39,737 nucleotides of DNA from Bacilli bacterium (lineage in GTDB: Bacteria > Bacillota_I > Bacilli_A > RF39 > UBA660), in contig JAGALD010000070.1 in NCBI GenBank assembly GCA_017625395.1, positions 1 through 39,737 on the forward strand, written 5' to 3'. The notes under the pieces are model-generated. The model saw nothing but the letters and a program-made list of their open reading frames with translations, was not told where the DNA came from and did not search any database. The stretch's first letter is position 1, and the number at the start of each line of letters is the position of its first letter. The position numbers were made by a program, and so were the translations under genes. Shown one piece after another: positions 1 to 39,737 of this stretch.

Positions 1-1
1 A

Positions 2-2122
2 ATTACAGTAACAGCAGAGGATAATTCAACAAATGTTTATACTGTTAAAATTGTAAGAGAAGGAAATGATGATGCAACATTAAAAGACATCAAATTAGAT
101 GGAACATTAATAGATGGATTTGCATCAGGAACAACAACATATACATTAGAAGATATAACAACAGATATAACAAAATTAAATATTACAGCAACAGCTAATG
201 ATTCAAATGCAACAGTAACAATAACTGGAGCAGATGCAATCAAAGTTGGAGATAACACTATAACAATAACAGTAGTAGCAGAAGATGGTAAAACAACAAA
301 TACATACACAATAAATGTTAAAAAATTATCTAGTGATAATACATTAAAATCATTAAGTGTTAACAAAGGAACATTAAATCCAACATTCGTATCAGGAACA
401 AAAGAATATACTGTTACAATGGAAGAAGATGTAACAACAATTAATGAAAGTATGATCACAGCAGTAGCAAATCATGAAGGAGCAACAATTGTTTACGATA
501 CAGAAAAAACAATTAATACTTCAAATGCTACAGAATTTATAATCACAGTAACAAGTGAATCAGGTTTATCTGAAACTTATAAATTAAATGTTATTAAAGC
601 AAAAAATAGTAATGCAACATTAAGTAGTTTATCAGTAGATGAAGGAACTTTAAGTCCAGCATTTGCATCAGGAACTACATCATATACAGTAAATGTAGGA
701 AATGAAATTGATAAAATAACAGTAAATGCAGAAGCAACAGATTCAAATGCAGATGTTGAAATTGAAGGTGCTGATTCATTAGAAGTTGGAGAAAATACAG
801 TAACAATTACAGTAACAAGCGAAGATGGAACTCCAAAAGTATATACAATAAAAGTTATTAAAGCAGGAAGTTCTGATGCAACATTAAAATCAATTAAAGT
901 TAATGATGTATTAATTACAGGATTTGATGCTGAAACATTAGAATATACATTACCAAAAGTTGATTATGCAACAACAACATTAAAAATATCTGCTGAACCA
1001 AATCATTCAGAAGCTAATGTTGAAGGTACAGGAAACATAACATTAAAAACTGGTAATAATGTTATTGAATTAACAGTAACAGCAGAAGATGGAACACCAA
1101 GAACTTATAAAATCAATGTTGAAAGAGAAGCAAATAATGATGCAACATTAAAATCATTAAGTATTGGAAGTTATAAATTAAGTCCTGACTTTAATAAAAA
1201 TACATTAGAATATACAATAACAGTAACTGAAACTACAGAAGTATTAAGTCAAAGTGAAGTTAAAGCAGAAGCTACTGATGCTAATGCAACAATAACATTA
1301 GATGCTGATTTATCTTTATCTTCAACTGGAAATAATGTTTATAATATTAAAGTAGTAGCAGAAGATGGTAAAACAACAAATACATATAAAGTAAATGTTA
1401 TTAAGCCAAAATCAACAGATGCAACATTAAAATCATTAAATATTAGTGGTGGAATATTAAATCCAGCATTTACATCAGGACAAAAAACATATGATGTAAC
1501 AATGCCAAATGGAACAACTAAATTTAATAAAGATGTTATTACAGCAGTAGCAAATCATGCTAAAGCATCAATTGCATATTCAAATGAAATTACAATTAAT
1601 AGTGAAACAGCAACAGAATTTGTAATAACAGTAACAGCAGAAAGTGGTGCAACTGAAACTTATAGATTAAATGTAAAAGCAAGTGCAGAAGAAAGTTTAA
1701 ATGAAATAACTTCAACAAAACATACAATTGATGGTGATAATATTAAAACTGTTAAAGTGTATGAAACAGCACTTGAATTAAAAAATAATTTAGATAACGA
1801 AAATGAATATTTAGAAGTATGGTCAGCTGATGAAAAAACAAAAATTGCTGATAATGAACAATTAGCAACAGGTATGATCGTAAAATTAATCAAAAATGGT
1901 AAAGAATTAGATAGAAAATTAGTAGTTATAAAAGGAGATACATCTGGAGATGGTGAAATTGATTTATTTGATGCAGTAATGATATTAAATCATTATCTTG
2001 AAAAATCATCATTAAAGAATGCTTATTTACAAGCAGCATATGTAAATCCAGATACAGAAATCGACTTATTTGATGCGGTAATGATATTAAATCATTACCT
2101 AGGAAAGACATCATTACATTAG
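2..2122 (+). CDS. Cadherin-like repeat protein with C-terminal type I dockerin (5' partial)
   Basis: The frame is open from base 2, so the gene starts left of the window and the first Met at 419 is internal. It has at least six repeats of the cadherin-like beta-sandwich type (PF12733-like), each opening with a variant of DATLKSLS...G.L.P.F and closing with VTAEDGT..TYTINV. From about 1934 to the end there is a type I dockerin: two copies of EIDLFDAVMILNHYL. The first calcium loop, GDTSGDGEIDLFD, is canonical; the second, YVNPDTEIDLFD, has Tyr where the first Asp should be. It is presumably exported and docks onto the cohesins encoded next door. The stop codon lies against the AGGAGG of the next gene, so the genes are probably co-transcribed. 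No catalytic domain is seen in the visible part; one could lie upstream. Confidence 0.9.
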   Translation: MTVTAEDNSTNVYTVKIVREGNDDATLKDIKLDGTLIDGFASGTTTYTLEDITTDITKLNITATANDSNATVTITGADAIKVGDNTITITVVAEDGKTTNTYTINVKKLSSDNTLKSLSVNKGTLNPTFVSGTKEYTVTMEEDVTTINESMITAVANHEGATIVYDTEKTINTSNATEFIITVTSESGLSETYKLNVIKAKNSNATLSSLSVDEGTLSPAFASGTTSYTVNVGNEIDKITVNAEATDSNADVEIEGADSLEVGENTVTITVTSEDGTPKVYTIKVIKAGSSDATLKSIKVNDVLITGFDAETLEYTLPKVDYATTTLKISAEPNHSEANVEGTGNITLKTGNNVIELTVTAEDGTPRTYKINVEREANNDATLKSLSIGSYKLSPDFNKNTLEYTITVTETTEVLSQSEVKAEATDANATITLDADLSLSSTGNNVYNIKVVAEDGKTTNTYKVNVIKPKSTDATLKSLNISGGILNPAFTSGQKTYDVTMPNGTTKFNKDVITAVANHAKASIAYSNEITINSETATEFVITVTAESGATETYRLNVKASAEESLNEITSTKHTIDGDNIKTVKVYETALELKNNLDNENEYLEVWSADEKTKIADNEQLATGMIVKLIKNGKELDRKLVVIKGDTSGDGEIDLFDAVMILNHYLEKSSLKNAYLQAAYVNPDTEIDLFDAVMILNHYLGKTSLH

Positions 2123-2131
2123 GAGGCTAGT

Positions 2132-4327
2132 ATGAAAAGATTAAAAGGGTTAAAAATATTTCTTGTTTTAACAATAATTTGTTCAATATTTTCAATAAAT
2201 ACAACAGTATTTGCAGCTAGTGCAGCAGTTGAATTAAGAGGTAACTCTACTGCAACTGTTGGTGAAAATATTACAATTACTATGTATGTGTCTAATGTAA
2301 GTGGTGCAAATGGTGGAATAGTAAGTGTTGGTGGATCATTAAAATATGATCCATCATACTTGCAATATATATCAGGAACTGGTGCAAGTAGTCCATATCA
2401 ATTTCAAAGTAATAAAATTGCAGATGGAAATTATAAGATAGCTGGTCTTGATACATCATTATCAAATGGTATAACACAAGAAACAAAAGTATTTACATTT
2501 GTATTTAAACCTTTAAAAGAAGGTTCAACAACTATAACTTTAGAAGGAGCATCATTAACTGATACTTCACAAAAAGTAACAACTTCGGTAAGTCCAAAAA
2601 CTATAACAATATCAGCAGCTGCTCCAAAGAGTAGTGATGCAACATTAAAATCATTAAGTGTTAGTGGATATAGTATATCACCAAGTTTTTCTTCCTCTAC
2701 AACTTCTTATAATGTAACTGTACCATCAACTGAAAGTTCAGTAACTATAAATGCGGCAGCAAATCATAGTGCTGCAAAAGTAAGTGGTACAGGTAAAATA
2801 AATTTAAGTGGTGATACAACTAACGCTACAATTAAAGTAACAGCAGAAAATGGAACAACTAAAAATTATACAGTAACAATTAATAGAGAAAAAGCAGTAA
2901 CACCTACACCAACACCAGATAATAAAAGTAGTGATGCAACATTAAAAAGTTTAGATGTTAGTGGATATACATTAAGTCCAGCATTTAGAAGTGATGTAAC
3001 TACTTATTCAATGAAAGTTGAAAATGGTGTAACAGGTTTAAATGTAAATGCAGTAGCTAATGATTCAAAAGCAAGTGTAAGTGTAAGTGGAAATAAAGGA
3101 TGGAATGTTGGAAATAATACAATAACAATAAAAGTAGTTGCAGAAAATGGAACAGTAAACAATTACTTAGTTAATGTAACAAGAGCAGCAGCTCAAGCAC
3201 AAACTCAAAATCCAACAACTACAACACCTGCAAAAAAATCAACAGATAATTATTTAAAAAGTTTAACAATTTTATCAGCACACGAAATTACACCAAACTT
3301 TGATAAAAATGTTACAAGTTATAACATTGTAGTTCCAAATGATGTAACAAATTTAGATTTTGAAGCAATTAAAAATAGTAGCAAAGCTACAGTTTCTATA
3401 ACAGGAGATAGTACTTTAAGTACAACAAATGTTAATGTAATTCAAATTACAGTAACAGCAGAAGATAACAGTATTCGTATTTATACATTAAATGTAACAA
3501 GAAGTGCTTATAAAAATGGAGCATATTTAAAAGAATTAAATATTAATGGTGCAGAATTATCACCAAAATTTGAACCTGATATATTAGAATATAAAACTAA
3601 TGTAAGTGGTAAAGTTAATGAATTAGACATTACAGCAACACCAAGTGATAGTTCATCAAAAGTTGAAATAATTGGTAATAATGATTTAAAAGAAGGTAAT
3701 AATTCAATTTTTATTAGAGTAACTGATAAAAATGGATTTACTCAAATATATTCATTAGACGTTGTAAAAGAAGAAGCAGTATCAACAATTTTAGGATTTA
3801 CTCATATGCAATTTTTAGGAATCCTATTTATAATATTATTATTCTTAATCCTATTAGCAATAATCTTCTATTTACTACGTAGAAAAAATGAAAAAGAACT
3901 TGCTGAGAGTAAAAATTCTACCCCTATTACTCCAAATACTCCAGCACCAAATGTATTTGAATTTAAACCAGAATTTAACTTTAATTCAAAAAATTCATCA
4001 GATGATGATACAATTTTAGGAAATCCAAGTCAAAATAATTTTGATACAAAATTAGAACATAAAAATAAAGATTTATTAACATATGATAATGAACCTAAAA
4101 AACGTACAGATATATATGAAGCAAAATATGAGGAAAAATATGATCCTTATGATGAAATTGTAACAAAGGATGAATTATATGATGCTTTAAAAGAAGCACA
4201 AGAAACAAAAAATGTAGATAAATTAAATATGTTATTAGAACAAGAAAAATTAAATAGAAAAAAAGAAGAAATTAGACAACAAGAAGAACAAAAGAAACAA
4301 GAAGAAAAAATGAGAGACTGGAGGTAA
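2132..4327 (+). CDS. Membrane-anchored cohesin protein with cadherin-like repeats
   Basis: This 731-residue protein has a signal peptide (about residues 1-29, ending TTVFAASA), then a cohesin domain (about 32-165). That domain shares PYQFQ-x-NK, GNYK-x-AGLD and LTD motifs with the cohesin encoded at 7120-7851. Four cadherin-like repeats follow (DATLKSLSVSGYSISPSF, DATLKSLDVSGYTLSPAF and two more divergent ones), separated by short Thr/Pro linkers. A single transmembrane helix lies near residues 556-582 and is followed by about 150 charged, Glu/Lys/Gln-rich residues predicted to be cytoplasmic. The anchor is a membrane helix rather than LPXTG or SLH. AGGAGG just upstream supports the ATG. I infer that it displays a cohesin receptor for the dockerin protein encoded immediately upstream. 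Confidence 0.88.
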   Translation: MKRLKGLKIFLVLTIICSIFSINTTVFAASAAVELRGNSTATVGENITITMYVSNVSGANGGIVSVGGSLKYDPSYLQYISGTGASSPYQFQSNKIADGNYKIAGLDTSLSNGITQETKVFTFVFKPLKEGSTTITLEGASLTDTSQKVTTSVSPKTITISAAAPKSSDATLKSLSVSGYSISPSFSSSTTSYNVTVPSTESSVTINAAANHSAAKVSGTGKINLSGDTTNATIKVTAENGTTKNYTVTINREKAVTPTPTPDNKSSDATLKSLDVSGYTLSPAFRSDVTTYSMKVENGVTGLNVNAVANDSKASVSVSGNKGWNVGNNTITIKVVAENGTVNNYLVNVTRAAAQAQTQNPTTTTPAKKSTDNYLKSLTILSAHEITPNFDKNVTSYNIVVPNDVTNLDFEAIKNSSKATVSITGDSTLSTTNVNVIQITVTAEDNSIRIYTLNVTRSAYKNGAYLKELNINGAELSPKFEPDILEYKTNVSGKVNELDITATPSDSSSKVEIIGNNDLKEGNNSIFIRVTDKNGFTQIYSLDVVKEEAVSTILGFTHMQFLGILFIILLFLILLAIIFYLLRRKNEKELAESKNSTPITPNTPAPNVFEFKPEFNFNSKNSSDDDTILGNPSQNNFDTKLEHKNKDLLTYDNEPKKRTDIYEAKYEEKYDPYDEIVTKDELYDALKEAQETKNVDKLNMLLEQEKLNRKKEEIRQQEEQKKQEEKMRDWR

Positions 4328-4331
4328 TTTT

Positions 4332-6041
4332 ATGAAAAAAATAAGTAGATTATTTACAACTTTCATTTTTTTCTTTTTTCTCTCTTTAAGTCCATTAGTA
4401 GTACATGCAGCAGGTAGTGCATCAACTGGATTTAGTGGAAATGGTAGTGTTTATGTTGGAAATACTATTGAAGTAACATTATATGTAGGTAGTGTTAGTG
4501 GAACAACAAATAATGGTGGTTTAGCCGCATTTGGTGGTAATATATCATATCCAAGTGATAAATTAGAATTAATAAGTAGTCAATCATTAGCACCTTTTAC
4601 AATTCAAATGAATGGAACTAAATTAGGTGGTTTTGGACAAAATACAATTAAAGGTCGTTCAAATATAATGAAATTTACTTTTAGAGCAAAAGCTTTAGGA
4701 AGTGCAACAATTTCATATAGCGGTAGTAGTCAACCAGATTCAGAAGCATCTCCTGTTTCTATATCAGGTTCAAGTAAAACTATTAGTATTACAAACCCAC
4801 CAAGTTCAAACAATAATTTAGCTAGTTTATCAATTAGTAATGGTAGTATTAATTTTAATAAAAATACAACAAGTTATAGTGTTTCAGTTCCATCTAACGT
4901 AACAAGTGTAAATGTTAGTGCATCTCCAGAAGATGGTGGAGCTAGAGTATCAGGAACTGGTACAAGAAATTTAAATTATGGAAATAATAGTATAGGTATA
5001 ACAGTAACAGCTCCAAGTGGTGCTCAAAAAACATATACAATCAATGTTAATCGTAAAGATGATAGAAGTTCAAACAATAAATTAGCAAGTTTAAGTGTTA
5101 ATGGTGGAAGTTTAAGTCCAGCATTTAACGCAAATACAGAAGTGTATAGTGTATCAGTACCATTTAGTGTTGATAATTTAAAAGTAAATTATAAAACACA
5201 AGATGGTAAATCAAAAGTTAGTATTTCTGATACAGCACTTGTTGCAGAAGAAACTAGAGCAGTATATATAACAGTAACAGCAGAAAATGGTGCTCAAAAA
5301 ACATATACAATAAATGCTAGTAGAGGTAAAGATCCAAATAAAGTATTATCAACAAATAACTTTTTATCAAAACTTGCAGTATCAGAAGGAAGATTAAGCC
5401 CAGCATTCAATAAGGAACAACTTGAATATATAGTATATGTACCTTATGAAGTTGAAAAAGTTTCATTTGAAACAGATGTTGAAGATAAAAAATATGCAAC
5501 TGTAAAAATAGATGGTCCTGAAAAATTAGACGTAGGAAACAATAATTATAAAATAAATGTTACTGCAGAAGATAGTTCAGTAAAAACTTATTCAGTTACT
5601 GTTGCAAGAGGTATCAACATGACTGGTGAAAAATTAAGCTCTAATATTTATCTTAAAGAAATTAAGATAAAAGGTGGTTCATTAAAAGAAAAATTTGATA
5701 AAAAAGTATTTAGTTATAAATATACTGGTGGAAAAGTAACAGCAATCCCTGAAGATGAAAATAGTGAAGTATCAATGATTGAAAGTGATAATAGCGTAGT
5801 TATTATGGTTAAATCACCATCAGGAGAAATTGGTACATATACATTAATTTTATCTAAAATAAATGTTGTTGGAATCATTGTTTATATTTTATTAGGATTA
5901 GGAATAGTTGGTAGTGCAATTGTTGGATACAATGTAGCTAAGAAAAAATATTCAACTGAAGAACCAACAAAAAAAGAAAAGAAGAAAAAGGATAAAAAAG
6001 GAAAGTTAGACAATAAAAATCAAGAAAAGACAGAAAATTAG
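4332..6041 (+). CDS. Second membrane-anchored cohesin protein
   Basis: This 569-residue protein starts 4 bases after the previous gene behind TGGAGG. It has a signal peptide (about 1-27, ending VVHA), a cohesin-like domain (about 30-155, with NGGLAAFGGNISYPSDKLEL), three clear cadherin-like repeats (NNLASLSISNGSINFNKN, NKLASLSVNGGSLSPAFN, NFLSKLAVSEGRLSPAFN) and a fourth, shorter one. One transmembrane helix follows (about 513-537, VVGIIVYILLGLGIVGSAIV), with a Lys-rich cytoplasmic tail. Its cohesin diverges more from the other two, so it may bind a different dockerin or bind with different strength. It is the last gene of the operon; a terminator overlaps its stop codon. Confidence 0.87.
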   Translation: MKKISRLFTTFIFFFFLSLSPLVVHAAGSASTGFSGNGSVYVGNTIEVTLYVGSVSGTTNNGGLAAFGGNISYPSDKLELISSQSLAPFTIQMNGTKLGGFGQNTIKGRSNIMKFTFRAKALGSATISYSGSSQPDSEASPVSISGSSKTISITNPPSSNNNLASLSISNGSINFNKNTTSYSVSVPSNVTSVNVSASPEDGGARVSGTGTRNLNYGNNSIGITVTAPSGAQKTYTINVNRKDDRSSNNKLASLSVNGGSLSPAFNANTEVYSVSVPFSVDNLKVNYKTQDGKSKVSISDTALVAEETRAVYITVTAENGAQKTYTINASRGKDPNKVLSTNNFLSKLAVSEGRLSPAFNKEQLEYIVYVPYEVEKVSFETDVEDKKYATVKIDGPEKLDVGNNNYKINVTAEDSSVKTYSVTVARGINMTGEKLSSNIYLKEIKIKGGSLKEKFDKKVFSYKYTGGKVTAIPEDENSEVSMIESDNSVVIMVKSPSGEIGTYTLILSKINVVGIIVYILLGLGIVGSAIVGYNVAKKKYSTEEPTKKEKKKKDKKGKLDNKNQEKTEN

Positions 6042-6056
6042 TTTTCTGTTTTTTTT
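6030..6056 (+). terminator. Intrinsic terminator ending the cohesin-dockerin operon
   Basis: Arms CAGAAAA (6031-6037) and TTTTCTG (6042-6048) enclose a TTAG loop and are followed by eight T. The stop codon of the second cohesin gene sits in the loop. Confidence 0.85.
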
Positions 6057-6086
6057 ATTGAAAAGGTTTTATTTACACATATTTTA

Positions 6087-6095
6087 TGTTATAAT
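6087..6095 (+). promoter_or_regulatory. Extended -10 promoter for the FxLYD-like gene
   Basis: TGTTATAAT is an extended -10 element lying 22 bases before the gene start at 6118. The -35 region is weak (TTTTAT at 6067). It follows the operon terminator, which fits a new transcription unit. Confidence 0.5.
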
Positions 6096-6117
6096 TAAAA
6101 AGAGGTAGGTAGGTAAT

Positions 6118-6579
6118 ATGAAGGAATTATTTAACAAATTTAAAAATAAATTAGTTGAAAACAAAAAAATAGCATTAATAGCAGTAGCAATTATTGTTAT
6201 TATAATAGTTGCGATAATTGTAATTTCAAACATTAATAGTAATAAAGAAGTTACAAAATTAGATTATAATAAAGAAACAGACACTTATGAAATAGGTGGA
6301 GGAAAAATTATAATTGAAGATGATTTTGAAATTGGATATGATGTAGTAACTAAAAAATATACAGTTTATGGTACAATCACAAATAAAACAGATAAGGAAT
6401 ATAAAGAATTAGAATTAAAATTTGAATTCTACAATCAAAAGAAAGAAGTGATTGGAGATGCTCTAAAAACTATTAAAAACTTAAAAGCAAATGATAAAAC
6501 AGATATGAAATTTTCTTTAGATAAACAACCATCACAAATGATTTATGATTATAAAATCGTTGATGTAAAAGCAAAATAA
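6118..6579 (+). CDS. Single-pass membrane protein with FxLYD-like extracellular domain
   Basis: This 153-residue protein has a short basic N-terminus, one strong transmembrane helix (about residues 19-40, rich in Ile and Val) and an extracellular domain of about 100 residues. The segment KYTVYGTITNKTDKEYKELE, then FEFYNQKKEVIGDA and IKNLKANDKTDMKF, follows the pattern of FxLYD domains (YxVxGxxxN..., then Y-D/N-x-x-G, then L.aGe...F). Such proteins are common, poorly characterised envelope proteins of Firmicutes. AGAGGT lies before the ATG. Confidence 0.7.
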   Translation: MKELFNKFKNKLVENKKIALIAVAIIVIIIVAIIVISNINSNKEVTKLDYNKETDTYEIGGGKIIIEDDFEIGYDVVTKKYTVYGTITNKTDKEYKELELKFEFYNQKKEVIGDALKTIKNLKANDKTDMKFSLDKQPSQMIYDYKIVDVKAK

Positions 6580-6628
6580 AAGAAGTTTTACATTTCTTTT
6601 TATTTATATTTAGTAGGCGGTGAAATTT

Positions 6629-7066
6629 ATGAAAAATATTAACAAGAAAACATTTGCCATAATATCAATAATTATATTAGTTATAATTGTTGGAATAATT
6701 ATTTTAGTAAATGTAATAGGTAATAAACCATTAAGTCAAGAAGAAAAACTAGAAGAATTATTTACTACAATGAGTGTAGAATATTATGAAGATCATTATT
6801 ACAATTTAGTTGGAACAACACAAGAAGAAAGAGAATCTTTTTTAAAAAAATTTAAATCTACTGGAATTCAATTTAGTTTAGATAGTTTATCTCGTTATAA
6901 TGCTGAAGTTAATAAAAAAAGAATTGAAGAATTTGTTAATCTAGAAACTAATGAAAAATGTGATATATATGAAACTACTGCAGTTGTATATCCAAAAGAA
7001 CCTTATAAAAAAGATTCATATGAGATTAAAGTTAAATTAGATTGTGGATTTAAGAAAGAAAAATAA
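6629..7066 (+). CDS. Single-pass membrane protein of unknown function
   Basis: I do not recognise a family. The product has 145 residues: a basic N-terminus, a transmembrane helix (about 8-30, AIISIIILVIIVGIIILVNV) and an acidic extracellular region with two Cys (in NEKCDIYE and KLDCGF) that could form a disulfide. An in-frame GTG at 6620 overlaps the ribosome binding site TAGGCGG; the ATG at 6629 is correctly spaced and preferred. It resembles its upstream neighbour in layout and may be co-transcribed, with only a weak A/T-rich hairpin between them. Confidence 0.65.
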   Translation: MKNINKKTFAIISIIILVIIVGIIILVNVIGNKPLSQEEKLEELFTTMSVEYYEDHYYNLVGTTQEERESFLKKFKSTGIQFSLDSLSRYNAEVNKKRIEEFVNLETNEKCDIYETTAVVYPKEPYKKDSYEIKVKLDCGFKKEK

Positions 7067-7078
7067 AAAAATGTATAA

Positions 7079-7115
7079 AAAAGAAGAAGTTTAATTTTAA
7101 ATAACTTCTTCTTTT
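7079..7115. terminator. Bidirectional terminator between convergent genes
   Basis: A perfect 13-base inverted repeat, AAAAGAAGAAGTT (7079-7091) and AACTTCTTCTTTT (7103-7115), with an 11-base loop lies between the + strand gene ending at 7066 and the - strand gene ending at 7120. The A and T tracts let it work in both directions. Confidence 0.85.
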
Positions 7116-7119
7116 AATA

Positions 7120-7851
7120 TTATCTAAATAAATTTTTGATTTGAGATAAAAAGTTACTAAATAAATTTTGTGCTTTTTTAAATATAGTTTCTTTTTCTTG
7201 AGTAACTTCTTTAACCTCAACATTTATTTTTTCTACTTTTACTGGTTTATTAATAACTTCTTCTACCTTTGTTTCTTTTTCAATTTTTTCAACTTTTTCA
7301 ACATTGTTATTTACTGTTTGTTTAACAACAACATTTTCTTTTACTGGTGCAATGTTTTCAATAACTACAGGTTCTTCTTTTTCAATAGAAATGTTTTTAG
7401 TAATTACAGTTGTATCAATATAACTTTGACTATCAGTTAATCTAGCATCATTTAATGAAATTGAAGTATTACCTTCATCAATTGCTTTAAATGTAATTTC
7501 ATAAACAGTAGTTGTATTATAAATACCATTAGCTAAAGTCATATCTAATCCAGCAAGTTTATAATTACCTTCACCAATTTTATTTGTTTGAAATTGATAT
7601 GGTGCATTAACTTCTTTAGATGAAACATATTCTAATTTAGTATTGTCAAATAAGATATTTCCCCCCATACTAACAACACCATCATATGTATCTTTAATAT
7701 CAGATACATTCATTGAAACAGTAAATGTTTCACCAACTTTAACATTGTTGTTACCTGAAAAAGTAACTGTAGCATTTCCCATTGCTTCAACAGGTGAAGC
7801 AGATAGCATTAAACCTATTAATGCAGTTCCGATCATAAATCTTTTTTTCAT
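7120..7851 (-). CDS. Secreted cohesin-domain protein without membrane anchor
   Basis: This 243-residue protein has a signal peptide (about 1-23, ending SPVEA) and a cohesin domain (about 25-158) strikingly like that of the gene at 2132: PYQFQTNKIGEGNYKLAGLD, then LTDSQSYIDTTVITKNISI. A Val/Lys/Glu-rich low-complexity linker (about 160-218) follows, with a short basic amphipathic end (KAQNLFSNFLSQIKNLFR). There is no transmembrane helix, LPXTG, SLH or dockerin. The product is therefore released, or held through the amphipathic tail or an unseen partner. AAAGGGGG precedes the ATG. It is the only clear - strand gene in the window and has its own promoter. Confidence 0.85.
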   Translation of the reverse strand: MKKRFMIGTALIGLMLSASPVEAMGNATVTFSGNNNVKVGETFTVSMNVSDIKDTYDGVVSMGGNILFDNTKLEYVSSKEVNAPYQFQTNKIGEGNYKLAGLDMTLANGIYNTTTVYEITFKAIDEGNTSISLNDARLTDSQSYIDTTVITKNISIEKEEPVVIENIAPVKENVVVKQTVNNNVEKVEKIEKETKVEEVINKPVKVEKINVEVKEVTQEKETIFKKAQNLFSNFLSQIKNLFR

Positions 7852-7904
7852 AAATTATTCCCCCTTTAATTCATGACGTCCCCTTTTCATTGATGTTGCG
7901 CGCT

Positions 7905-7933
7905 ATTATATCACAAAGTTTTAAAAAAAGCAA
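7905..7933 (-). promoter_or_regulatory. Promoter of the secreted cohesin gene
   Basis: On the - strand, TTGCTT (7933-7928) and TATAAT (7910-7905) are separated by exactly 17 bases. Transcription would start near 7898, giving a leader of about 47 bases containing GGGGACGTC and the ribosome binding site. Confidence 0.75.
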
Positions 7934-7950
7934 ATCTTTTTTAATTTTTG

Positions 7951-8090
7951 TTGACATTTATTTGTAAAATATTATTGTAAAATATAGTTTATCCTTATAA
8001 AATAAGGGTTAAATTCATATATAATATTATGATTTAATTTTGTAAAAATATACCTTAGTTATTCAAAATAACTAAGGTTCTTTTTTTTTA
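7951..8090 (+). ncRNA. Candidate small RNA between promoter and orphan terminator
   Basis: TTGACA at 7951-7956 is followed 16 bases later by TATTGT (7973-7978), or alternatively by TATAGT at 7983. Downstream there is a small hairpin (CCTTAT-AAA-ATAAGG, 7992-8006) and a strong + strand terminator at 8053-8090. No open frame of useful length lies between, and the gene to the left is on the other strand, so the terminator has no gene to end. A transcript of about 100 bases from about 7985 to 8090 is the simplest reading. No known RNA family is recognised. Confidence 0.45.
8053..8090 (+). terminator. Strong intrinsic terminator without an upstream gene
   Basis: CCTTAGTTATT (8053-8063) and AATAACTAAGG (8067-8077) form a perfect 11-bp stem with a 3-base loop. 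It is followed by TTC and a long T run. The T tract is on the + strand only. Confidence 0.85.
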
Positions 8091-8111
8091 TACCTTTTTA
8101 GTAAATTTGTT

Positions 8112-8139
8112 TTGATTTAGGTATAAATTATGATACAAT
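8112..8139 (+). promoter_or_regulatory. Promoter for the gene at 8189
   Basis: TTGATT (8112-8117), a 16-base spacer and TACAAT (8134-8139) with an upstream TG extension. It lies 49 bases before the start codon. Confidence 0.6.
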
Positions 8140-8188
8140 AATTTTAGTTTTTATCTTGGAATACAATTAATTGAAATGAGGGAAATAT

Positions 8189-8608
8189 ATGAACAATAAG
8201 TTTTTTAAGCAGATCTATGATATTTCAACATGTGTTTTAAAGAAAGATAATAATGTGGAAGATAATTCAATTAATATTGATTCATCAAAATATATATTAA
8301 AAAAAGATGAAATAGAAAAATCAAATATTAAATTTTATCCATATTTATTTAAATATGAAAAGATAGGTTCATTAGAAGTAGATGAAGATTATAATTTTAA
8401 ATTAAATAATAATAAATTAGTTTATGAAAGTGGATTAATATTATCATATATTGAAGATGATAAAGAATGGACTATTAATAATTTATTTTTATCAGAATCA
8501 GATAATGAAGAAGCTGGAATGTTAGAATATAATAAATTGCTAAGTATGATTAATGATAATAATATTGATAAATTATGTGAAATGATAGTGGAATATTTGA
8601 AAAAATAA
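8189..8608 (+). CDS. Hypothetical acidic cytoplasmic protein
   Basis: No family is recognised. The product has 139 residues, no signal peptide and no membrane segment. Many Asn, Asp, Glu and Lys residues surround a likely beta-rich middle (YKLNNNKLVYESGLILSY is typical of it) and a helical end. GAGGG precedes the ATG at a suitable distance, and the gene has its own promoter. It is the last gene before the regulatory region of the conjugative element. It could be chromosomal or the first gene of the element. Confidence 0.6.
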   Translation: MNNKFFKQIYDISTCVLKKDNNVEDNSINIDSSKYILKKDEIEKSNIKFYPYLFKYEKIGSLEVDEDYNFKLNNNKLVYESGLILSYIEDDKEWTINNLFLSESDNEEAGMLEYNKLLSMINDNNIDKLCEMIVEYLKK

Positions 8609-8670
8609 CAAATAGTCCAAAAAAGGACAAATTCATCCCAAATAAGTATTTATAGCAGATTACTTTTATC

Positions 8671-8698
8671 TTGCTTTAATATTTTCAAGTGGTATAAT
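8671..8698 (+). promoter_or_regulatory. Promoter P1 of the element control region
   Basis: TTGCTT (8671-8676), a 16-base spacer and a perfect TATAAT (8693-8698). A terminator follows only about 20 bases after the expected start of transcription. Confidence 0.7.
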
Positions 8699-8721
8699 GG
8701 TGTAAAATGAGTTAATTACGT

Positions 8722-8750
8722 ACAGAGAAACATTGTTTTCTCTGTTTTTT
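8722..8750 (+). terminator. Early terminator just after P1
   Basis: ACAGAGAAA (8722-8730) and TTTCTCTGT (8737-8745) form a 9-bp stem followed by T's to 8750. With P1 it would give a transcript of about 45 bases unless polymerase reads through. Confidence 0.8.
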
Positions 8751-8772
8751 ATTCATTTTAATTATTTAGGAC

Positions 8773-8800
8773 TTGACATATTGCTTTTTTTTGATAAAAT
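8773..8800 (+). promoter_or_regulatory. Promoter P2 of the element control region
   Basis: Consensus TTGACA (8773-8778), a 16-base spacer and TAAAAT (8795-8800). It is expected to drive a leader of about 120 bases ahead of the small gene at 8930. Confidence 0.7.
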
Positions 8801-8860
8801 AAAAGACAATTATTTTGAGGTTCTGAATAGTTGTGCTATTTGGAAATTTGTATTTAAAGT

Positions 8861-8915
8861 AGAAGAAGCAGTATCAATTTCTATTTAAGTTTTTGGTCGC
8901 TTCTTCTCTTTTTTT
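8861..8915 (+). terminator. Terminator in the P2 leader
   Basis: AGAAGAAGC (8861-8869) pairs perfectly with GCTTCTTCT (8899-8907), followed by CTTTTTTT. The 29-base loop is large enough for alternative pairing, so it may be an attenuator. The next possible gene starts 15 bases later without room for a new promoter. Confidence 0.75.
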
Positions 8916-8929
8916 GAAATGGTGATGGC

Positions 8930-9100
8930 ATGAAAAGAATAAGAGAGTTAAATCCATTAAGAAGTACAAAAGTATATTATTTAAAAAATAATAAGTTTTT
9001 TGCACCAAAAAATACAGATAAATCAAATAGAATAATTATCAAAGAAAAAGAGAAAGTTGTAGGTTCTGTCGCCTTAATTTTCTCTTTTTTCTTTATATGA
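8930..9100 (+). CDS. Possible small protein of the control region
   Basis: The frame encodes 56 residues beginning MKRIRELNPLRSTKVYYLK and ending in a hydrophobic run, GSVALIFSFFFI. The ribosome binding site (GGTGATGG) is weak and close to the ATG. The hydrophobic end is encoded by the arms of a terminator hairpin, so the C-terminus could be an accident of that structure. No family is recognised. Confidence 0.35.
   Translation: MKRIRELNPLRSTKVYYLKNNKFFAPKNTDKSNRIIIKEKEKVVGSVALIFSFFFI
9047..9090 (+). terminator. Terminator before the ArpU-like gene
   Basis: AAAGAGAAA (9047-9055) and TTTCTCTTT (9079-9087) with a 23-base loop are followed by further T's. The next start codon is 24 bases downstream, with no promoter between. 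Confidence 0.65.
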
Positions 9101-9113
9101 AAGGGTGGTTACT

Positions 9114-9584
9114 ATGGACTATAATACAGAAGAAGTCGAAGAATTAGTTGATGATTTTACATTAACAAAAAAGGAACTAGAAGAATATGATCTAGATGCA
9201 ACAAAGGAACTTGTTGAAAATAAAATTAAGGATTTAAAAAAGGCTAGAAACAGATTTGTAAATGGCTATCATGTTAGAGTAACAGTAAGTTATAAACCTA
9301 GACTAGAAGGTTTTACAAATCATATAAGTGATCCTGTTGGAAAAATGATAGAAAATAAACTTGATTCGGAACAAGAATATAATGAATTTAATATAAAGTT
9401 AGAAAAATTATATTCTATAATGTCAAAACCTGAAATAGCATATATAAATGATTGTTTAATATGTAATAAAAGTGAGGCATCAGTTAGAGATAAATTTGGT
9501 ATATATAAAGAAGGATTCACTATAATTAAAGCAAGTAGTATAGTTAGATTTGCATTAGCATTCGATTTAGCTGTGTATAAATAA
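9114..9584 (+). CDS. ArpU/RinA-like transcriptional regulator
   Basis: This 156-residue, likely cytoplasmic protein has an N-terminal helical region with paired charged residues, then a C-terminal segment (MSKPEIAYINDCLICNKS followed by IIKASSIVRFALAFDLAVY) laid out like the sigma-region-4-like helix-turn-helix of the ArpU and RinA family. Those proteins activate late gene expression in phages and related elements of Gram-positive bacteria. A GTG at 9105 overlaps the ribosome binding site AAGGGTGG; the ATG at 9114 is correctly spaced. Its position at the head of the element suggests that it activates the transfer operon. The family assignment is by pattern only. Confidence 0.55.
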   Translation: MDYNTEEVEELVDDFTLTKKELEEYDLDATKELVENKIKDLKKARNRFVNGYHVRVTVSYKPRLEGFTNHISDPVGKMIENKLDSEQEYNEFNIKLEKLYSIMSKPEIAYINDCLICNKSEASVRDKFGIYKEGFTIIKASSIVRFALAFDLAVYK

Positions 9585-9602
9585 AAAAATTAAGTAGTAA
9601 CC

Positions 9603-9627
9603 AAAGGGCTTTTATGCTCTTTTTTTT
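9603..9627 (+). terminator. Terminator after the ArpU-like gene
   Basis: AAAGGGC (9603-9609) and GCTCTTT (9616-9622), with one G-U pair and a 6-base loop, are followed by a run of T's. Confidence 0.75.
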
Positions 9628-9703
9628 GAGTTTATAGGGACCTCATTATCAAAAAACTATGTTGGGGGTGATAAAGATTTTTTCTTAAATTTACTTATAG
9701 GCA

Positions 9704-9732
9704 TTGCTATTCTAATTTAAGCGCGTTATAGT
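9704..9732 (+). promoter_or_regulatory. Promoter for the transfer region
   Basis: TTGCTA (9704-9709), exactly 17 bases, then TATAGT (9727-9732). It lies 24 bases before the start codon at 9757 and is the last recognisable promoter before the long transfer operon. Confidence 0.65.
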
Positions 9733-9756
9733 ATTTGTAATAAGGATGGTGATTTA

Positions 9757-10479
9757 ATGAAGAAAAAAGTTATAAGTATAGTAGTAACAGTATTAATTGG
9801 CATCTTAGCAATTATTGGAATGATTCAAATTAAAGAAAATAACATTGCAAAATTCAATTCTTTAGAGGATAAAAAGGAAAGTATACCTACAAAATCAGAA
9901 AATATAAAGACAGAAGATGAAATATCTGAAAATGTAGAAATTCAAAAAGAAAATGAACAAGGATCAAAGATTGAAAGTAAAGAAGAAAAAATAGATAATG
10001 ATGTAAAAGAAGAAACAAAAATAGATGAAACTAAAAAAGAAGAAGTAAAAGTTGTTGATAATTCAAATAAACAACAAACGAAGGAAAATAATAGTAGTAA
10101 TAAAAATGAAGTAGTTGAAACACCAAAACAAACTATTCAAAATACAACTACTGTTCAAAAACAAGAAGAAGTAAAAGAATCAAATAATAATCAACAACAA
10201 AATAAAACAGAAGAAGTAAAAACAGAAGTAAAACAAAATAATCCATGGGATGATTTAAATATAACAGAATATGAGTATTATAATAAACCTGCACAATCTT
10301 GGAAAAAAGTTGATTTCAGTGTAAAAAGTTATGGTACACGAACCGCAACAGAAAGTGCTTGTAGACAATATGGTGATGAGTATATTAAAACTAATACAGG
10401 TGTTTATTGGTGTATTTCTGTTGAAAGTTATAGTGGTGATTATTTAGGAGAATATTTTGATTATAAGGAGAACTCATAA
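9757..10479 (+). CDS. Single-pass surface protein with long charged stalk
   Basis: The product has 240 residues: one N-terminal transmembrane helix or uncleaved signal (about 4-22), then about 140 residues of low complexity dominated by Lys, Glu, Asn, Gln, Thr and Val. A compact C-terminal domain of about 70 residues contains two Cys (in ATESACRQYG and GVYWCISVE) that could form a disulfide. I do not recognise the domain. The stalk suggests a protein that projects through the cell wall, and as the first gene after the promoter it may act in contact with recipients or as a VirB8-like or accessory factor; that is inference. AAGGATGGTG precedes the ATG. Confidence 0.65.
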   Translation: MKKKVISIVVTVLIGILAIIGMIQIKENNIAKFNSLEDKKESIPTKSENIKTEDEISENVEIQKENEQGSKIESKEEKIDNDVKEETKIDETKKEEVKVVDNSNKQQTKENNSSNKNEVVETPKQTIQNTTTVQKQEEVKESNNNQQQNKTEEVKTEVKQNNPWDDLNITEYEYYNKPAQSWKKVDFSVKSYGTRTATESACRQYGDEYIKTNTGVYWCISVESYSGDYLGEYFDYKENS

Positions 10480-10492
10480 GAGTTCTTTTTTT
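10469..10492 (+). terminator. Terminator directly before the conjugation genes
   Basis: AGAACTC and GAGTTCT around an ATAA loop, then seven T's; the stop codon of the preceding gene is in the loop. The ribosome binding site of the next gene (GAGGTG) begins at 10493, so no promoter can fit between. Confidence 0.85.
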
Positions 10493-10502
10493 GAGGTGAA
10501 AA

Positions 10503-10622
10503 ATGAAATTTTTAATTATTATAGGATTATCAATATTAGTGTTGATAATTCTTTTTTTATATTCTGCTTGTGTAATATCAAGTAGATGTTCAAGAATGGA
10601 GGAAGAAAATGACAAAAACTAA
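10503..10622 (+). CDS. Small membrane protein, copy 1 of the YSACVIS-RCSR pair
   Basis: This 39-residue protein is almost all one hydrophobic helix (KFLIIIGLSILVLIILFL) followed by YSACVISSRCSRMEEE. The same tail is encoded at 21918-22043. Two conserved Cys sit just after the helix. GAGGTG precedes the ATG. The gene overlaps the start of the adhesin gene by 14 bases, suggesting translational coupling. It contains a terminator-like hairpin at 10524-10559. No known family is recognised; a small regulatory or assembly subunit of the transfer apparatus is possible. Confidence 0.7.
   Translation: MKFLIIIGLSILVLIILFLYSACVISSRCSRMEEENDKN
10524..10559 (+). terminator. Terminator-like hairpin inside small gene copy 1
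   Basis: GGATTATCAA (10524-10533) and TTGATAATTC (10542-10551) form a 10-bp stem with one G-U pair, followed by seven T's. It lies wholly within the coding sequence. Confidence 0.6.
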
Positions 10623-13600
10623 AAAAGCACTTGTATCTCTGGGTGTTATGTTATCAACAGTTTTTGGCTTATTTATGAATTGTAATGAAGTAAATGCAGA
10701 AAGTTACTCGGGACAAGCAATTTGGCCTAGTGAATCAATTGCAAATATATACATAAAGAAAGATAGATCTGATGGTTATACAAAATACCAACAAGCAAGA
10801 TTTATTAGAAGAAGTGAAGATAATAGATTTGTTTATTGCTTACAACCATATGCAGACATTGATAATAATTATGTTTATCAAGTAGCAAGAAGTGATTATG
10901 AAATATATCTTAATATGACAAAAGAACAATTTCAAAGAATCAATTTATATGCTTATTATGGATATGGATATGGTAATCATCAAGATCATAAGTGGTATGC
11001 TATAACTCAAGTTTTAATTTGGAGAACTGCAGATCCATCATCACAAATATATTTTACAGATACATTAAATGGATCTAGAAATGATAGTATTTTTGCTAGT
11101 GAAATGGCAGAATTAGAAGCTATGGTAAACTCACATTATGCTACACCACAATTTGATGGAATAAATGATGTGAAACTACCACTTACAAAATCTATAACTT
11201 TAAATGATAATAATAATAAATTAGGTGAATATAAAGTTGTAGGTCAAGAAAATATATCTGCTAGTATTAATGGAAATTCATTAACATTAACAGCTACAGG
11301 TATTGGTAACGCATCTGTAACATTAACAAAAACAGATACAAGATTCACAATACCACCAATAGTATATTTTAGTAATTATTCACAAAATGTATTTAGACTT
11401 GGAGCATATGATCCTTTAACTGTTAAATTTAATTTAGAAGTTATTGGTGGTAAAGTAGCAATTGAAAAAGTTGATAGTGATACATTAACAAATGTTGCTC
11501 AAGGTAATGCAACTTTAAAAGGAGCTGTTTATGGTATATTTACTGAAAATGGAACAAAGATTGCAGAAATAACAACAGATGCAAATGGATATGCTAAAAG
11601 TGATTATTTACCAAGTATTGGTAAGTTATATGTACAAGAATTAAAAGCAAGTCAAGGATATAAATTAGATCCAAATAAATATTATGTTGATGTAACAAGT
11701 AACAATTTAGAACCTACAATACAAGTAAAAGAAGAAGTTATTGAAGGAAAAATTAAAATCAATAAAGTTGATAGTGAAACTAATGCTTGTAAAGCACAAG
11801 GTGAAGCTACACTTGTTGGTGCAAAATACAAAGTATTAAATTCTAAAGGTGAAGTAGTTGATACTTTAACTATAGGAGAAGATTGTTCCGCAACTAGTAA
11901 AAATTTACCTTATGGTAATTATAAAGTTGTAGAAGAAAAAAGTTCAGTAGGATATTATATAGATAATACTCAATATAATGTTTCTATAAATGAAGAAAAA
12001 ACATTTTCAGTAACAAGTAAAGAAAATGTTATTAAAGGAAAAATCAAAGTTACTAAAGTAGATAGTGAAAATAATTCATGTACAGCGCAAGGACAAGCTG
12101 TCTTAAAAGGTGCTATCTATGAAATATTAGATTTAAAAGGTAATGTAGTTGATACAATTACTATTGATGAAAATTGTAGTGCTACATCTAAATATCTACC
12201 ATATGGGCGTTATAAGATAAAAGAAAAAACATCTTCAAAAGGTTATTATTTAGATACAAATATTTATAGTGCAAATATAGTAGAAAATAATATTATTAAT
12301 ATAACTTCAAAAGAACAAGTTATAAAAAATTATATTAGTATATTAAAACAATATGATTACGTAGATGGAACTACACAATTTTTAAATGCAGAATCAAATA
12401 TTACATTTGAAATTTATTATCCAAATGGTAATAAGTTTGGAGAAGTAACAACAGATAAAAATGGGTATGCTACATTAGATATACCATATGGTGTATGGAA
12501 ATTTCATCAAGTAAATACTACTACTGGATTTGAAAAAATATATGATTTTTATATTACAGTAGATGAAAATAGTAATTTAAAACAATACTATAATGTATTA
12601 AATAATAAAATATCAGCATATTTACAAGTATTTAAAACTGATAGTGAAACAGGTAAGACAATAGCACTAGTAGATACAACATTTAAAATATTAAATGTAG
12701 ATACAAATCAATATGTTAGTCAATATGTTGGTGGAAAAGTATATGATGAATTTAAAACTGATGAAACAGGTAAATTCATCACTTATTTAAAACTTGAAGC
12801 AGGTAATTATAAATTAATTGAAATAAGTTCACCATCTGGATATTTAATTGATAAAAATGGTTTACCATTTAGTATAGGAAATGATACACATTATAACTAT
12901 ACAACATATGGAGCATTTGTAACTGTATATTTTAAAGATGCTCCAATTAAAGGACAAGTGGAAGTAAATAAAACAGGTGAAAAATTTGTTGTAAACAATG
13001 GTACATTTAAATATGAAGAAATAAAACTTGATGGTGTAGTATTTAATGTTTATGCGGATGAAGATATTAAAACTTCTGACGGACAACATATATATTACAA
13101 CAATGGTGATTTAGTTGATGTTATTACAACAGATACAAATGGATATGCAATTAGTAAAAAATTACCACTTGGAAAATATTATCTAGTTGAGACAAAAACA
13201 AAAGACGATCACGTTTTAATAGATAAAAAATATTATTTTGAATTAACAGAAGAAAATAATACTACAGCAATTGTATATGATTTATATACTGCTCATAATT
13301 CATTAAAAAAGGGTGATTTAGAATTTACGAAAACAGATTTAGTAGATGGAGAAGTTATACCAAATGTTGAAATAAGCATATATACAGAAAAAGATGAACT
13401 TGTTTTCAATGGTAAAACAGATTCAAATGGAAAAATAGTAATTAAAGATTTATATATTGGAAAATATTATTTAATTGAAAAAAATCCAGCAACTGGATAT
13501 ATTTTAAATGATGAAAAGATTTTCTTTGAAATAAAAAATAATGAAATTGTAAAAGCACACATGACTAATAAGAAAATTACATCAACATTGAAATTAACAA

Positions 13601-14229
13601 AAGAAAATGAAGATAAAGAAAAATTAGTTGGTGTAGTGTTTGGAATTTATGATTTAGAAGGAAACTTATTAAGTTCTCATGTTACTAATGAAGAAGGTAT
13701 TATTGAAGTAGAATTAGAATATGGTTCATACTACTATCAAGAAATGGCTACATTAGAATCATATGTTTTAAGTGATGAAAAACAATATTTTGATGTTACT
13801 GTTGATGGAATGGTTATACATAACACAATAGTAAATGAAAAAATTACATCTATTTTAAAAATTTATAAAACAGATGAAAATTCAAAACCACTTGCAAATG
13901 TTGTAATCGGTATTTATGACTTAGAAGGAAATTTATTAAGTTCACATACAACAAATGAAGAAGGTATTATTGAAGTAGAATTAGAATATGGTTCATACTA
14001 CTATCAAGAAATATCTACTTTAGAATCATATATTCTTAGTACAGAAAAAGAATATTTTGATGTAACAAGTGATGGAGAAATAATTGAAAAAATATTAATC
14101 AATGAACTTGAAGAAATTGAAGTACCAAATACTTTAGCAGAAACATATGTAACTGTTGTTAGTGCTATTTTAATAGTTGGTGGAAGTTTAATGATTATAA
14201 TATATAATTTAAAAAGAAAAAGAGATTAA
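10609..14229 (+). CDS. Thioester-domain adhesin with nine SpaA-like domains and sorting signal
   Basis: This 1206-residue protein has a signal peptide (about 1-30, ending NEVNA) and then a thioester domain with the paired Cys77 (FVYCLQP) and Gln134 (ITQVLIWR). In this family the two side chains form an internal thioester that can bond covalently to a target surface. A linker region is followed by about nine SpaA/CnaB-like domains from residue 280, several with the KVDS...LKGA.Y and LPYG.Y...E...GY pattern; such domains often carry Lys-Asn isopeptide bonds. The C-terminus has VPNTLAE, a hydrophobic helix and KRKRD, a variant LPXTG signal. The sortase at 35609 is the obvious partner. It is likely a conjugation adhesin that grips recipient cells. 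Confidence 0.85.
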   Translation: MTKTKKALVSLGVMLSTVFGLFMNCNEVNAESYSGQAIWPSESIANIYIKKDRSDGYTKYQQARFIRRSEDNRFVYCLQPYADIDNNYVYQVARSDYEIYLNMTKEQFQRINLYAYYGYGYGNHQDHKWYAITQVLIWRTADPSSQIYFTDTLNGSRNDSIFASEMAELEAMVNSHYATPQFDGINDVKLPLTKSITLNDNNNKLGEYKVVGQENISASINGNSLTLTATGIGNASVTLTKTDTRFTIPPIVYFSNYSQNVFRLGAYDPLTVKFNLEVIGGKVAIEKVDSDTLTNVAQGNATLKGAVYGIFTENGTKIAEITTDANGYAKSDYLPSIGKLYVQELKASQGYKLDPNKYYVDVTSNNLEPTIQVKEEVIEGKIKINKVDSETNACKAQGEATLVGAKYKVLNSKGEVVDTLTIGEDCSATSKNLPYGNYKVVEEKSSVGYYIDNTQYNVSINEEKTFSVTSKENVIKGKIKVTKVDSENNSCTAQGQAVLKGAIYEILDLKGNVVDTITIDENCSATSKYLPYGRYKIKEKTSSKGYYLDTNIYSANIVENNIINITSKEQVIKNYISILKQYDYVDGTTQFLNAESNITFEIYYPNGNKFGEVTTDKNGYATLDIPYGVWKFHQVNTTTGFEKIYDFYITVDENSNLKQYYNVLNNKISAYLQVFKTDSETGKTIALVDTTFKILNVDTNQYVSQYVGGKVYDEFKTDETGKFITYLKLEAGNYKLIEISSPSGYLIDKNGLPFSIGNDTHYNYTTYGAFVTVYFKDAPIKGQVEVNKTGEKFVVNNGTFKYEEIKLDGVVFNVYADEDIKTSDGQHIYYNNGDLVDVITTDTNGYAISKKLPLGKYYLVETKTKDDHVLIDKKYYFELTEENNTTAIVYDLYTAHNSLKKGDLEFTKTDLVDGEVIPNVEISIYTEKDELVFNGKTDSNGKIVIKDLYIGKYYLIEKNPATGYILNDEKIFFEIKNNEIVKAHMTNKKITSTLKLTKENEDKEKLVGVVFGIYDLEGNLLSSHVTNEEGIIEVELEYGSYYYQEMATLESYVLSDEKQYFDVTVDGMVIHNTIVNEKITSILKIYKTDENSKPLANVVIGIYDLEGNLLSSHTTNEEGIIEVELEYGSYYYQEISTLESYILSTEKEYFDVTSDGEIIEKILINELEEIEVPNTLAETYVTVVSAILIVGGSLMIIIYNLKRKRD
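13687..13745 (+). repeat. 59-base direct repeat, copy 1
   Basis: A perfect 59-base match to 13954-14012, in the same frame, 267 bases apart, within the last two SpaA-like domains of the adhesin. It marks a recent domain duplication or gene conversion. Confidence 0.85.
13954..14012 (+). repeat. 59-base direct repeat, copy 2
   Basis: Second copy of the repeat at 13687-13745. Recombination between the copies would delete or add exactly one domain of 89 residues in frame. Confidence 0.85.
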
Positions 14230-14270
14230 AGAATAAAAAGGTTTACATATATATAAAAGGGGGAATATAA

Positions 14271-14663
14271 ATGAATAGAATAAATAGATTTTGTATTTTA
14301 GGGAGATTAAAAGAAGATCCTAAATATAAAGAATTAGAAAGTGGAAAGAAGGTTGCTAACATATGTGTAGTAACTGAAAGAGAATATAAAAATAAAGATG
14401 GAGAAACTATTACAGATTTTTTAAATTTTACTTTATGGGATAAACAAGCAGAAAATATTAATAAGATTAGTAAAAAAGGTGATATTATCTGCTTAGATGG
14501 AATAATGACTACAAAAAAAGTAGAATTAACAGAAGGTGCAAGATATTTCATTGAACCTGTAGTAGAAAAATATAGACATATAGCTAGTGTAAAAAATATG
14601 GATCATGATGATAAAGAAGTAAATAAATCTGTAGAATTAGAATCTGAAGAAATGGAAAAATAA
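14271..14663 (+). CDS. ssb: Single-stranded DNA-binding protein
   Basis: This 130-residue protein has the OB-fold pattern of bacterial SSB: an N-terminal NRINRFCILGRLKEDPKYKE, then KVANICVVTER, DFLNFTLWDKQAENI and KKGDIICLDGIM. The C-terminus is acidic (ESEEMEK) but lacks the usual DDDIPF tip, so interaction with host repair proteins may be altered. It is shorter than the usual 160-180 residue chromosomal form. It would coat transferred single-stranded DNA in the donor or recipient. AAAAGGGGG lies 7 bases before the ATG. Confidence 0.85.
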   Translation: MNRINRFCILGRLKEDPKYKELESGKKVANICVVTEREYKNKDGETITDFLNFTLWDKQAENINKISKKGDIICLDGIMTTKKVELTEGARYFIEPVVEKYRHIASVKNMDHDDKEVNKSVELESEEMEK

Positions 14664-14664
14664 T

Positions 14665-15246
14665 ATGATTGATAAGAAAAAAAATTATACTTTAAAAGAA
14701 TTATTAGAACTATTTAATATGTATAATATAGATTTTAAATTTTACGGAAATAATAAAAATGGCGATTTAGAAATATATATGAAAACGGATATAGATAAAT
14801 TATCCGTTTTTGTATGCCATAATAAATTAACAAAACATGAGTATTTAAAACTAACAGAAGAAGAAGCGAAAGAATTGAAATTTAAATTTGATAGAGAGGT
14901 GTTAGATGTGGATATGGATATAATTGCTATTGTTTTAAGAACTAGTGATGTTAATATACCATCTGCTAAGTATTCTTTAAAATCATTAGATGCTTTAACA
15001 AAAGAACAAGATTTGGAAGAAAGAGAGAATAAAGACGGATTAGAAGATGGTATTTCATTTATTATAGTTGATAATAATACAGCTTGTACTCTATATGATG
15101 GTTTTTATATTTTTAATAAAGATAATAAAGGTTTATTAAATAATTTAGAATTACAATATGAACAAGAAGAAGATATATTAATTAAAAATAATTTAAAAAT
15201 GATATTAGATTACTGTAATAATTTATCAAATGAAAAAACTATATAA
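14665..15246 (+). CDS. Hypothetical acidic protein of the transfer operon
   Basis: This 193-residue protein has no signal peptide or membrane helix and begins one base after the SSB stop codon. An N-terminal portion (about 1-80) looks like a small alpha/beta domain; the rest is acidic. No family is recognised. The start at 14665 has only a weak ribosome binding site, so translation is probably coupled to ssb. It contains a perfect 10-bp terminator-like hairpin. Confidence 0.65.
   Translation: MIDKKKNYTLKELLELFNMYNIDFKFYGNNKNGDLEIYMKTDIDKLSVFVCHNKLTKHEYLKLTEEEAKELKFKFDREVLDVDMDIIAIVLRTSDVNIPSAKYSLKSLDALTKEQDLEERENKDGLEDGISFIIVDNNTACTLYDGFYIFNKDNKGLLNNLELQYEQEEDILIKNNLKMILDYCNNLSNEKTI
14782..14811 (+). 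terminator. Terminator-like hairpin inside a coding sequence
   Basis: AAAACGGATA (14782-14791) and TATCCGTTTT (14801-14810) form a perfect 10-bp stem with a 9-base loop. The A and T tracts could make it bidirectional. It is wholly inside the hypothetical gene after ssb. Confidence 0.65.
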
Positions 15247-15259
15247 AAGGGGGATACAA

Positions 15260-15622
15260 ATGAAAAAAAAGGGGATTATTAATAAAGTTAAAGAAAAGGC
15301 ATCAAAATTATATATGATGCTTTTTTCAGTATGTGCATTATTTTTAACAACAACTAATGTACATGCAGTACAAAAAATTGAAGGTGGAAACGTTACTATT
15401 GATAGTCTAGGAACAATTATAAAAAATTTAGCAACAAAAGTACAAGTATTAGGAATTGTAATATCTTTTATTGCATTAGTAGTTTTTGTTATTCAGTTTA
15501 TTATAGGTGATGATGAAACAAAACAAAGAAGAAAGAAAACAATTCTTTATACACTAGGTGGCGTTGGACTATTAATTTTAGTTCCTAGTATAATTAACTT
15601 TGTAATTGATACATTAGGGTAG
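15260..15622 (+). CDS. VirB2-like pilin/channel subunit
   Basis: This 120-residue protein has a signal peptide (ending TTNVHAV, about residue 34) and two hydrophobic helices (about 57-79 and 93-114) separated by a short basic, charged loop (GDDETKQRRKK). This is the layout of TrbC/VirB2-like subunits found beside VirB6 in Gram-positive conjugation loci. The ATG at 15230 lies inside the preceding gene; the ATG at 15260 follows AAAAGGGGG at proper distance and is preferred. A terminator-like hairpin lies in the signal-peptide region. Confidence 0.7.
   Translation: MKKKGIINKVKEKASKLYMMLFSVCALFLTTTNVHAVQKIEGGNVTIDSLGTIIKNLATKVQVLGIVISFIALVVFVIQFIIGDDETKQRRKKTILYTLGGVGLLILVPSIINFVIDTLG
15294..15326 (+). 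terminator. Terminator-like hairpin in the VirB2-like gene
   Basis: GCATCA (15299-15304) and TGATGC (15315-15320), extended by a G-U and A-T pairs, are followed by six T's. It lies about 35 bases into the coding sequence. Confidence 0.6.
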
Positions 15623-15631
15623 GAGCTAATT

Positions 15632-17296
15632 ATGATATATACACTAAGTATTGCAAGTGATATAAAATATAGTGTATTAGATATTTTAAGAGGAATAGGA
15701 ATGGGAATTGTTAATATAATATTTAAAACTATTGATATATTATATGATGTAGCTCATAGTATTAACAGTTTAAATTTTATAAAAATGTTAGAAAATATTG
15801 AAAATTCTCCATTCACAAAAATCTTTAATGCGTTTTTCATATTAGCATTTGCTGTCCTCTTTTTATTTTCTGTATGGAAAATAACTTTTAGAATTTTGGA
15901 TGCAGATGCTAATGAACAACCTTTATTTGAGCTAATAAAGGAAATAGTAAAATGTGGTTTTTTAATTTTTTCAATTTATTTGATATTTAATACAACTATA
16001 AATTTAGGAATTAATTTATCAAATGCAATTTATAACAATTTTAATACATCTAATTCTACGATTGGTGATAAGATGAAAACATCATATCTTACAGTCAATG
16101 AATCATGTTATAAAATATCTGGTGGAGAGTCCACGGATAAAGAAAATGTATCTAAACTGAAATCATTACTAACCGGTTATTCAAATACATCATCAGTAAA
16201 TACCATGTCTGATTTTGAAAAGTTATTAAGAAATGAAACTATAACAGCATCTGATGTCTCGGATAGTGGTTCATTTTCTTTTAGGTGTCAGATATATAAA
16301 CCTGGTATATGGAATGATGGAGAAGATTATGCGTTTAGTTATAATTTTCTATTTGGTATAGTAATAGGTGTAATATTCCTATTTGCAATAGGATTTGCTG
16401 TTTTAATGTTAGGTAGACGACAGTTAGAACTAGCATTTTTAATGGTTATTTCACCACTGGTTATAGCAACATCAGTTGGTAGAAAAGAACAACGATCTGC
16501 TTTATATCAACAACTAGCATCTTTAGTATTACAAGCAGGTGCACTTATGTTATTAATAGGATTAACGGCAATAATGTTTAATGCAATACAAAATAGTGCT
16601 GATATAAATAAGTTAAGTTATTTCACAAAAATAGTAGCTCAATCAGTATTATATTTAGGATGTGCAATGATGTTAATGACAGGATGTACTTCTCTTAATA
16701 GATTTATTGGTGAAAATGTATCTGCAAATTCTGGTCGTGATATGATGATGGCATTTAGAGGATTAGGTGCTGGAATTGCATCAGCAGGAGCTGTAGGTGT
16801 AGGTGCTATTGGAGCTGGTATTGCAACAGCAAAAGGTGGAATGAAAGCTGGAAAAGGAATAGGACAACTTGCAAAAGGTGGAATTCAAACAGCAAAAGGA
16901 ATGTATCATGGTGTTGCTAGTGTTAATCCAAATATGAAATCTGGTGTATCTAGTCGTATGTCTGAAAAAGTTGGTAAAGGATTAGGACAAATGATGAAAG
17001 GTGCAGATTTACAAAATAGTAAAAATCCAATTGCTCGTTCATATGGTAGAATGTTAGAATCCAGTGGAGAATCTAAAGTAATGGATGCAGCAAGTAAATG
17101 GGATTTTAAAAATGATAAATATAATGTTGATTATGTAAGAGGTGGTGTATCATTAGCACAACAAGGAATTAGTAATATTAAAGAAGGATTTGGTGGTGCA
17201 TTTAATAGCATTAAAAATATTGGTAATCCACACTCTATCAAATATCGATCAAGGCCTAGAATTTATGATTATGGCAGTGAAAACGATAGAATATAA
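15632..17296 (+). CDS. VirB6/TrbL-like polytopic conjugation protein
   Basis: This 554-residue integral membrane protein has about six transmembrane helices in the first 370 residues, and a central extracytoplasmic loop with two Cys (NESCYKIS, FRCQIYKP). The conserved-looking core is GRRQLELAFLMVISPLVIAT and the Gln/Ser-rich region after it. The end is Gly/Ala/Lys-rich (GGMKAGKGIGQLAKGG), as in TrbL/VirB6 proteins of Gram-positive ICEs. It would form the inner membrane channel with the VirB3- and VirB4-like proteins encoded next. TAGGAGC precedes the ATG. Confidence 0.8.
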   Translation: MIYTLSIASDIKYSVLDILRGIGMGIVNIIFKTIDILYDVAHSINSLNFIKMLENIENSPFTKIFNAFFILAFAVLFLFSVWKITFRILDADANEQPLFELIKEIVKCGFLIFSIYLIFNTTINLGINLSNAIYNNFNTSNSTIGDKMKTSYLTVNESCYKISGGESTDKENVSKLKSLLTGYSNTSSVNTMSDFEKLLRNETITASDVSDSGSFSFRCQIYKPGIWNDGEDYAFSYNFLFGIVIGVIFLFAIGFAVLMLGRRQLELAFLMVISPLVIATSVGRKEQRSALYQQLASLVLQAGALMLLIGLTAIMFNAIQNSADINKLSYFTKIVAQSVLYLGCAMMLMTGCTSLNRFIGENVSANSGRDMMMAFRGLGAGIASAGAVGVGAIGAGIATAKGGMKAGKGIGQLAKGGIQTAKGMYHGVASVNPNMKSGVSSRMSEKVGKGLGQMMKGADLQNSKNPIARSYGRMLESSGESKVMDAASKWDFKNDKYNVDYVRGGVSLAQQGISNIKEGFGGAFNSIKNIGNPHSIKYRSRPRIYDYGSENDRI

Positions 17297-17307
17297 GGGG
17301 TGATAAA

Positions 17308-17580
17308 ATGTATATAACATTACAAAGTATAAAAAGAAATCTAGGATTATTTAATTTAGAATTTGAAGATATCATGATTGGGGGATTGTTTTTATTTATA
17401 TTTACAATCCTCTTTTTATTAAAATTTTATACATTAGCAATTATAATTGTTTCATTTGGACTACTAGCATTAGTACCAATGGATTTTAGTAAATGTAATA
17501 GAATGTATAAATTATTTATTTTGTTTGCTAAATATTTATTTAGTGATAAAAAATACTATTATTACAAAAGTAATAATTAG
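17308..17580 (+). CDS. VirB3/PrgI-like membrane protein
   Basis: This 90-residue protein has two adjacent transmembrane helices (about 27-44 and 45-63) and the N-terminal pattern QSIKRNLGLFNLEFEDIMIG. It sits directly before the VirB4-like ATPase gene, the usual place of PrgI/VirB3-like subunits. GGGGTG lies 5 bases before the ATG. Confidence 0.7.
   Translation: MYITLQSIKRNLGLFNLEFEDIMIGGLFLFIFTILFLLKFYTLAIIIVSFGLLALVPMDFSKCNRMYKLFILFAKYLFSDKKYYYYKSNN
17381..17417 (+). terminator. Terminator-like hairpin in the VirB3-like gene
   Basis: GGGGATTGT (17381-17389) and ACAATCCTC (17404-17412), with one G-U pair, are followed by TTTTT. It is inside the coding sequence. Confidence 0.6.
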
Positions 17581-17591
17581 GGGGTGAAAAT

Positions 17592-20066
17592 ACGAAAAAG
17601 GATAGAAAAGAAGAAAGATTAAAGAAGAAAAAGAAGAAAGAAGAAAAGACAGTAAATAAAGCTAAATTAAAAAAGAAGGAAACTTATATATCAAAATCTA
17701 TGCTTAAAAAGAAGATGCAAAATTCTCAAGTGTTTTCTAATATACAAGAAATAAATGATGATGGATTAATTAAGTTAAAATCAAATCAAGTAGCTTTATT
17801 TTATAAAGTAAATCCTATTGATTTATCATTAACAAATGATAATGAACAAAATTTATTTTTTCATACATTATCAAAAATATATAGATTACCTATTGTAATT
17901 AAAGCATATAAATTTGATGAAAAAATTAATTTAAATATTAATAAAGAAAATATTGAAAATTTAATTGAAAAACATTATACAGATGAGGTAAGAAAAAACT
18001 TACTTTTAAATAACTATGGATTTATTGAAACAATAGAAGAACAAAATATGACATCTGCTAGTTCGTATTATTTTGCTATAATAGCAAAGAATAAAGAAGA
18101 ACTTGAAAAGTCAAAAGAAGAATTTGAAAAAACTTGTGATGCAATTATTCCAAGATTAGATATAGAATTAGTAGATAATAAAAAATGGTTAATTAAAATT
18201 TTATGTACCATGTATTATTCTAAATTTAATTTAGATCAAATAATGTATTATGATTTTGTAGATTTGATGGCACCAATGAAATTATCTGAGTATCCATCAC
18301 ATCTTAAAGTTGATGATGAAGAAATTCAGATGGTATCAATTAAAAACTATCCATTATTTATTGAACATGGATTTTTAGATAGAATTATAAATTTACCAAA
18401 TGTAAAAGCATCAGTAACAATAAAAAATACAATCGAACAATCAAAATTATTGAATGTATTAAATAGTAGTTTTAAAGCTGTATTAGCAGATTATAATTCA
18501 TCAAAGAATTTAAGTGATGTTACTGAAATGCAATCTTTAATGAATAACTATAAGTTACTTATAGAACAAATATCATCAAATGATGAAAAAATAAAAGAAG
18601 TATCTATAGTATTAGCTATTAGTGGAACTAAAAAGCAAAGAGAAGAAATATTAAAGGAAATTAAGACAAATGCAGAACTATATCAAATTAAAGTTGACGT
18701 ACCAAATTTAAGACAAATGCAAGCATGGCAAGCATATGATGTTACAGATAAAGGATTATCAGATTATGCAATGTATTTACCAACATCAACATTAGCTTCT
18801 GCTTTTTTCTTTACTGAAAATTATCATAATGATTCAACAGGGTGGTTAATTGGTGAAGATTGTAATTATGGTTTACCAACATTCTTTGATCAATTTGCTT
18901 TGACTAAAAGTAGAACAGGCCATAATATGAGTGTCATTGGTACAACAGGTTCAGGAAAAAGTTTCTTACTTAAATTATTAATAACTAATGAATTTGCTAG
19001 AGGTACAAAATTATTCTTATTTGATATAGAAAATGAACTTGAAAAATTAACTAAAAGATGTGGTGGAGAATATATAGATTTATCCAGCAAGAGTTTAATT
19101 AATCCACTTCAAATAAGATATGTATCAACAGATGATGATTCTGAAACATCCATATTAGGTAAACATTTAGGGTTTTTAGAAAACTTTTTTATAACAGCAT
19201 TTGAAGATATATCAGAAAAAGAATTAGTTGTACTATTAGATATAGTAGAGAAGTTTTATAAAACTAGAGGTATAACTAAAAAAACAACCTTAGAAGAATT
19301 TGAAAAAATGAGTGCTAAGGATTATCCTATCTTTTCTGATTTATATGCTTATTTATTAGAACAACAAAAAAATACTAAAACAAAAGAATTAGAAAGAATC
19401 TTAGTAAATATAGAAGTATTATTAAAAAGAATGGTTACTGGACAAGATGGTAATTTATATAATGGTATAACAACTATTGATTTAAGTAATAATTTAGTTG
19501 TTTTTAATTTACAAGAATTACTATTTAATTCAAGTAGAAGATTAATAAATACTCAAATGATAAATCTACTTACATATTTAAGTAATGAGATAGTAGATAA
19601 TAAAAAGAAAAATGATTCAAAAAATGAAAAACAAAATATGTTAATTGTTGTAGATGAATTTCATTATTTTATAGATGAGGACAATCCAACATTGTTAAAA
19701 TACTTTGGACAAATGGCAAGACGTTTAAGAAAGTATAATGCAGGTATAGTTGTAGCAACACAACAACCATCTGATCTAACAAGTAGTATGGGTGTTTTAA
19801 GACACGCATCTAGTTTATTTGGAAATTGTCAGTATCAAATTACAGGTATGTTAAAAGATAATGATTTACAAGCGATAGAAAAAATATATGCTAATACACC
19901 ATTAACAGAAACACAAAAAAGTTTTTTAGGTAAATGTGGGCAAGGACAATTTTTAGTTAATATAACTAATAAGAATAGACTTAGAATAAATGTTTTTGCG
20001 ACACCTGTTCAACTATATTATATGGGTGAATCAGATGAATTACCTATTGAAACAAGTGAAGTATAA
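17592..20066 (+). CDS. VirB4-like conjugation ATPase, apparent ACG start
   Basis: This is a VirB4/TraE-type ATPase that powers transfer-channel assembly. Counting from the first ATG (17700, 788 residues), Walker A GTTGSGKS is at about 414-421 and Walker B VVDEFHYF has its Asp at 652. RRLRKYNAGIVVATQQ follows, as in VirB4. The ATG at 17700 has no ribosome binding site, whereas the frame is open upstream and an in-frame ACG at 17592 sits 5 bases after GGGGTG, the same spacing as the ATG of the previous gene. I therefore place the start at 17592, which adds 36 Lys-rich residues. If wrong, the start is 17700. The last base overlaps the next ATG. Confidence 0.85.
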   Translation, partial: TKKDRKEERLKKKKKKEEKTVNKAKLKKKETYISKSMLKKKMQNSQVFSNIQEINDDGLIKLKSNQVALFYKVNPIDLSLTNDNEQNLFFHTLSKIYRLPIVIKAYKFDEKINLNINKENIENLIEKHYTDEVRKNLLLNNYGFIETIEEQNMTSASSYYFAIIAKNKEELEKSKEEFEKTCDAIIPRLDIELVDNKKWLIKILCTMYYSKFNLDQIMYYDFVDLMAPMKLSEYPSHLKVDDEEIQMVSIKNYPLFIEHGFLDRIINLPNVKASVTIKNTIEQSKLLNVLNSSFKAVLADYNSSKNLSDVTEMQSLMNNYKLLIEQISSNDEKIKEVSIVLAISGTKKQREEILKEIKTNAELYQIKVDVPNLRQMQAWQAYDVTDKGLSDYAMYLPTSTLASAFFFTENYHNDSTGWLIGEDCNYGLPTFFDQFALTKSRTGHNMSVIGTTGSGKSFLLKLLITNEFARGTKLFLFDIENELEKLTKRCGGEYIDLSSKSLINPLQIRYVSTDDDSETSILGKHLGFLENFFITAFEDISEKELVVLLDIVEKFYKTRGITKKTTLEEFEKMSAKDYPIFSDLYAYLLEQQKNTKTKELERILVNIEVLLKRMVTGQDGNLYNGITTIDLSNNLVVFNLQELLFNSSRRLINTQMINLLTYLSNEIVDNKKKNDSKNEKQNMLIVVDEFHYFIDEDNPTLLKYFGQMARRLRKYNAGIVVATQQPSDLTSSMGVLRHASSLFGNCQYQITGMLKDNDLQAIEKIYANTPLTETQKSFLGKCGQGQFLVNITNKNRLRINVFATPVQLYYMGESDELPIETSEV

Positions 20067-21070
20067 TGGGTAAATTTTTTAAAGTAAAATTTGGTGTAAT
20101 TATTATTGCTAGTTGTTCATTATTAGTATTTATCTTTATTGTCGTAGCAGCAGTAGCTGGTGGTAGTGCTGGTGAAGCGTATATGCAAGAACAAGTAAAT
20201 CAAATGAGGATTAATTCAAAAGTAATTAATAGTCAGTTATATGCTACAAAGTATAGAAGTATATTGAATCAAAATATGCTATCACATGGATACGTGACAT
20301 TAGAAAGATTAGTTTTTTATTTACAGAGAAAACATAATCAATTAGATGTATCAACATTAAGTTTAGAAGAATGGAAGAAAGCATATTTTGAAAATGTTAA
20401 TTCAGAAGAAAAGCAAATGGTTCCTATTAAAACTATATGTAAAAAAATAGCATCTGATAATACATTTCCTACTATGACGATTCAAAATGGAACAAATGCT
20501 GATGGTGTTGCAATAGATGTAATTGATTTGTGTCATGTTGATGGTGTGGACGTTGCAACAAGTAATGATTATAATGAATATTATTTACCACTTAATTATG
20601 CTTTTGCACTTCGTACACCATTTACTATAACATCATTTGTATTTGAAAGTAGAGATATTGATTTGGATTTATCAGAAGAACAATTGAATAGAACAAATTA
20701 TCATAGTGGTTGGGATTTTGCAGTTCCTATTGGTACAAAATTTTATAGTATATGTGATGGGACTATTTCAAAAATAGTAAACACACAAGCGAATGATTTG
20801 TCATATAATCAATCTAAAAATAGTGTTGGTAATTATGTAGAAGTTAAATGCAATAACAATTTAACAGCACAATATTATCACATTAAATATAAAAGTACAC
20901 CTTTTGTATTACAACCAGGGACACCAGTTAAAGCTGGTGATTTTTTAGGTCTTACATCTACAACCGGAACATCAACAGGTCCACATTTACATTTGGGTTT
21001 AAAGGATGAGTCAGGCAAAAATTTAGATGTAATGTCTTATATAGATATTAAAACATATTATGGAAGCTAG
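20066..21070 (+). CDS. M23-family peptidoglycan hydrolase of the transfer system
   Basis: This 334-residue protein has one N-terminal transmembrane helix (about 9-31), a helical stalk-like region, and a C-terminal LytM/M23 metallopeptidase domain with zinc ligands H213 and D217 (YHSGWDFAVP) and HLHLGL (307-309). It would cut the peptide cross-links of the cell wall to make room for the transfer channel. Many Gram-positive systems use a two-domain enzyme with a lytic transglycosylase plus NlpC/P60; no transglycosylase domain is seen here. The ATG overlaps the last base of the VirB4-like stop codon. Hairpins lie inside and at the end of the gene. Confidence 0.85.
   Translation: MGKFFKVKFGVIIIASCSLLVFIFIVVAAVAGGSAGEAYMQEQVNQMRINSKVINSQLYATKYRSILNQNMLSHGYVTLERLVFYLQRKHNQLDVSTLSLEEWKKAYFENVNSEEKQMVPIKTICKKIASDNTFPTMTIQNGTNADGVAIDVIDLCHVDGVDVATSNDYNEYYLPLNYAFALRTPFTITSFVFESRDIDLDLSEEQLNRTNYHSGWDFAVPIGTKFYSICDGTISKIVNTQANDLSYNQSKNSVGNYVEVKCNNNLTAQYYHIKYKSTPFVLQPGTPVKAGDFLGLTSTTGTSTGPHLHLGLKDESGKNLDVMSYIDIKTYYGS
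20922..20946 (+). terminator. Terminator-like hairpin inside the M23 gene
   Basis: CACCAG (20922-20927) and CTGGTG (20934-20939), a GC-rich perfect stem, are followed by ATTTTTT. The T tract is only on the coding strand. Confidence 0.6.
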
Positions 21071-21084
21071 AAATAGCTTCCTTT
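21062..21084 (+). terminator. Terminator overlapping the M23 stop codon
   Basis: GGAAGCTA (21062-21069), a GAAA tetraloop and TAGCTTCC (21074-21081), then TTTATTATTT. The next gene starts at 21108 behind AAAAGGGGG with no clear promoter between. Confidence 0.75.
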
Positions 21085-21107
21085 ATTATTTAAAAGGGGG
21101 CAATAAA

Positions 21108-21332
21108 ATGGTCTGGAAAGATAATATAGATAAAATATTAAAAGAAGAAAGAAAAGAATGGGGTATGAGTAGAAAAAAATTAGCACGATTAGCACATGTA
21201 GATGAAGATTTAATAGAAGATATTGAAACTAAAAAAATAACTAATCCAGATTTTTATGATATGTTAAGTATATGTGATGTTTTGCAGACAAGCGTTTTTT
21301 TCTATATACTTGAGGAAGAAAAAAATGATTAA
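21108..21332 (+). CDS. Small XRE-family helix-turn-helix protein
   Basis: This 74-residue single-domain protein has SRKKLARLAHVDEDLIEDIETKK in the helix-turn-helix position, followed by DMLSICDVLQTSV, as in XRE/Cro regulators. An upstream in-frame ATG (21060) lies in the terminator hairpin of the preceding gene; the ATG at 21108 follows AAAAGGGGG and is preferred. It probably regulates element genes. It overlaps the next start by 8 bases. Confidence 0.75.
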   Translation: MVWKDNIDKILKEERKEWGMSRKKLARLAHVDEDLIEDIETKKITNPDFYDMLSICDVLQTSVFFYILEEEKND

Positions 21333-21747
21333 AGATATATTAAAATCATTTAAAGATGGTAATAAATTAAATGAACACGTAATTGATTATTATATAGATA
21401 GATGTGATAGTGATGAACCTGAACAAGTTTTAGATGAAATGGAAGATTTACAAAAATATGGTTGTATATCTGGAATGGTGTCAGAATTAATTTATTATGA
21501 TGATACAAATAAATTTTTTGATAATTATAAAGAAGAAATTAATGACTTATTATCAGAAACTATTTCTGATACAGGATGTTCTATAAATGAATTATTTGGT
21601 AACAAATTTGATATAGAAGATCCACTTGTTTTAGATTATAATAATAAAAATTTATTGGCTTGGTTTGGGTTTGAAGAAACATCTTACAAGTTATATGAAC
21701 AAGTACAAGAAAAAATAAGAAACAATAATTTAGATTATGAATATTAA
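21325..21747 (+). CDS. DUF7222-like protein
   Basis: This 140-residue acidic protein contains LQKYGCISGMVSELIYYDDT, then a short Asp/Glu-rich stretch and LLAWFGFEETSYKLYE. That combination matches my memory of the DUF7222 family, which occurs in mobile elements of Gram-positive bacteria near antirestriction and accessory genes. Function is not known to me. The start at 21325 follows GAGGAAG within the end of the helix-turn-helix gene, so the two are translationally coupled. Confidence 0.55.
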   Translation: MIKDILKSFKDGNKLNEHVIDYYIDRCDSDEPEQVLDEMEDLQKYGCISGMVSELIYYDDTNKFFDNYKEEINDLLSETISDTGCSINELFGNKFDIEDPLVLDYNNKNLLAWFGFEETSYKLYEQVQEKIRNNNLDYEY

Positions 21748-21772
21748 ATTGTCGATTTATGTCGTAAACGAG

Positions 21773-21801
21773 TTGTAAATTTCATAGAAATATGGTATAT
21801 T
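21773..21801 (+). promoter_or_regulatory. Promoter of the replication/mobilisation-side operon
   Basis: TTGTAA (21773-21778), exactly 17 bases, then TATATT (21796-21801). It heads a structured leader of about 110 bases. Confidence 0.65.
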
Positions 21802-21802
21802 A

Positions 21803-21910
21803 ATAATAGGTGAAGTGCTGTATTCACCTATTCACTTTACTATCTTAAGTGAATTATTGGTTTTGAACGAAAAATAGTCGCAGTATGGGGCTATTTTTCA
21901 ATAGTGGAGG
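21803..21910 (+). promoter_or_regulatory. Structured 5' leader with three stem-loops
   Basis: ATAGGTGAA pairs with TTCACCTAT (about 21806-21831). ATTCACTT pairs with AAGTGAAT just after, sharing bases with the first stem, so the two compete. AAAAATAG (21870-21877) pairs with CTATTTTT (21891-21898) around a loop holding GCAGTATGGGG, a terminator-like stem. The ribosome binding site TGGAGG of the next gene follows. This looks like an attenuator or antitermination leader; no known riboswitch is recognised. Confidence 0.5.
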
Positions 21911-21917
21911 CACGAAT

Positions 21918-22043
21918 ATGTTAGCTGTATTTATATTAGTTACTTGTTTTTTCTTATCTATATGTTATAGTGCTTGCGTTATATCAGGTAGATGTTCAAG
22001 ATTAGAAGAAGAAATGTATATTGAAAGAAAATACGTTAGGTAA
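21918..22043 (+). CDS. Small membrane protein, copy 2 of the YSACVIS-RCSR pair
   Basis: This 41-residue protein has a hydrophobic helix (LAVFILVTCFFLSIC) followed by YSACVISGRCSRLEEEM, the same tail as the small protein at 10503. TGGAGG lies 7 bases before the ATG. Like copy 1, it stands first in its operon after terminator-like structure and overlaps the start of the following gene (here by 23 bases). Confidence 0.7.
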   Translation: MLAVFILVTCFFLSICYSACVISGRCSRLEEEMYIERKYVR

Positions 22044-22725
22044 AGATAGAATTAAAGATATAATAAATCAATTAGGTTATAAATATACAAATAGAAAAGT
22101 ATTTGAAGATTTTGTTTTAATATCTACATATTCAATTCAGAATTCTATTATAAAGGATGAAAATATAGAAGATAAATATAATAAAATAGTTCAAAAATAT
22201 ACGGACGAAGAAGTAAGTCAATTTGCAAAGATGTTAGCAATTTTAATAGAAGAATATAAATTTAATGATTGTAAGGATGATATATTAGGAAGTGTATTTG
22301 AAGAATTAAATATATCAAATAGTAAAAGAGGTCAATTTTTTACACCAATGAATGTATCAAATATGATGGCAGCATTAACATATAAAAAAGAAGAAGTAGA
22401 AAACGTAATACAGAAGAAAGATTATTTAACTGTACAAGATCCAGCGTGTGGTAGTGGTAGAATGTTATATTCTACTTTTTTTTGTTTGAAAAATATGGAT
22501 GTAGATGTTTCTGATAAAGTATATTTTGAAGGTGCAGATATAGATGAACTATGTTGCGGCATGACATATATTCAATTATCTATATTAGGTGCTAGTGCTG
22601 TTATTTATCATAAAGATTCATTATCTAATGAAGAATATAATAAATTTGTTACACCAAAATTCTTATTGAATAATGATATGATTAATTATTTAACTAAAAA
22701 GGGGGATGACTATGGACTTGAATAA
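22021..22725 (+). CDS. N6-adenine methyltransferase-like protein lacking the catalytic motif
   Basis: The 234-residue product resembles the first half of the HsdM-type N6 methyltransferase domain: GQFFTP at about 104, the AdoMet-binding motif DPACGSGR at 140-147, then GADIDELCCGMTYIQLS and HKDSL. In the family the catalytic NPPY/F motif follows soon after; here the protein ends without it. It can therefore bind AdoMet in principle but probably not methylate DNA, unless another subunit supplies the motif. The start is TTG at 22021, inside the preceding small gene, with a stop codon just upstream in frame. A terminator-like hairpin lies in the motif I codons. Confidence 0.7.
   Translation: MKENTLGKDRIKDIINQLGYKYTNRKVFEDFVLISTYSIQNSIIKDENIEDKYNKIVQKYTDEEVSQFAKMLAILIEEYKFNDCKDDILGSVFEELNISNSKRGQFFTPMNVSNMMAALTYKKEEVENVIQKKDYLTVQDPACGSGRMLYSTFFCLKNMDVDVSDKVYFEGADIDELCCGMTYIQLSILGASAVIYHKDSLSNEEYNKFVTPKFLLNNDMINYLTKKGDDYGLE
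22457..22483 (+). terminator. Terminator-like hairpin inside the methyltransferase-like gene
   Basis: GTAGAAT (22457-22463) and ATTCTAC (22469-22475) with a 5-base loop are followed by eight T's. Strongly terminator-like, on the coding strand only. Confidence 0.65.
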
Positions 22726-22951
22726 GATGATAAATAATATTCAAGATTTTCAATTAAAAATTGATGAATATGAAATTAAGAATAAAAAAATAAATGATGT
22801 AATATCTAATCTAAAAAAAGAATTACATAAAATAGAAAAGAAAATAGAAAATGAACATAATGAAATAGAAAAACATTTTCTATTTATAAAAAAATATATG
22901 ATCAAAGATTTTATTGGTAGATTTAATTTTTTAGAGTCAGGAGATAAATAA
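22712..22951 (+). CDS. Small coiled-coil protein
   Basis: This 79-residue protein is almost wholly helical and charged (KNKKINDVISNLKKELHKIE with heptad-like spacing), a probable coiled coil. An ATG at 22706 directly abuts GGGGG and is too close; the ATG at 22712 is spaced 6 bases from AAAAAGGGGG. No family is recognised. Confidence 0.6.
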   Translation: MDLNKMINNIQDFQLKIDEYEIKNKKINDVISNLKKELHKIEKKIENEHNEIEKHFLFIKKYMIKDFIGRFNFLESGDK

Positions 22952-22953
22952 TT

Positions 22954-23907
22954 ATGAAAGATGAACTTTATGAATTTTTAAAGAGTGATGATACAAATAA
23001 AATTTTTAAATTTAAAGAAAATTATCGAGCAATGATATTAAAAATTCCATATGATGATAGAATTGATATTCTTTGTGAAAGCGTATCATATTCGACACAA
23101 GATACATTACCAGGTATTAATATCAAATATGAATATGCTGGATTTTATGATAAAGAAAAAGATGAAATATTTGATAAATCTTATTTAATAAGACATTGTA
23201 TATTAGAAAAAGATTATGATTATAATGAAGATTATTTGTTAAGTAGTGCATATCTAAAAAAAGAATTAGAAAATGATGTTAATAATGCAATAAGACAACA
23301 TATAAGTGACAGTCCAGAATTATTTGAAGATTTTACTTATGAATCTAATTTAACAGAAAAAGATGTGTATGTTGATTTTGTTGAAGGAAAGACATCTGAA
23401 AATTACGAAGATACATATATAACATATGAATGTTTTTCAGCAAATGAAATATTAGAATATATAACTAACAAAAATGATTATATTGATGAAGTTAGTAGAG
23501 ATTTTATTGTACAAAAATTAGAAAAAATTAATATGGGACTTGTTGATTCAAAAAGAAAAAGAGAGTTATTAAAACAAATTGAAAATGATGAGGGTCATAA
23601 AATTCATAAAATAAAAAGTATAGTAAATTCAGTTGATTTAGAAAAAATGAAAACAGTTACACTTACAATTTTTAAAGATGGTATTGAGCAAGAATTCAAG
23701 TATCCAACCTTTTCATTACGTTATACAGAATATTATAATGATTTATATACTTATGACATAATATCTCCAAAAGATAGAAAAATTTTTAAAGAAAATTATG
23801 GAAATAATGCAGACTTAAATTATGAGGATATTGTTAAAATAACTTACGGAAAAAATATATTGTATGAAGATAAAAATTATAATAAAGAAGTTGGTATGGA
23901 ACTATAA
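22954..23907 (+). CDS. Hypothetical protein of the mobilisation operon
   Basis: This 317-residue acidic protein, without signal or membrane segments, is rich in Asp, Glu and Tyr. It starts 2 bases after the coiled-coil gene, and its final base is the first base of the next ATG. I do not recognise a domain. Its place between the methyltransferase-like and primase-like genes suggests a DNA-processing or host-takeover role, but this is context only. Confidence 0.6.
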   Translation: MKDELYEFLKSDDTNKIFKFKENYRAMILKIPYDDRIDILCESVSYSTQDTLPGINIKYEYAGFYDKEKDEIFDKSYLIRHCILEKDYDYNEDYLLSSAYLKKELENDVNNAIRQHISDSPELFEDFTYESNLTEKDVYVDFVEGKTSENYEDTYITYECFSANEILEYITNKNDYIDEVSRDFIVQKLEKINMGLVDSKRKRELLKQIENDEGHKIHKIKSIVNSVDLEKMKTVTLTIFKDGIEQEFKYPTFSLRYTEYYNDLYTYDIISPKDRKIFKENYGNNADLNYEDIVKITYGKNILYEDKNYNKEVGMEL

Positions 23908-24884
23908 TGTATGATAAACAAGCTATAGAAAATTGTAAAAGTTTGCTCAAAGATTATTTGGTTAGTCATCATAGTATTAATCCAAATAATTTTTTTAATT
24001 GTTTGAATCCAGTACATGAAGATAGACATCCAAGTATGAAATATACAGATAAATTTAATAAATGCAAATGTTTTTCTTGTAATGCTTTTTATGATATTTT
24101 TGATATAATAGGTATAGATTATAATACAACATCTTTTAAAGAACAGTTGCAAATTTTAGAAAAGCTATATCCTGATTATAAAGTATTAAATGATGATAAA
24201 AAGATAGATTATACAGAATCAAATGAGATAATAGATTTTACGAATTACTTTAATAAGTGTAAAAAAAATATTTGTAAATCAGATTATTTATTACAAAGAA
24301 ATATAGATTTATCACTATTAGAAAAATACAATATTGGATTTGATGAAACTAAAAATTTAATAGTATTTCCGATCAATGAAAATTGTTATTTTGCTAGAAG
24401 TACAATTAATAATAGTAAAATAAAATCCAAAGGTATAAGTTATATATGGAATGAAAATTTAATTAAAGAAGCAAATGAAAAATCAATTATATATGTTACA
24501 GAAAGTATAATTGATTCACTATCATTAGAAAGTATAGATCCAAATATAAAAACAATATCACTTAATGGTTTACCAAATTATAAAAGATTATTAAGTGTTT
24601 CAAAAGATAATAATTATAATGGTATTTTTGTTTTAGCATTTGATAATGATAAAGCAGGCAATGAATATCAGAGTTTAGTTAAGGATGAACTAAATAAAAT
24701 TAATATTACAAGTTTTGGTACAACAATGATTAATAATTTTTTATCTGATGAGTGTAAAGATTTAAATGAAGCATTGATAAAAGATAAAGAAAAATTAAAA
24801 AGAAATTATGAATATTTTGATGATGTATTTAAAAAATATATTGAAAAAAATAGAATAAAAAAAGGTTGTGATTACGAATTATGA
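23907..24884 (+). CDS. DnaG-like primase with zinc finger and Toprim domain
   Basis: This 325-residue protein has an N-terminal CHC2-type zinc finger, with C32 and H37 (NCLNPVHEDRHPS) and C55-x-x-C58 (KCFSC). A Toprim domain follows, with the acidic residue E199 (VTESIIDSLS) and D246-x-D248 (LAFDNDKAG). It lacks a C-terminal helicase or helicase-binding domain, so it is shorter than chromosomal DnaG. It probably primes complementary-strand synthesis of element DNA after transfer. The stop codon overlaps the next start in an ATGA arrangement. Confidence 0.8.
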   Translation: MYDKQAIENCKSLLKDYLVSHHSINPNNFFNCLNPVHEDRHPSMKYTDKFNKCKCFSCNAFYDIFDIIGIDYNTTSFKEQLQILEKLYPDYKVLNDDKKIDYTESNEIIDFTNYFNKCKKNICKSDYLLQRNIDLSLLEKYNIGFDETKNLIVFPINENCYFARSTINNSKIKSKGISYIWNENLIKEANEKSIIYVTESIIDSLSLESIDPNIKTISLNGLPNYKRLLSVSKDNNYNGIFVLAFDNDKAGNEYQSLVKDELNKINITSFGTTMINNFLSDECKDLNEALIKDKEKLKRNYEYFDDVFKKYIEKNRIKKGCDYEL

Positions 24885-25348
24885 ATGATGAAAATAAGAA
24901 AGAATTAATTAAAGAAAAAATAAAAGAACAAGATAAAGCAAAGTTAAAATATAAACAAAAAATAGAATTAGTTAAACAACATTATGGTATTGAATTTGAT
25001 GTAGAACATTTTAAAGATGAAAATATTGAAACAATAAAATTTGTTAATTTAGAATATAAAAATGTGTTAAGAAATATTGTTGTTATTTATGACAATTCAC
25101 TACAAAAATTTAACTATGTTTCATATGATTATGATAATGAATCTACATTAAAAAATTTAAATAATAAAAAAATATTAACAGGTGTTAGTAAAGAAAATAA
25201 ATTAAAATTAGTTGTAGGTGAAATGAGAAGATTAAATGAAGAATATCAAAATGAATTAAAAATTATTAATGATAAATATTCATCCATGTTAAATAATAAT
25301 ATTGAATCTGAAAATGAACTACAATTAAAGAAAAAAGATGAAAATTAA
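24881..25348 (+). CDS. Hypothetical coiled-coil-flanked protein
   Basis: This 155-residue protein has highly charged helical ends (KKELIKEKIKEQDKAKLKYK at the start and ENELQLKKKDEN at the end) and a central beta-rich part. It is translationally coupled to the primase gene through ATGA. No family is recognised. Confidence 0.55.
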   Translation: MNDENKKELIKEKIKEQDKAKLKYKQKIELVKQHYGIEFDVEHFKDENIETIKFVNLEYKNVLRNIVVIYDNSLQKFNYVSYDYDNESTLKNLNNKKILTGVSKENKLKLVVGEMRRLNEEYQNELKIINDKYSSMLNNNIESENELQLKKKDEN

Positions 25349-25419
25349 ATATATATCAAAAACATATCAACAAGAAATCCTTATATTTAAAGGGAAAAAG
25401 AACTAAAAATCTAAAAAGT

Positions 25420-25428
25420 TGATATAAT
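25420..25428 (+). promoter_or_regulatory. Extended -10 promoter for the mobilisation genes
   Basis: TGATATAAT, an extended -10 element without a good -35. Transcription would run through oriT into the genes from 25589. A palindrome (AATCTTTTAAGATT, 25426-25439) overlaps it and could be an operator for one of the ribbon-helix-helix proteins. Confidence 0.4.
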
Positions 25429-25550
25429 CTTTTAAGATTATTCTATTTTTCGCAAGTGCGAAAAGGTTAGTGGTGCATCCAAAAACGAGAAAAGTCCTTA
25501 TTTTATATGGGATTTTTTTGTTGGTGGTGCATTCCCATATCCTGTTTAAA
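25426..25550 (+). other. oriT: Origin of transfer (oriT) with RP4-like nic motif
   Basis: The region lies directly upstream of the accessory and relaxase genes. It holds TTTTCGCA/TGCGAAAA (25447-25464), two direct repeats GTGGTGCATCC (25470-25480) and GTGGTGCATTCC (25524-25535), and the inverted repeat ATATGGGA (25505-25512)/TCCCATAT (25533-25540). The right arm runs into TATCCTG at 25538-25544, matching the YATCCTG-Y nic consensus of RP4 and Ti plasmid oriTs, which predicts cleavage between 25544 and 25545 on the + strand. Confidence 0.7.
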
Positions 25551-25588
25551 AAATATTTTAACTTATTTTATATAAAAGGGGTGAATAA

Positions 25589-25912
25589 GTGGCATTTGGA
25601 ATAATTTTAACTGAACAAGAAAATGTACTTTTAGATAAGTATATGAAACAAAATAATATTAAAAGTAAAGGTGAAGCTATTAGGAGATGTATTCATATAG
25701 CATTAGAATATAAAGAAAGAGATTTATATTTTTTAAATGAAATAAATGATAAATTAAATAGAGTAATTTATAAAAATAATATAAACAATAAACTTACAGA
25801 ACAAATATTTTGTAATCTAGGTTTTTTGAAAAATGTTGATGTAAAAAAGGATAATTGTTTAAAAGATTTTTATTCAGAAAATAATTATATTAATGATAGA
25901 ATGTTAGGTTAA
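25589..25912 (+). CDS. MobC-like relaxosome accessory protein
   Basis: The product has 107 residues. The N-terminal half, ILTEQENVLLDKYMKQNNIK followed by SKGEAIRRCIHIAL, has the layout of a ribbon-helix-helix or MobC-type DNA-binding domain; a helical tail follows. The start is GTG at 25589, 5 bases after AAAAGGGGTG. It begins 44 bases after the predicted nic site and probably binds oriT. Confidence 0.6.
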   Translation: MAFGIILTEQENVLLDKYMKQNNIKSKGEAIRRCIHIALEYKERDLYFLNEINDKLNRVIYKNNINNKLTEQIFCNLGFLKNVDVKKDNCLKDFYSENNYINDRMLG

Positions 25913-25914
25913 AT

Positions 25915-26151
25915 ATGAGTGAAAGAATTAAAAATTTTAAACGTAGAAGTATAAGTATACCAGTAGAGTTAATAGAAAAAATTGATTTATATTTTTTAAA
26001 TTCTGGTTATACTTTTTTTAATGATTATCTGATAGAATTATTAGAATTAGGTTTAATAAAACTTAATGAAGATATTGAAATTAAAAATCAACAAAAAGAA
26101 ATTTTAAATAAGATAGAAGAACTATTAAAAATATATAAGGGTAATGTATAA
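25915..26151 (+). CDS. Ribbon-helix-helix protein
   Basis: This 78-residue protein has RRSISIPVELIEKIDLYFLN, a typical ribbon-helix-helix strand and first helix, then a second helix and a C-terminal coiled-coil-like tail (QQKEILNKIEELLKIY). It is probably a second relaxosome accessory protein or a repressor of the mob operon. It starts 2 bases after the previous stop and overlaps the relaxase start by one base. Confidence 0.65.
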   Translation: MSERIKNFKRRSISIPVELIEKIDLYFLNSGYTFFNDYLIELLELGLIKLNEDIEIKNQQKEILNKIEELLKIYKGNV

Positions 26152-27599
26152 TGGATTCAAAAGTAGTTTTTATTTCTCATCCATATTATGCAGTTAATAA
26201 TCCATCAAATAATTATAGAATATATAAAAAAAATAAAAAGGATAAATGGTATTATATTCAATGTAAGGATAAGGAACATTATAGAAAAGAAATTAATAAA
26301 TATATATGTGGATTTTATCAGTATAGTCGTAATGAAGATAAAAGTCATTCATCAATGTTAGATTATTATATGGGAAGTAAAAAATCTGATGATGTTATGA
26401 AACAAAATCAGATGAGACGTGAAGAAATGGCTATGTTAAAAGATGGAACATTTATTAAAGATAATATGGTGGAAAAGATGCAAAAACACTGGTCGAATTA
26501 TTTAGAAGAAAGTAATGTTCAGTTATCTGTTTTATCTTTATATCAAGATTATGTAGATGAGAATATTAATATAAAAGATTTGCAAAAAGAAGTTGCAACT
26601 AAGTTAATGCCTAAATTTTTGCGTTATTGTGGATATGATAAACCTGAAGAAAATTTAGAATGGATTGTATCCTTACATTGTGATCGAGAAAATAATTATC
26701 ATTTTCATATAGCATGGGTAGAAAAAAATAAATGTTATAAATTTAATAATAATAAATTGGGACATAAATTAAGATTAAAAGTTTCTGATCGAGAAAACAA
26801 TTTTATGAAAAGACAAGTTTCATTAACAATTGAAAGAGCAAAACTTTATACTCCAGCTTTAACAAAGATAAATAAAGATATTGAAGAATTACAAAAATAT
26901 TTTAATCCAAAAGATAAAAATTTTACATTAAGAAATATAAATGATTTAGAGTTAGAAGAAAAAATAATTAGACTTGGTTTTTTGTTATCAGAAATTAGAA
27001 ATACAGATAAAAAGTATATAAAATATGGATCATTACCAAAAAATGAAATTGGTGATGAAATAAGGAATATTACAAAAAGTATTAAGAAAGAATTATTTAA
27101 AAAATATCCTGAAATTAAGAATAGTAAAAAAGAAATTTATGATAGCATAAAAGAACTAAATGAGATATTTTTAGATATAGATAAAAGAAACAATATTTCA
27201 GATATAGGATTTCAAACAGCATATGATAATAAACTAATAAAGGATAAGTTAGAAAAAAGTGATAATTATATATTAAATTCAATTGTTAATCATGCACTAT
27301 ATAATTATGATATATCCAATAAAAAATTAAAAAAAACCAATAAAATAGAATTTGAAGATTTAATAAGTGAAGCAGCCATTAATATTTATAAAAATGAAAA
27401 ATATGAAACATATAAAAAAGAAACCTATAAAATAAAAATAAGGAAAAGAGTTTTAGAAAATTTTTTTATTAATGGTGGTTATAGAAATACAGACAAATTA
27501 TCAAATGCTTTGAGAAGATTGTCTAAAGATTCTGAAAAAGCTGCAGAACAATTTTACGAAATGTTTACTGATAATGAAAAGAATGTCGAAAAAAATTAA
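26151..27599 (+). CDS. MobP-type relaxase (MobL-like)
   Basis: This 482-residue protein carries the relaxase metal site H176-x-D178 and H184-x-H186 in LHCDRENNYHFHIAW, the HxDxxNxHxHIA form of the MobP2/MobL relaxases of Firmicutes. It would nick oriT, stay covalently attached to the 5' end and pilot the strand through the channel. The N-terminal 100 residues contain several Tyr, one of which should be catalytic; I cannot tell which. The C-terminal half is helical. The nearby nic motif and accessory genes fit this family. It lacks a helicase domain. Confidence 0.8.
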   Translation: MDSKVVFISHPYYAVNNPSNNYRIYKKNKKDKWYYIQCKDKEHYRKEINKYICGFYQYSRNEDKSHSSMLDYYMGSKKSDDVMKQNQMRREEMAMLKDGTFIKDNMVEKMQKHWSNYLEESNVQLSVLSLYQDYVDENINIKDLQKEVATKLMPKFLRYCGYDKPEENLEWIVSLHCDRENNYHFHIAWVEKNKCYKFNNNKLGHKLRLKVSDRENNFMKRQVSLTIERAKLYTPALTKINKDIEELQKYFNPKDKNFTLRNINDLELEEKIIRLGFLLSEIRNTDKKYIKYGSLPKNEIGDEIRNITKSIKKELFKKYPEIKNSKKEIYDSIKELNEIFLDIDKRNNISDIGFQTAYDNKLIKDKLEKSDNYILNSIVNHALYNYDISNKKLKKTNKIEFEDLISEAAINIYKNEKYETYKKETYKIKIRKRVLENFFINGGYRNTDKLSNALRRLSKDSEKAAEQFYEMFTDNEKNVEKN

Positions 27600-27617
27600 A
27601 AAAGTATTAATTATATG

Positions 27618-27646
27618 TTTACATAAATTTAAAATTATTATATAAT
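27618..27646 (+). promoter_or_regulatory. Strong promoter after the relaxase gene
   Basis: TTTACA (27618-27623), exactly 17 bases, then a perfect TATAAT (27641-27646). It drives a structured leader and, on read-through, the accessory operon. Confidence 0.75.
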
Positions 27647-27652
27647 TAAATT

Positions 27653-27750
27653 GTCTTTAAAGTGTATGCAGTTTTTTACATAGAGGAGACAAACATAGTA
27701 CACTTGTTATTGCAGTTTAATTTCAGTGTATTATATTAAATGCAGTACGG
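27653..27750 (+). promoter_or_regulatory. Leader RNA with mutually exclusive pairings
   Basis: TACACT (27699-27704) can pair with AGTGTA at 27661-27666 or with AGTGTA at 27725-27730; the second pairing extends to nine pairs with one G-U. TGCAGT occurs three times (from 27667, 27711 and 27741). An intrinsic terminator follows. This fits a conditional leader or an antitermination RNA. No known family is recognised. Confidence 0.45.
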
Positions 27751-27786
27751 GAATAAGTTTCTTTTGAAATTTATTCTCTTTTTTTT
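27751..27786 (+). terminator. Terminator ending the leader RNA
   Basis: GAATAAGTTTC (27751-27761) and GAAATTTATTC (27766-27776) form an 11-bp stem with one G-U pair and a TTTT loop, followed by TCTTTTTTTT. The accessory operon starts about 60 bases later without a second promoter that I can see. Confidence 0.8.
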
Positions 27787-27848
27787 AAAATTAAATTATG
27801 AAACAAATTATTATCATTTTTTGTTGAAAAGGGGGAATAAATAATAAA

Positions 27849-28709
27849 GTGAATAAAAAAGATATTAGGTGGGTAGATTTTATTACAGGTTCTAATACAA
27901 TTACTATAACAAATGAAAATGAATTTAATAAATTTAAAGAATTTTTAAATTGTTTAGGGCTTGATATATTATTAAATAATTATAATAATTTTTCAGATTG
28001 GCAACAACTTTCAAAAATTAATAAGAATGATCCAAATTGTATTATTTTTGAATATCAACCAAATAAGGGATTAACTTTTGGATATACTAAGGAATCATCA
28101 AAAAAATGGTATGGCATAGAATCTTATACTACAGAAGTATTAGATTCTTTTTTTGATAATAATAAATTATATGATGGAAAATATAAAACTAAAAAAGTAA
28201 AAATATTAGGTACTTGGATTACAGATTATGATGATATTGCATGTAATGCTATTTTATATCAGAATGGAAAAGAAGTAGCCAATGTTATGGATAGTTTTGA
28301 AGAAACAACGGTAAGATACATTTATGGTGATAGTCATACAGAATTAACAGATGAATTGATAAATAAAAGTTTAGAAAAAATAATTAATGAGTCATTTGAA
28401 AATTATTTAGAATTACCTAAAATTAGTGAATGTTCAAAATTATTACAAGAAATTTATGATAGAGTTTGTGATTCAGTTGCTTCAATGTGTCATGTTGATA
28501 GTATTGATTGGATAAGTTGGAAAGATTGCTATAATTTTACAGATGATGATATAGAACAATTAAAAGAAGAAATAAAAAGATATAAATTAAATGAAGAAAT
28601 TGGTATAGATGATTGTGGATATAAAATTGTTGGATATGAGAATTTACAATTTGCATTTAATGATGATAGAAATTTAGCTAAAGAAAATCAAAATAGTTTA
28701 GAAATATAA
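27849..28709 (+). CDS. Hypothetical protein, first gene of the accessory block
   Basis: The product has 286 residues and no signal or membrane segment. The start is GTG, 13 bases after AAAAGGGGG, a rather long spacing. It is acidic, with an N-terminal part rich in aromatic residues and several Cys in the C-terminal third (ECSKLL, RVCDSV, MCHVDS, DCYNF, DCGYKI). I do not recognise a family. As the first gene behind a regulated leader it is a candidate for early expression. Confidence 0.6.
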   Translation: MNKKDIRWVDFITGSNTITITNENEFNKFKEFLNCLGLDILLNNYNNFSDWQQLSKINKNDPNCIIFEYQPNKGLTFGYTKESSKKWYGIESYTTEVLDSFFDNNKLYDGKYKTKKVKILGTWITDYDDIACNAILYQNGKEVANVMDSFEETTVRYIYGDSHTELTDELINKSLEKIINESFENYLELPKISECSKLLQEIYDRVCDSVASMCHVDSIDWISWKDCYNFTDDDIEQLKEEIKRYKLNEEIGIDDCGYKIVGYENLQFAFNDDRNLAKENQNSLEI

Positions 28710-28723
28710 AAGGGGGAATATAT

Positions 28724-29101
28724 GTGAAATTAATGACTAAAGAGTTAGAAGAAAAATTTAAAAAATATCCTTTAGGTAGTCAGGACGGATTATTTGGTGA
28801 AGCAAAGGTTGTTGTAAAATATTTTAATCCGTGTGGTGTAGGTACTTGGTTTATTACAGAAGGAAATAAGACTGAAAATAATGATTATGAAATGTTTGGA
28901 TATTGTCATCTAGGTGATGATGATTGTGCAGAATTTGGATATGTTAATTTATCAGATTTAAAAGAAATTAAATTACCATTTGGATTATCAATTGAAAGAG
29001 ATTTGTTTTTAGATGAAAATTGTACTTTAAAAGATGCTATGAAATCTGTTGGAATTAAAATACCTGAATATTTTGAAAAAGGTGACGATTATGAAGTCTA
29101 A
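28724..29101 (+). CDS. DUF2958-like protein
   Basis: This 125-residue protein contains AKVVVKYFNPCGVGTWFITE, then a Gly/Asp-rich stretch with EFGYVNLSDLKEIKLPFG and LSIERDLFLDE. This is the pattern of DUF2958, a family common on plasmids and ICEs with no established function known to me. The start is GTG at canonical distance (7 bases) from AAAAGGGGG; the overlapping ATG two bases earlier reads straight into a stop. It overlaps the next gene by 11 bases. Confidence 0.75.
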   Translation: MKLMTKELEEKFKKYPLGSQDGLFGEAKVVVKYFNPCGVGTWFITEGNKTENNDYEMFGYCHLGDDDCAEFGYVNLSDLKEIKLPFGLSIERDLFLDENCTLKDAMKSVGIKIPEYFEKGDDYEV

Positions 29102-29681
29102 AAAATTATGTGATTTAGTTGATATTATTGATAATAATATGGATTGTGTTGTATTGAAAGTAAAAGATGATGCACAAATAGAATTAATTAAACTTGGTTA
29201 TTTTAGCGGAAACGAAGATATTATAAGATTAACAAAAGGAAAAAATCATACTTGTTCTGTTTTCAATAAAGATGGTACAAATTTTAGTTGGTACTGGGGA
29301 AGCAGCGGATGTACATTAGTTAGTGATATGTTATCTAAAAAAGGTAAATTAATTGAAGAATGTATTACAGAAGATTTTGATATTTATATAGGTGATAACT
29401 ATGAAAATATTAATCGCTGTTTATATATAAAATCATTAGATGATGTTAATGATGCACAACATTTTCTTGAATTCATGTATTGGAAAGATAATCCTACAAA
29501 TATTTCAGTCCATAAGGATGGTTCGTTTTATAAAAATTTTGATTCAATAGATAAGGTGGAACAACATTTTAAAGATTTAAATTATAATTTGGTTAAAAAC
29601 GATAAATATGTTGCTGGCACAGGATGCATAGTAGAAGAATACTACATAGAAAAGAAAAAGAATTTAGAATATGAGGTATAA
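29091..29681 (+). CDS. Hypothetical accessory protein
   Basis: The product has 196 residues and is cytoplasmic. The first ATG of the frame (29049) is inside the DUF2958-like gene; the ATG at 29091 follows AAAAAGGTG and is preferred. A Trp/Ser/Gly cluster (NFSWYWGSSGCTLVSDML) is distinctive, but I do not recognise a family. It is part of the tightly packed accessory block. Confidence 0.6.
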   Translation: MKSKKLCDLVDIIDNNMDCVVLKVKDDAQIELIKLGYFSGNEDIIRLTKGKNHTCSVFNKDGTNFSWYWGSSGCTLVSDMLSKKGKLIEECITEDFDIYIGDNYENINRCLYIKSLDDVNDAQHFLEFMYWKDNPTNISVHKDGSFYKNFDSIDKVEQHFKDLNYNLVKNDKYVAGTGCIVEEYYIEKKKNLEYEV

Positions 29682-29689
29682 ATAAATAT

Positions 29690-30364
29690 ATGGGTCAAAG
29701 ATTATGTGATTTAAATTTAAAAGAATTTAGAAAAAACTATGATTATGGTGATTTATGTATGCTTGATTATTTAAAAAGATTTCTTTCAAAAGAAATGTCT
29801 GCTGATTTGCATGAATTATATAATATGGTTTATGATTATAATGAAATATATGCTAATGGGTGGACTATTGAAAATTTACTTGATTTGGGAATGGATGATC
29901 CATATTGGAATTATAGAGCAAAAAATTTTATAAAAAAATATAATATTCCAAAAACTGATTATAGTGAATATTCTAAATATTTTGAAAAATATAATGAATT
30001 AAAAACTAGATTATTAGATGAATTTGGAATAGAAGATAAGTATTTAGATTTTAATGTTTCAATAGATGATATTCCAGAAGAAGGATTTTATGAGTTTGAA
30101 ACAATAACAAAGCCACAAGATATACAAGAAGATTATTCATATACAGTAGCTAGAGTTAGAAATTTTGGGCATTGTGTAGAACTTCATTATTATAATGGTA
30201 ATGCAACAATAGAATATGGAGATAAAATAACTAACGATTATTGGGAAAATGTAGTTGATTCTGCTGATTGGTTTAATAAGAATATGACAGAGGAAGAAAT
30301 TTTAAATAAATTAGATGAATTATTTAAAGAATATTATGGGGTGAAATATGAAAGAGAATTGTAA
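29690..30364 (+). CDS. Hypothetical accessory protein
   Basis: This 224-residue acidic protein has no signal or membrane segment. The N-terminal half is helical with many Tyr and Leu; the C-terminal half includes YTVARVRNFGHCVELHYY, likely a beta sheet. No family is recognised. It overlaps the next gene by 17 bases, so expression is coupled. Confidence 0.6.
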   Translation: MGQRLCDLNLKEFRKNYDYGDLCMLDYLKRFLSKEMSADLHELYNMVYDYNEIYANGWTIENLLDLGMDDPYWNYRAKNFIKKYNIPKTDYSEYSKYFEKYNELKTRLLDEFGIEDKYLDFNVSIDDIPEEGFYEFETITKPQDIQEDYSYTVARVRNFGHCVELHYYNGNATIEYGDKITNDYWENVVDSADWFNKNMTEEEILNKLDELFKEYYGVKYEREL

Positions 30365-31004
30365 TAAAATTTATGCTGTTTGTTATGATACATTAGATGT
30401 ATTTAATACAAAAGAAGAAGCTAAGAAATTTTATAGTGAATGTTATTATATGAGTGAAGGAGCAGAACGTGATCGTTATGCTTCTGTTTTAATTGGACTG
30501 AATTTTTGTAATATTGGTAAAGATAATGTAAGTGAAGATTGTAGAGAAATTGCAATTAAAATACCTAATATTGAAGATGAATTTATAAAGGTTAAGTTAG
30601 ATGAACGTTTGTCAATTGAAGATACAATAAAATATTATGAAGAAATTATATATCCAATATTAAGTGTTTCAAAAAGTTATAGAATAGATTTTAATAATAA
30701 TAGTCCATTTGAAGATTTTGGAAATGATAATGATTCTCAATTTGGCTCTATGTATAGTTTTTCAAATTATTATCAAGAAATTTTAGAACAAATGAATATT
30801 GTTGTTGATAATATTTCAACAAGTGATTGGTCTGCAGGTAAATATAATTTAATAATAAATAATGAAGAATTTAAATTGACAGCTTGGGATAATTTAGAAT
30901 CAGTTGTGGATAATATAAATTCAATGCTTGATTTATTTAGAGAAAAAGATAAAATAGATTATAAGGATAGTAATATGACACAAGAAGGAGAAATTGAAAT
31001 TTAA
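30348..31004 (+). CDS. Hypothetical accessory protein
   Basis: This 218-residue acidic protein opens with a probable small alpha/beta domain (IYAVCYDTLDVFNTKEEAKK, then YASVLIGLNF), a pattern I have seen in unannotated ICE and phage proteins. The C-terminal half is separate and also acidic. GGGGTG lies before the ATG. The next gene's ATG follows its stop codon with no gap. Confidence 0.6.
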   Translation: MKENCNKIYAVCYDTLDVFNTKEEAKKFYSECYYMSEGAERDRYASVLIGLNFCNIGKDNVSEDCREIAIKIPNIEDEFIKVKLDERLSIEDTIKYYEEIIYPILSVSKSYRIDFNNNSPFEDFGNDNDSQFGSMYSFSNYYQEILEQMNIVVDNISTSDWSAGKYNLIINNEEFKLTAWDNLESVVDNINSMLDLFREKDKIDYKDSNMTQEGEIEI

Positions 31005-31289
31005 ATGGAAAGTTTAATTAAAATTAGATCTTCTTTAAATAAAATGAATAATGAATTTGAAAATGGCAATTCACCATATTACTATATTAAATATTATGAT
31101 GGGTCAAAGATGTATAAAAATAATGATGATGAAGTTATTATATTTGAATGTTTAATCAGACATAATGAAATAGGAGAAAAAACAATAGAGCGTTCAACAC
31201 CATATACTTTTAAATCATTAGAATCTACTTTAGAAAAGTTATGCAAAGAATATGAAGAAAAAATAGATGAAAATATTATAGAAATGTAG
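31005..31289 (+). CDS. Hypothetical small accessory protein
   Basis: This 94-residue protein starts directly after the previous stop codon with no ribosome binding site of its own, so it relies on coupling. It is predicted to be a small mixed alpha/beta protein. No family is recognised. Confidence 0.55.
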   Translation: MESLIKIRSSLNKMNNEFENGNSPYYYIKYYDGSKMYKNNDDEVIIFECLIRHNEIGEKTIERSTPYTFKSLESTLEKLCKEYEEKIDENIIEM

Positions 31290-31297
31290 GTGAGAAT

Positions 31298-31627
31298 ATG
31301 AAAAATATTGATATTTTAAAAAAGTTAAAAGAAAGTTATGATAATTTATCAGATATAATTTTAAATTCTGATTATGAAATTGGCTCTGATAATGTTGAAG
31401 TATTAAATAACAGCTTAAGTACAATGTCTACGCTATATGAAAATGTATGGGATAAAATTAAAGCTGATAGTGATGAAAGAGAAGAATTAAAGACTGAATG
31501 TAAATGTCCTCATTGTGAAAGGAAAACAGTAGTAAGTGATTTAATTGATTATTCATATCTATGTACAGACTGTGATGAAAATTTTTATTATTGTGAATGT
31601 ATTAAAGAAAATAATATGGAGCTATAA
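31298..31627 (+). CDS. Small zinc-ribbon-like protein
   Basis: This 109-residue protein has a helical N-terminal part of about 65 residues and a C-terminal Cys cluster: CKCPHCERK, then YLCTDCDENF and YYCEC. Two CxxC pairs about 20 residues apart are typical of a zinc ribbon. It may bind nucleic acid or another protein. TAGGTGAG precedes the ATG. Confidence 0.6.
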   Translation: MKNIDILKKLKESYDNLSDIILNSDYEIGSDNVEVLNNSLSTMSTLYENVWDKIKADSDEREELKTECKCPHCERKTVVSDLIDYSYLCTDCDENFYYCECIKENNMEL

Positions 31628-31629
31628 TA

Positions 31630-32361
31630 ATGAAACCAATTGTAGAATATGAAGATAAAAAATTGTATTTACAAAAAGGAAGCTATCCAAATAATAGGAT
31701 AGCTTTTTTACTTGTAGATGAGGATGATGAGTTGTGGGATGATCTATCTATTAATTTACCTGATAAGTTTGTTATGGAAAATGAATTTTTTATAAATCCT
31801 AGAATTCCAAATGATTTAAGAGAAAAATTATTTGAAACAGATGTATTTATGAATTTATTTAGAACAGAAGATAATTATTATAATTCTGCATATGTAAATA
31901 AAAATTTATTAAAGAATTATATTGATGATAAATATTATATTGAAATATGGGAAACAGAGTGGCACAGAGATGCTGGTGATGGATTTATGTATGTATATAG
32001 TTATGAAGATTTTGATACAGCACTAAAACATGTAAGAAAGTTAAAAGATGATTATAATTATGCTGCTATTGAAATTATTAACAATAATAATACATTGTAT
32101 TGTTTTGCAGATAATGAAGAAACATTTTATTTTGATTCAGATAAAATTGTATGTGTTGATGAAAAATTATCAAATGATTATGTAGACAAGTGGAATGAAC
32201 ATAAAGAATTACCTATAAAAGAAGAAAAAATATATTGTAAAAGAAATGGTACTTTTGTTGGTATAGATAATTCATCAGGAAATTGTTGGGTTGAAGAATT
32301 TGAAACTGAAAAAGAAGTTCAAGAATGGTTATTAGGAAAAGAAAAAGAATATGAAATATAA
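31630..32361 (+). CDS. DUF4313-like accessory protein
   Basis: This 243-residue protein's N-terminal domain (about 5-75: LYLQKGSYPNNRIAFLLVDE, then LSINLPDKFVMENEFF and INPRIPNDL) resembles DUF4313, a family seen on ICEs and plasmids. The rest is an acidic alpha/beta region with EIWETEWHRDAGDGFMYVYS, and a C-terminal segment that I do not recognise. A strong terminator-like hairpin lies near the 5' end of the gene. Confidence 0.55.
   Translation: MKPIVEYEDKKLYLQKGSYPNNRIAFLLVDEDDELWDDLSINLPDKFVMENEFFINPRIPNDLREKLFETDVFMNLFRTEDNYYNSAYVNKNLLKNYIDDKYYIEIWETEWHRDAGDGFMYVYSYEDFDTALKHVRKLKDDYNYAAIEIINNNNTLYCFADNEETFYFDSDKIVCVDEKLSNDYVDKWNEHKELPIKEEKIYCKRNGTFVGIDNSSGNCWVEEFETEKEVQEWLLGKEKEYEI
31680..31709 (+). 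terminator. Terminator-like hairpin inside the DUF4313-like gene
   Basis: AAGCTATCC (31680-31688) and GGATAGCTT (31697-31705) form a perfect 9-bp stem with an 8-base loop and a T run to 31709. It is one of the best intragenic hairpins, about 50 bases into the coding sequence. Confidence 0.75.
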
Positions 32362-32375
32362 AAGGGGGAATTAAT

Positions 32376-33302
32376 ATTAAATTTAGGGGAAAAATAAAGG
32401 ATATTAATCATATTGTAATATCAGATCCTACATATAAAAAAGATGTATGGTGTAGATATGAAAAAGATGGATTAAATAAAAAAGACTGGATAGTTGATTT
32501 GAATATATATGAAGTAGTAACAAAGGTTGATAAATATAATATTGAAGGAATCGAATTTTCATTATTATTAAAGGAAAACGAACATTCATGTAATTTTGAA
32601 GATGAAGATAATTTATTATATCCACCTGATACAAATATTGAAAAATTTGATATAGGTATGGATACAGCTTGCGTAGCACTTGGAATAAATGATAGTGCAA
32701 ATGAAATAATTAAATCACGAGATGAGTGGCAACCTGATTGTTCTATTAGGACAGGTACAGATGGTTATTTTGGGCATGTTTATGAAGGCAAAAAAAATAA
32801 TGAATTATCTTTCATATGGATAAACGGTTACTTTGATAAAGATATGATAAATGAAAATGAATTATTTGATTATTTAACAAAACAATTTGAAATAACTGAA
32901 TTAGTAAGAGAAGATATAGATTTATCTTGTGAATATGGAATGCTTGAAAAAGGTGATAAGGTAGAATTATCTACATGTGCTATTAATAATAATTTTGGTA
33001 CAATAAAAATTAGAAATTCTAATTATAAAAGTTTAACAGAAGGACAAAAATTAACAATAGAAAATCCAGATGGTACACTAGAAACAACGACATTAAAATC
33101 TCATGATAAATTAGTTGATAGTCCTATTCAAGTTGAAATTATAGAAGGTTTTTATGATTATGAAACAGGAAATCATTATAAAGGTAGATTACTTAATGAA
33201 AATTTATTAAAAGAGTGGTCTGATACAACAATAGTAAATTTTTCAGAATTTGATATTGTAAAATTATTAGAAAAGACATCAACTAATGAAATAGAAAAAT
33301 AA
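32376..33302 (+). CDS. Hypothetical accessory protein, apparent ATT start
   Basis: The conventional start would be TTG at 32499, which has no ribosome binding site. The frame is open upstream, and an in-frame ATT at 32376 lies 7 bases after AAAAGGGGG, the exact spacing used by neighbouring genes. This gives 308 residues, and the added 41 include INHIVISDPTYKKDVWCRYE, which looks like folded-domain sequence. Later motifs are DTACVALGI and GYFGHVYEG. I do not recognise a family. It ends directly before the coupling protein gene. Confidence 0.6.
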   Translation: MKFRGKIKDINHIVISDPTYKKDVWCRYEKDGLNKKDWIVDLNIYEVVTKVDKYNIEGIEFSLLLKENEHSCNFEDEDNLLYPPDTNIEKFDIGMDTACVALGINDSANEIIKSRDEWQPDCSIRTGTDGYFGHVYEGKKNNELSFIWINGYFDKDMINENELFDYLTKQFEITELVREDIDLSCEYGMLEKGDKVELSTCAINNNFGTIKIRNSNYKSLTEGQKLTIENPDGTLETTTLKSHDKLVDSPIQVEIIEGFYDYETGNHYKGRLLNENLLKEWSDTTIVNFSEFDIVKLLEKTSTNEIEK

Positions 33303-35612
33303 ATGGATAATTTAAAATTTGATTCTTTATCTGGTGTTGAACTAATAATTTTAATATTAGTTCTTGCTATCATATTTTTTATTTTATATTTAGAGCCAAG
33401 ATTAAGTAAGAGTAAGTTAAAAAATAATAAGGAACATGGAAGTAGTAAATTTGCTGACATGAAAGAAATAAAAAAAACATTTGATAAAGAAAATATTAAT
33501 AACTTAGAAAAAGCAGGATTCCCAGTATGGTATTCAAAAAAGAATGGAAAGATAGAAGATGTGTATTTTGATAATAAAAGTCCACATCATTTATTGATTG
33601 GTTCAACTGGATCTGGTAAATCTGTTACTGTAGTTTTACCAGAATGTTTAATGTTTGCACAAGCAAAAGAAAAACATAGTGTAGTAGTAACAGATCCAAA
33701 AGGTGAAATATTTAGAAAAACTGGTAGTGTATTTGAAGCAAATGGATATAAAGTTTTAACATTAGATTTTAGAAATCCAACAAAATCAAATAGATTAAAT
33801 ATAATGCAACCAATTATAAAGGAATGGAAAGAGTATTGTTCTAGTCATAAAGCAATGCTCTTTTTAATTTCTCATTTTTTAAAACATAGTAAAGTAAATA
33901 TTGAAAAATTGATGGAAGATGGTGAATATTTGAAAAAGATAAAATCAAATTATTACTTAGATGACTATTTAATAAATGTAATAAAGGATAATATAAGAGA
34001 AATAGAAGGACATTTAAATTCTAAAAAAATGTATAATACAGATATATTAAATAAATATATAGATATTGAAGGAGATTTGAAAAAATTTTTATTATCAAAA
34101 GGTTATAATTATATATTTAATAAAATATTAGAATTACAAAATAAAAGTTCTAGCCATGAAGCTGAAACAAATAGATTAGTAATTGGACTTGCTGATTTAA
34201 TTTTTGTTGATGATTCATCAGGAGATAAATTTTGGATTAATAGTGCTAAACAATTATTTATAGGTATAACAGGTGTTTTTTTAGAAGATTATAGATTAGG
34301 ATTAATTAATGAAAATCAGATAAATATATCAAGTGTAAAAAAATTTCAAAATTCATCATTAATAAAAGAAAATCAAATGTATCTTCAAAGAAATATAAAT
34401 AGTAGAAGATATGGATGTTTGTCTAAAGATTATCTAACATCTATTTTATCTGCAGCTGAAAATACATATAAATCTATAACAGCAGTATTTGGTGAAAAAA
34501 TGGCTATATTTGATGATTTAAATGTAGAAAATATTACAAGTATAAGTGAATTTGAAATAACTGAAATAGGAAGTAAACCTACAGCATTATTTTTAATAGT
34601 ACCAGATGAAGATAGAGCATACTATCAATTAGTAACCATCATTGTTGGAATGATGACAAACGTTTTAACTAAGTTTGCAAATTTAGAAGAAAATAAAGGT
34701 GCACTACCTGTAATGGTAGAATGGATATTAGATGAGTTTTGTAATGCACCACGTTGGAATATAGAAACACAAATAACAGTTGCACGTTCCAGAAGAATGC
34801 GTTATCAAATGTTTATTCAATCTTTTAGTCAGTTAGATCAAGTATATGGAAAAGAAGTTGCAGATATAATAAAAGATAATGCTGCACTAACATATTTAAA
34901 AACTAATTCAGTAGAAGTAGCAGAAGTAATACAAAAGAAGTTAGGTCGTGCTACTATTGAAACATCTTCATTAAGTCAAAGTACAGATCCAATGAAAATT
35001 GGTGGAAATAAAACATTATCTCTAATGGGAAAAGATTTATTAACAGCAACTGAAATAATTGCTTTAAAATATAAAACAATAATATTTCCTACAATATCTA
35101 ATCCTATATTTAGAGATACATATATGTATAGTGATATATACCCACAATTTACAAATGTTGAAGAATTATATAGAAAAGTACAAGTGTTAAAAAGAATAAC
35201 AAGTAATTATTATACTGTTGAAAATTTAAAAAGTAAGTATGATGAATTAAATAAAAAACATATTGAAAGTGCTGCAAAACAATTTCAACAAAGTATAAAT
35301 AAAAATATGAAGAAAAGTATAGATCAAATAACAAAAGAATTTACTAAAGAAGAAAGTAAGTCATTAACGCAAATAGAAATATTTGTAAATGATTTGATTT
35401 CAAAACTAACAATTAAAAATAATGTAGTAGAACAATCATTAAATGATGATGGCTCATATTCAATAACTACAAATAATTGTTTAAATTTAAATGATATTAA
35501 TAAAATGGAAAAGTATATCAAAGAAGATTATACTTTTTCTTTATCTAGAAATATAAATAAGCAAATTACAAAAATATTAATATGGAATAATAAAATGGAG
35601 AAAAAAATATGA
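33303..35612 (+). CDS. VirD4/TraG-type coupling protein
   Basis: This 769-residue ATPase brings the relaxase-DNA complex to the transfer channel. It has one N-terminal transmembrane helix (about 8-28, VELIILILVLAIIFFILYLE), Walker A GSTGSGKS at 100-107 and Walker B WILDEFCNAP with D477 and E478. TraG-type motifs follow (RSRRMRYQMFIQSFSQLDQ). An insertion of about 100 residues (around 180-290) and a long C-terminal tail extend the usual core. It starts immediately after the preceding stop codon and overlaps the sortase start by 4 bases. Confidence 0.88.
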   Translation: MDNLKFDSLSGVELIILILVLAIIFFILYLEPRLSKSKLKNNKEHGSSKFADMKEIKKTFDKENINNLEKAGFPVWYSKKNGKIEDVYFDNKSPHHLLIGSTGSGKSVTVVLPECLMFAQAKEKHSVVVTDPKGEIFRKTGSVFEANGYKVLTLDFRNPTKSNRLNIMQPIIKEWKEYCSSHKAMLFLISHFLKHSKVNIEKLMEDGEYLKKIKSNYYLDDYLINVIKDNIREIEGHLNSKKMYNTDILNKYIDIEGDLKKFLLSKGYNYIFNKILELQNKSSSHEAETNRLVIGLADLIFVDDSSGDKFWINSAKQLFIGITGVFLEDYRLGLINENQINISSVKKFQNSSLIKENQMYLQRNINSRRYGCLSKDYLTSILSAAENTYKSITAVFGEKMAIFDDLNVENITSISEFEITEIGSKPTALFLIVPDEDRAYYQLVTIIVGMMTNVLTKFANLEENKGALPVMVEWILDEFCNAPRWNIETQITVARSRRMRYQMFIQSFSQLDQVYGKEVADIIKDNAALTYLKTNSVEVAEVIQKKLGRATIETSSLSQSTDPMKIGGNKTLSLMGKDLLTATEIIALKYKTIIFPTISNPIFRDTYMYSDIYPQFTNVEELYRKVQVLKRITSNYYTVENLKSKYDELNKKHIESAAKQFQQSINKNMKKSIDQITKEFTKEESKSLTQIEIFVNDLISKLTIKNNVVEQSLNDDGSYSITTNNCLNLNDINKMEKYIKEDYTFSLSRNINKQITKILIWNNKMEKKI
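33827..33865 (+). terminator. Terminator-like hairpin inside the coupling protein gene
   Basis: GAGTATTG (33831-33838) and CAATGCTC (33853-33860), with one G-U pair and flanking A-T pairs, are followed by TTTTT. Confidence 0.55.
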
Positions 35613-36226
35613 AAAAATTTGGATGGATATTAATTTTTACAGGTGCATTAATGATAACATTTTATAATGTATATGTAAGTTCAATTAATATAGTGGAAAA
35701 TGAAAAAGCAGAAGAATATATAGAAATCACTTCATTATCTGAAGAAGTTGAAGAAATAGAAGAAGTGGTAAATGAAGAAATAATTGAAGAAGAAAAAAAA
35801 GAAGAACCAAAGTATGAGATAAATTATACAGCTGTATTAGAAATACCAAAGATTAATTTAAAAAGAGGTGTAGTTGATAGTACAAATAATTTTAAATCAT
35901 TAAATTATGCAATTAGTGTTGATAGACATAGTAAATATCCAAATAATAATGGAAATTTTATTTTATATGCACATTCAGGATCAAGTTCAATTGCATATTT
36001 TAAAAATCTTAATAAAGTTGAATTAAATGATGATATATATGTTTATTATAGCGGAATTAAATATAAATATACTATTATTAAAAAATATGATATAGAAAAA
36101 ACTGGTAAAGCAAAAATAATATCATCTACATCAGATAAATATATAACATTAATAACTTGTAATCAAAATAGAAAAGGTTATCAAACAGTTATTATAGGAA
36201 AATTAGATATAGAAAAGACTTATTAA
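35609..36226 (+). CDS. Sortase of the element
   Basis: This 205-residue protein has an N-terminal membrane anchor (about 4-22), a Glu-rich linker (about 30-68) and a sortase domain with LEIPKINL, the catalytic His122 (LYAHSGSS) and Cys184 (TLITCNQ). The usual catalytic Arg two residues before the final hydrophobic strand is not in place: the strand reads YQTVIIGKL, and the only nearby Arg is 188. It probably attaches the adhesin encoded at 10609 through its VPNTL signal. The class cannot be settled by eye; length and layout fit class B or D. Confidence 0.8.
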   Translation: MKKFGWILIFTGALMITFYNVYVSSINIVENEKAEEYIEITSLSEEVEEIEEVVNEEIIEEEKKEEPKYEINYTAVLEIPKINLKRGVVDSTNNFKSLNYAISVDRHSKYPNNNGNFILYAHSGSSSIAYFKNLNKVELNDDIYVYYSGIKYKYTIIKKYDIEKTGKAKIISSTSDKYITLITCNQNRKGYQTVIIGKLDIEKTY

Positions 36227-36270
36227 TTAATAAAATAATTAGAAAAGAATAAAAATTAAATAAATTTAAG

Positions 36271-36299
36271 TTGTAAACTATGTTAAAGATATTTATAAC
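36271..36299 (+). promoter_or_regulatory. Probable promoter of the recombinase unit
   Basis: TTGTAA (36271-36276), 17 bases, then TATAAC (36294-36299). The imperfect inverted repeat AAGTTGTAAA...TTTATAACTT spans the whole element and could be an operator. Confidence 0.5.
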
Positions 36300-36324
36300 T
36301 TAATATAAAAAAGGGGGAAATTTA

Positions 36325-36399
36325 TTGAAATTAGACAAATTAACAGAAATTATTCATTTATTTTTTGCATATCTTTTATCGGAGGCAATATATGAATAA
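36325..36399 (+). CDS. Possible 24-residue leader peptide
   Basis: TTG start 7 bases after AAAAAAGGGGG. The product is short, helical and ends at a TAA overlapping the start of the next small gene. It may simply deliver ribosomes to that gene. Confidence 0.4.
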   Translation: MKLDKLTEIIHLFFAYLLSEAIYE

Positions 36400-36544
36400 A
36401 TTTAGGATAAATAATATATATAATGATAATGGTAAAACTTTAGATGAGGTAATCAGTAATTTTTTATTAAATTTTCTAGATAATGAATTAAATTTTATTG
36501 ATTTTTGCGGTATAATTAAATTGGATACAATCTTAAATAACTAG
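36392..36544 (+). CDS. Small protein upstream of the recombinase
   Basis: This 50-residue protein is encoded with a good ribosome binding site (GGAGG) 6 bases before its ATG. The pattern GKTLDEVISNFLLNFLDNEL is an amphipathic helix; similar small genes often precede recombinases in Firmicutes elements. A recombination directionality factor is one possibility, but the sequence does not prove it. Confidence 0.55.
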   Translation: MNKFRINNIYNDNGKTLDEVISNFLLNFLDNELNFIDFCGIIKLDTILNN

Positions 36545-36556
36545 ATCGAGGTGCTA

Positions 36557-38140
36557 ATGAACGAATTAGAATACAGAGTAGGAATTTATTTAAGATTATC
36601 TAGAGAAGATGAAAGGTTAGGTGAAAGTGGTAGTATATCTACCCAAAGGGATTTATTATTAAATTATATAAGAGATAACAATTTAATATTTGTTGATGAG
36701 TATGTTGATGATGGAGTATCAGGAACAACTTTTGATAGAGCAGGTTTTAATAGAATGATTAAGGACTGTGAAGAAAAAAAGATAAATATGATTATTACAA
36801 AAGATACATCAAGATTAGGAAGAGATCATATTGAATTTGGGTATTATGTTGAAAGATATTTTCCAGAACACGGAATTCGTTATGTTGCAGTAAATGATGG
36901 GATTGATACTGAATCTAATAGTAGTGCTAATGATATGTTAGTATTTAAAAGTGCATTTAATGATATGTATGTTAAAGATATATCAAATAAACAAAGAAGT
37001 GCATTATATGTAAAAAAAAGAAATGGACAATTTGTTGGAGCATATGCACCTTATGGATATAATAAATCAACAGAAGATAAACATAAATTAATAATTAATG
37101 AGGAAGAAGCTGAAGTAGTTAAAAGAATATTTAATATGTTTGCTAAAGGTTATTCATTATCTAGTATTTGTGATATTTTAACTAATGAAAAAATACCAAC
37201 TCCAAGTATTTCAAAAAATATGAATATTGGACAAACTAATCTTCATTATGGTGTATGGGCAACAAGAACGGTTTCTGATATTTTGAAAAGTCCAAATTAT
37301 ATAGGTAATTTGACACAATGTAAACAAAAGAAAATAAGTTATAAATCTAAAAAGAGAATTCATAATCGAAAAGATAATTGGATAATTGTTGAAAATGCTA
37401 TTCCTAGAATTATTGATGATGATTTATTTAATTTGGTACAAGACATATTTAATAGTAATAAAAATAGAGGAAAAGGTAATGGAATTACAGATAAATTATT
37501 ATTAAGAGGATTAATTTATTGTAAGGAATGTGGACATACTTTTGGATTTAGAGCTCAAGAACAAAACACAAAAAAATATGGTAAGGTTACACGAATATAT
37601 GGAAATTGTAATTATTGGGCTAAAAGAAAAAAACAAAATGTATGTACACCTCATAGTGTTAAGTATAATGAAATAGAAGATGCTGTAATATATGAACTTA
37701 AAAATATGTGTCAAAAATATGTTGATTTAAATAATTTAGAAGATAGTTTAAAAAAGTCTAATAAAATACAATCAAAGAAAGATAAATGTAATATTGAAAT
37801 ATTAAAACTAGAAAATTCTAATAAAATGTTAAATAAAAAAATAGATGCTTGTTACAATGATAAATTAGAAGGAAATATTACTCTTGATATGTATAAAAGA
37901 GCATATAATAATTTTATTAATGAAATAAAAGAAAATGAAAATAAAATTAACGAATATAAAAAGGAATTATATAATATAGAAAATAATAATCAAGTAAATG
38001 AAAAAAATTTTTTAAAAAAGATTGAAGAATTTTTGGAATTAAAAAATCCATCTAGAAGTCTTGTTGCTAGTTTAATTGATAGAATAGAAATAACTGAAGA
38101 TAATAATATAGATATATATTATAAATTTAAATTAGTATAA
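36557..38140 (+). CDS. Large serine recombinase (integrase)
   Basis: This 527-residue site-specific recombinase integrates and excises the element. The N-terminal resolvase domain has the catalytic Ser15 (YLRLSRED), followed by ISTQRDLL and DGVSGTTFDRAGF, then KDTSRLGRDH. The recombinase domain (about 165-290) is followed by a zinc ribbon (YCKECGHTF...CNYW...CTPH) and a coiled coil near the C-terminus, as in TndX/TnpX-type enzymes. A GTG at 36551 is in frame, but the ATG at 36557 is preferred. It lies 60 bases from the right junction. Confidence 0.93.
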   Translation: MNELEYRVGIYLRLSREDERLGESGSISTQRDLLLNYIRDNNLIFVDEYVDDGVSGTTFDRAGFNRMIKDCEEKKINMIITKDTSRLGRDHIEFGYYVERYFPEHGIRYVAVNDGIDTESNSSANDMLVFKSAFNDMYVKDISNKQRSALYVKKRNGQFVGAYAPYGYNKSTEDKHKLIINEEEAEVVKRIFNMFAKGYSLSSICDILTNEKIPTPSISKNMNIGQTNLHYGVWATRTVSDILKSPNYIGNLTQCKQKKISYKSKKRIHNRKDNWIIVENAIPRIIDDDLFNLVQDIFNSNKNRGKGNGITDKLLLRGLIYCKECGHTFGFRAQEQNTKKYGKVTRIYGNCNYWAKRKKQNVCTPHSVKYNEIEDAVIYELKNMCQKYVDLNNLEDSLKKSNKIQSKKDKCNIEILKLENSNKMLNKKIDACYNDKLEGNITLDMYKRAYNNFINEIKENENKINEYKKELYNIENNNQVNEKNFLKKIEEFLELKNPSRSLVASLIDRIEITEDNNIDIYYKFKLV

Positions 38141-38173
38141 AGATATAAAATATATAAAACACTATAATTAAAA

Positions 38174-38232
38174 AATTTAAAACTTTTGAGAGTCTAGGTT
38201 GTAACTCCATCATTAAATAAAAGTTTTAAATT
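38174..38232 (+). other. attR: Right attachment site (attR) with 14-base inverted repeats
   Basis: AATTTAAAACTTTT (38174-38187) and its perfect complement AAAAGTTTTAAATT (38219-38232) flank a 31-base centre. The near-palindrome GGTT-GT-AACT occupies 38197-38206. The symmetry axis falls at 38203, next to the GT at 38201-38202, the likely crossover dinucleotide. The reading frame of the lipoprotein gene is open to the right of this point and meets a TAG just to its left, as expected for a junction. Confidence 0.65.
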
Positions 38233-39049
38233 CCAAAGTAATTGGCCAAATAATAGTAGTCAATCATATTTATTAGCATCACTTGCGAGTGATATGACTA
38301 ATGATAGTGAAGCATCATTTGAAGAAAAAGATGGTTATTACATTATAAAAAATAAAGTTGACTATCCTAATAATGAAGAATTAGTTTATGAAAAAGTATA
38401 TTTTGATAAAAAAAATAATTTAAAAAAAGTAGAAGTTTATAATAATCAAGACATGGTTAAAATTAAAGTTGAATTTAGTAAAGTTGATATGAAAGCCTCA
38501 TTAGATGAAGATGACTTTGCACTTTCTAAATTAATTACTGAACCAGAATGTAAGGAAAATTGTAATTCAAATAATAATTCAACTAACAGTAATCAAATAC
38601 CAAATAATACTACTGATGTCCCAGAAAATAGTACAGATGATAATGCATCACCAGAAGGTAATGCAAATAATACAACTACTGAAAATAAACCGACTGCTTC
38701 AATAGAAGATGTTATATATCCATTATATGTCCCAGAAAATACTTCTTTAAAAAGTAAAGATGTTATAGATACAGAAGATGGTGAAAGAGTAATACTTACA
38801 TTTGCAGGAGATAATAGTTTTGTTCTTGTAGAAGAAACTATGAATGTATCAGATGAATTTGAGATAATTCCAGTGTATGGAGATCCAGAAATAATTAATG
38901 ATTCAATTGGGGCATTATCTGCGAATTCATTATCATGGACAAGTAACAACGTTAATTACTATCTAACTGGTACAACTTTAAGCAAAGATGATTTATTAAA
39001 TATTGCTACATCTATGAATAATGTAGGAGTTGTAAATGCTGAAAAATAA
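38198..39049 (+). pseudogene. 3' part of a LolA-like/DUF4367-like lipoprotein gene, interrupted by the element
   Basis: The frame is open from 38198 (VVTPSLNKSFKFQSNWP) to 39049; the ATG at 38294 is internal. The segment EKDGYYIIKNKVDYPNNEEL then VYFDKKNNLKKVEVYN is the second half of a LolA/RseB-like lipid-binding fold. A Ser/Asn/Thr linker follows, then a C-terminal domain ending WTSNNVNYYLTGTTLSKDDL, a DUF4367-like pattern. Related Firmicutes proteins are lipoproteins with envelope or sporulation-linked roles. The signal peptide and first half of the fold are missing from this window, so the gene is probably inactivated by the insertion. Confidence 0.75.
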
Positions 39050-39071
39050 AAGAGAGAAATCTCTTTTATTT
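39048..39071 (+). terminator. Terminator after the lipoprotein gene remnant
   Basis: AAAAGAGA (39048-39055), a GAAA loop and TCTCTTTT (39060-39067) overlap the stop codon and are followed by ATTTT. Confidence 0.75.
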
Positions 39072-39083
39072 TAATTTATAAAG

Positions 39084-39092
39084 TGCTATAAT
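39084..39092 (+). promoter_or_regulatory. Extended -10 promoter for the last gene
   Basis: TGCTATAAT, a consensus extended -10. The -35 is poor. Expected transcription start is about 39099, giving a very short leader that begins around the ribosome binding site. Confidence 0.5.
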
Positions 39093-39115
39093 GCTATAAG
39101 GAGGGTATGGAATTT

Positions 39116-39737
39116 ATGTATTTTTATGCAGAAAAAGAAGATAGAATAGAAAAATATTTAGTTACATTTGATGAAGAACTTTTAAAAAAATTGAGAAAGG
39201 AAATTATAGATAATTGTAGTTTAATTGAACATTGTGAATATGATGCAGCGCATGGACCTTTTTCAATGTTTGGAAGAGATAGCGATAAAGACAATGAGTA
39301 TTGTATAAACAATTATTCTGAAAAATTTTTATATGTTAGAGAATCTAGGGATAGTTTACAATATCCAGATGAAGATATATATCATTTTTCTTATGACAAG
39401 TATATTTTTCCAAAAATAGTTTTTTATATAGATGAAATATTAAATGGTAATTTTCAAGTATTAACAAAGGCACCTGAGTCTTTTGATGCTTCTAAATATT
39501 TTGAAGATAAAATAGAAGAAGTTTCTAAAGAAATTGATGCTATAGATAACTTGGATGTTGATAAAAAACAAAAGAAATTAAAAGAATTAAAAAAAATAGT
39601 TAAAAAAGCTAAATTAAATGAAAATCAAAAATCTACAAATGAATATTTAGAGAGATTAAATAACTTAATAAGTTTAAAATCAGTAGATACTATAACTATA
39701 GAAGAAATTGCTAGAGTAGATAGTTTTTATGGAAAAG
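39116..39737 (+). CDS. Hypothetical acidic/coiled-coil protein (3' partial)
   Basis: The frame runs off the right edge after 207 codons. The start is taken at 39116, 11 bases after AAGGAGGG; the in-frame ATG at 39107 almost touches it. The first 110 residues look globular (KYLVTFDEELLKKL, HGPFSMFGRDSD); after that come charged helices (KKQKKLKELKKIVKKAK), probably a coiled coil. No family is recognised. It belongs to the chromosome to the right of the element. Confidence 0.65.
   Translation, partial: MYFYAEKEDRIEKYLVTFDEELLKKLRKEIIDNCSLIEHCEYDAAHGPFSMFGRDSDKDNEYCINNYSEKFLYVRESRDSLQYPDEDIYHFSYDKYIFPKIVFYIDEILNGNFQVLTKAPESFDASKYFEDKIEEVSKEIDAIDNLDVDKKQKKLKELKKIVKKAKLNENQKSTNEYLERLNNLISLKSVDTITIEEIARVDSFYGK

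Follow-up and report, generated by a model that had tools for sequence, protein, structure and literature searches.

The usual interpretation of cohesins and dockerins in a genome is that it encodes cellulose digestion, and a gut survey that counted 4,333 genomes with both modules took their co-presence to indicate a cellulosome-like complex. In Clostridium perfringens they are organised pairwise (PMC12997984), and the locus described here is similar to these non-cellulosomal pairs (2vo8, 2jh2 and 2w1n) in having single cohesins, here predicted to pair one-to-one with dockerins, outside a cellulosome. The two cases differ in that the partners in C. perfringens are secreted glycoside hydrolases, whereas here the cohesin is part of a predicted receptor in the membrane and the dockerin forms the C-terminus of a giant repeat protein. 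A survey of cellulosomes names membrane-helix (nonSLH) anchoring scaffoldins and monovalent adaptor scaffoldins (PMC11557425), and both types have a likeness here, namely single cohesins with a C-terminal membrane helix and proteins composed of one cohesin and one dockerin. Unlike the cellulosomes of that survey, no multi-cohesin primary scaffoldin and no plant-degrading cargo were seen in the loci examined here, and unlike its scaffoldin types the present system has a giant repeat stalk between head and dockerin and a conserved, predicted cytoplasmic tail. Cohesins and dockerins outside cellulose breakdown are also reported from anaerobic methane-oxidising archaea (PMC9012536), with up to five cohesins and transporter-binding cargo; the passages considered describe no fibre-plus-receptor operon. 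A literature search covering few subscription journals returned no paper on a fibre operon or on enzyme-receptor pairs in the bacteria considered here. The analysis below suggests that a small-genome, mostly uncultured gut family appears to hold surface proteins noncovalently, with one receptor per cargo, and that the cargo includes a glucosaminidase likely acting on the cell wall. If this is true, surveys that take the two modules together as a cellulosome would have to be corrected, new plug-and-socket pairs would be readily available, as would a giant fibre, and the tail of the giant-fibre receptor would point to an intracellular partner.

Gene products of the locus

The window, i.e. the whole stretch of 39,737 nucleotides analysed, is one complete contig (C43) from a draft assembly of 1.49 Mb in 110 contigs (93% complete, estimated contamination 3.5%), and the cohesin/dockerin locus occupies its first 7.9 kb (Table 1). 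The N-terminus of the first ORF is missing because the contig starts inside the gene. The remaining part comprises at least six cadherin-like repeats, an X-like module and a C-terminal type I dockerin (PF00404, 26 bits against the Pfam cut-off of 22.9), and this dockerin together with six cadherin-like Pfam matches bears out the composition given for this ORF in the preliminary description. Calcium loop 1 of the dockerin (DTSGDGEIDLFD) is canonical and intact, while loop 2 (YVNPDTEIDLFD) has lost its first calcium ligand, with Tyr replacing Asp at its start; both loops have 'LF' at positions 10-11. With loop 1 intact and loop 2 degenerate, this dockerin would need calcium. The cadherin-like beta sandwich (PF12733) scored 175.8, 139.3 and 107.5 bits in the three repeat proteins of the locus (cut-off 24.2), in which neither DxNDN nor DRE cadherin calcium motifs were found; therefore, calcium would act at the dockerin only.

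Table 1. Features of the window and the evidence or content on which each is named
Feature	Coordinates	Strand	Evidence or content
C-terminal part of giant surface protein	2..2122	+	Pfam, contig boundary, full-length relatives
Dockerin domain	1931..2119	+	Loops 1 and 2, Pfam
Cohesin A	2132..4327	+	Pfam, fold, alignment of relatives
Predicted cytoplasmic tail of cohesin A	3944..4315	+	14-row alignment
Cohesin B	4332..6041	+	Signal peptide, divergent cohesin, 3-4 cadherin-like repeats, membrane helix, lysine-rich tail
Small membrane protein, FxLYD domain	6118..6579	+	NCBIfam NF038353, 41 bits
Small one-helix membrane protein	6620..7066	+	C-terminal end YPKxPYxKxxYxxxVxLxCGF
Free cohesin	7120..7851	-	Signal peptide, cohesin, linker, C-terminal amphipathic helix
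Mobile element, gene content	8189-38200		Single-strand-binding protein, VirB4-like and VirD4-like ATPases, relaxase-like protein
Element sortase-like protein	35609-36226		Sequence reading
Element serine recombinase	36551-38140		Sequence reading

The gene for cohesin A starts ten bases past the dockerin stop and is preceded by a strong ribosome site, AGGAGG. Its product has, in this order, a signal peptide, a cohesin, four cadherin-like repeats, a membrane helix and a conserved tail. The cohesin domain (PF00963) scored 45.3 bits against a cut-off of 24.1, and the AlphaFold model, with local confidence near 95, had its best fold match in 2vo8 (Z 19.1, rmsd 1.9 over 133 residues), which places the N-terminal domain in the cohesin fold as the description had presumed. 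The tail of about 140 residues has 23 invariant positions in an alignment of 14 sequences, with an invariant KPEFNFxSxNxxDxD motif followed by a TKxE..A..E..KL..L..Q..LN..K pattern, and had no match in the PDB. It probably faces the cytoplasm, as suggested by the signal peptide before the helix and the basic residues after it.

Of the three proteins previously called cohesins, cohesin A and the free cohesin (34.0 bits) are over the PF00963 cut-off; cohesin B (18.3 bits) is below it, but its domain aligns to that of cohesin A at E 4e-16. Their division into two anchored proteins and a free one was also borne out, since C-terminal membrane helices are present in A and B (residues 552-570 and 503-521, respectively) and the third protein has a signal peptide only. 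The likeness seen earlier between the free cohesin and the first anchored one corresponds to 43% identity over 136 residues. Neither A nor B has an LPxTG motif, and no SLH domain was matched by Pfam in the cohesin proteins of the locus. As the preliminary description had it, the locus is not a classical cellulosome. The free cohesin has relatives in four loci (L130:4225-5019, L147:12630-13340, L139:12069-12917 and L150:2648-3415). An amphipathic helix ends the protein in the window and in L130 (moment 0.65-0.66; the other relatives are less clear), and 1.1% of shuffles of the window tail reach the observed moment; thus, the free cohesin may be a peripheral membrane protein. Relatives of the small one-helix membrane protein share the operon in L130, L133, L134, L135, L149, L151, L152 and L154.

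Relatives of the operon and dockerin cargo in the family

Within the family, eight genomes were found to have loci with cohesin A relatives (31–43% identity). When named genomes were scanned, 25 loci came up in metagenome genomes, many of rumen or gut origin, under labels such as Bacilli, Tenericutes and Erysipelotrichaceae, several of these records being identical contigs. Of these 25 loci, 16 have enough upstream sequence, and in 15 of the 16 a dockerin-ending gene lies directly upstream of the cohesin A gene (L146 is the lone exception), and cohesin A is only 33–52% identical across the related loci keeping this order. The full-length counterparts of the window's first ORF are secreted proteins of 1,722–2,913 residues with 14–24 cadherin-like repeats, built as a cohesin-fold head, a long repeat stalk and a C-terminal dockerin; proteins of such length fit the fibrous surface layer proposed in the preliminary description. 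All 12 distinct full-length giants adjoining a cohesin A gene start with one homologous head. In the four giants scanned, Pfam named no domain in the first ~200 residues and no enzyme domain was found. The head of the L130 giant was modelled at confidence 82, and cohesins were the top matches to it in both Foldseek and VIA-align (6kgc: Z 14.5, rmsd 2.6 over 140 residues, 25% identity); moreover, a profile comparison of the giant head with the membrane cohesins gave E 2e-9. By analogy, the giant of the window should carry a cohesin-fold head at its missing N-terminus. A search of the genome with a relative's head for the missing 5' end gave no match, which is weak as disproof. Strong matches to the tail of cohesin A occur in 9 of the 291 family genomes (13 with weaker matches); the three further genomes sampled from its own genus have no such match, which makes the distribution of the giant-fibre operon patchy.

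Some of these loci differ in their neighbouring genes. A small cohesin-plus-dockerin adaptor takes the place of cohesin B at L130:13029-13937, L131:2441-3358, L132:2327-3220 and L143:1477-2346, and in L130 the adaptor is followed by a sortase-like gene and then by cohesin proteins with other repeats. In L122 (G256:C17), an ORF of more than 6,300 residues with glycine-rich stretches is located upstream of the giant-fibre operon.

The preliminary description had found no enzymes. This stands for the locus itself and fails for the genome and the family, where dockerins are carried by glucosaminidases and peptidases, and the genome-wide search it had proposed went against it, the only other dockerin found in the genome being on an enzyme-like protein of contig C7. 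That protein consists of an SH3 domain, a SagB-like glucosaminidase region (a match far under the SagB family cut-off), one cadherin-like repeat and a dockerin, and its gene is directly followed by one for a cohesin with a membrane helix. In its glucosaminidase region it is like SagB of the staphylococcal peptidoglycan release complex. In SagB, the membrane helix is part of the enzyme itself, whereas here the membrane attachment would run via the separate cohesin protein. The 93% complete draft genome has five cohesin matches, one per protein, plus cohesin B. Dockerin proteins occur in 11 of the 12 genomes of the genus, where the best dockerin place of each is an enzyme-cohesin pair like that on C7, and in 220 of 291 genomes and 120 of 150 genera of the family. 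Among the 29 top-scoring family loci, the gene immediately downstream encodes a cohesin in 24 (by our own profile) and a protein with a signal peptide and a membrane helix in 28. In most loci examined, the neighbour of the dockerin gene encodes a single membrane-anchored cohesin. Among the cargo in the family are SagB-like glucosaminidases, papain-like C1 peptidases and M6-type peptidases. A few family genomes with many dockerin-like repeats look different. The genome of L183 has 18 dockerin matches and encodes a protein of 483 residues with six tandem dockerin-like matches and an N-terminal membrane helix (L183:2649-4100). At L009:6198-9136, a polysaccharide deacetylase gene without a dockerin immediately precedes the gene of a membrane cohesin that has cadherin-like repeats.

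Distance matrices were compared in 37 non-redundant glucosaminidase operons. Those of the dockerin and the adjacent cohesin correlate at r 0.72, against r 0.45 for the dockerin and the enzyme part of its own protein, and the partial Mantel r of dockerin and cohesin controlling for the enzyme is 0.63, a value that no permutation out of 5,000 reached (n=37). For the giants, r between dockerin and cohesin A is 0.41 (p 0.008), with a partial correlation of 0.24 (p 0.07, n=15); with cohesin B it is 0.11 and not significant, and no co-variation was seen between the head of the giants and their own dockerin (r 0.12, n=12). Such co-variation is what cognate pairs would give, and joint inheritance can contribute to it; that of the giants, weaker than in the enzyme operons, points to cohesin A as the partner. 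In addition, the dockerin and cohesin A were modelled together as a natural read-through chain, their frames agreeing and the TAG stop being read as Q for the model alone; the cohesin was excellent, the dockerin was of low confidence, and no docking pose was obtained (pTM 0.44).

Proposed anchoring and alternative readings

Considering the gene order, the folds and the co-variation, we think that the locus is probably a noncovalent surface-anchoring operon, in which the dockerin of a giant fibre plugs into a membrane receptor, most likely cohesin A. The giant protein would be secreted and its C-terminal dockerin would bind the cohesin of the receptor encoded directly downstream; the cadherin-like repeats of giant and receptor would be spacers carrying the fibre through the cell wall, so that the cohesin-fold head would project outward, where it could hold another dockerin protein or might attach to the host or to food particles, and such a fibre might serve in adhesion. 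The predicted cytoplasmic tail of cohesin A probably has a binding partner inside the cell. A more elaborate form of this, which we regard as possible but rather doubtful, is a self-extending fibre of several tiers, in which subunits that bear a cohesin and, at the opposite end, a dockerin, and that differ in dockerin class, would stack outward from the membrane receptor, whose tail would link them to an intracellular partner for sensing, force or positioning. Four loci encode a second dockerin protein a little upstream, and in each of the four the sequences of the two dockerins clearly differ. Such a difference would arise if the membrane receptor took one of them and the first giant's head the other, and it is no more than suggestive of stacking; in two further loci a second giant is encoded downstream instead, and there the two dockerins are alike.

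That the dockerin and the cohesins are non-binding remnants or structural spacers, in ordinary surface proteins lying side by side, would agree with the degenerate second calcium loop of the window dockerin, with the score of cohesin B under the Pfam cut-off and with the read-through model lacking a docking pose. Yet the gene order is kept in nearly all comparable loci despite the low identity of cohesin A, and in the enzyme operons the dockerin and the adjacent cohesin co-vary beyond the enzyme domain, and we hold this reading to be improbable. We give about as little weight to the idea that the missing N-terminus bears an enzyme, which would make the locus an enzyme-plus-anchor pair like the glucosaminidase pair on C7: the window ORF is incomplete at the contig start and the dockerin cargo of the family is mostly enzymatic, but the 12 full-length relatives share the homologous head (of cohesin fold in L130) followed by repeats, and the four scanned relatives have no enzyme domain. 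Least probable is a reduced cellulosome or mucinolysome displaying glycoside hydrolases for food. Cohesins and dockerins are its hallmark modules; however, only single-cohesin proteins were seen, with no multi-cohesin scaffold in the genome or the loci examined; in these loci, none of the enzymes bearing a dockerin degrades plant material or mucin, and of the two dockerins found in the genome the other one is on the SagB-like glucosaminidase. A cellulosome was therefore rejected.

Contig placement and the adjoining element

To the right of the cohesin/dockerin locus, most of the window is taken up by a likely integrative conjugative element, whose genes were named by sequence reading without a family search (Table 1). 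With a lipoprotein gene interrupted at the right end of this element (described below), either the cohesin operon sits within the element, or the contig is from another organism in the bin; i.e., C43 may be misbinned. Whether the dockerin-cohesin pairs of C7 and C43 share one cell depends on this placement, and the comparative results are independent of it. Within the element, positions 10609-14229 encode a repeat surface protein of 1,206 residues with a VPNT-type sorting signal and a membrane helix; the sortase of the element itself may be what anchors it. At the right end of the element, a lipoprotein gene is interrupted: its 3' fragment is located at 38198-39049, its 5' part is absent from the window and was not found elsewhere in the genome, and an intact paralogue is present on contig C109.

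Follow-up and report, generated by a model that had tools for sequence, protein, structure and literature searches.

The window analysed here is a stretch of 39,737 nt, the forward strand of contig JAGALD010000070.1 (assembly GCA_017625395.1), from a Bacilli bacterium of the RF39 lineage, UBA660. From its gene content it looks like the carrier of a putative integrative conjugative element, with type IV secretion genes and a large serine recombinase. Profile matches point to a TraG P-loop/VirB4 protein, a type IV secretion pilin (15230-15622) and a VirD4 protein of the CD1115 family (33303-35612), and the recombinase is encoded at 36551-38140, so that VirB4, VirD4, pilin and integrase genes, as in an integrative conjugative element with a type IV secretion system, all lie in the window. 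Genes for an M23 peptidase (20066-21070) and a methylase-like protein (22021-22725) are also present. The VirB4 protein fits the Mbov_0397 model, but under the cut-off of that model, and no relaxase family appears among the Pfam matches of 40 window proteins. No relatives of VirB4 were confirmed in IMG/VR, and the 1112 plasmid records matching VirD4 all show less than 60% identity, none reaching 80% query coverage. The transfer genes appear to form a long one-directional operon with intrinsic terminators, several of them within coding sequence (Table 1).

Table 1. Predicted transcription signals and associated features of the transfer operon (dG, hairpin free energy; U, U-tract score; p, synonymous resampling).
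Position	Strand	Feature	Properties
8773-8800	+	Strong promoter-like site, operon head (TTGACA, 16, TAAAAT)	11/12 consensus matches
8833-8862	+	Possible leader peptide, stop codon overlapping 5' arm of leader hairpin	By eye; putative
8861-8907	+	Leader hairpin 1, 9-bp stem, loop of about 29, then CTTTTTTT	By eye and predicted fold
9045-9089	+	Leader terminator 2, just upstream of ArpU-like gene, within 57-codon ORF 8930-9100	dG -11.9, loop 15
9105-9584	+	ArpU-like regulator gene, probable start ATG 9114	phrog_248 transcriptional activator, E 1.5e-7
9603-9622	+	Intergenic terminator downstream of ArpU-like gene	dG -5.3, U 4.0
9628-9659	+	Conserved pseudoknot-like motif GAGTTTATAGGGANCTCAT...AAAAAACTA, ribosome-binding site downstream	Alignment of relatives
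10468-10487	+	Terminator overlapping 3' end of gene 9757-10479	dG -7.6
10523-10552	+	Terminator in small membrane-peptide ORF 10503-10622	dG -11.8, U 4.8; p 0.007
14784-14808	+	Moderate intragenic terminator, gene 14665-15246	dG -7.7; p 0.08; position conserved
15297-15322	+	Moderate intragenic terminator, pilin gene	dG -7.8
17380-17413	+	Intragenic terminator, gene 17308-17580	dG -11.4, loop 14; p 0.0025
17485-17532	+	Second intragenic terminator, gene 17308-17580	dG -9.4
20922-20939	+	Hairpin, T tract displaced by one A, M23 peptidase gene	dG -10.0; p 0.14
21062-21081	+	Terminator between genes 20066-21070 and 21108-21332	dG -11.2; overlaps stop codon
22456-22476	+	Hairpin and T8, methylase-like gene	dG -7.2; p 0.06
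27749-27778	+	Intergenic terminator within gene run	dG -11.6, U 5.1
28118-28148	+	Intragenic terminator, gene 27849-28709	dG -11.1, U 4.4
31679-31706	+	Intragenic terminator, gene 31630-32361, 49 nt from gene start	dG -11.6
33829-33862	+	Intragenic terminator, VirD4 gene	dG -13.0; p 0.005; position conserved

Sites were scored as a stem followed by a U tract, each receiving a hairpin dG and a U score. A preliminary description had listed nine stem-loops inside genes or at their very ends. All nine are present and fold as hairpins, six of them strong (10523, 17380, 20922, 21062, 31679 and 33829) and three weaker (14784, 15297 and 22456); the site at 21062, however, overlaps a stop codon and so is probably intergenic, the following gene most likely beginning at 21108, with a ribosome-binding site in front. 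Two sites above threshold, 28118-28148 and 17485-17532, had been overlooked. A generic terminator scan of both strands, limited to loops of at most 8 and at least three G-C pairs, accepted just two of the nine, 20922 and 21062, on the forward strand, and 31680 on the reverse strand. The hairpin at 20922 is largely dictated by the protein sequence, to judge from synonymous resampling (p 0.14), and the same largely accounts for 22456. In strength the intragenic sites are comparable to the gene-end terminators of the host, where 20 of 22 convergent gene ends carry a hairpin, the median dG of these 20 being -10.5.

The number of such sites exceeds chance. Within the 31 coding sequences of the element (25.9 kb; ORF 10503-10622, which has relatives elsewhere, lies outside this set), seven sense hairpins with dG <= -9 and U >= 2.5 were found, counting 21062 as intragenic, against 0.58 expected after synonymous codon shuffling, a number reached by none of 300 shuffles; the comparison proposed at the outset thus upholds the excess. 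A stricter third-base shuffle preserving dinucleotides raises the expectation to 2.43, with seven again reached in 0/300, and when gene starts were refined by ribosome-binding sites six sites remained against 0.43 expected (maximum of 30 shuffles, two). There are no antisense sites at dG <= -9 in these genes, while at the looser dG <= -6 antisense counts are raised too, with eight seen and 3.3 expected (2/300 shuffles). The genes at 1-8608 do lack equivalents, as had been stated, but this zero is uninformative because only 0.17 would be expected in 8 kb. The excess is confined to hairpins followed by U (7 versus 1.1); those with fewer U stand at chance level (4 versus 2.7 and 4 versus 2.3). 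This restriction bears on the suggestion that the structures are not terminators but stabilisers of RNA 3' ends, or processing sites, tuning protein ratios within the operon. Intergenic hairpins do occur in the gene run as well (9603, 21062 and 27749), a point in favour of such a role, yet several hairpins lie within coding sequence rather than after it, and with the dependence on U tracts this makes the suggestion a most improbable one.

Host genes stand at chance level, with five sites seen and 5.7 expected in 395 kb (refined starts); an earlier count gave five versus 3.8 in 281 kb. Contig L093, with two matches in neighbouring genes, was included as host in the 281-kb count and is absent from the 395-kb count, whereas the partly masked L072, with sortase and adhesin-like genes, was kept out of the host and placed in the second-subfamily set; G000C98 (one site) was excluded from the refined-start survey of hosts and elements. 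Contigs consisting entirely of N (L067, L075-L077, L087-L090) were dropped before counting, as was any gene containing over 10 N, and exact duplicates of genes and hairpins were removed for the refined-start and early-placement counts. Chance or composition as the origin of the sites is ruled out by the two shuffles, the antisense strand, the hairpins lacking U tracts and the host genes. The sense excess is common to related elements, two sets of which give 23 versus 4.7 and 38 versus 6.5 (seen versus expected), the contig sets taking in flanking genes. In 21 related contigs, genes homologous to those of the window hold 18 sites versus 3.05 expected and the remaining genes 13 versus 3.3; L012, L014, L016, L017, G443C40 and G037C6 carry none. 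The sites would thus be a trait of the element under selection and not a feature of the host.

Some sites are also retained in place. Of 87 homologue sites corresponding to window positions, 9 hold a hairpin of dG <= -7, against 0.77 expected from synonymous resampling; the 87 include eight homologue rows for 28118 and 31679, unreliably aligned and without a match, and the homologue sets hold close pairs, so that the counts are not fully independent. The VirD4 site has counterparts at the equivalent codons of 5 among 27 homologues (dG -11.1 to -15.4), and that in gene 14665 in three of seven (dG <= -7; G172, G336 and G121), with a paired synonymous change, ACG..TCC to ACA..TCT, in G172. Site 17380 has a counterpart in 1 of 13 homologues, that from G121, and homologues of the genes at 15230 (0/7), 20066 (0/23) and 22021 (0/2) show no hairpin in place. 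Twelve of 28 sortase-gene homologues have a hairpin close to the gene start, and 11 of the twelve belong to a second subfamily of 16 members (resampling p 0.001-0.004, computed at matches found by the scan, at least two rows being genes truncated by the end of the stretch). Conservation in homologous elements, on which the preliminary description had made its proposal depend, is partial: 33829 and 14784 are kept in some homologues and most window sites are not conserved in place. These observations weigh against the view that the hairpins are functionless by-products of coding, arising by chance from the T-rich codons of hydrophobic segments, in which Phe, Leu and Ile abound. Several sites do lie in hydrophobic segments (17380, 10523 and the sortase genes), and 20922 and 22456 are unremarkable given their proteins. 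Shuffles that preserve the protein nevertheless yield 12 times fewer sites, host genes taken as a whole, with membrane proteins not separated, show no excess, and hairpins recur between species beyond synonymous resampling; a coding by-product is accordingly quite improbable. Together, codon shuffling and the conserved positions indicate that stops within coding sequence are under selection.

Computation shows that the sites are in excess, face the sense direction, depend on a U tract and are conserved in part, whereas their function in stopping transcription, with a dedicated system for reading through them, is inferred. In the favoured interpretation, to which we assign a probability of roughly 0.7, selection acting on the element maintains the terminators, which most likely cut short stray transcription entering the transfer genes, so that these would be expressed only by polymerase made resistant to termination after starting near 8773-8800. 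The closest parallel is pLS20, where conAn is described as an antitermination system of Bacillus conjugative plasmids (PMC8955417, available text). Like the window element, pLS20 has a long one-directional conjugation operon with many internal intrinsic terminators, which the preliminary description had cited as background, and the same test bears this out (7 versus 1.15, antisense 0). Multiple terminators in a conjugation operon, a trait of conAn systems, are thus found in the window element as predicted from its sequence, and both carry a gene for a thioester-domain surface protein early in the operon. The window element departs from pLS20 in its VirB4, with its sub-cut-off fit to the Mbov_0397 model, and in a host genome where no Rho match exceeded the cut-off. 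For canT of Tn916, likewise a conjugative element, the available text of PMC11658703 describes internal terminators passed solely from the proper promoter; canT differs in being a region of about 450 nt that most likely acts as a cis RNA. Silencing of unwanted transcription by internal terminators is already known from other conjugative elements. On sequence evidence, terminator-guarded conjugation operons would now appear to extend to a family of type IV secretion elements from uncultured Bacilli whose genomes gave no Rho match above the cut-off; among the known read-through systems searched for, no recognisable copy was found here. An excess of intragenic terminators may also serve as a simple signature for spotting operons under antitermination control.

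A different means of passing the terminators would be translation itself, a closely trailing ribosome keeping the hairpins open so that only promptly translated transcripts are completed, with no modified polymerase. In a host lacking Rho this would stand in for Rho-dependent polarity and would explain why many sites fall within 130 nt of a gene start. Rho exceeded its cut-off in none of 15 genomes, the window's own included (the control passed it in 8 of 14 known genomes); weaker matches, under the cut-off, occur in eight of the 15, that of the own genome scoring 19.5 bits over 53 positions. Of 69 distinct sites, 34 lie within 130 nt of the gene start versus 14.7 expected with unrefined starts, and in the second subfamily, with refined starts, 18 versus 1.9; by eye, leader ORFs end at the leader terminators or run through them. 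Against this, 6 of 7 sites in pLS20 are equally early although antitermination is described there (PMC8955417, available text), Bacillota are classed in the available text of PMC13323073 as showing runaway transcription, and host sites lean early too (3/5 versus 1.0 expected). Part of the early bias may moreover stem from wrong start codons. ORFs were taken by a simple longest-ORF rule. Gating by translation alone is on balance unlikely.

If polymerase is instead modified, as in the favoured interpretation, the factor is not a relative of ConAn1 or LoaP as far as tested. A phmmer search with the first six annotated forward-strand genes of pLS20 from position 2564 (2564-6336), one of which we take to be ConAn1, gave nothing at E <= 1 among the ORFs of five elements, a search that a diverged relative could escape. 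LoaP and other NusG paralogues act in processive antitermination in Bacillota; a single NusG match, and so no LoaP-type paralogue, was found in the own genome (G000; assembly 93% complete). The interpretation given in the preliminary description is partly supported, by the excess, the sense bias, the U dependence, the chance level in host genes, the sharing with relatives, the partial retention in place and the likeness to pLS20; no antitermination factor was identified in these searches. In place of the head of the pLS20 operon, the window element has a leader terminator, the ArpU-like gene and the pseudoknot-like motif, a plausible operon head that is unlike the antitermination systems compared here and would be the best place in which to seek the modifying factor.

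Several features of this head recur. In the G172, G336, G435 and G121 elements, TTGACA-type sites lie upstream of the first gene, and four related elements show, by eye, a similar leader-peptide layout; leader hairpin 1 has a loop too long for the scorer. A terminator lies directly upstream of 15 of 16 ArpU-like genes compared with 46 of 353 control genes, 13 of the 16 having been picked for the motif downstream and close relatives being included (L213/L214; G172/G336). In this respect the system resembles AlpA of Pseudomonas aeruginosa and lambda Q, regulators from phage-like systems with intrinsic terminators immediately 5' of the controlled genes (PMC7969949, available text); ArpU-like proteins differ in being annotated as activators, and the window gene matches TIGR01637 under its cut-off (E 4.8e-4). 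It is tentatively conceivable that the head constitutes a new kind of switch for processive antitermination in Bacilli lacking Rho, making transfer an all-or-none, self-reinforcing decision. Polymerase from 8773-8800 would reach the leader terminators ahead of the ArpU-like gene, be loaded with the ArpU-like protein (as with Q) or the pseudoknot-like RNA (as with put or canT), and then proceed through the terminators of the leader and every intragenic one. The case for the ArpU-like gene as a universal antiterminator is weakened because some related elements lack a profile match close to their operon head: among ten additional stretches that lie upstream of elements of the second subfamily, L249, L254, L256 and L257 match, and L248, L250, L251, L252, L253 and L255 do not, although the first four of these extend beyond the homologue of gene 9757.

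The pseudoknot-like motif gave no exact match in IMG/VR. Rfam returned no match in the whole window at gathering thresholds, three weak unrelated matches around 9585-9760 at E <= 10, and, for 14 motif loci, a T-box and a weak plastid match that both lie away from the motif. A preQ1-I riboswitch, which is described as requiring a specificity cytosine ahead of the 3' strand of P1 (PMC11625349, available text), is not supported, the corresponding position taking all four bases in 16 sequences and no preQ1 match being found. BLAST with the motif gave 14 matches, three of them the queries themselves and L213, L214 and L218 near-identical. Of the two helices that an H-type pseudoknot with an A-rich loop, as in preQ1-I riboswitches, would have, helix 2 is invariant in the 16 sequences, with no covariation to read; in helix 1, 92.5% of cells are paired, and at one position three of the 16 sequences, two of which are closely related, have C-G where the others have U-A. 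In ten stretches, the genes that follow the motif hold seven sites (two near-identical) versus 1.75 expected, reached in 0/100 shuffles, compared with two versus 1.78 in seven control stretches. L257 carries the motif as well as its ArpU-like match.

In the preliminary description at least nine stem-loops followed by T tracts had been placed within transfer genes or at their very ends. All nine are present and, on re-scoring of stem and U tract, six were strong (dG -10 to -13) and three moderate (dG -7.2 to -7.8); the strong hairpin at 21062 is probably located between genes. Two further above-threshold sites, 28118 and 17485, were absent from that list. A hairpin is present at 20/22 convergent host gene ends (median dG -10.5), 13/22 meeting the site threshold; thus the sites inside genes roughly equal the ordinary terminators of this AT-rich genome in strength. 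On the + strand just two of the nine, 20922 and 21062, passed a stricter generic scanner, and the claim therefore relies on permitting longer loops and A-U-rich stems.

That these predicted terminators outnumber chance was borne out by codon shuffling. In 31 genes (25,893 nt; dG <= -9, U score >= 2.5, 21062 counted), the sense strand carries 7 sites against a mean of 0.58, a count equalled in 0/300 shuffles. A dinucleotide-preserving third-base shuffle gave a mean of 2.43, again with 0/300 reaching 7. At dG <= -7, 12 sites were seen against 1.38 and 3.44 in the codon and third-base shuffles, respectively (0/300 each). The antisense strand has no site at dG <= -9, and is also elevated at the loosest threshold of dG <= -6 (8 versus 3.3 expected; 2/300). 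When hairpins were sorted by downstream sequence, the excess was confined to those with a U tract (7 versus 1.1), and once start codons had been picked according to the ribosome-binding site (RBS), 6 sites were seen against 0.43 expected.

Host genes of the same genome, G000, have 5 sites versus 3.8 expected in 281 kb; with RBS-chosen starts, host controls have 5 versus 5.7 in 395 kb, a set which takes in seven stretches from other genomes. With such starts, elements of the window's own subfamily (21 contigs) hold 23 sites versus 4.7 (maximum of 30 shuffles, 10) and a second subfamily (18 contigs) 38 versus 6.5 (maximum of shuffles, 10), flanking genes being included in these contig sets. In a separate count the enrichment is found in genes homologous to those of the window (18 versus 3.05) and also in genes lacking a window homologue (13 versus 3.3). 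Counts differ between individual contigs, several having zero. The conjugation operon of pLS20 (NC_015148) is similar, with 7 sense sites versus 1.15 and 0 antisense versus 1.14, although, unlike the window, its coding sequences are also enriched in stable few-U sense hairpins (24 versus 8.2; 15 shuffles).

Terminator-guarded transcription of the transfer genes, as described for pLS20 (PMC8955417) and Tn916 (PMC11658703), is the best supported reading. Its main rival is ribosome-dependent read-through of the terminator-like sites. Of 69 distinct sites across all element contigs, 34 fall no more than 130 nt into their gene, against 14.7 expected; in pLS20 6/7 do so (1.65 expected). With refined starts the excess persists both in the first 130 nt (first subfamily 7 versus 0.93, second 18 versus 1.9) and in the rest of the genes (16 versus 3.8 and 20 versus 4.6); the few host sites are likewise skewed towards gene starts (3 versus 1.0). 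G000 has one NusG match. Rho gave no match above the family cut-off in G000 and 14 relatives, with matches below it in 8/15; the control search found Rho above the cut-off in 8/14 known genomes. In a host without Rho, stray transcripts would be halted chiefly by intrinsic terminators carried on the element, which may account for the selection on them. The literature was searched for intragenic terminators, conAn, ArpU and antitermination; among the matches listed (at most the best 20 of up to 648 papers), no paper treats elements of this kind in this group, which does not prove absence from print.

Conservation in place was partial. Homologues of eight window sites were aligned and the same codons checked, giving a hairpin of dG <= -7 at 9/87 homologue sites versus 0.77 expected from synonymous resampling, the 87 including 8 rows for 28118 and 31679 with unreliable alignment. 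Of the nine, five are in VirD4 (5/27; dG -11.1 to -15.4, proteins 57-67% identical), three in gene 14665 (3/7) and one in gene 17308 (1/13); there was none for the pilin (0/7), M23 peptidase (0/23) and methylase-like (0/2) genes. In gene 14665, a G-C pair from two synonymous positions (ACG..TCC) is A-U in the element of genome G172 (ACA..TCT). A sortase-gene hairpin, which the window's own sortase gene lacks, is present in 12/28 homologues scanned; the second subfamily, with 16 rows, accounts for 11 of the 12, and there it sits in the hydrophobic N-terminal segment (resampling p 0.001 to 0.004; rows G333 and G200 are identical at the hairpin). Site density is thus common to the elements and positions turn over, with a few older sites.

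The window's genes are unidirectional from ~8.2 kb onward, and their content fits an integrative conjugative element; no relaxase family was among the Pfam hits of 40 window proteins.

Features of the operon head and the downstream gene run
Feature	Position	Strand	Remarks
Strong promoter-like site	8773-8800	+	heads operon, upstream of two leader hairpins
Long-loop hairpin and U tract	8861-8907	+	by eye and predicted fold; before ArpU-like gene
Long-loop hairpin and U tract	9045-9089	+	scored; before ArpU-like gene
Pseudoknot-like motif GAGTTTATAGGGANCTCAT(1-4)AAAAAACTA	9628-9659	+	downstream of ArpU-like gene
Unidirectional gene run, part 1			ArpU-like regulator, SpaA/thioester-domain surface protein, SSB, T4SS pilin, VirB4 ATPase, M23 peptidase
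Unidirectional gene run, part 2			methylase-like, primase-like proteins, VirD4 coupling protein, sortase, large serine recombinase

A terminator-like hairpin (dG -6 threshold, loops up to 26) lies <=50 nt upstream of 15/16 ArpU-like genes versus 46/353 other genes with an upstream gap >= 100 nt. A leader ORF and a terminator-like hairpin, often long-looped, are seen directly 5' of ArpU-like genes (window 8800-9114; other elements), and in the window and four related elements candidate short leader ORFs, read by eye, have their stop codon at the terminator 5' arm. Only part of the second subfamily carries an ArpU-like gene close to the operon head, so this gene cannot be the common factor.

The pseudoknot-like motif (window; stretches L205-L222) comprises a helix AUGAG/CUCAU, a loop UUUAUAGGGAN, an A-rich stretch and CUA, and lies near ribosome-binding sites, mostly behind ArpU-like genes (the upstream gene in 14/18 places by BLAST). 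Its first part, with <=1 mismatch, occurs at 18 places in 16/291 genomes of the family, of which L217 looks like a chance match; a reversed control pattern had no match in these 291 genomes. Covariation lends modest support to helix 1: one pair is U-A, C-G or U-G in a 16-sequence alignment, the score being reached in 11/500 shuffles and the number of covarying pairs in 341/500. Helix 2 is invariant across the 16 sequences. In architecture the motif resembles the preQ1-I pseudoknot, whose specificity base it does not have, and it is unmatched in Rfam 15. In ten stretches the genes that follow the motif contain 7 sites (two near-identical) versus 1.75 expected, against 2 versus 1.78 in control stretches. 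A short peptide frame follows the motif in the window and several elements; very short frames were seen by eye in C82, G121, L205, L207, L209 and L222, often ending Lys-Ile-Pro-stop, as the window's frame does not. This context is reminiscent of ribosome arrest at termination, of which TnaC is an example.

Tiny membrane peptides that share a tail like SACxxSSRCSRxEE form a family, encoded at 10503-10622 and 21885-22043 and in two other genomes (G172C1 31300, G336C14 11945); the copies at 10503, in G172 and in G336 overlap terminator-like hairpins (dG -11.8, -4.7 and -4.7), that at 21885 none.

Among ten related VirD4 loci the majority come from MAGs named uncultured Bacilli and one from Tenericutes; many isolate names start with 'Lapin', a hint that the samples came from rabbits. 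The assembly to which the window belongs (as contig C43) spans 1.49 Mb in 110 contigs, and several related, divergent conjugative elements are seen in it on C82, C108 and C98, all with VirD4 relatives, VirB4 being 43-47% identical on C82 and C108. On C82, the membrane-protein gene at L055 15170-16159 has within it a terminator-like hairpin that is very strong (dG -17.3, U score 4.7).
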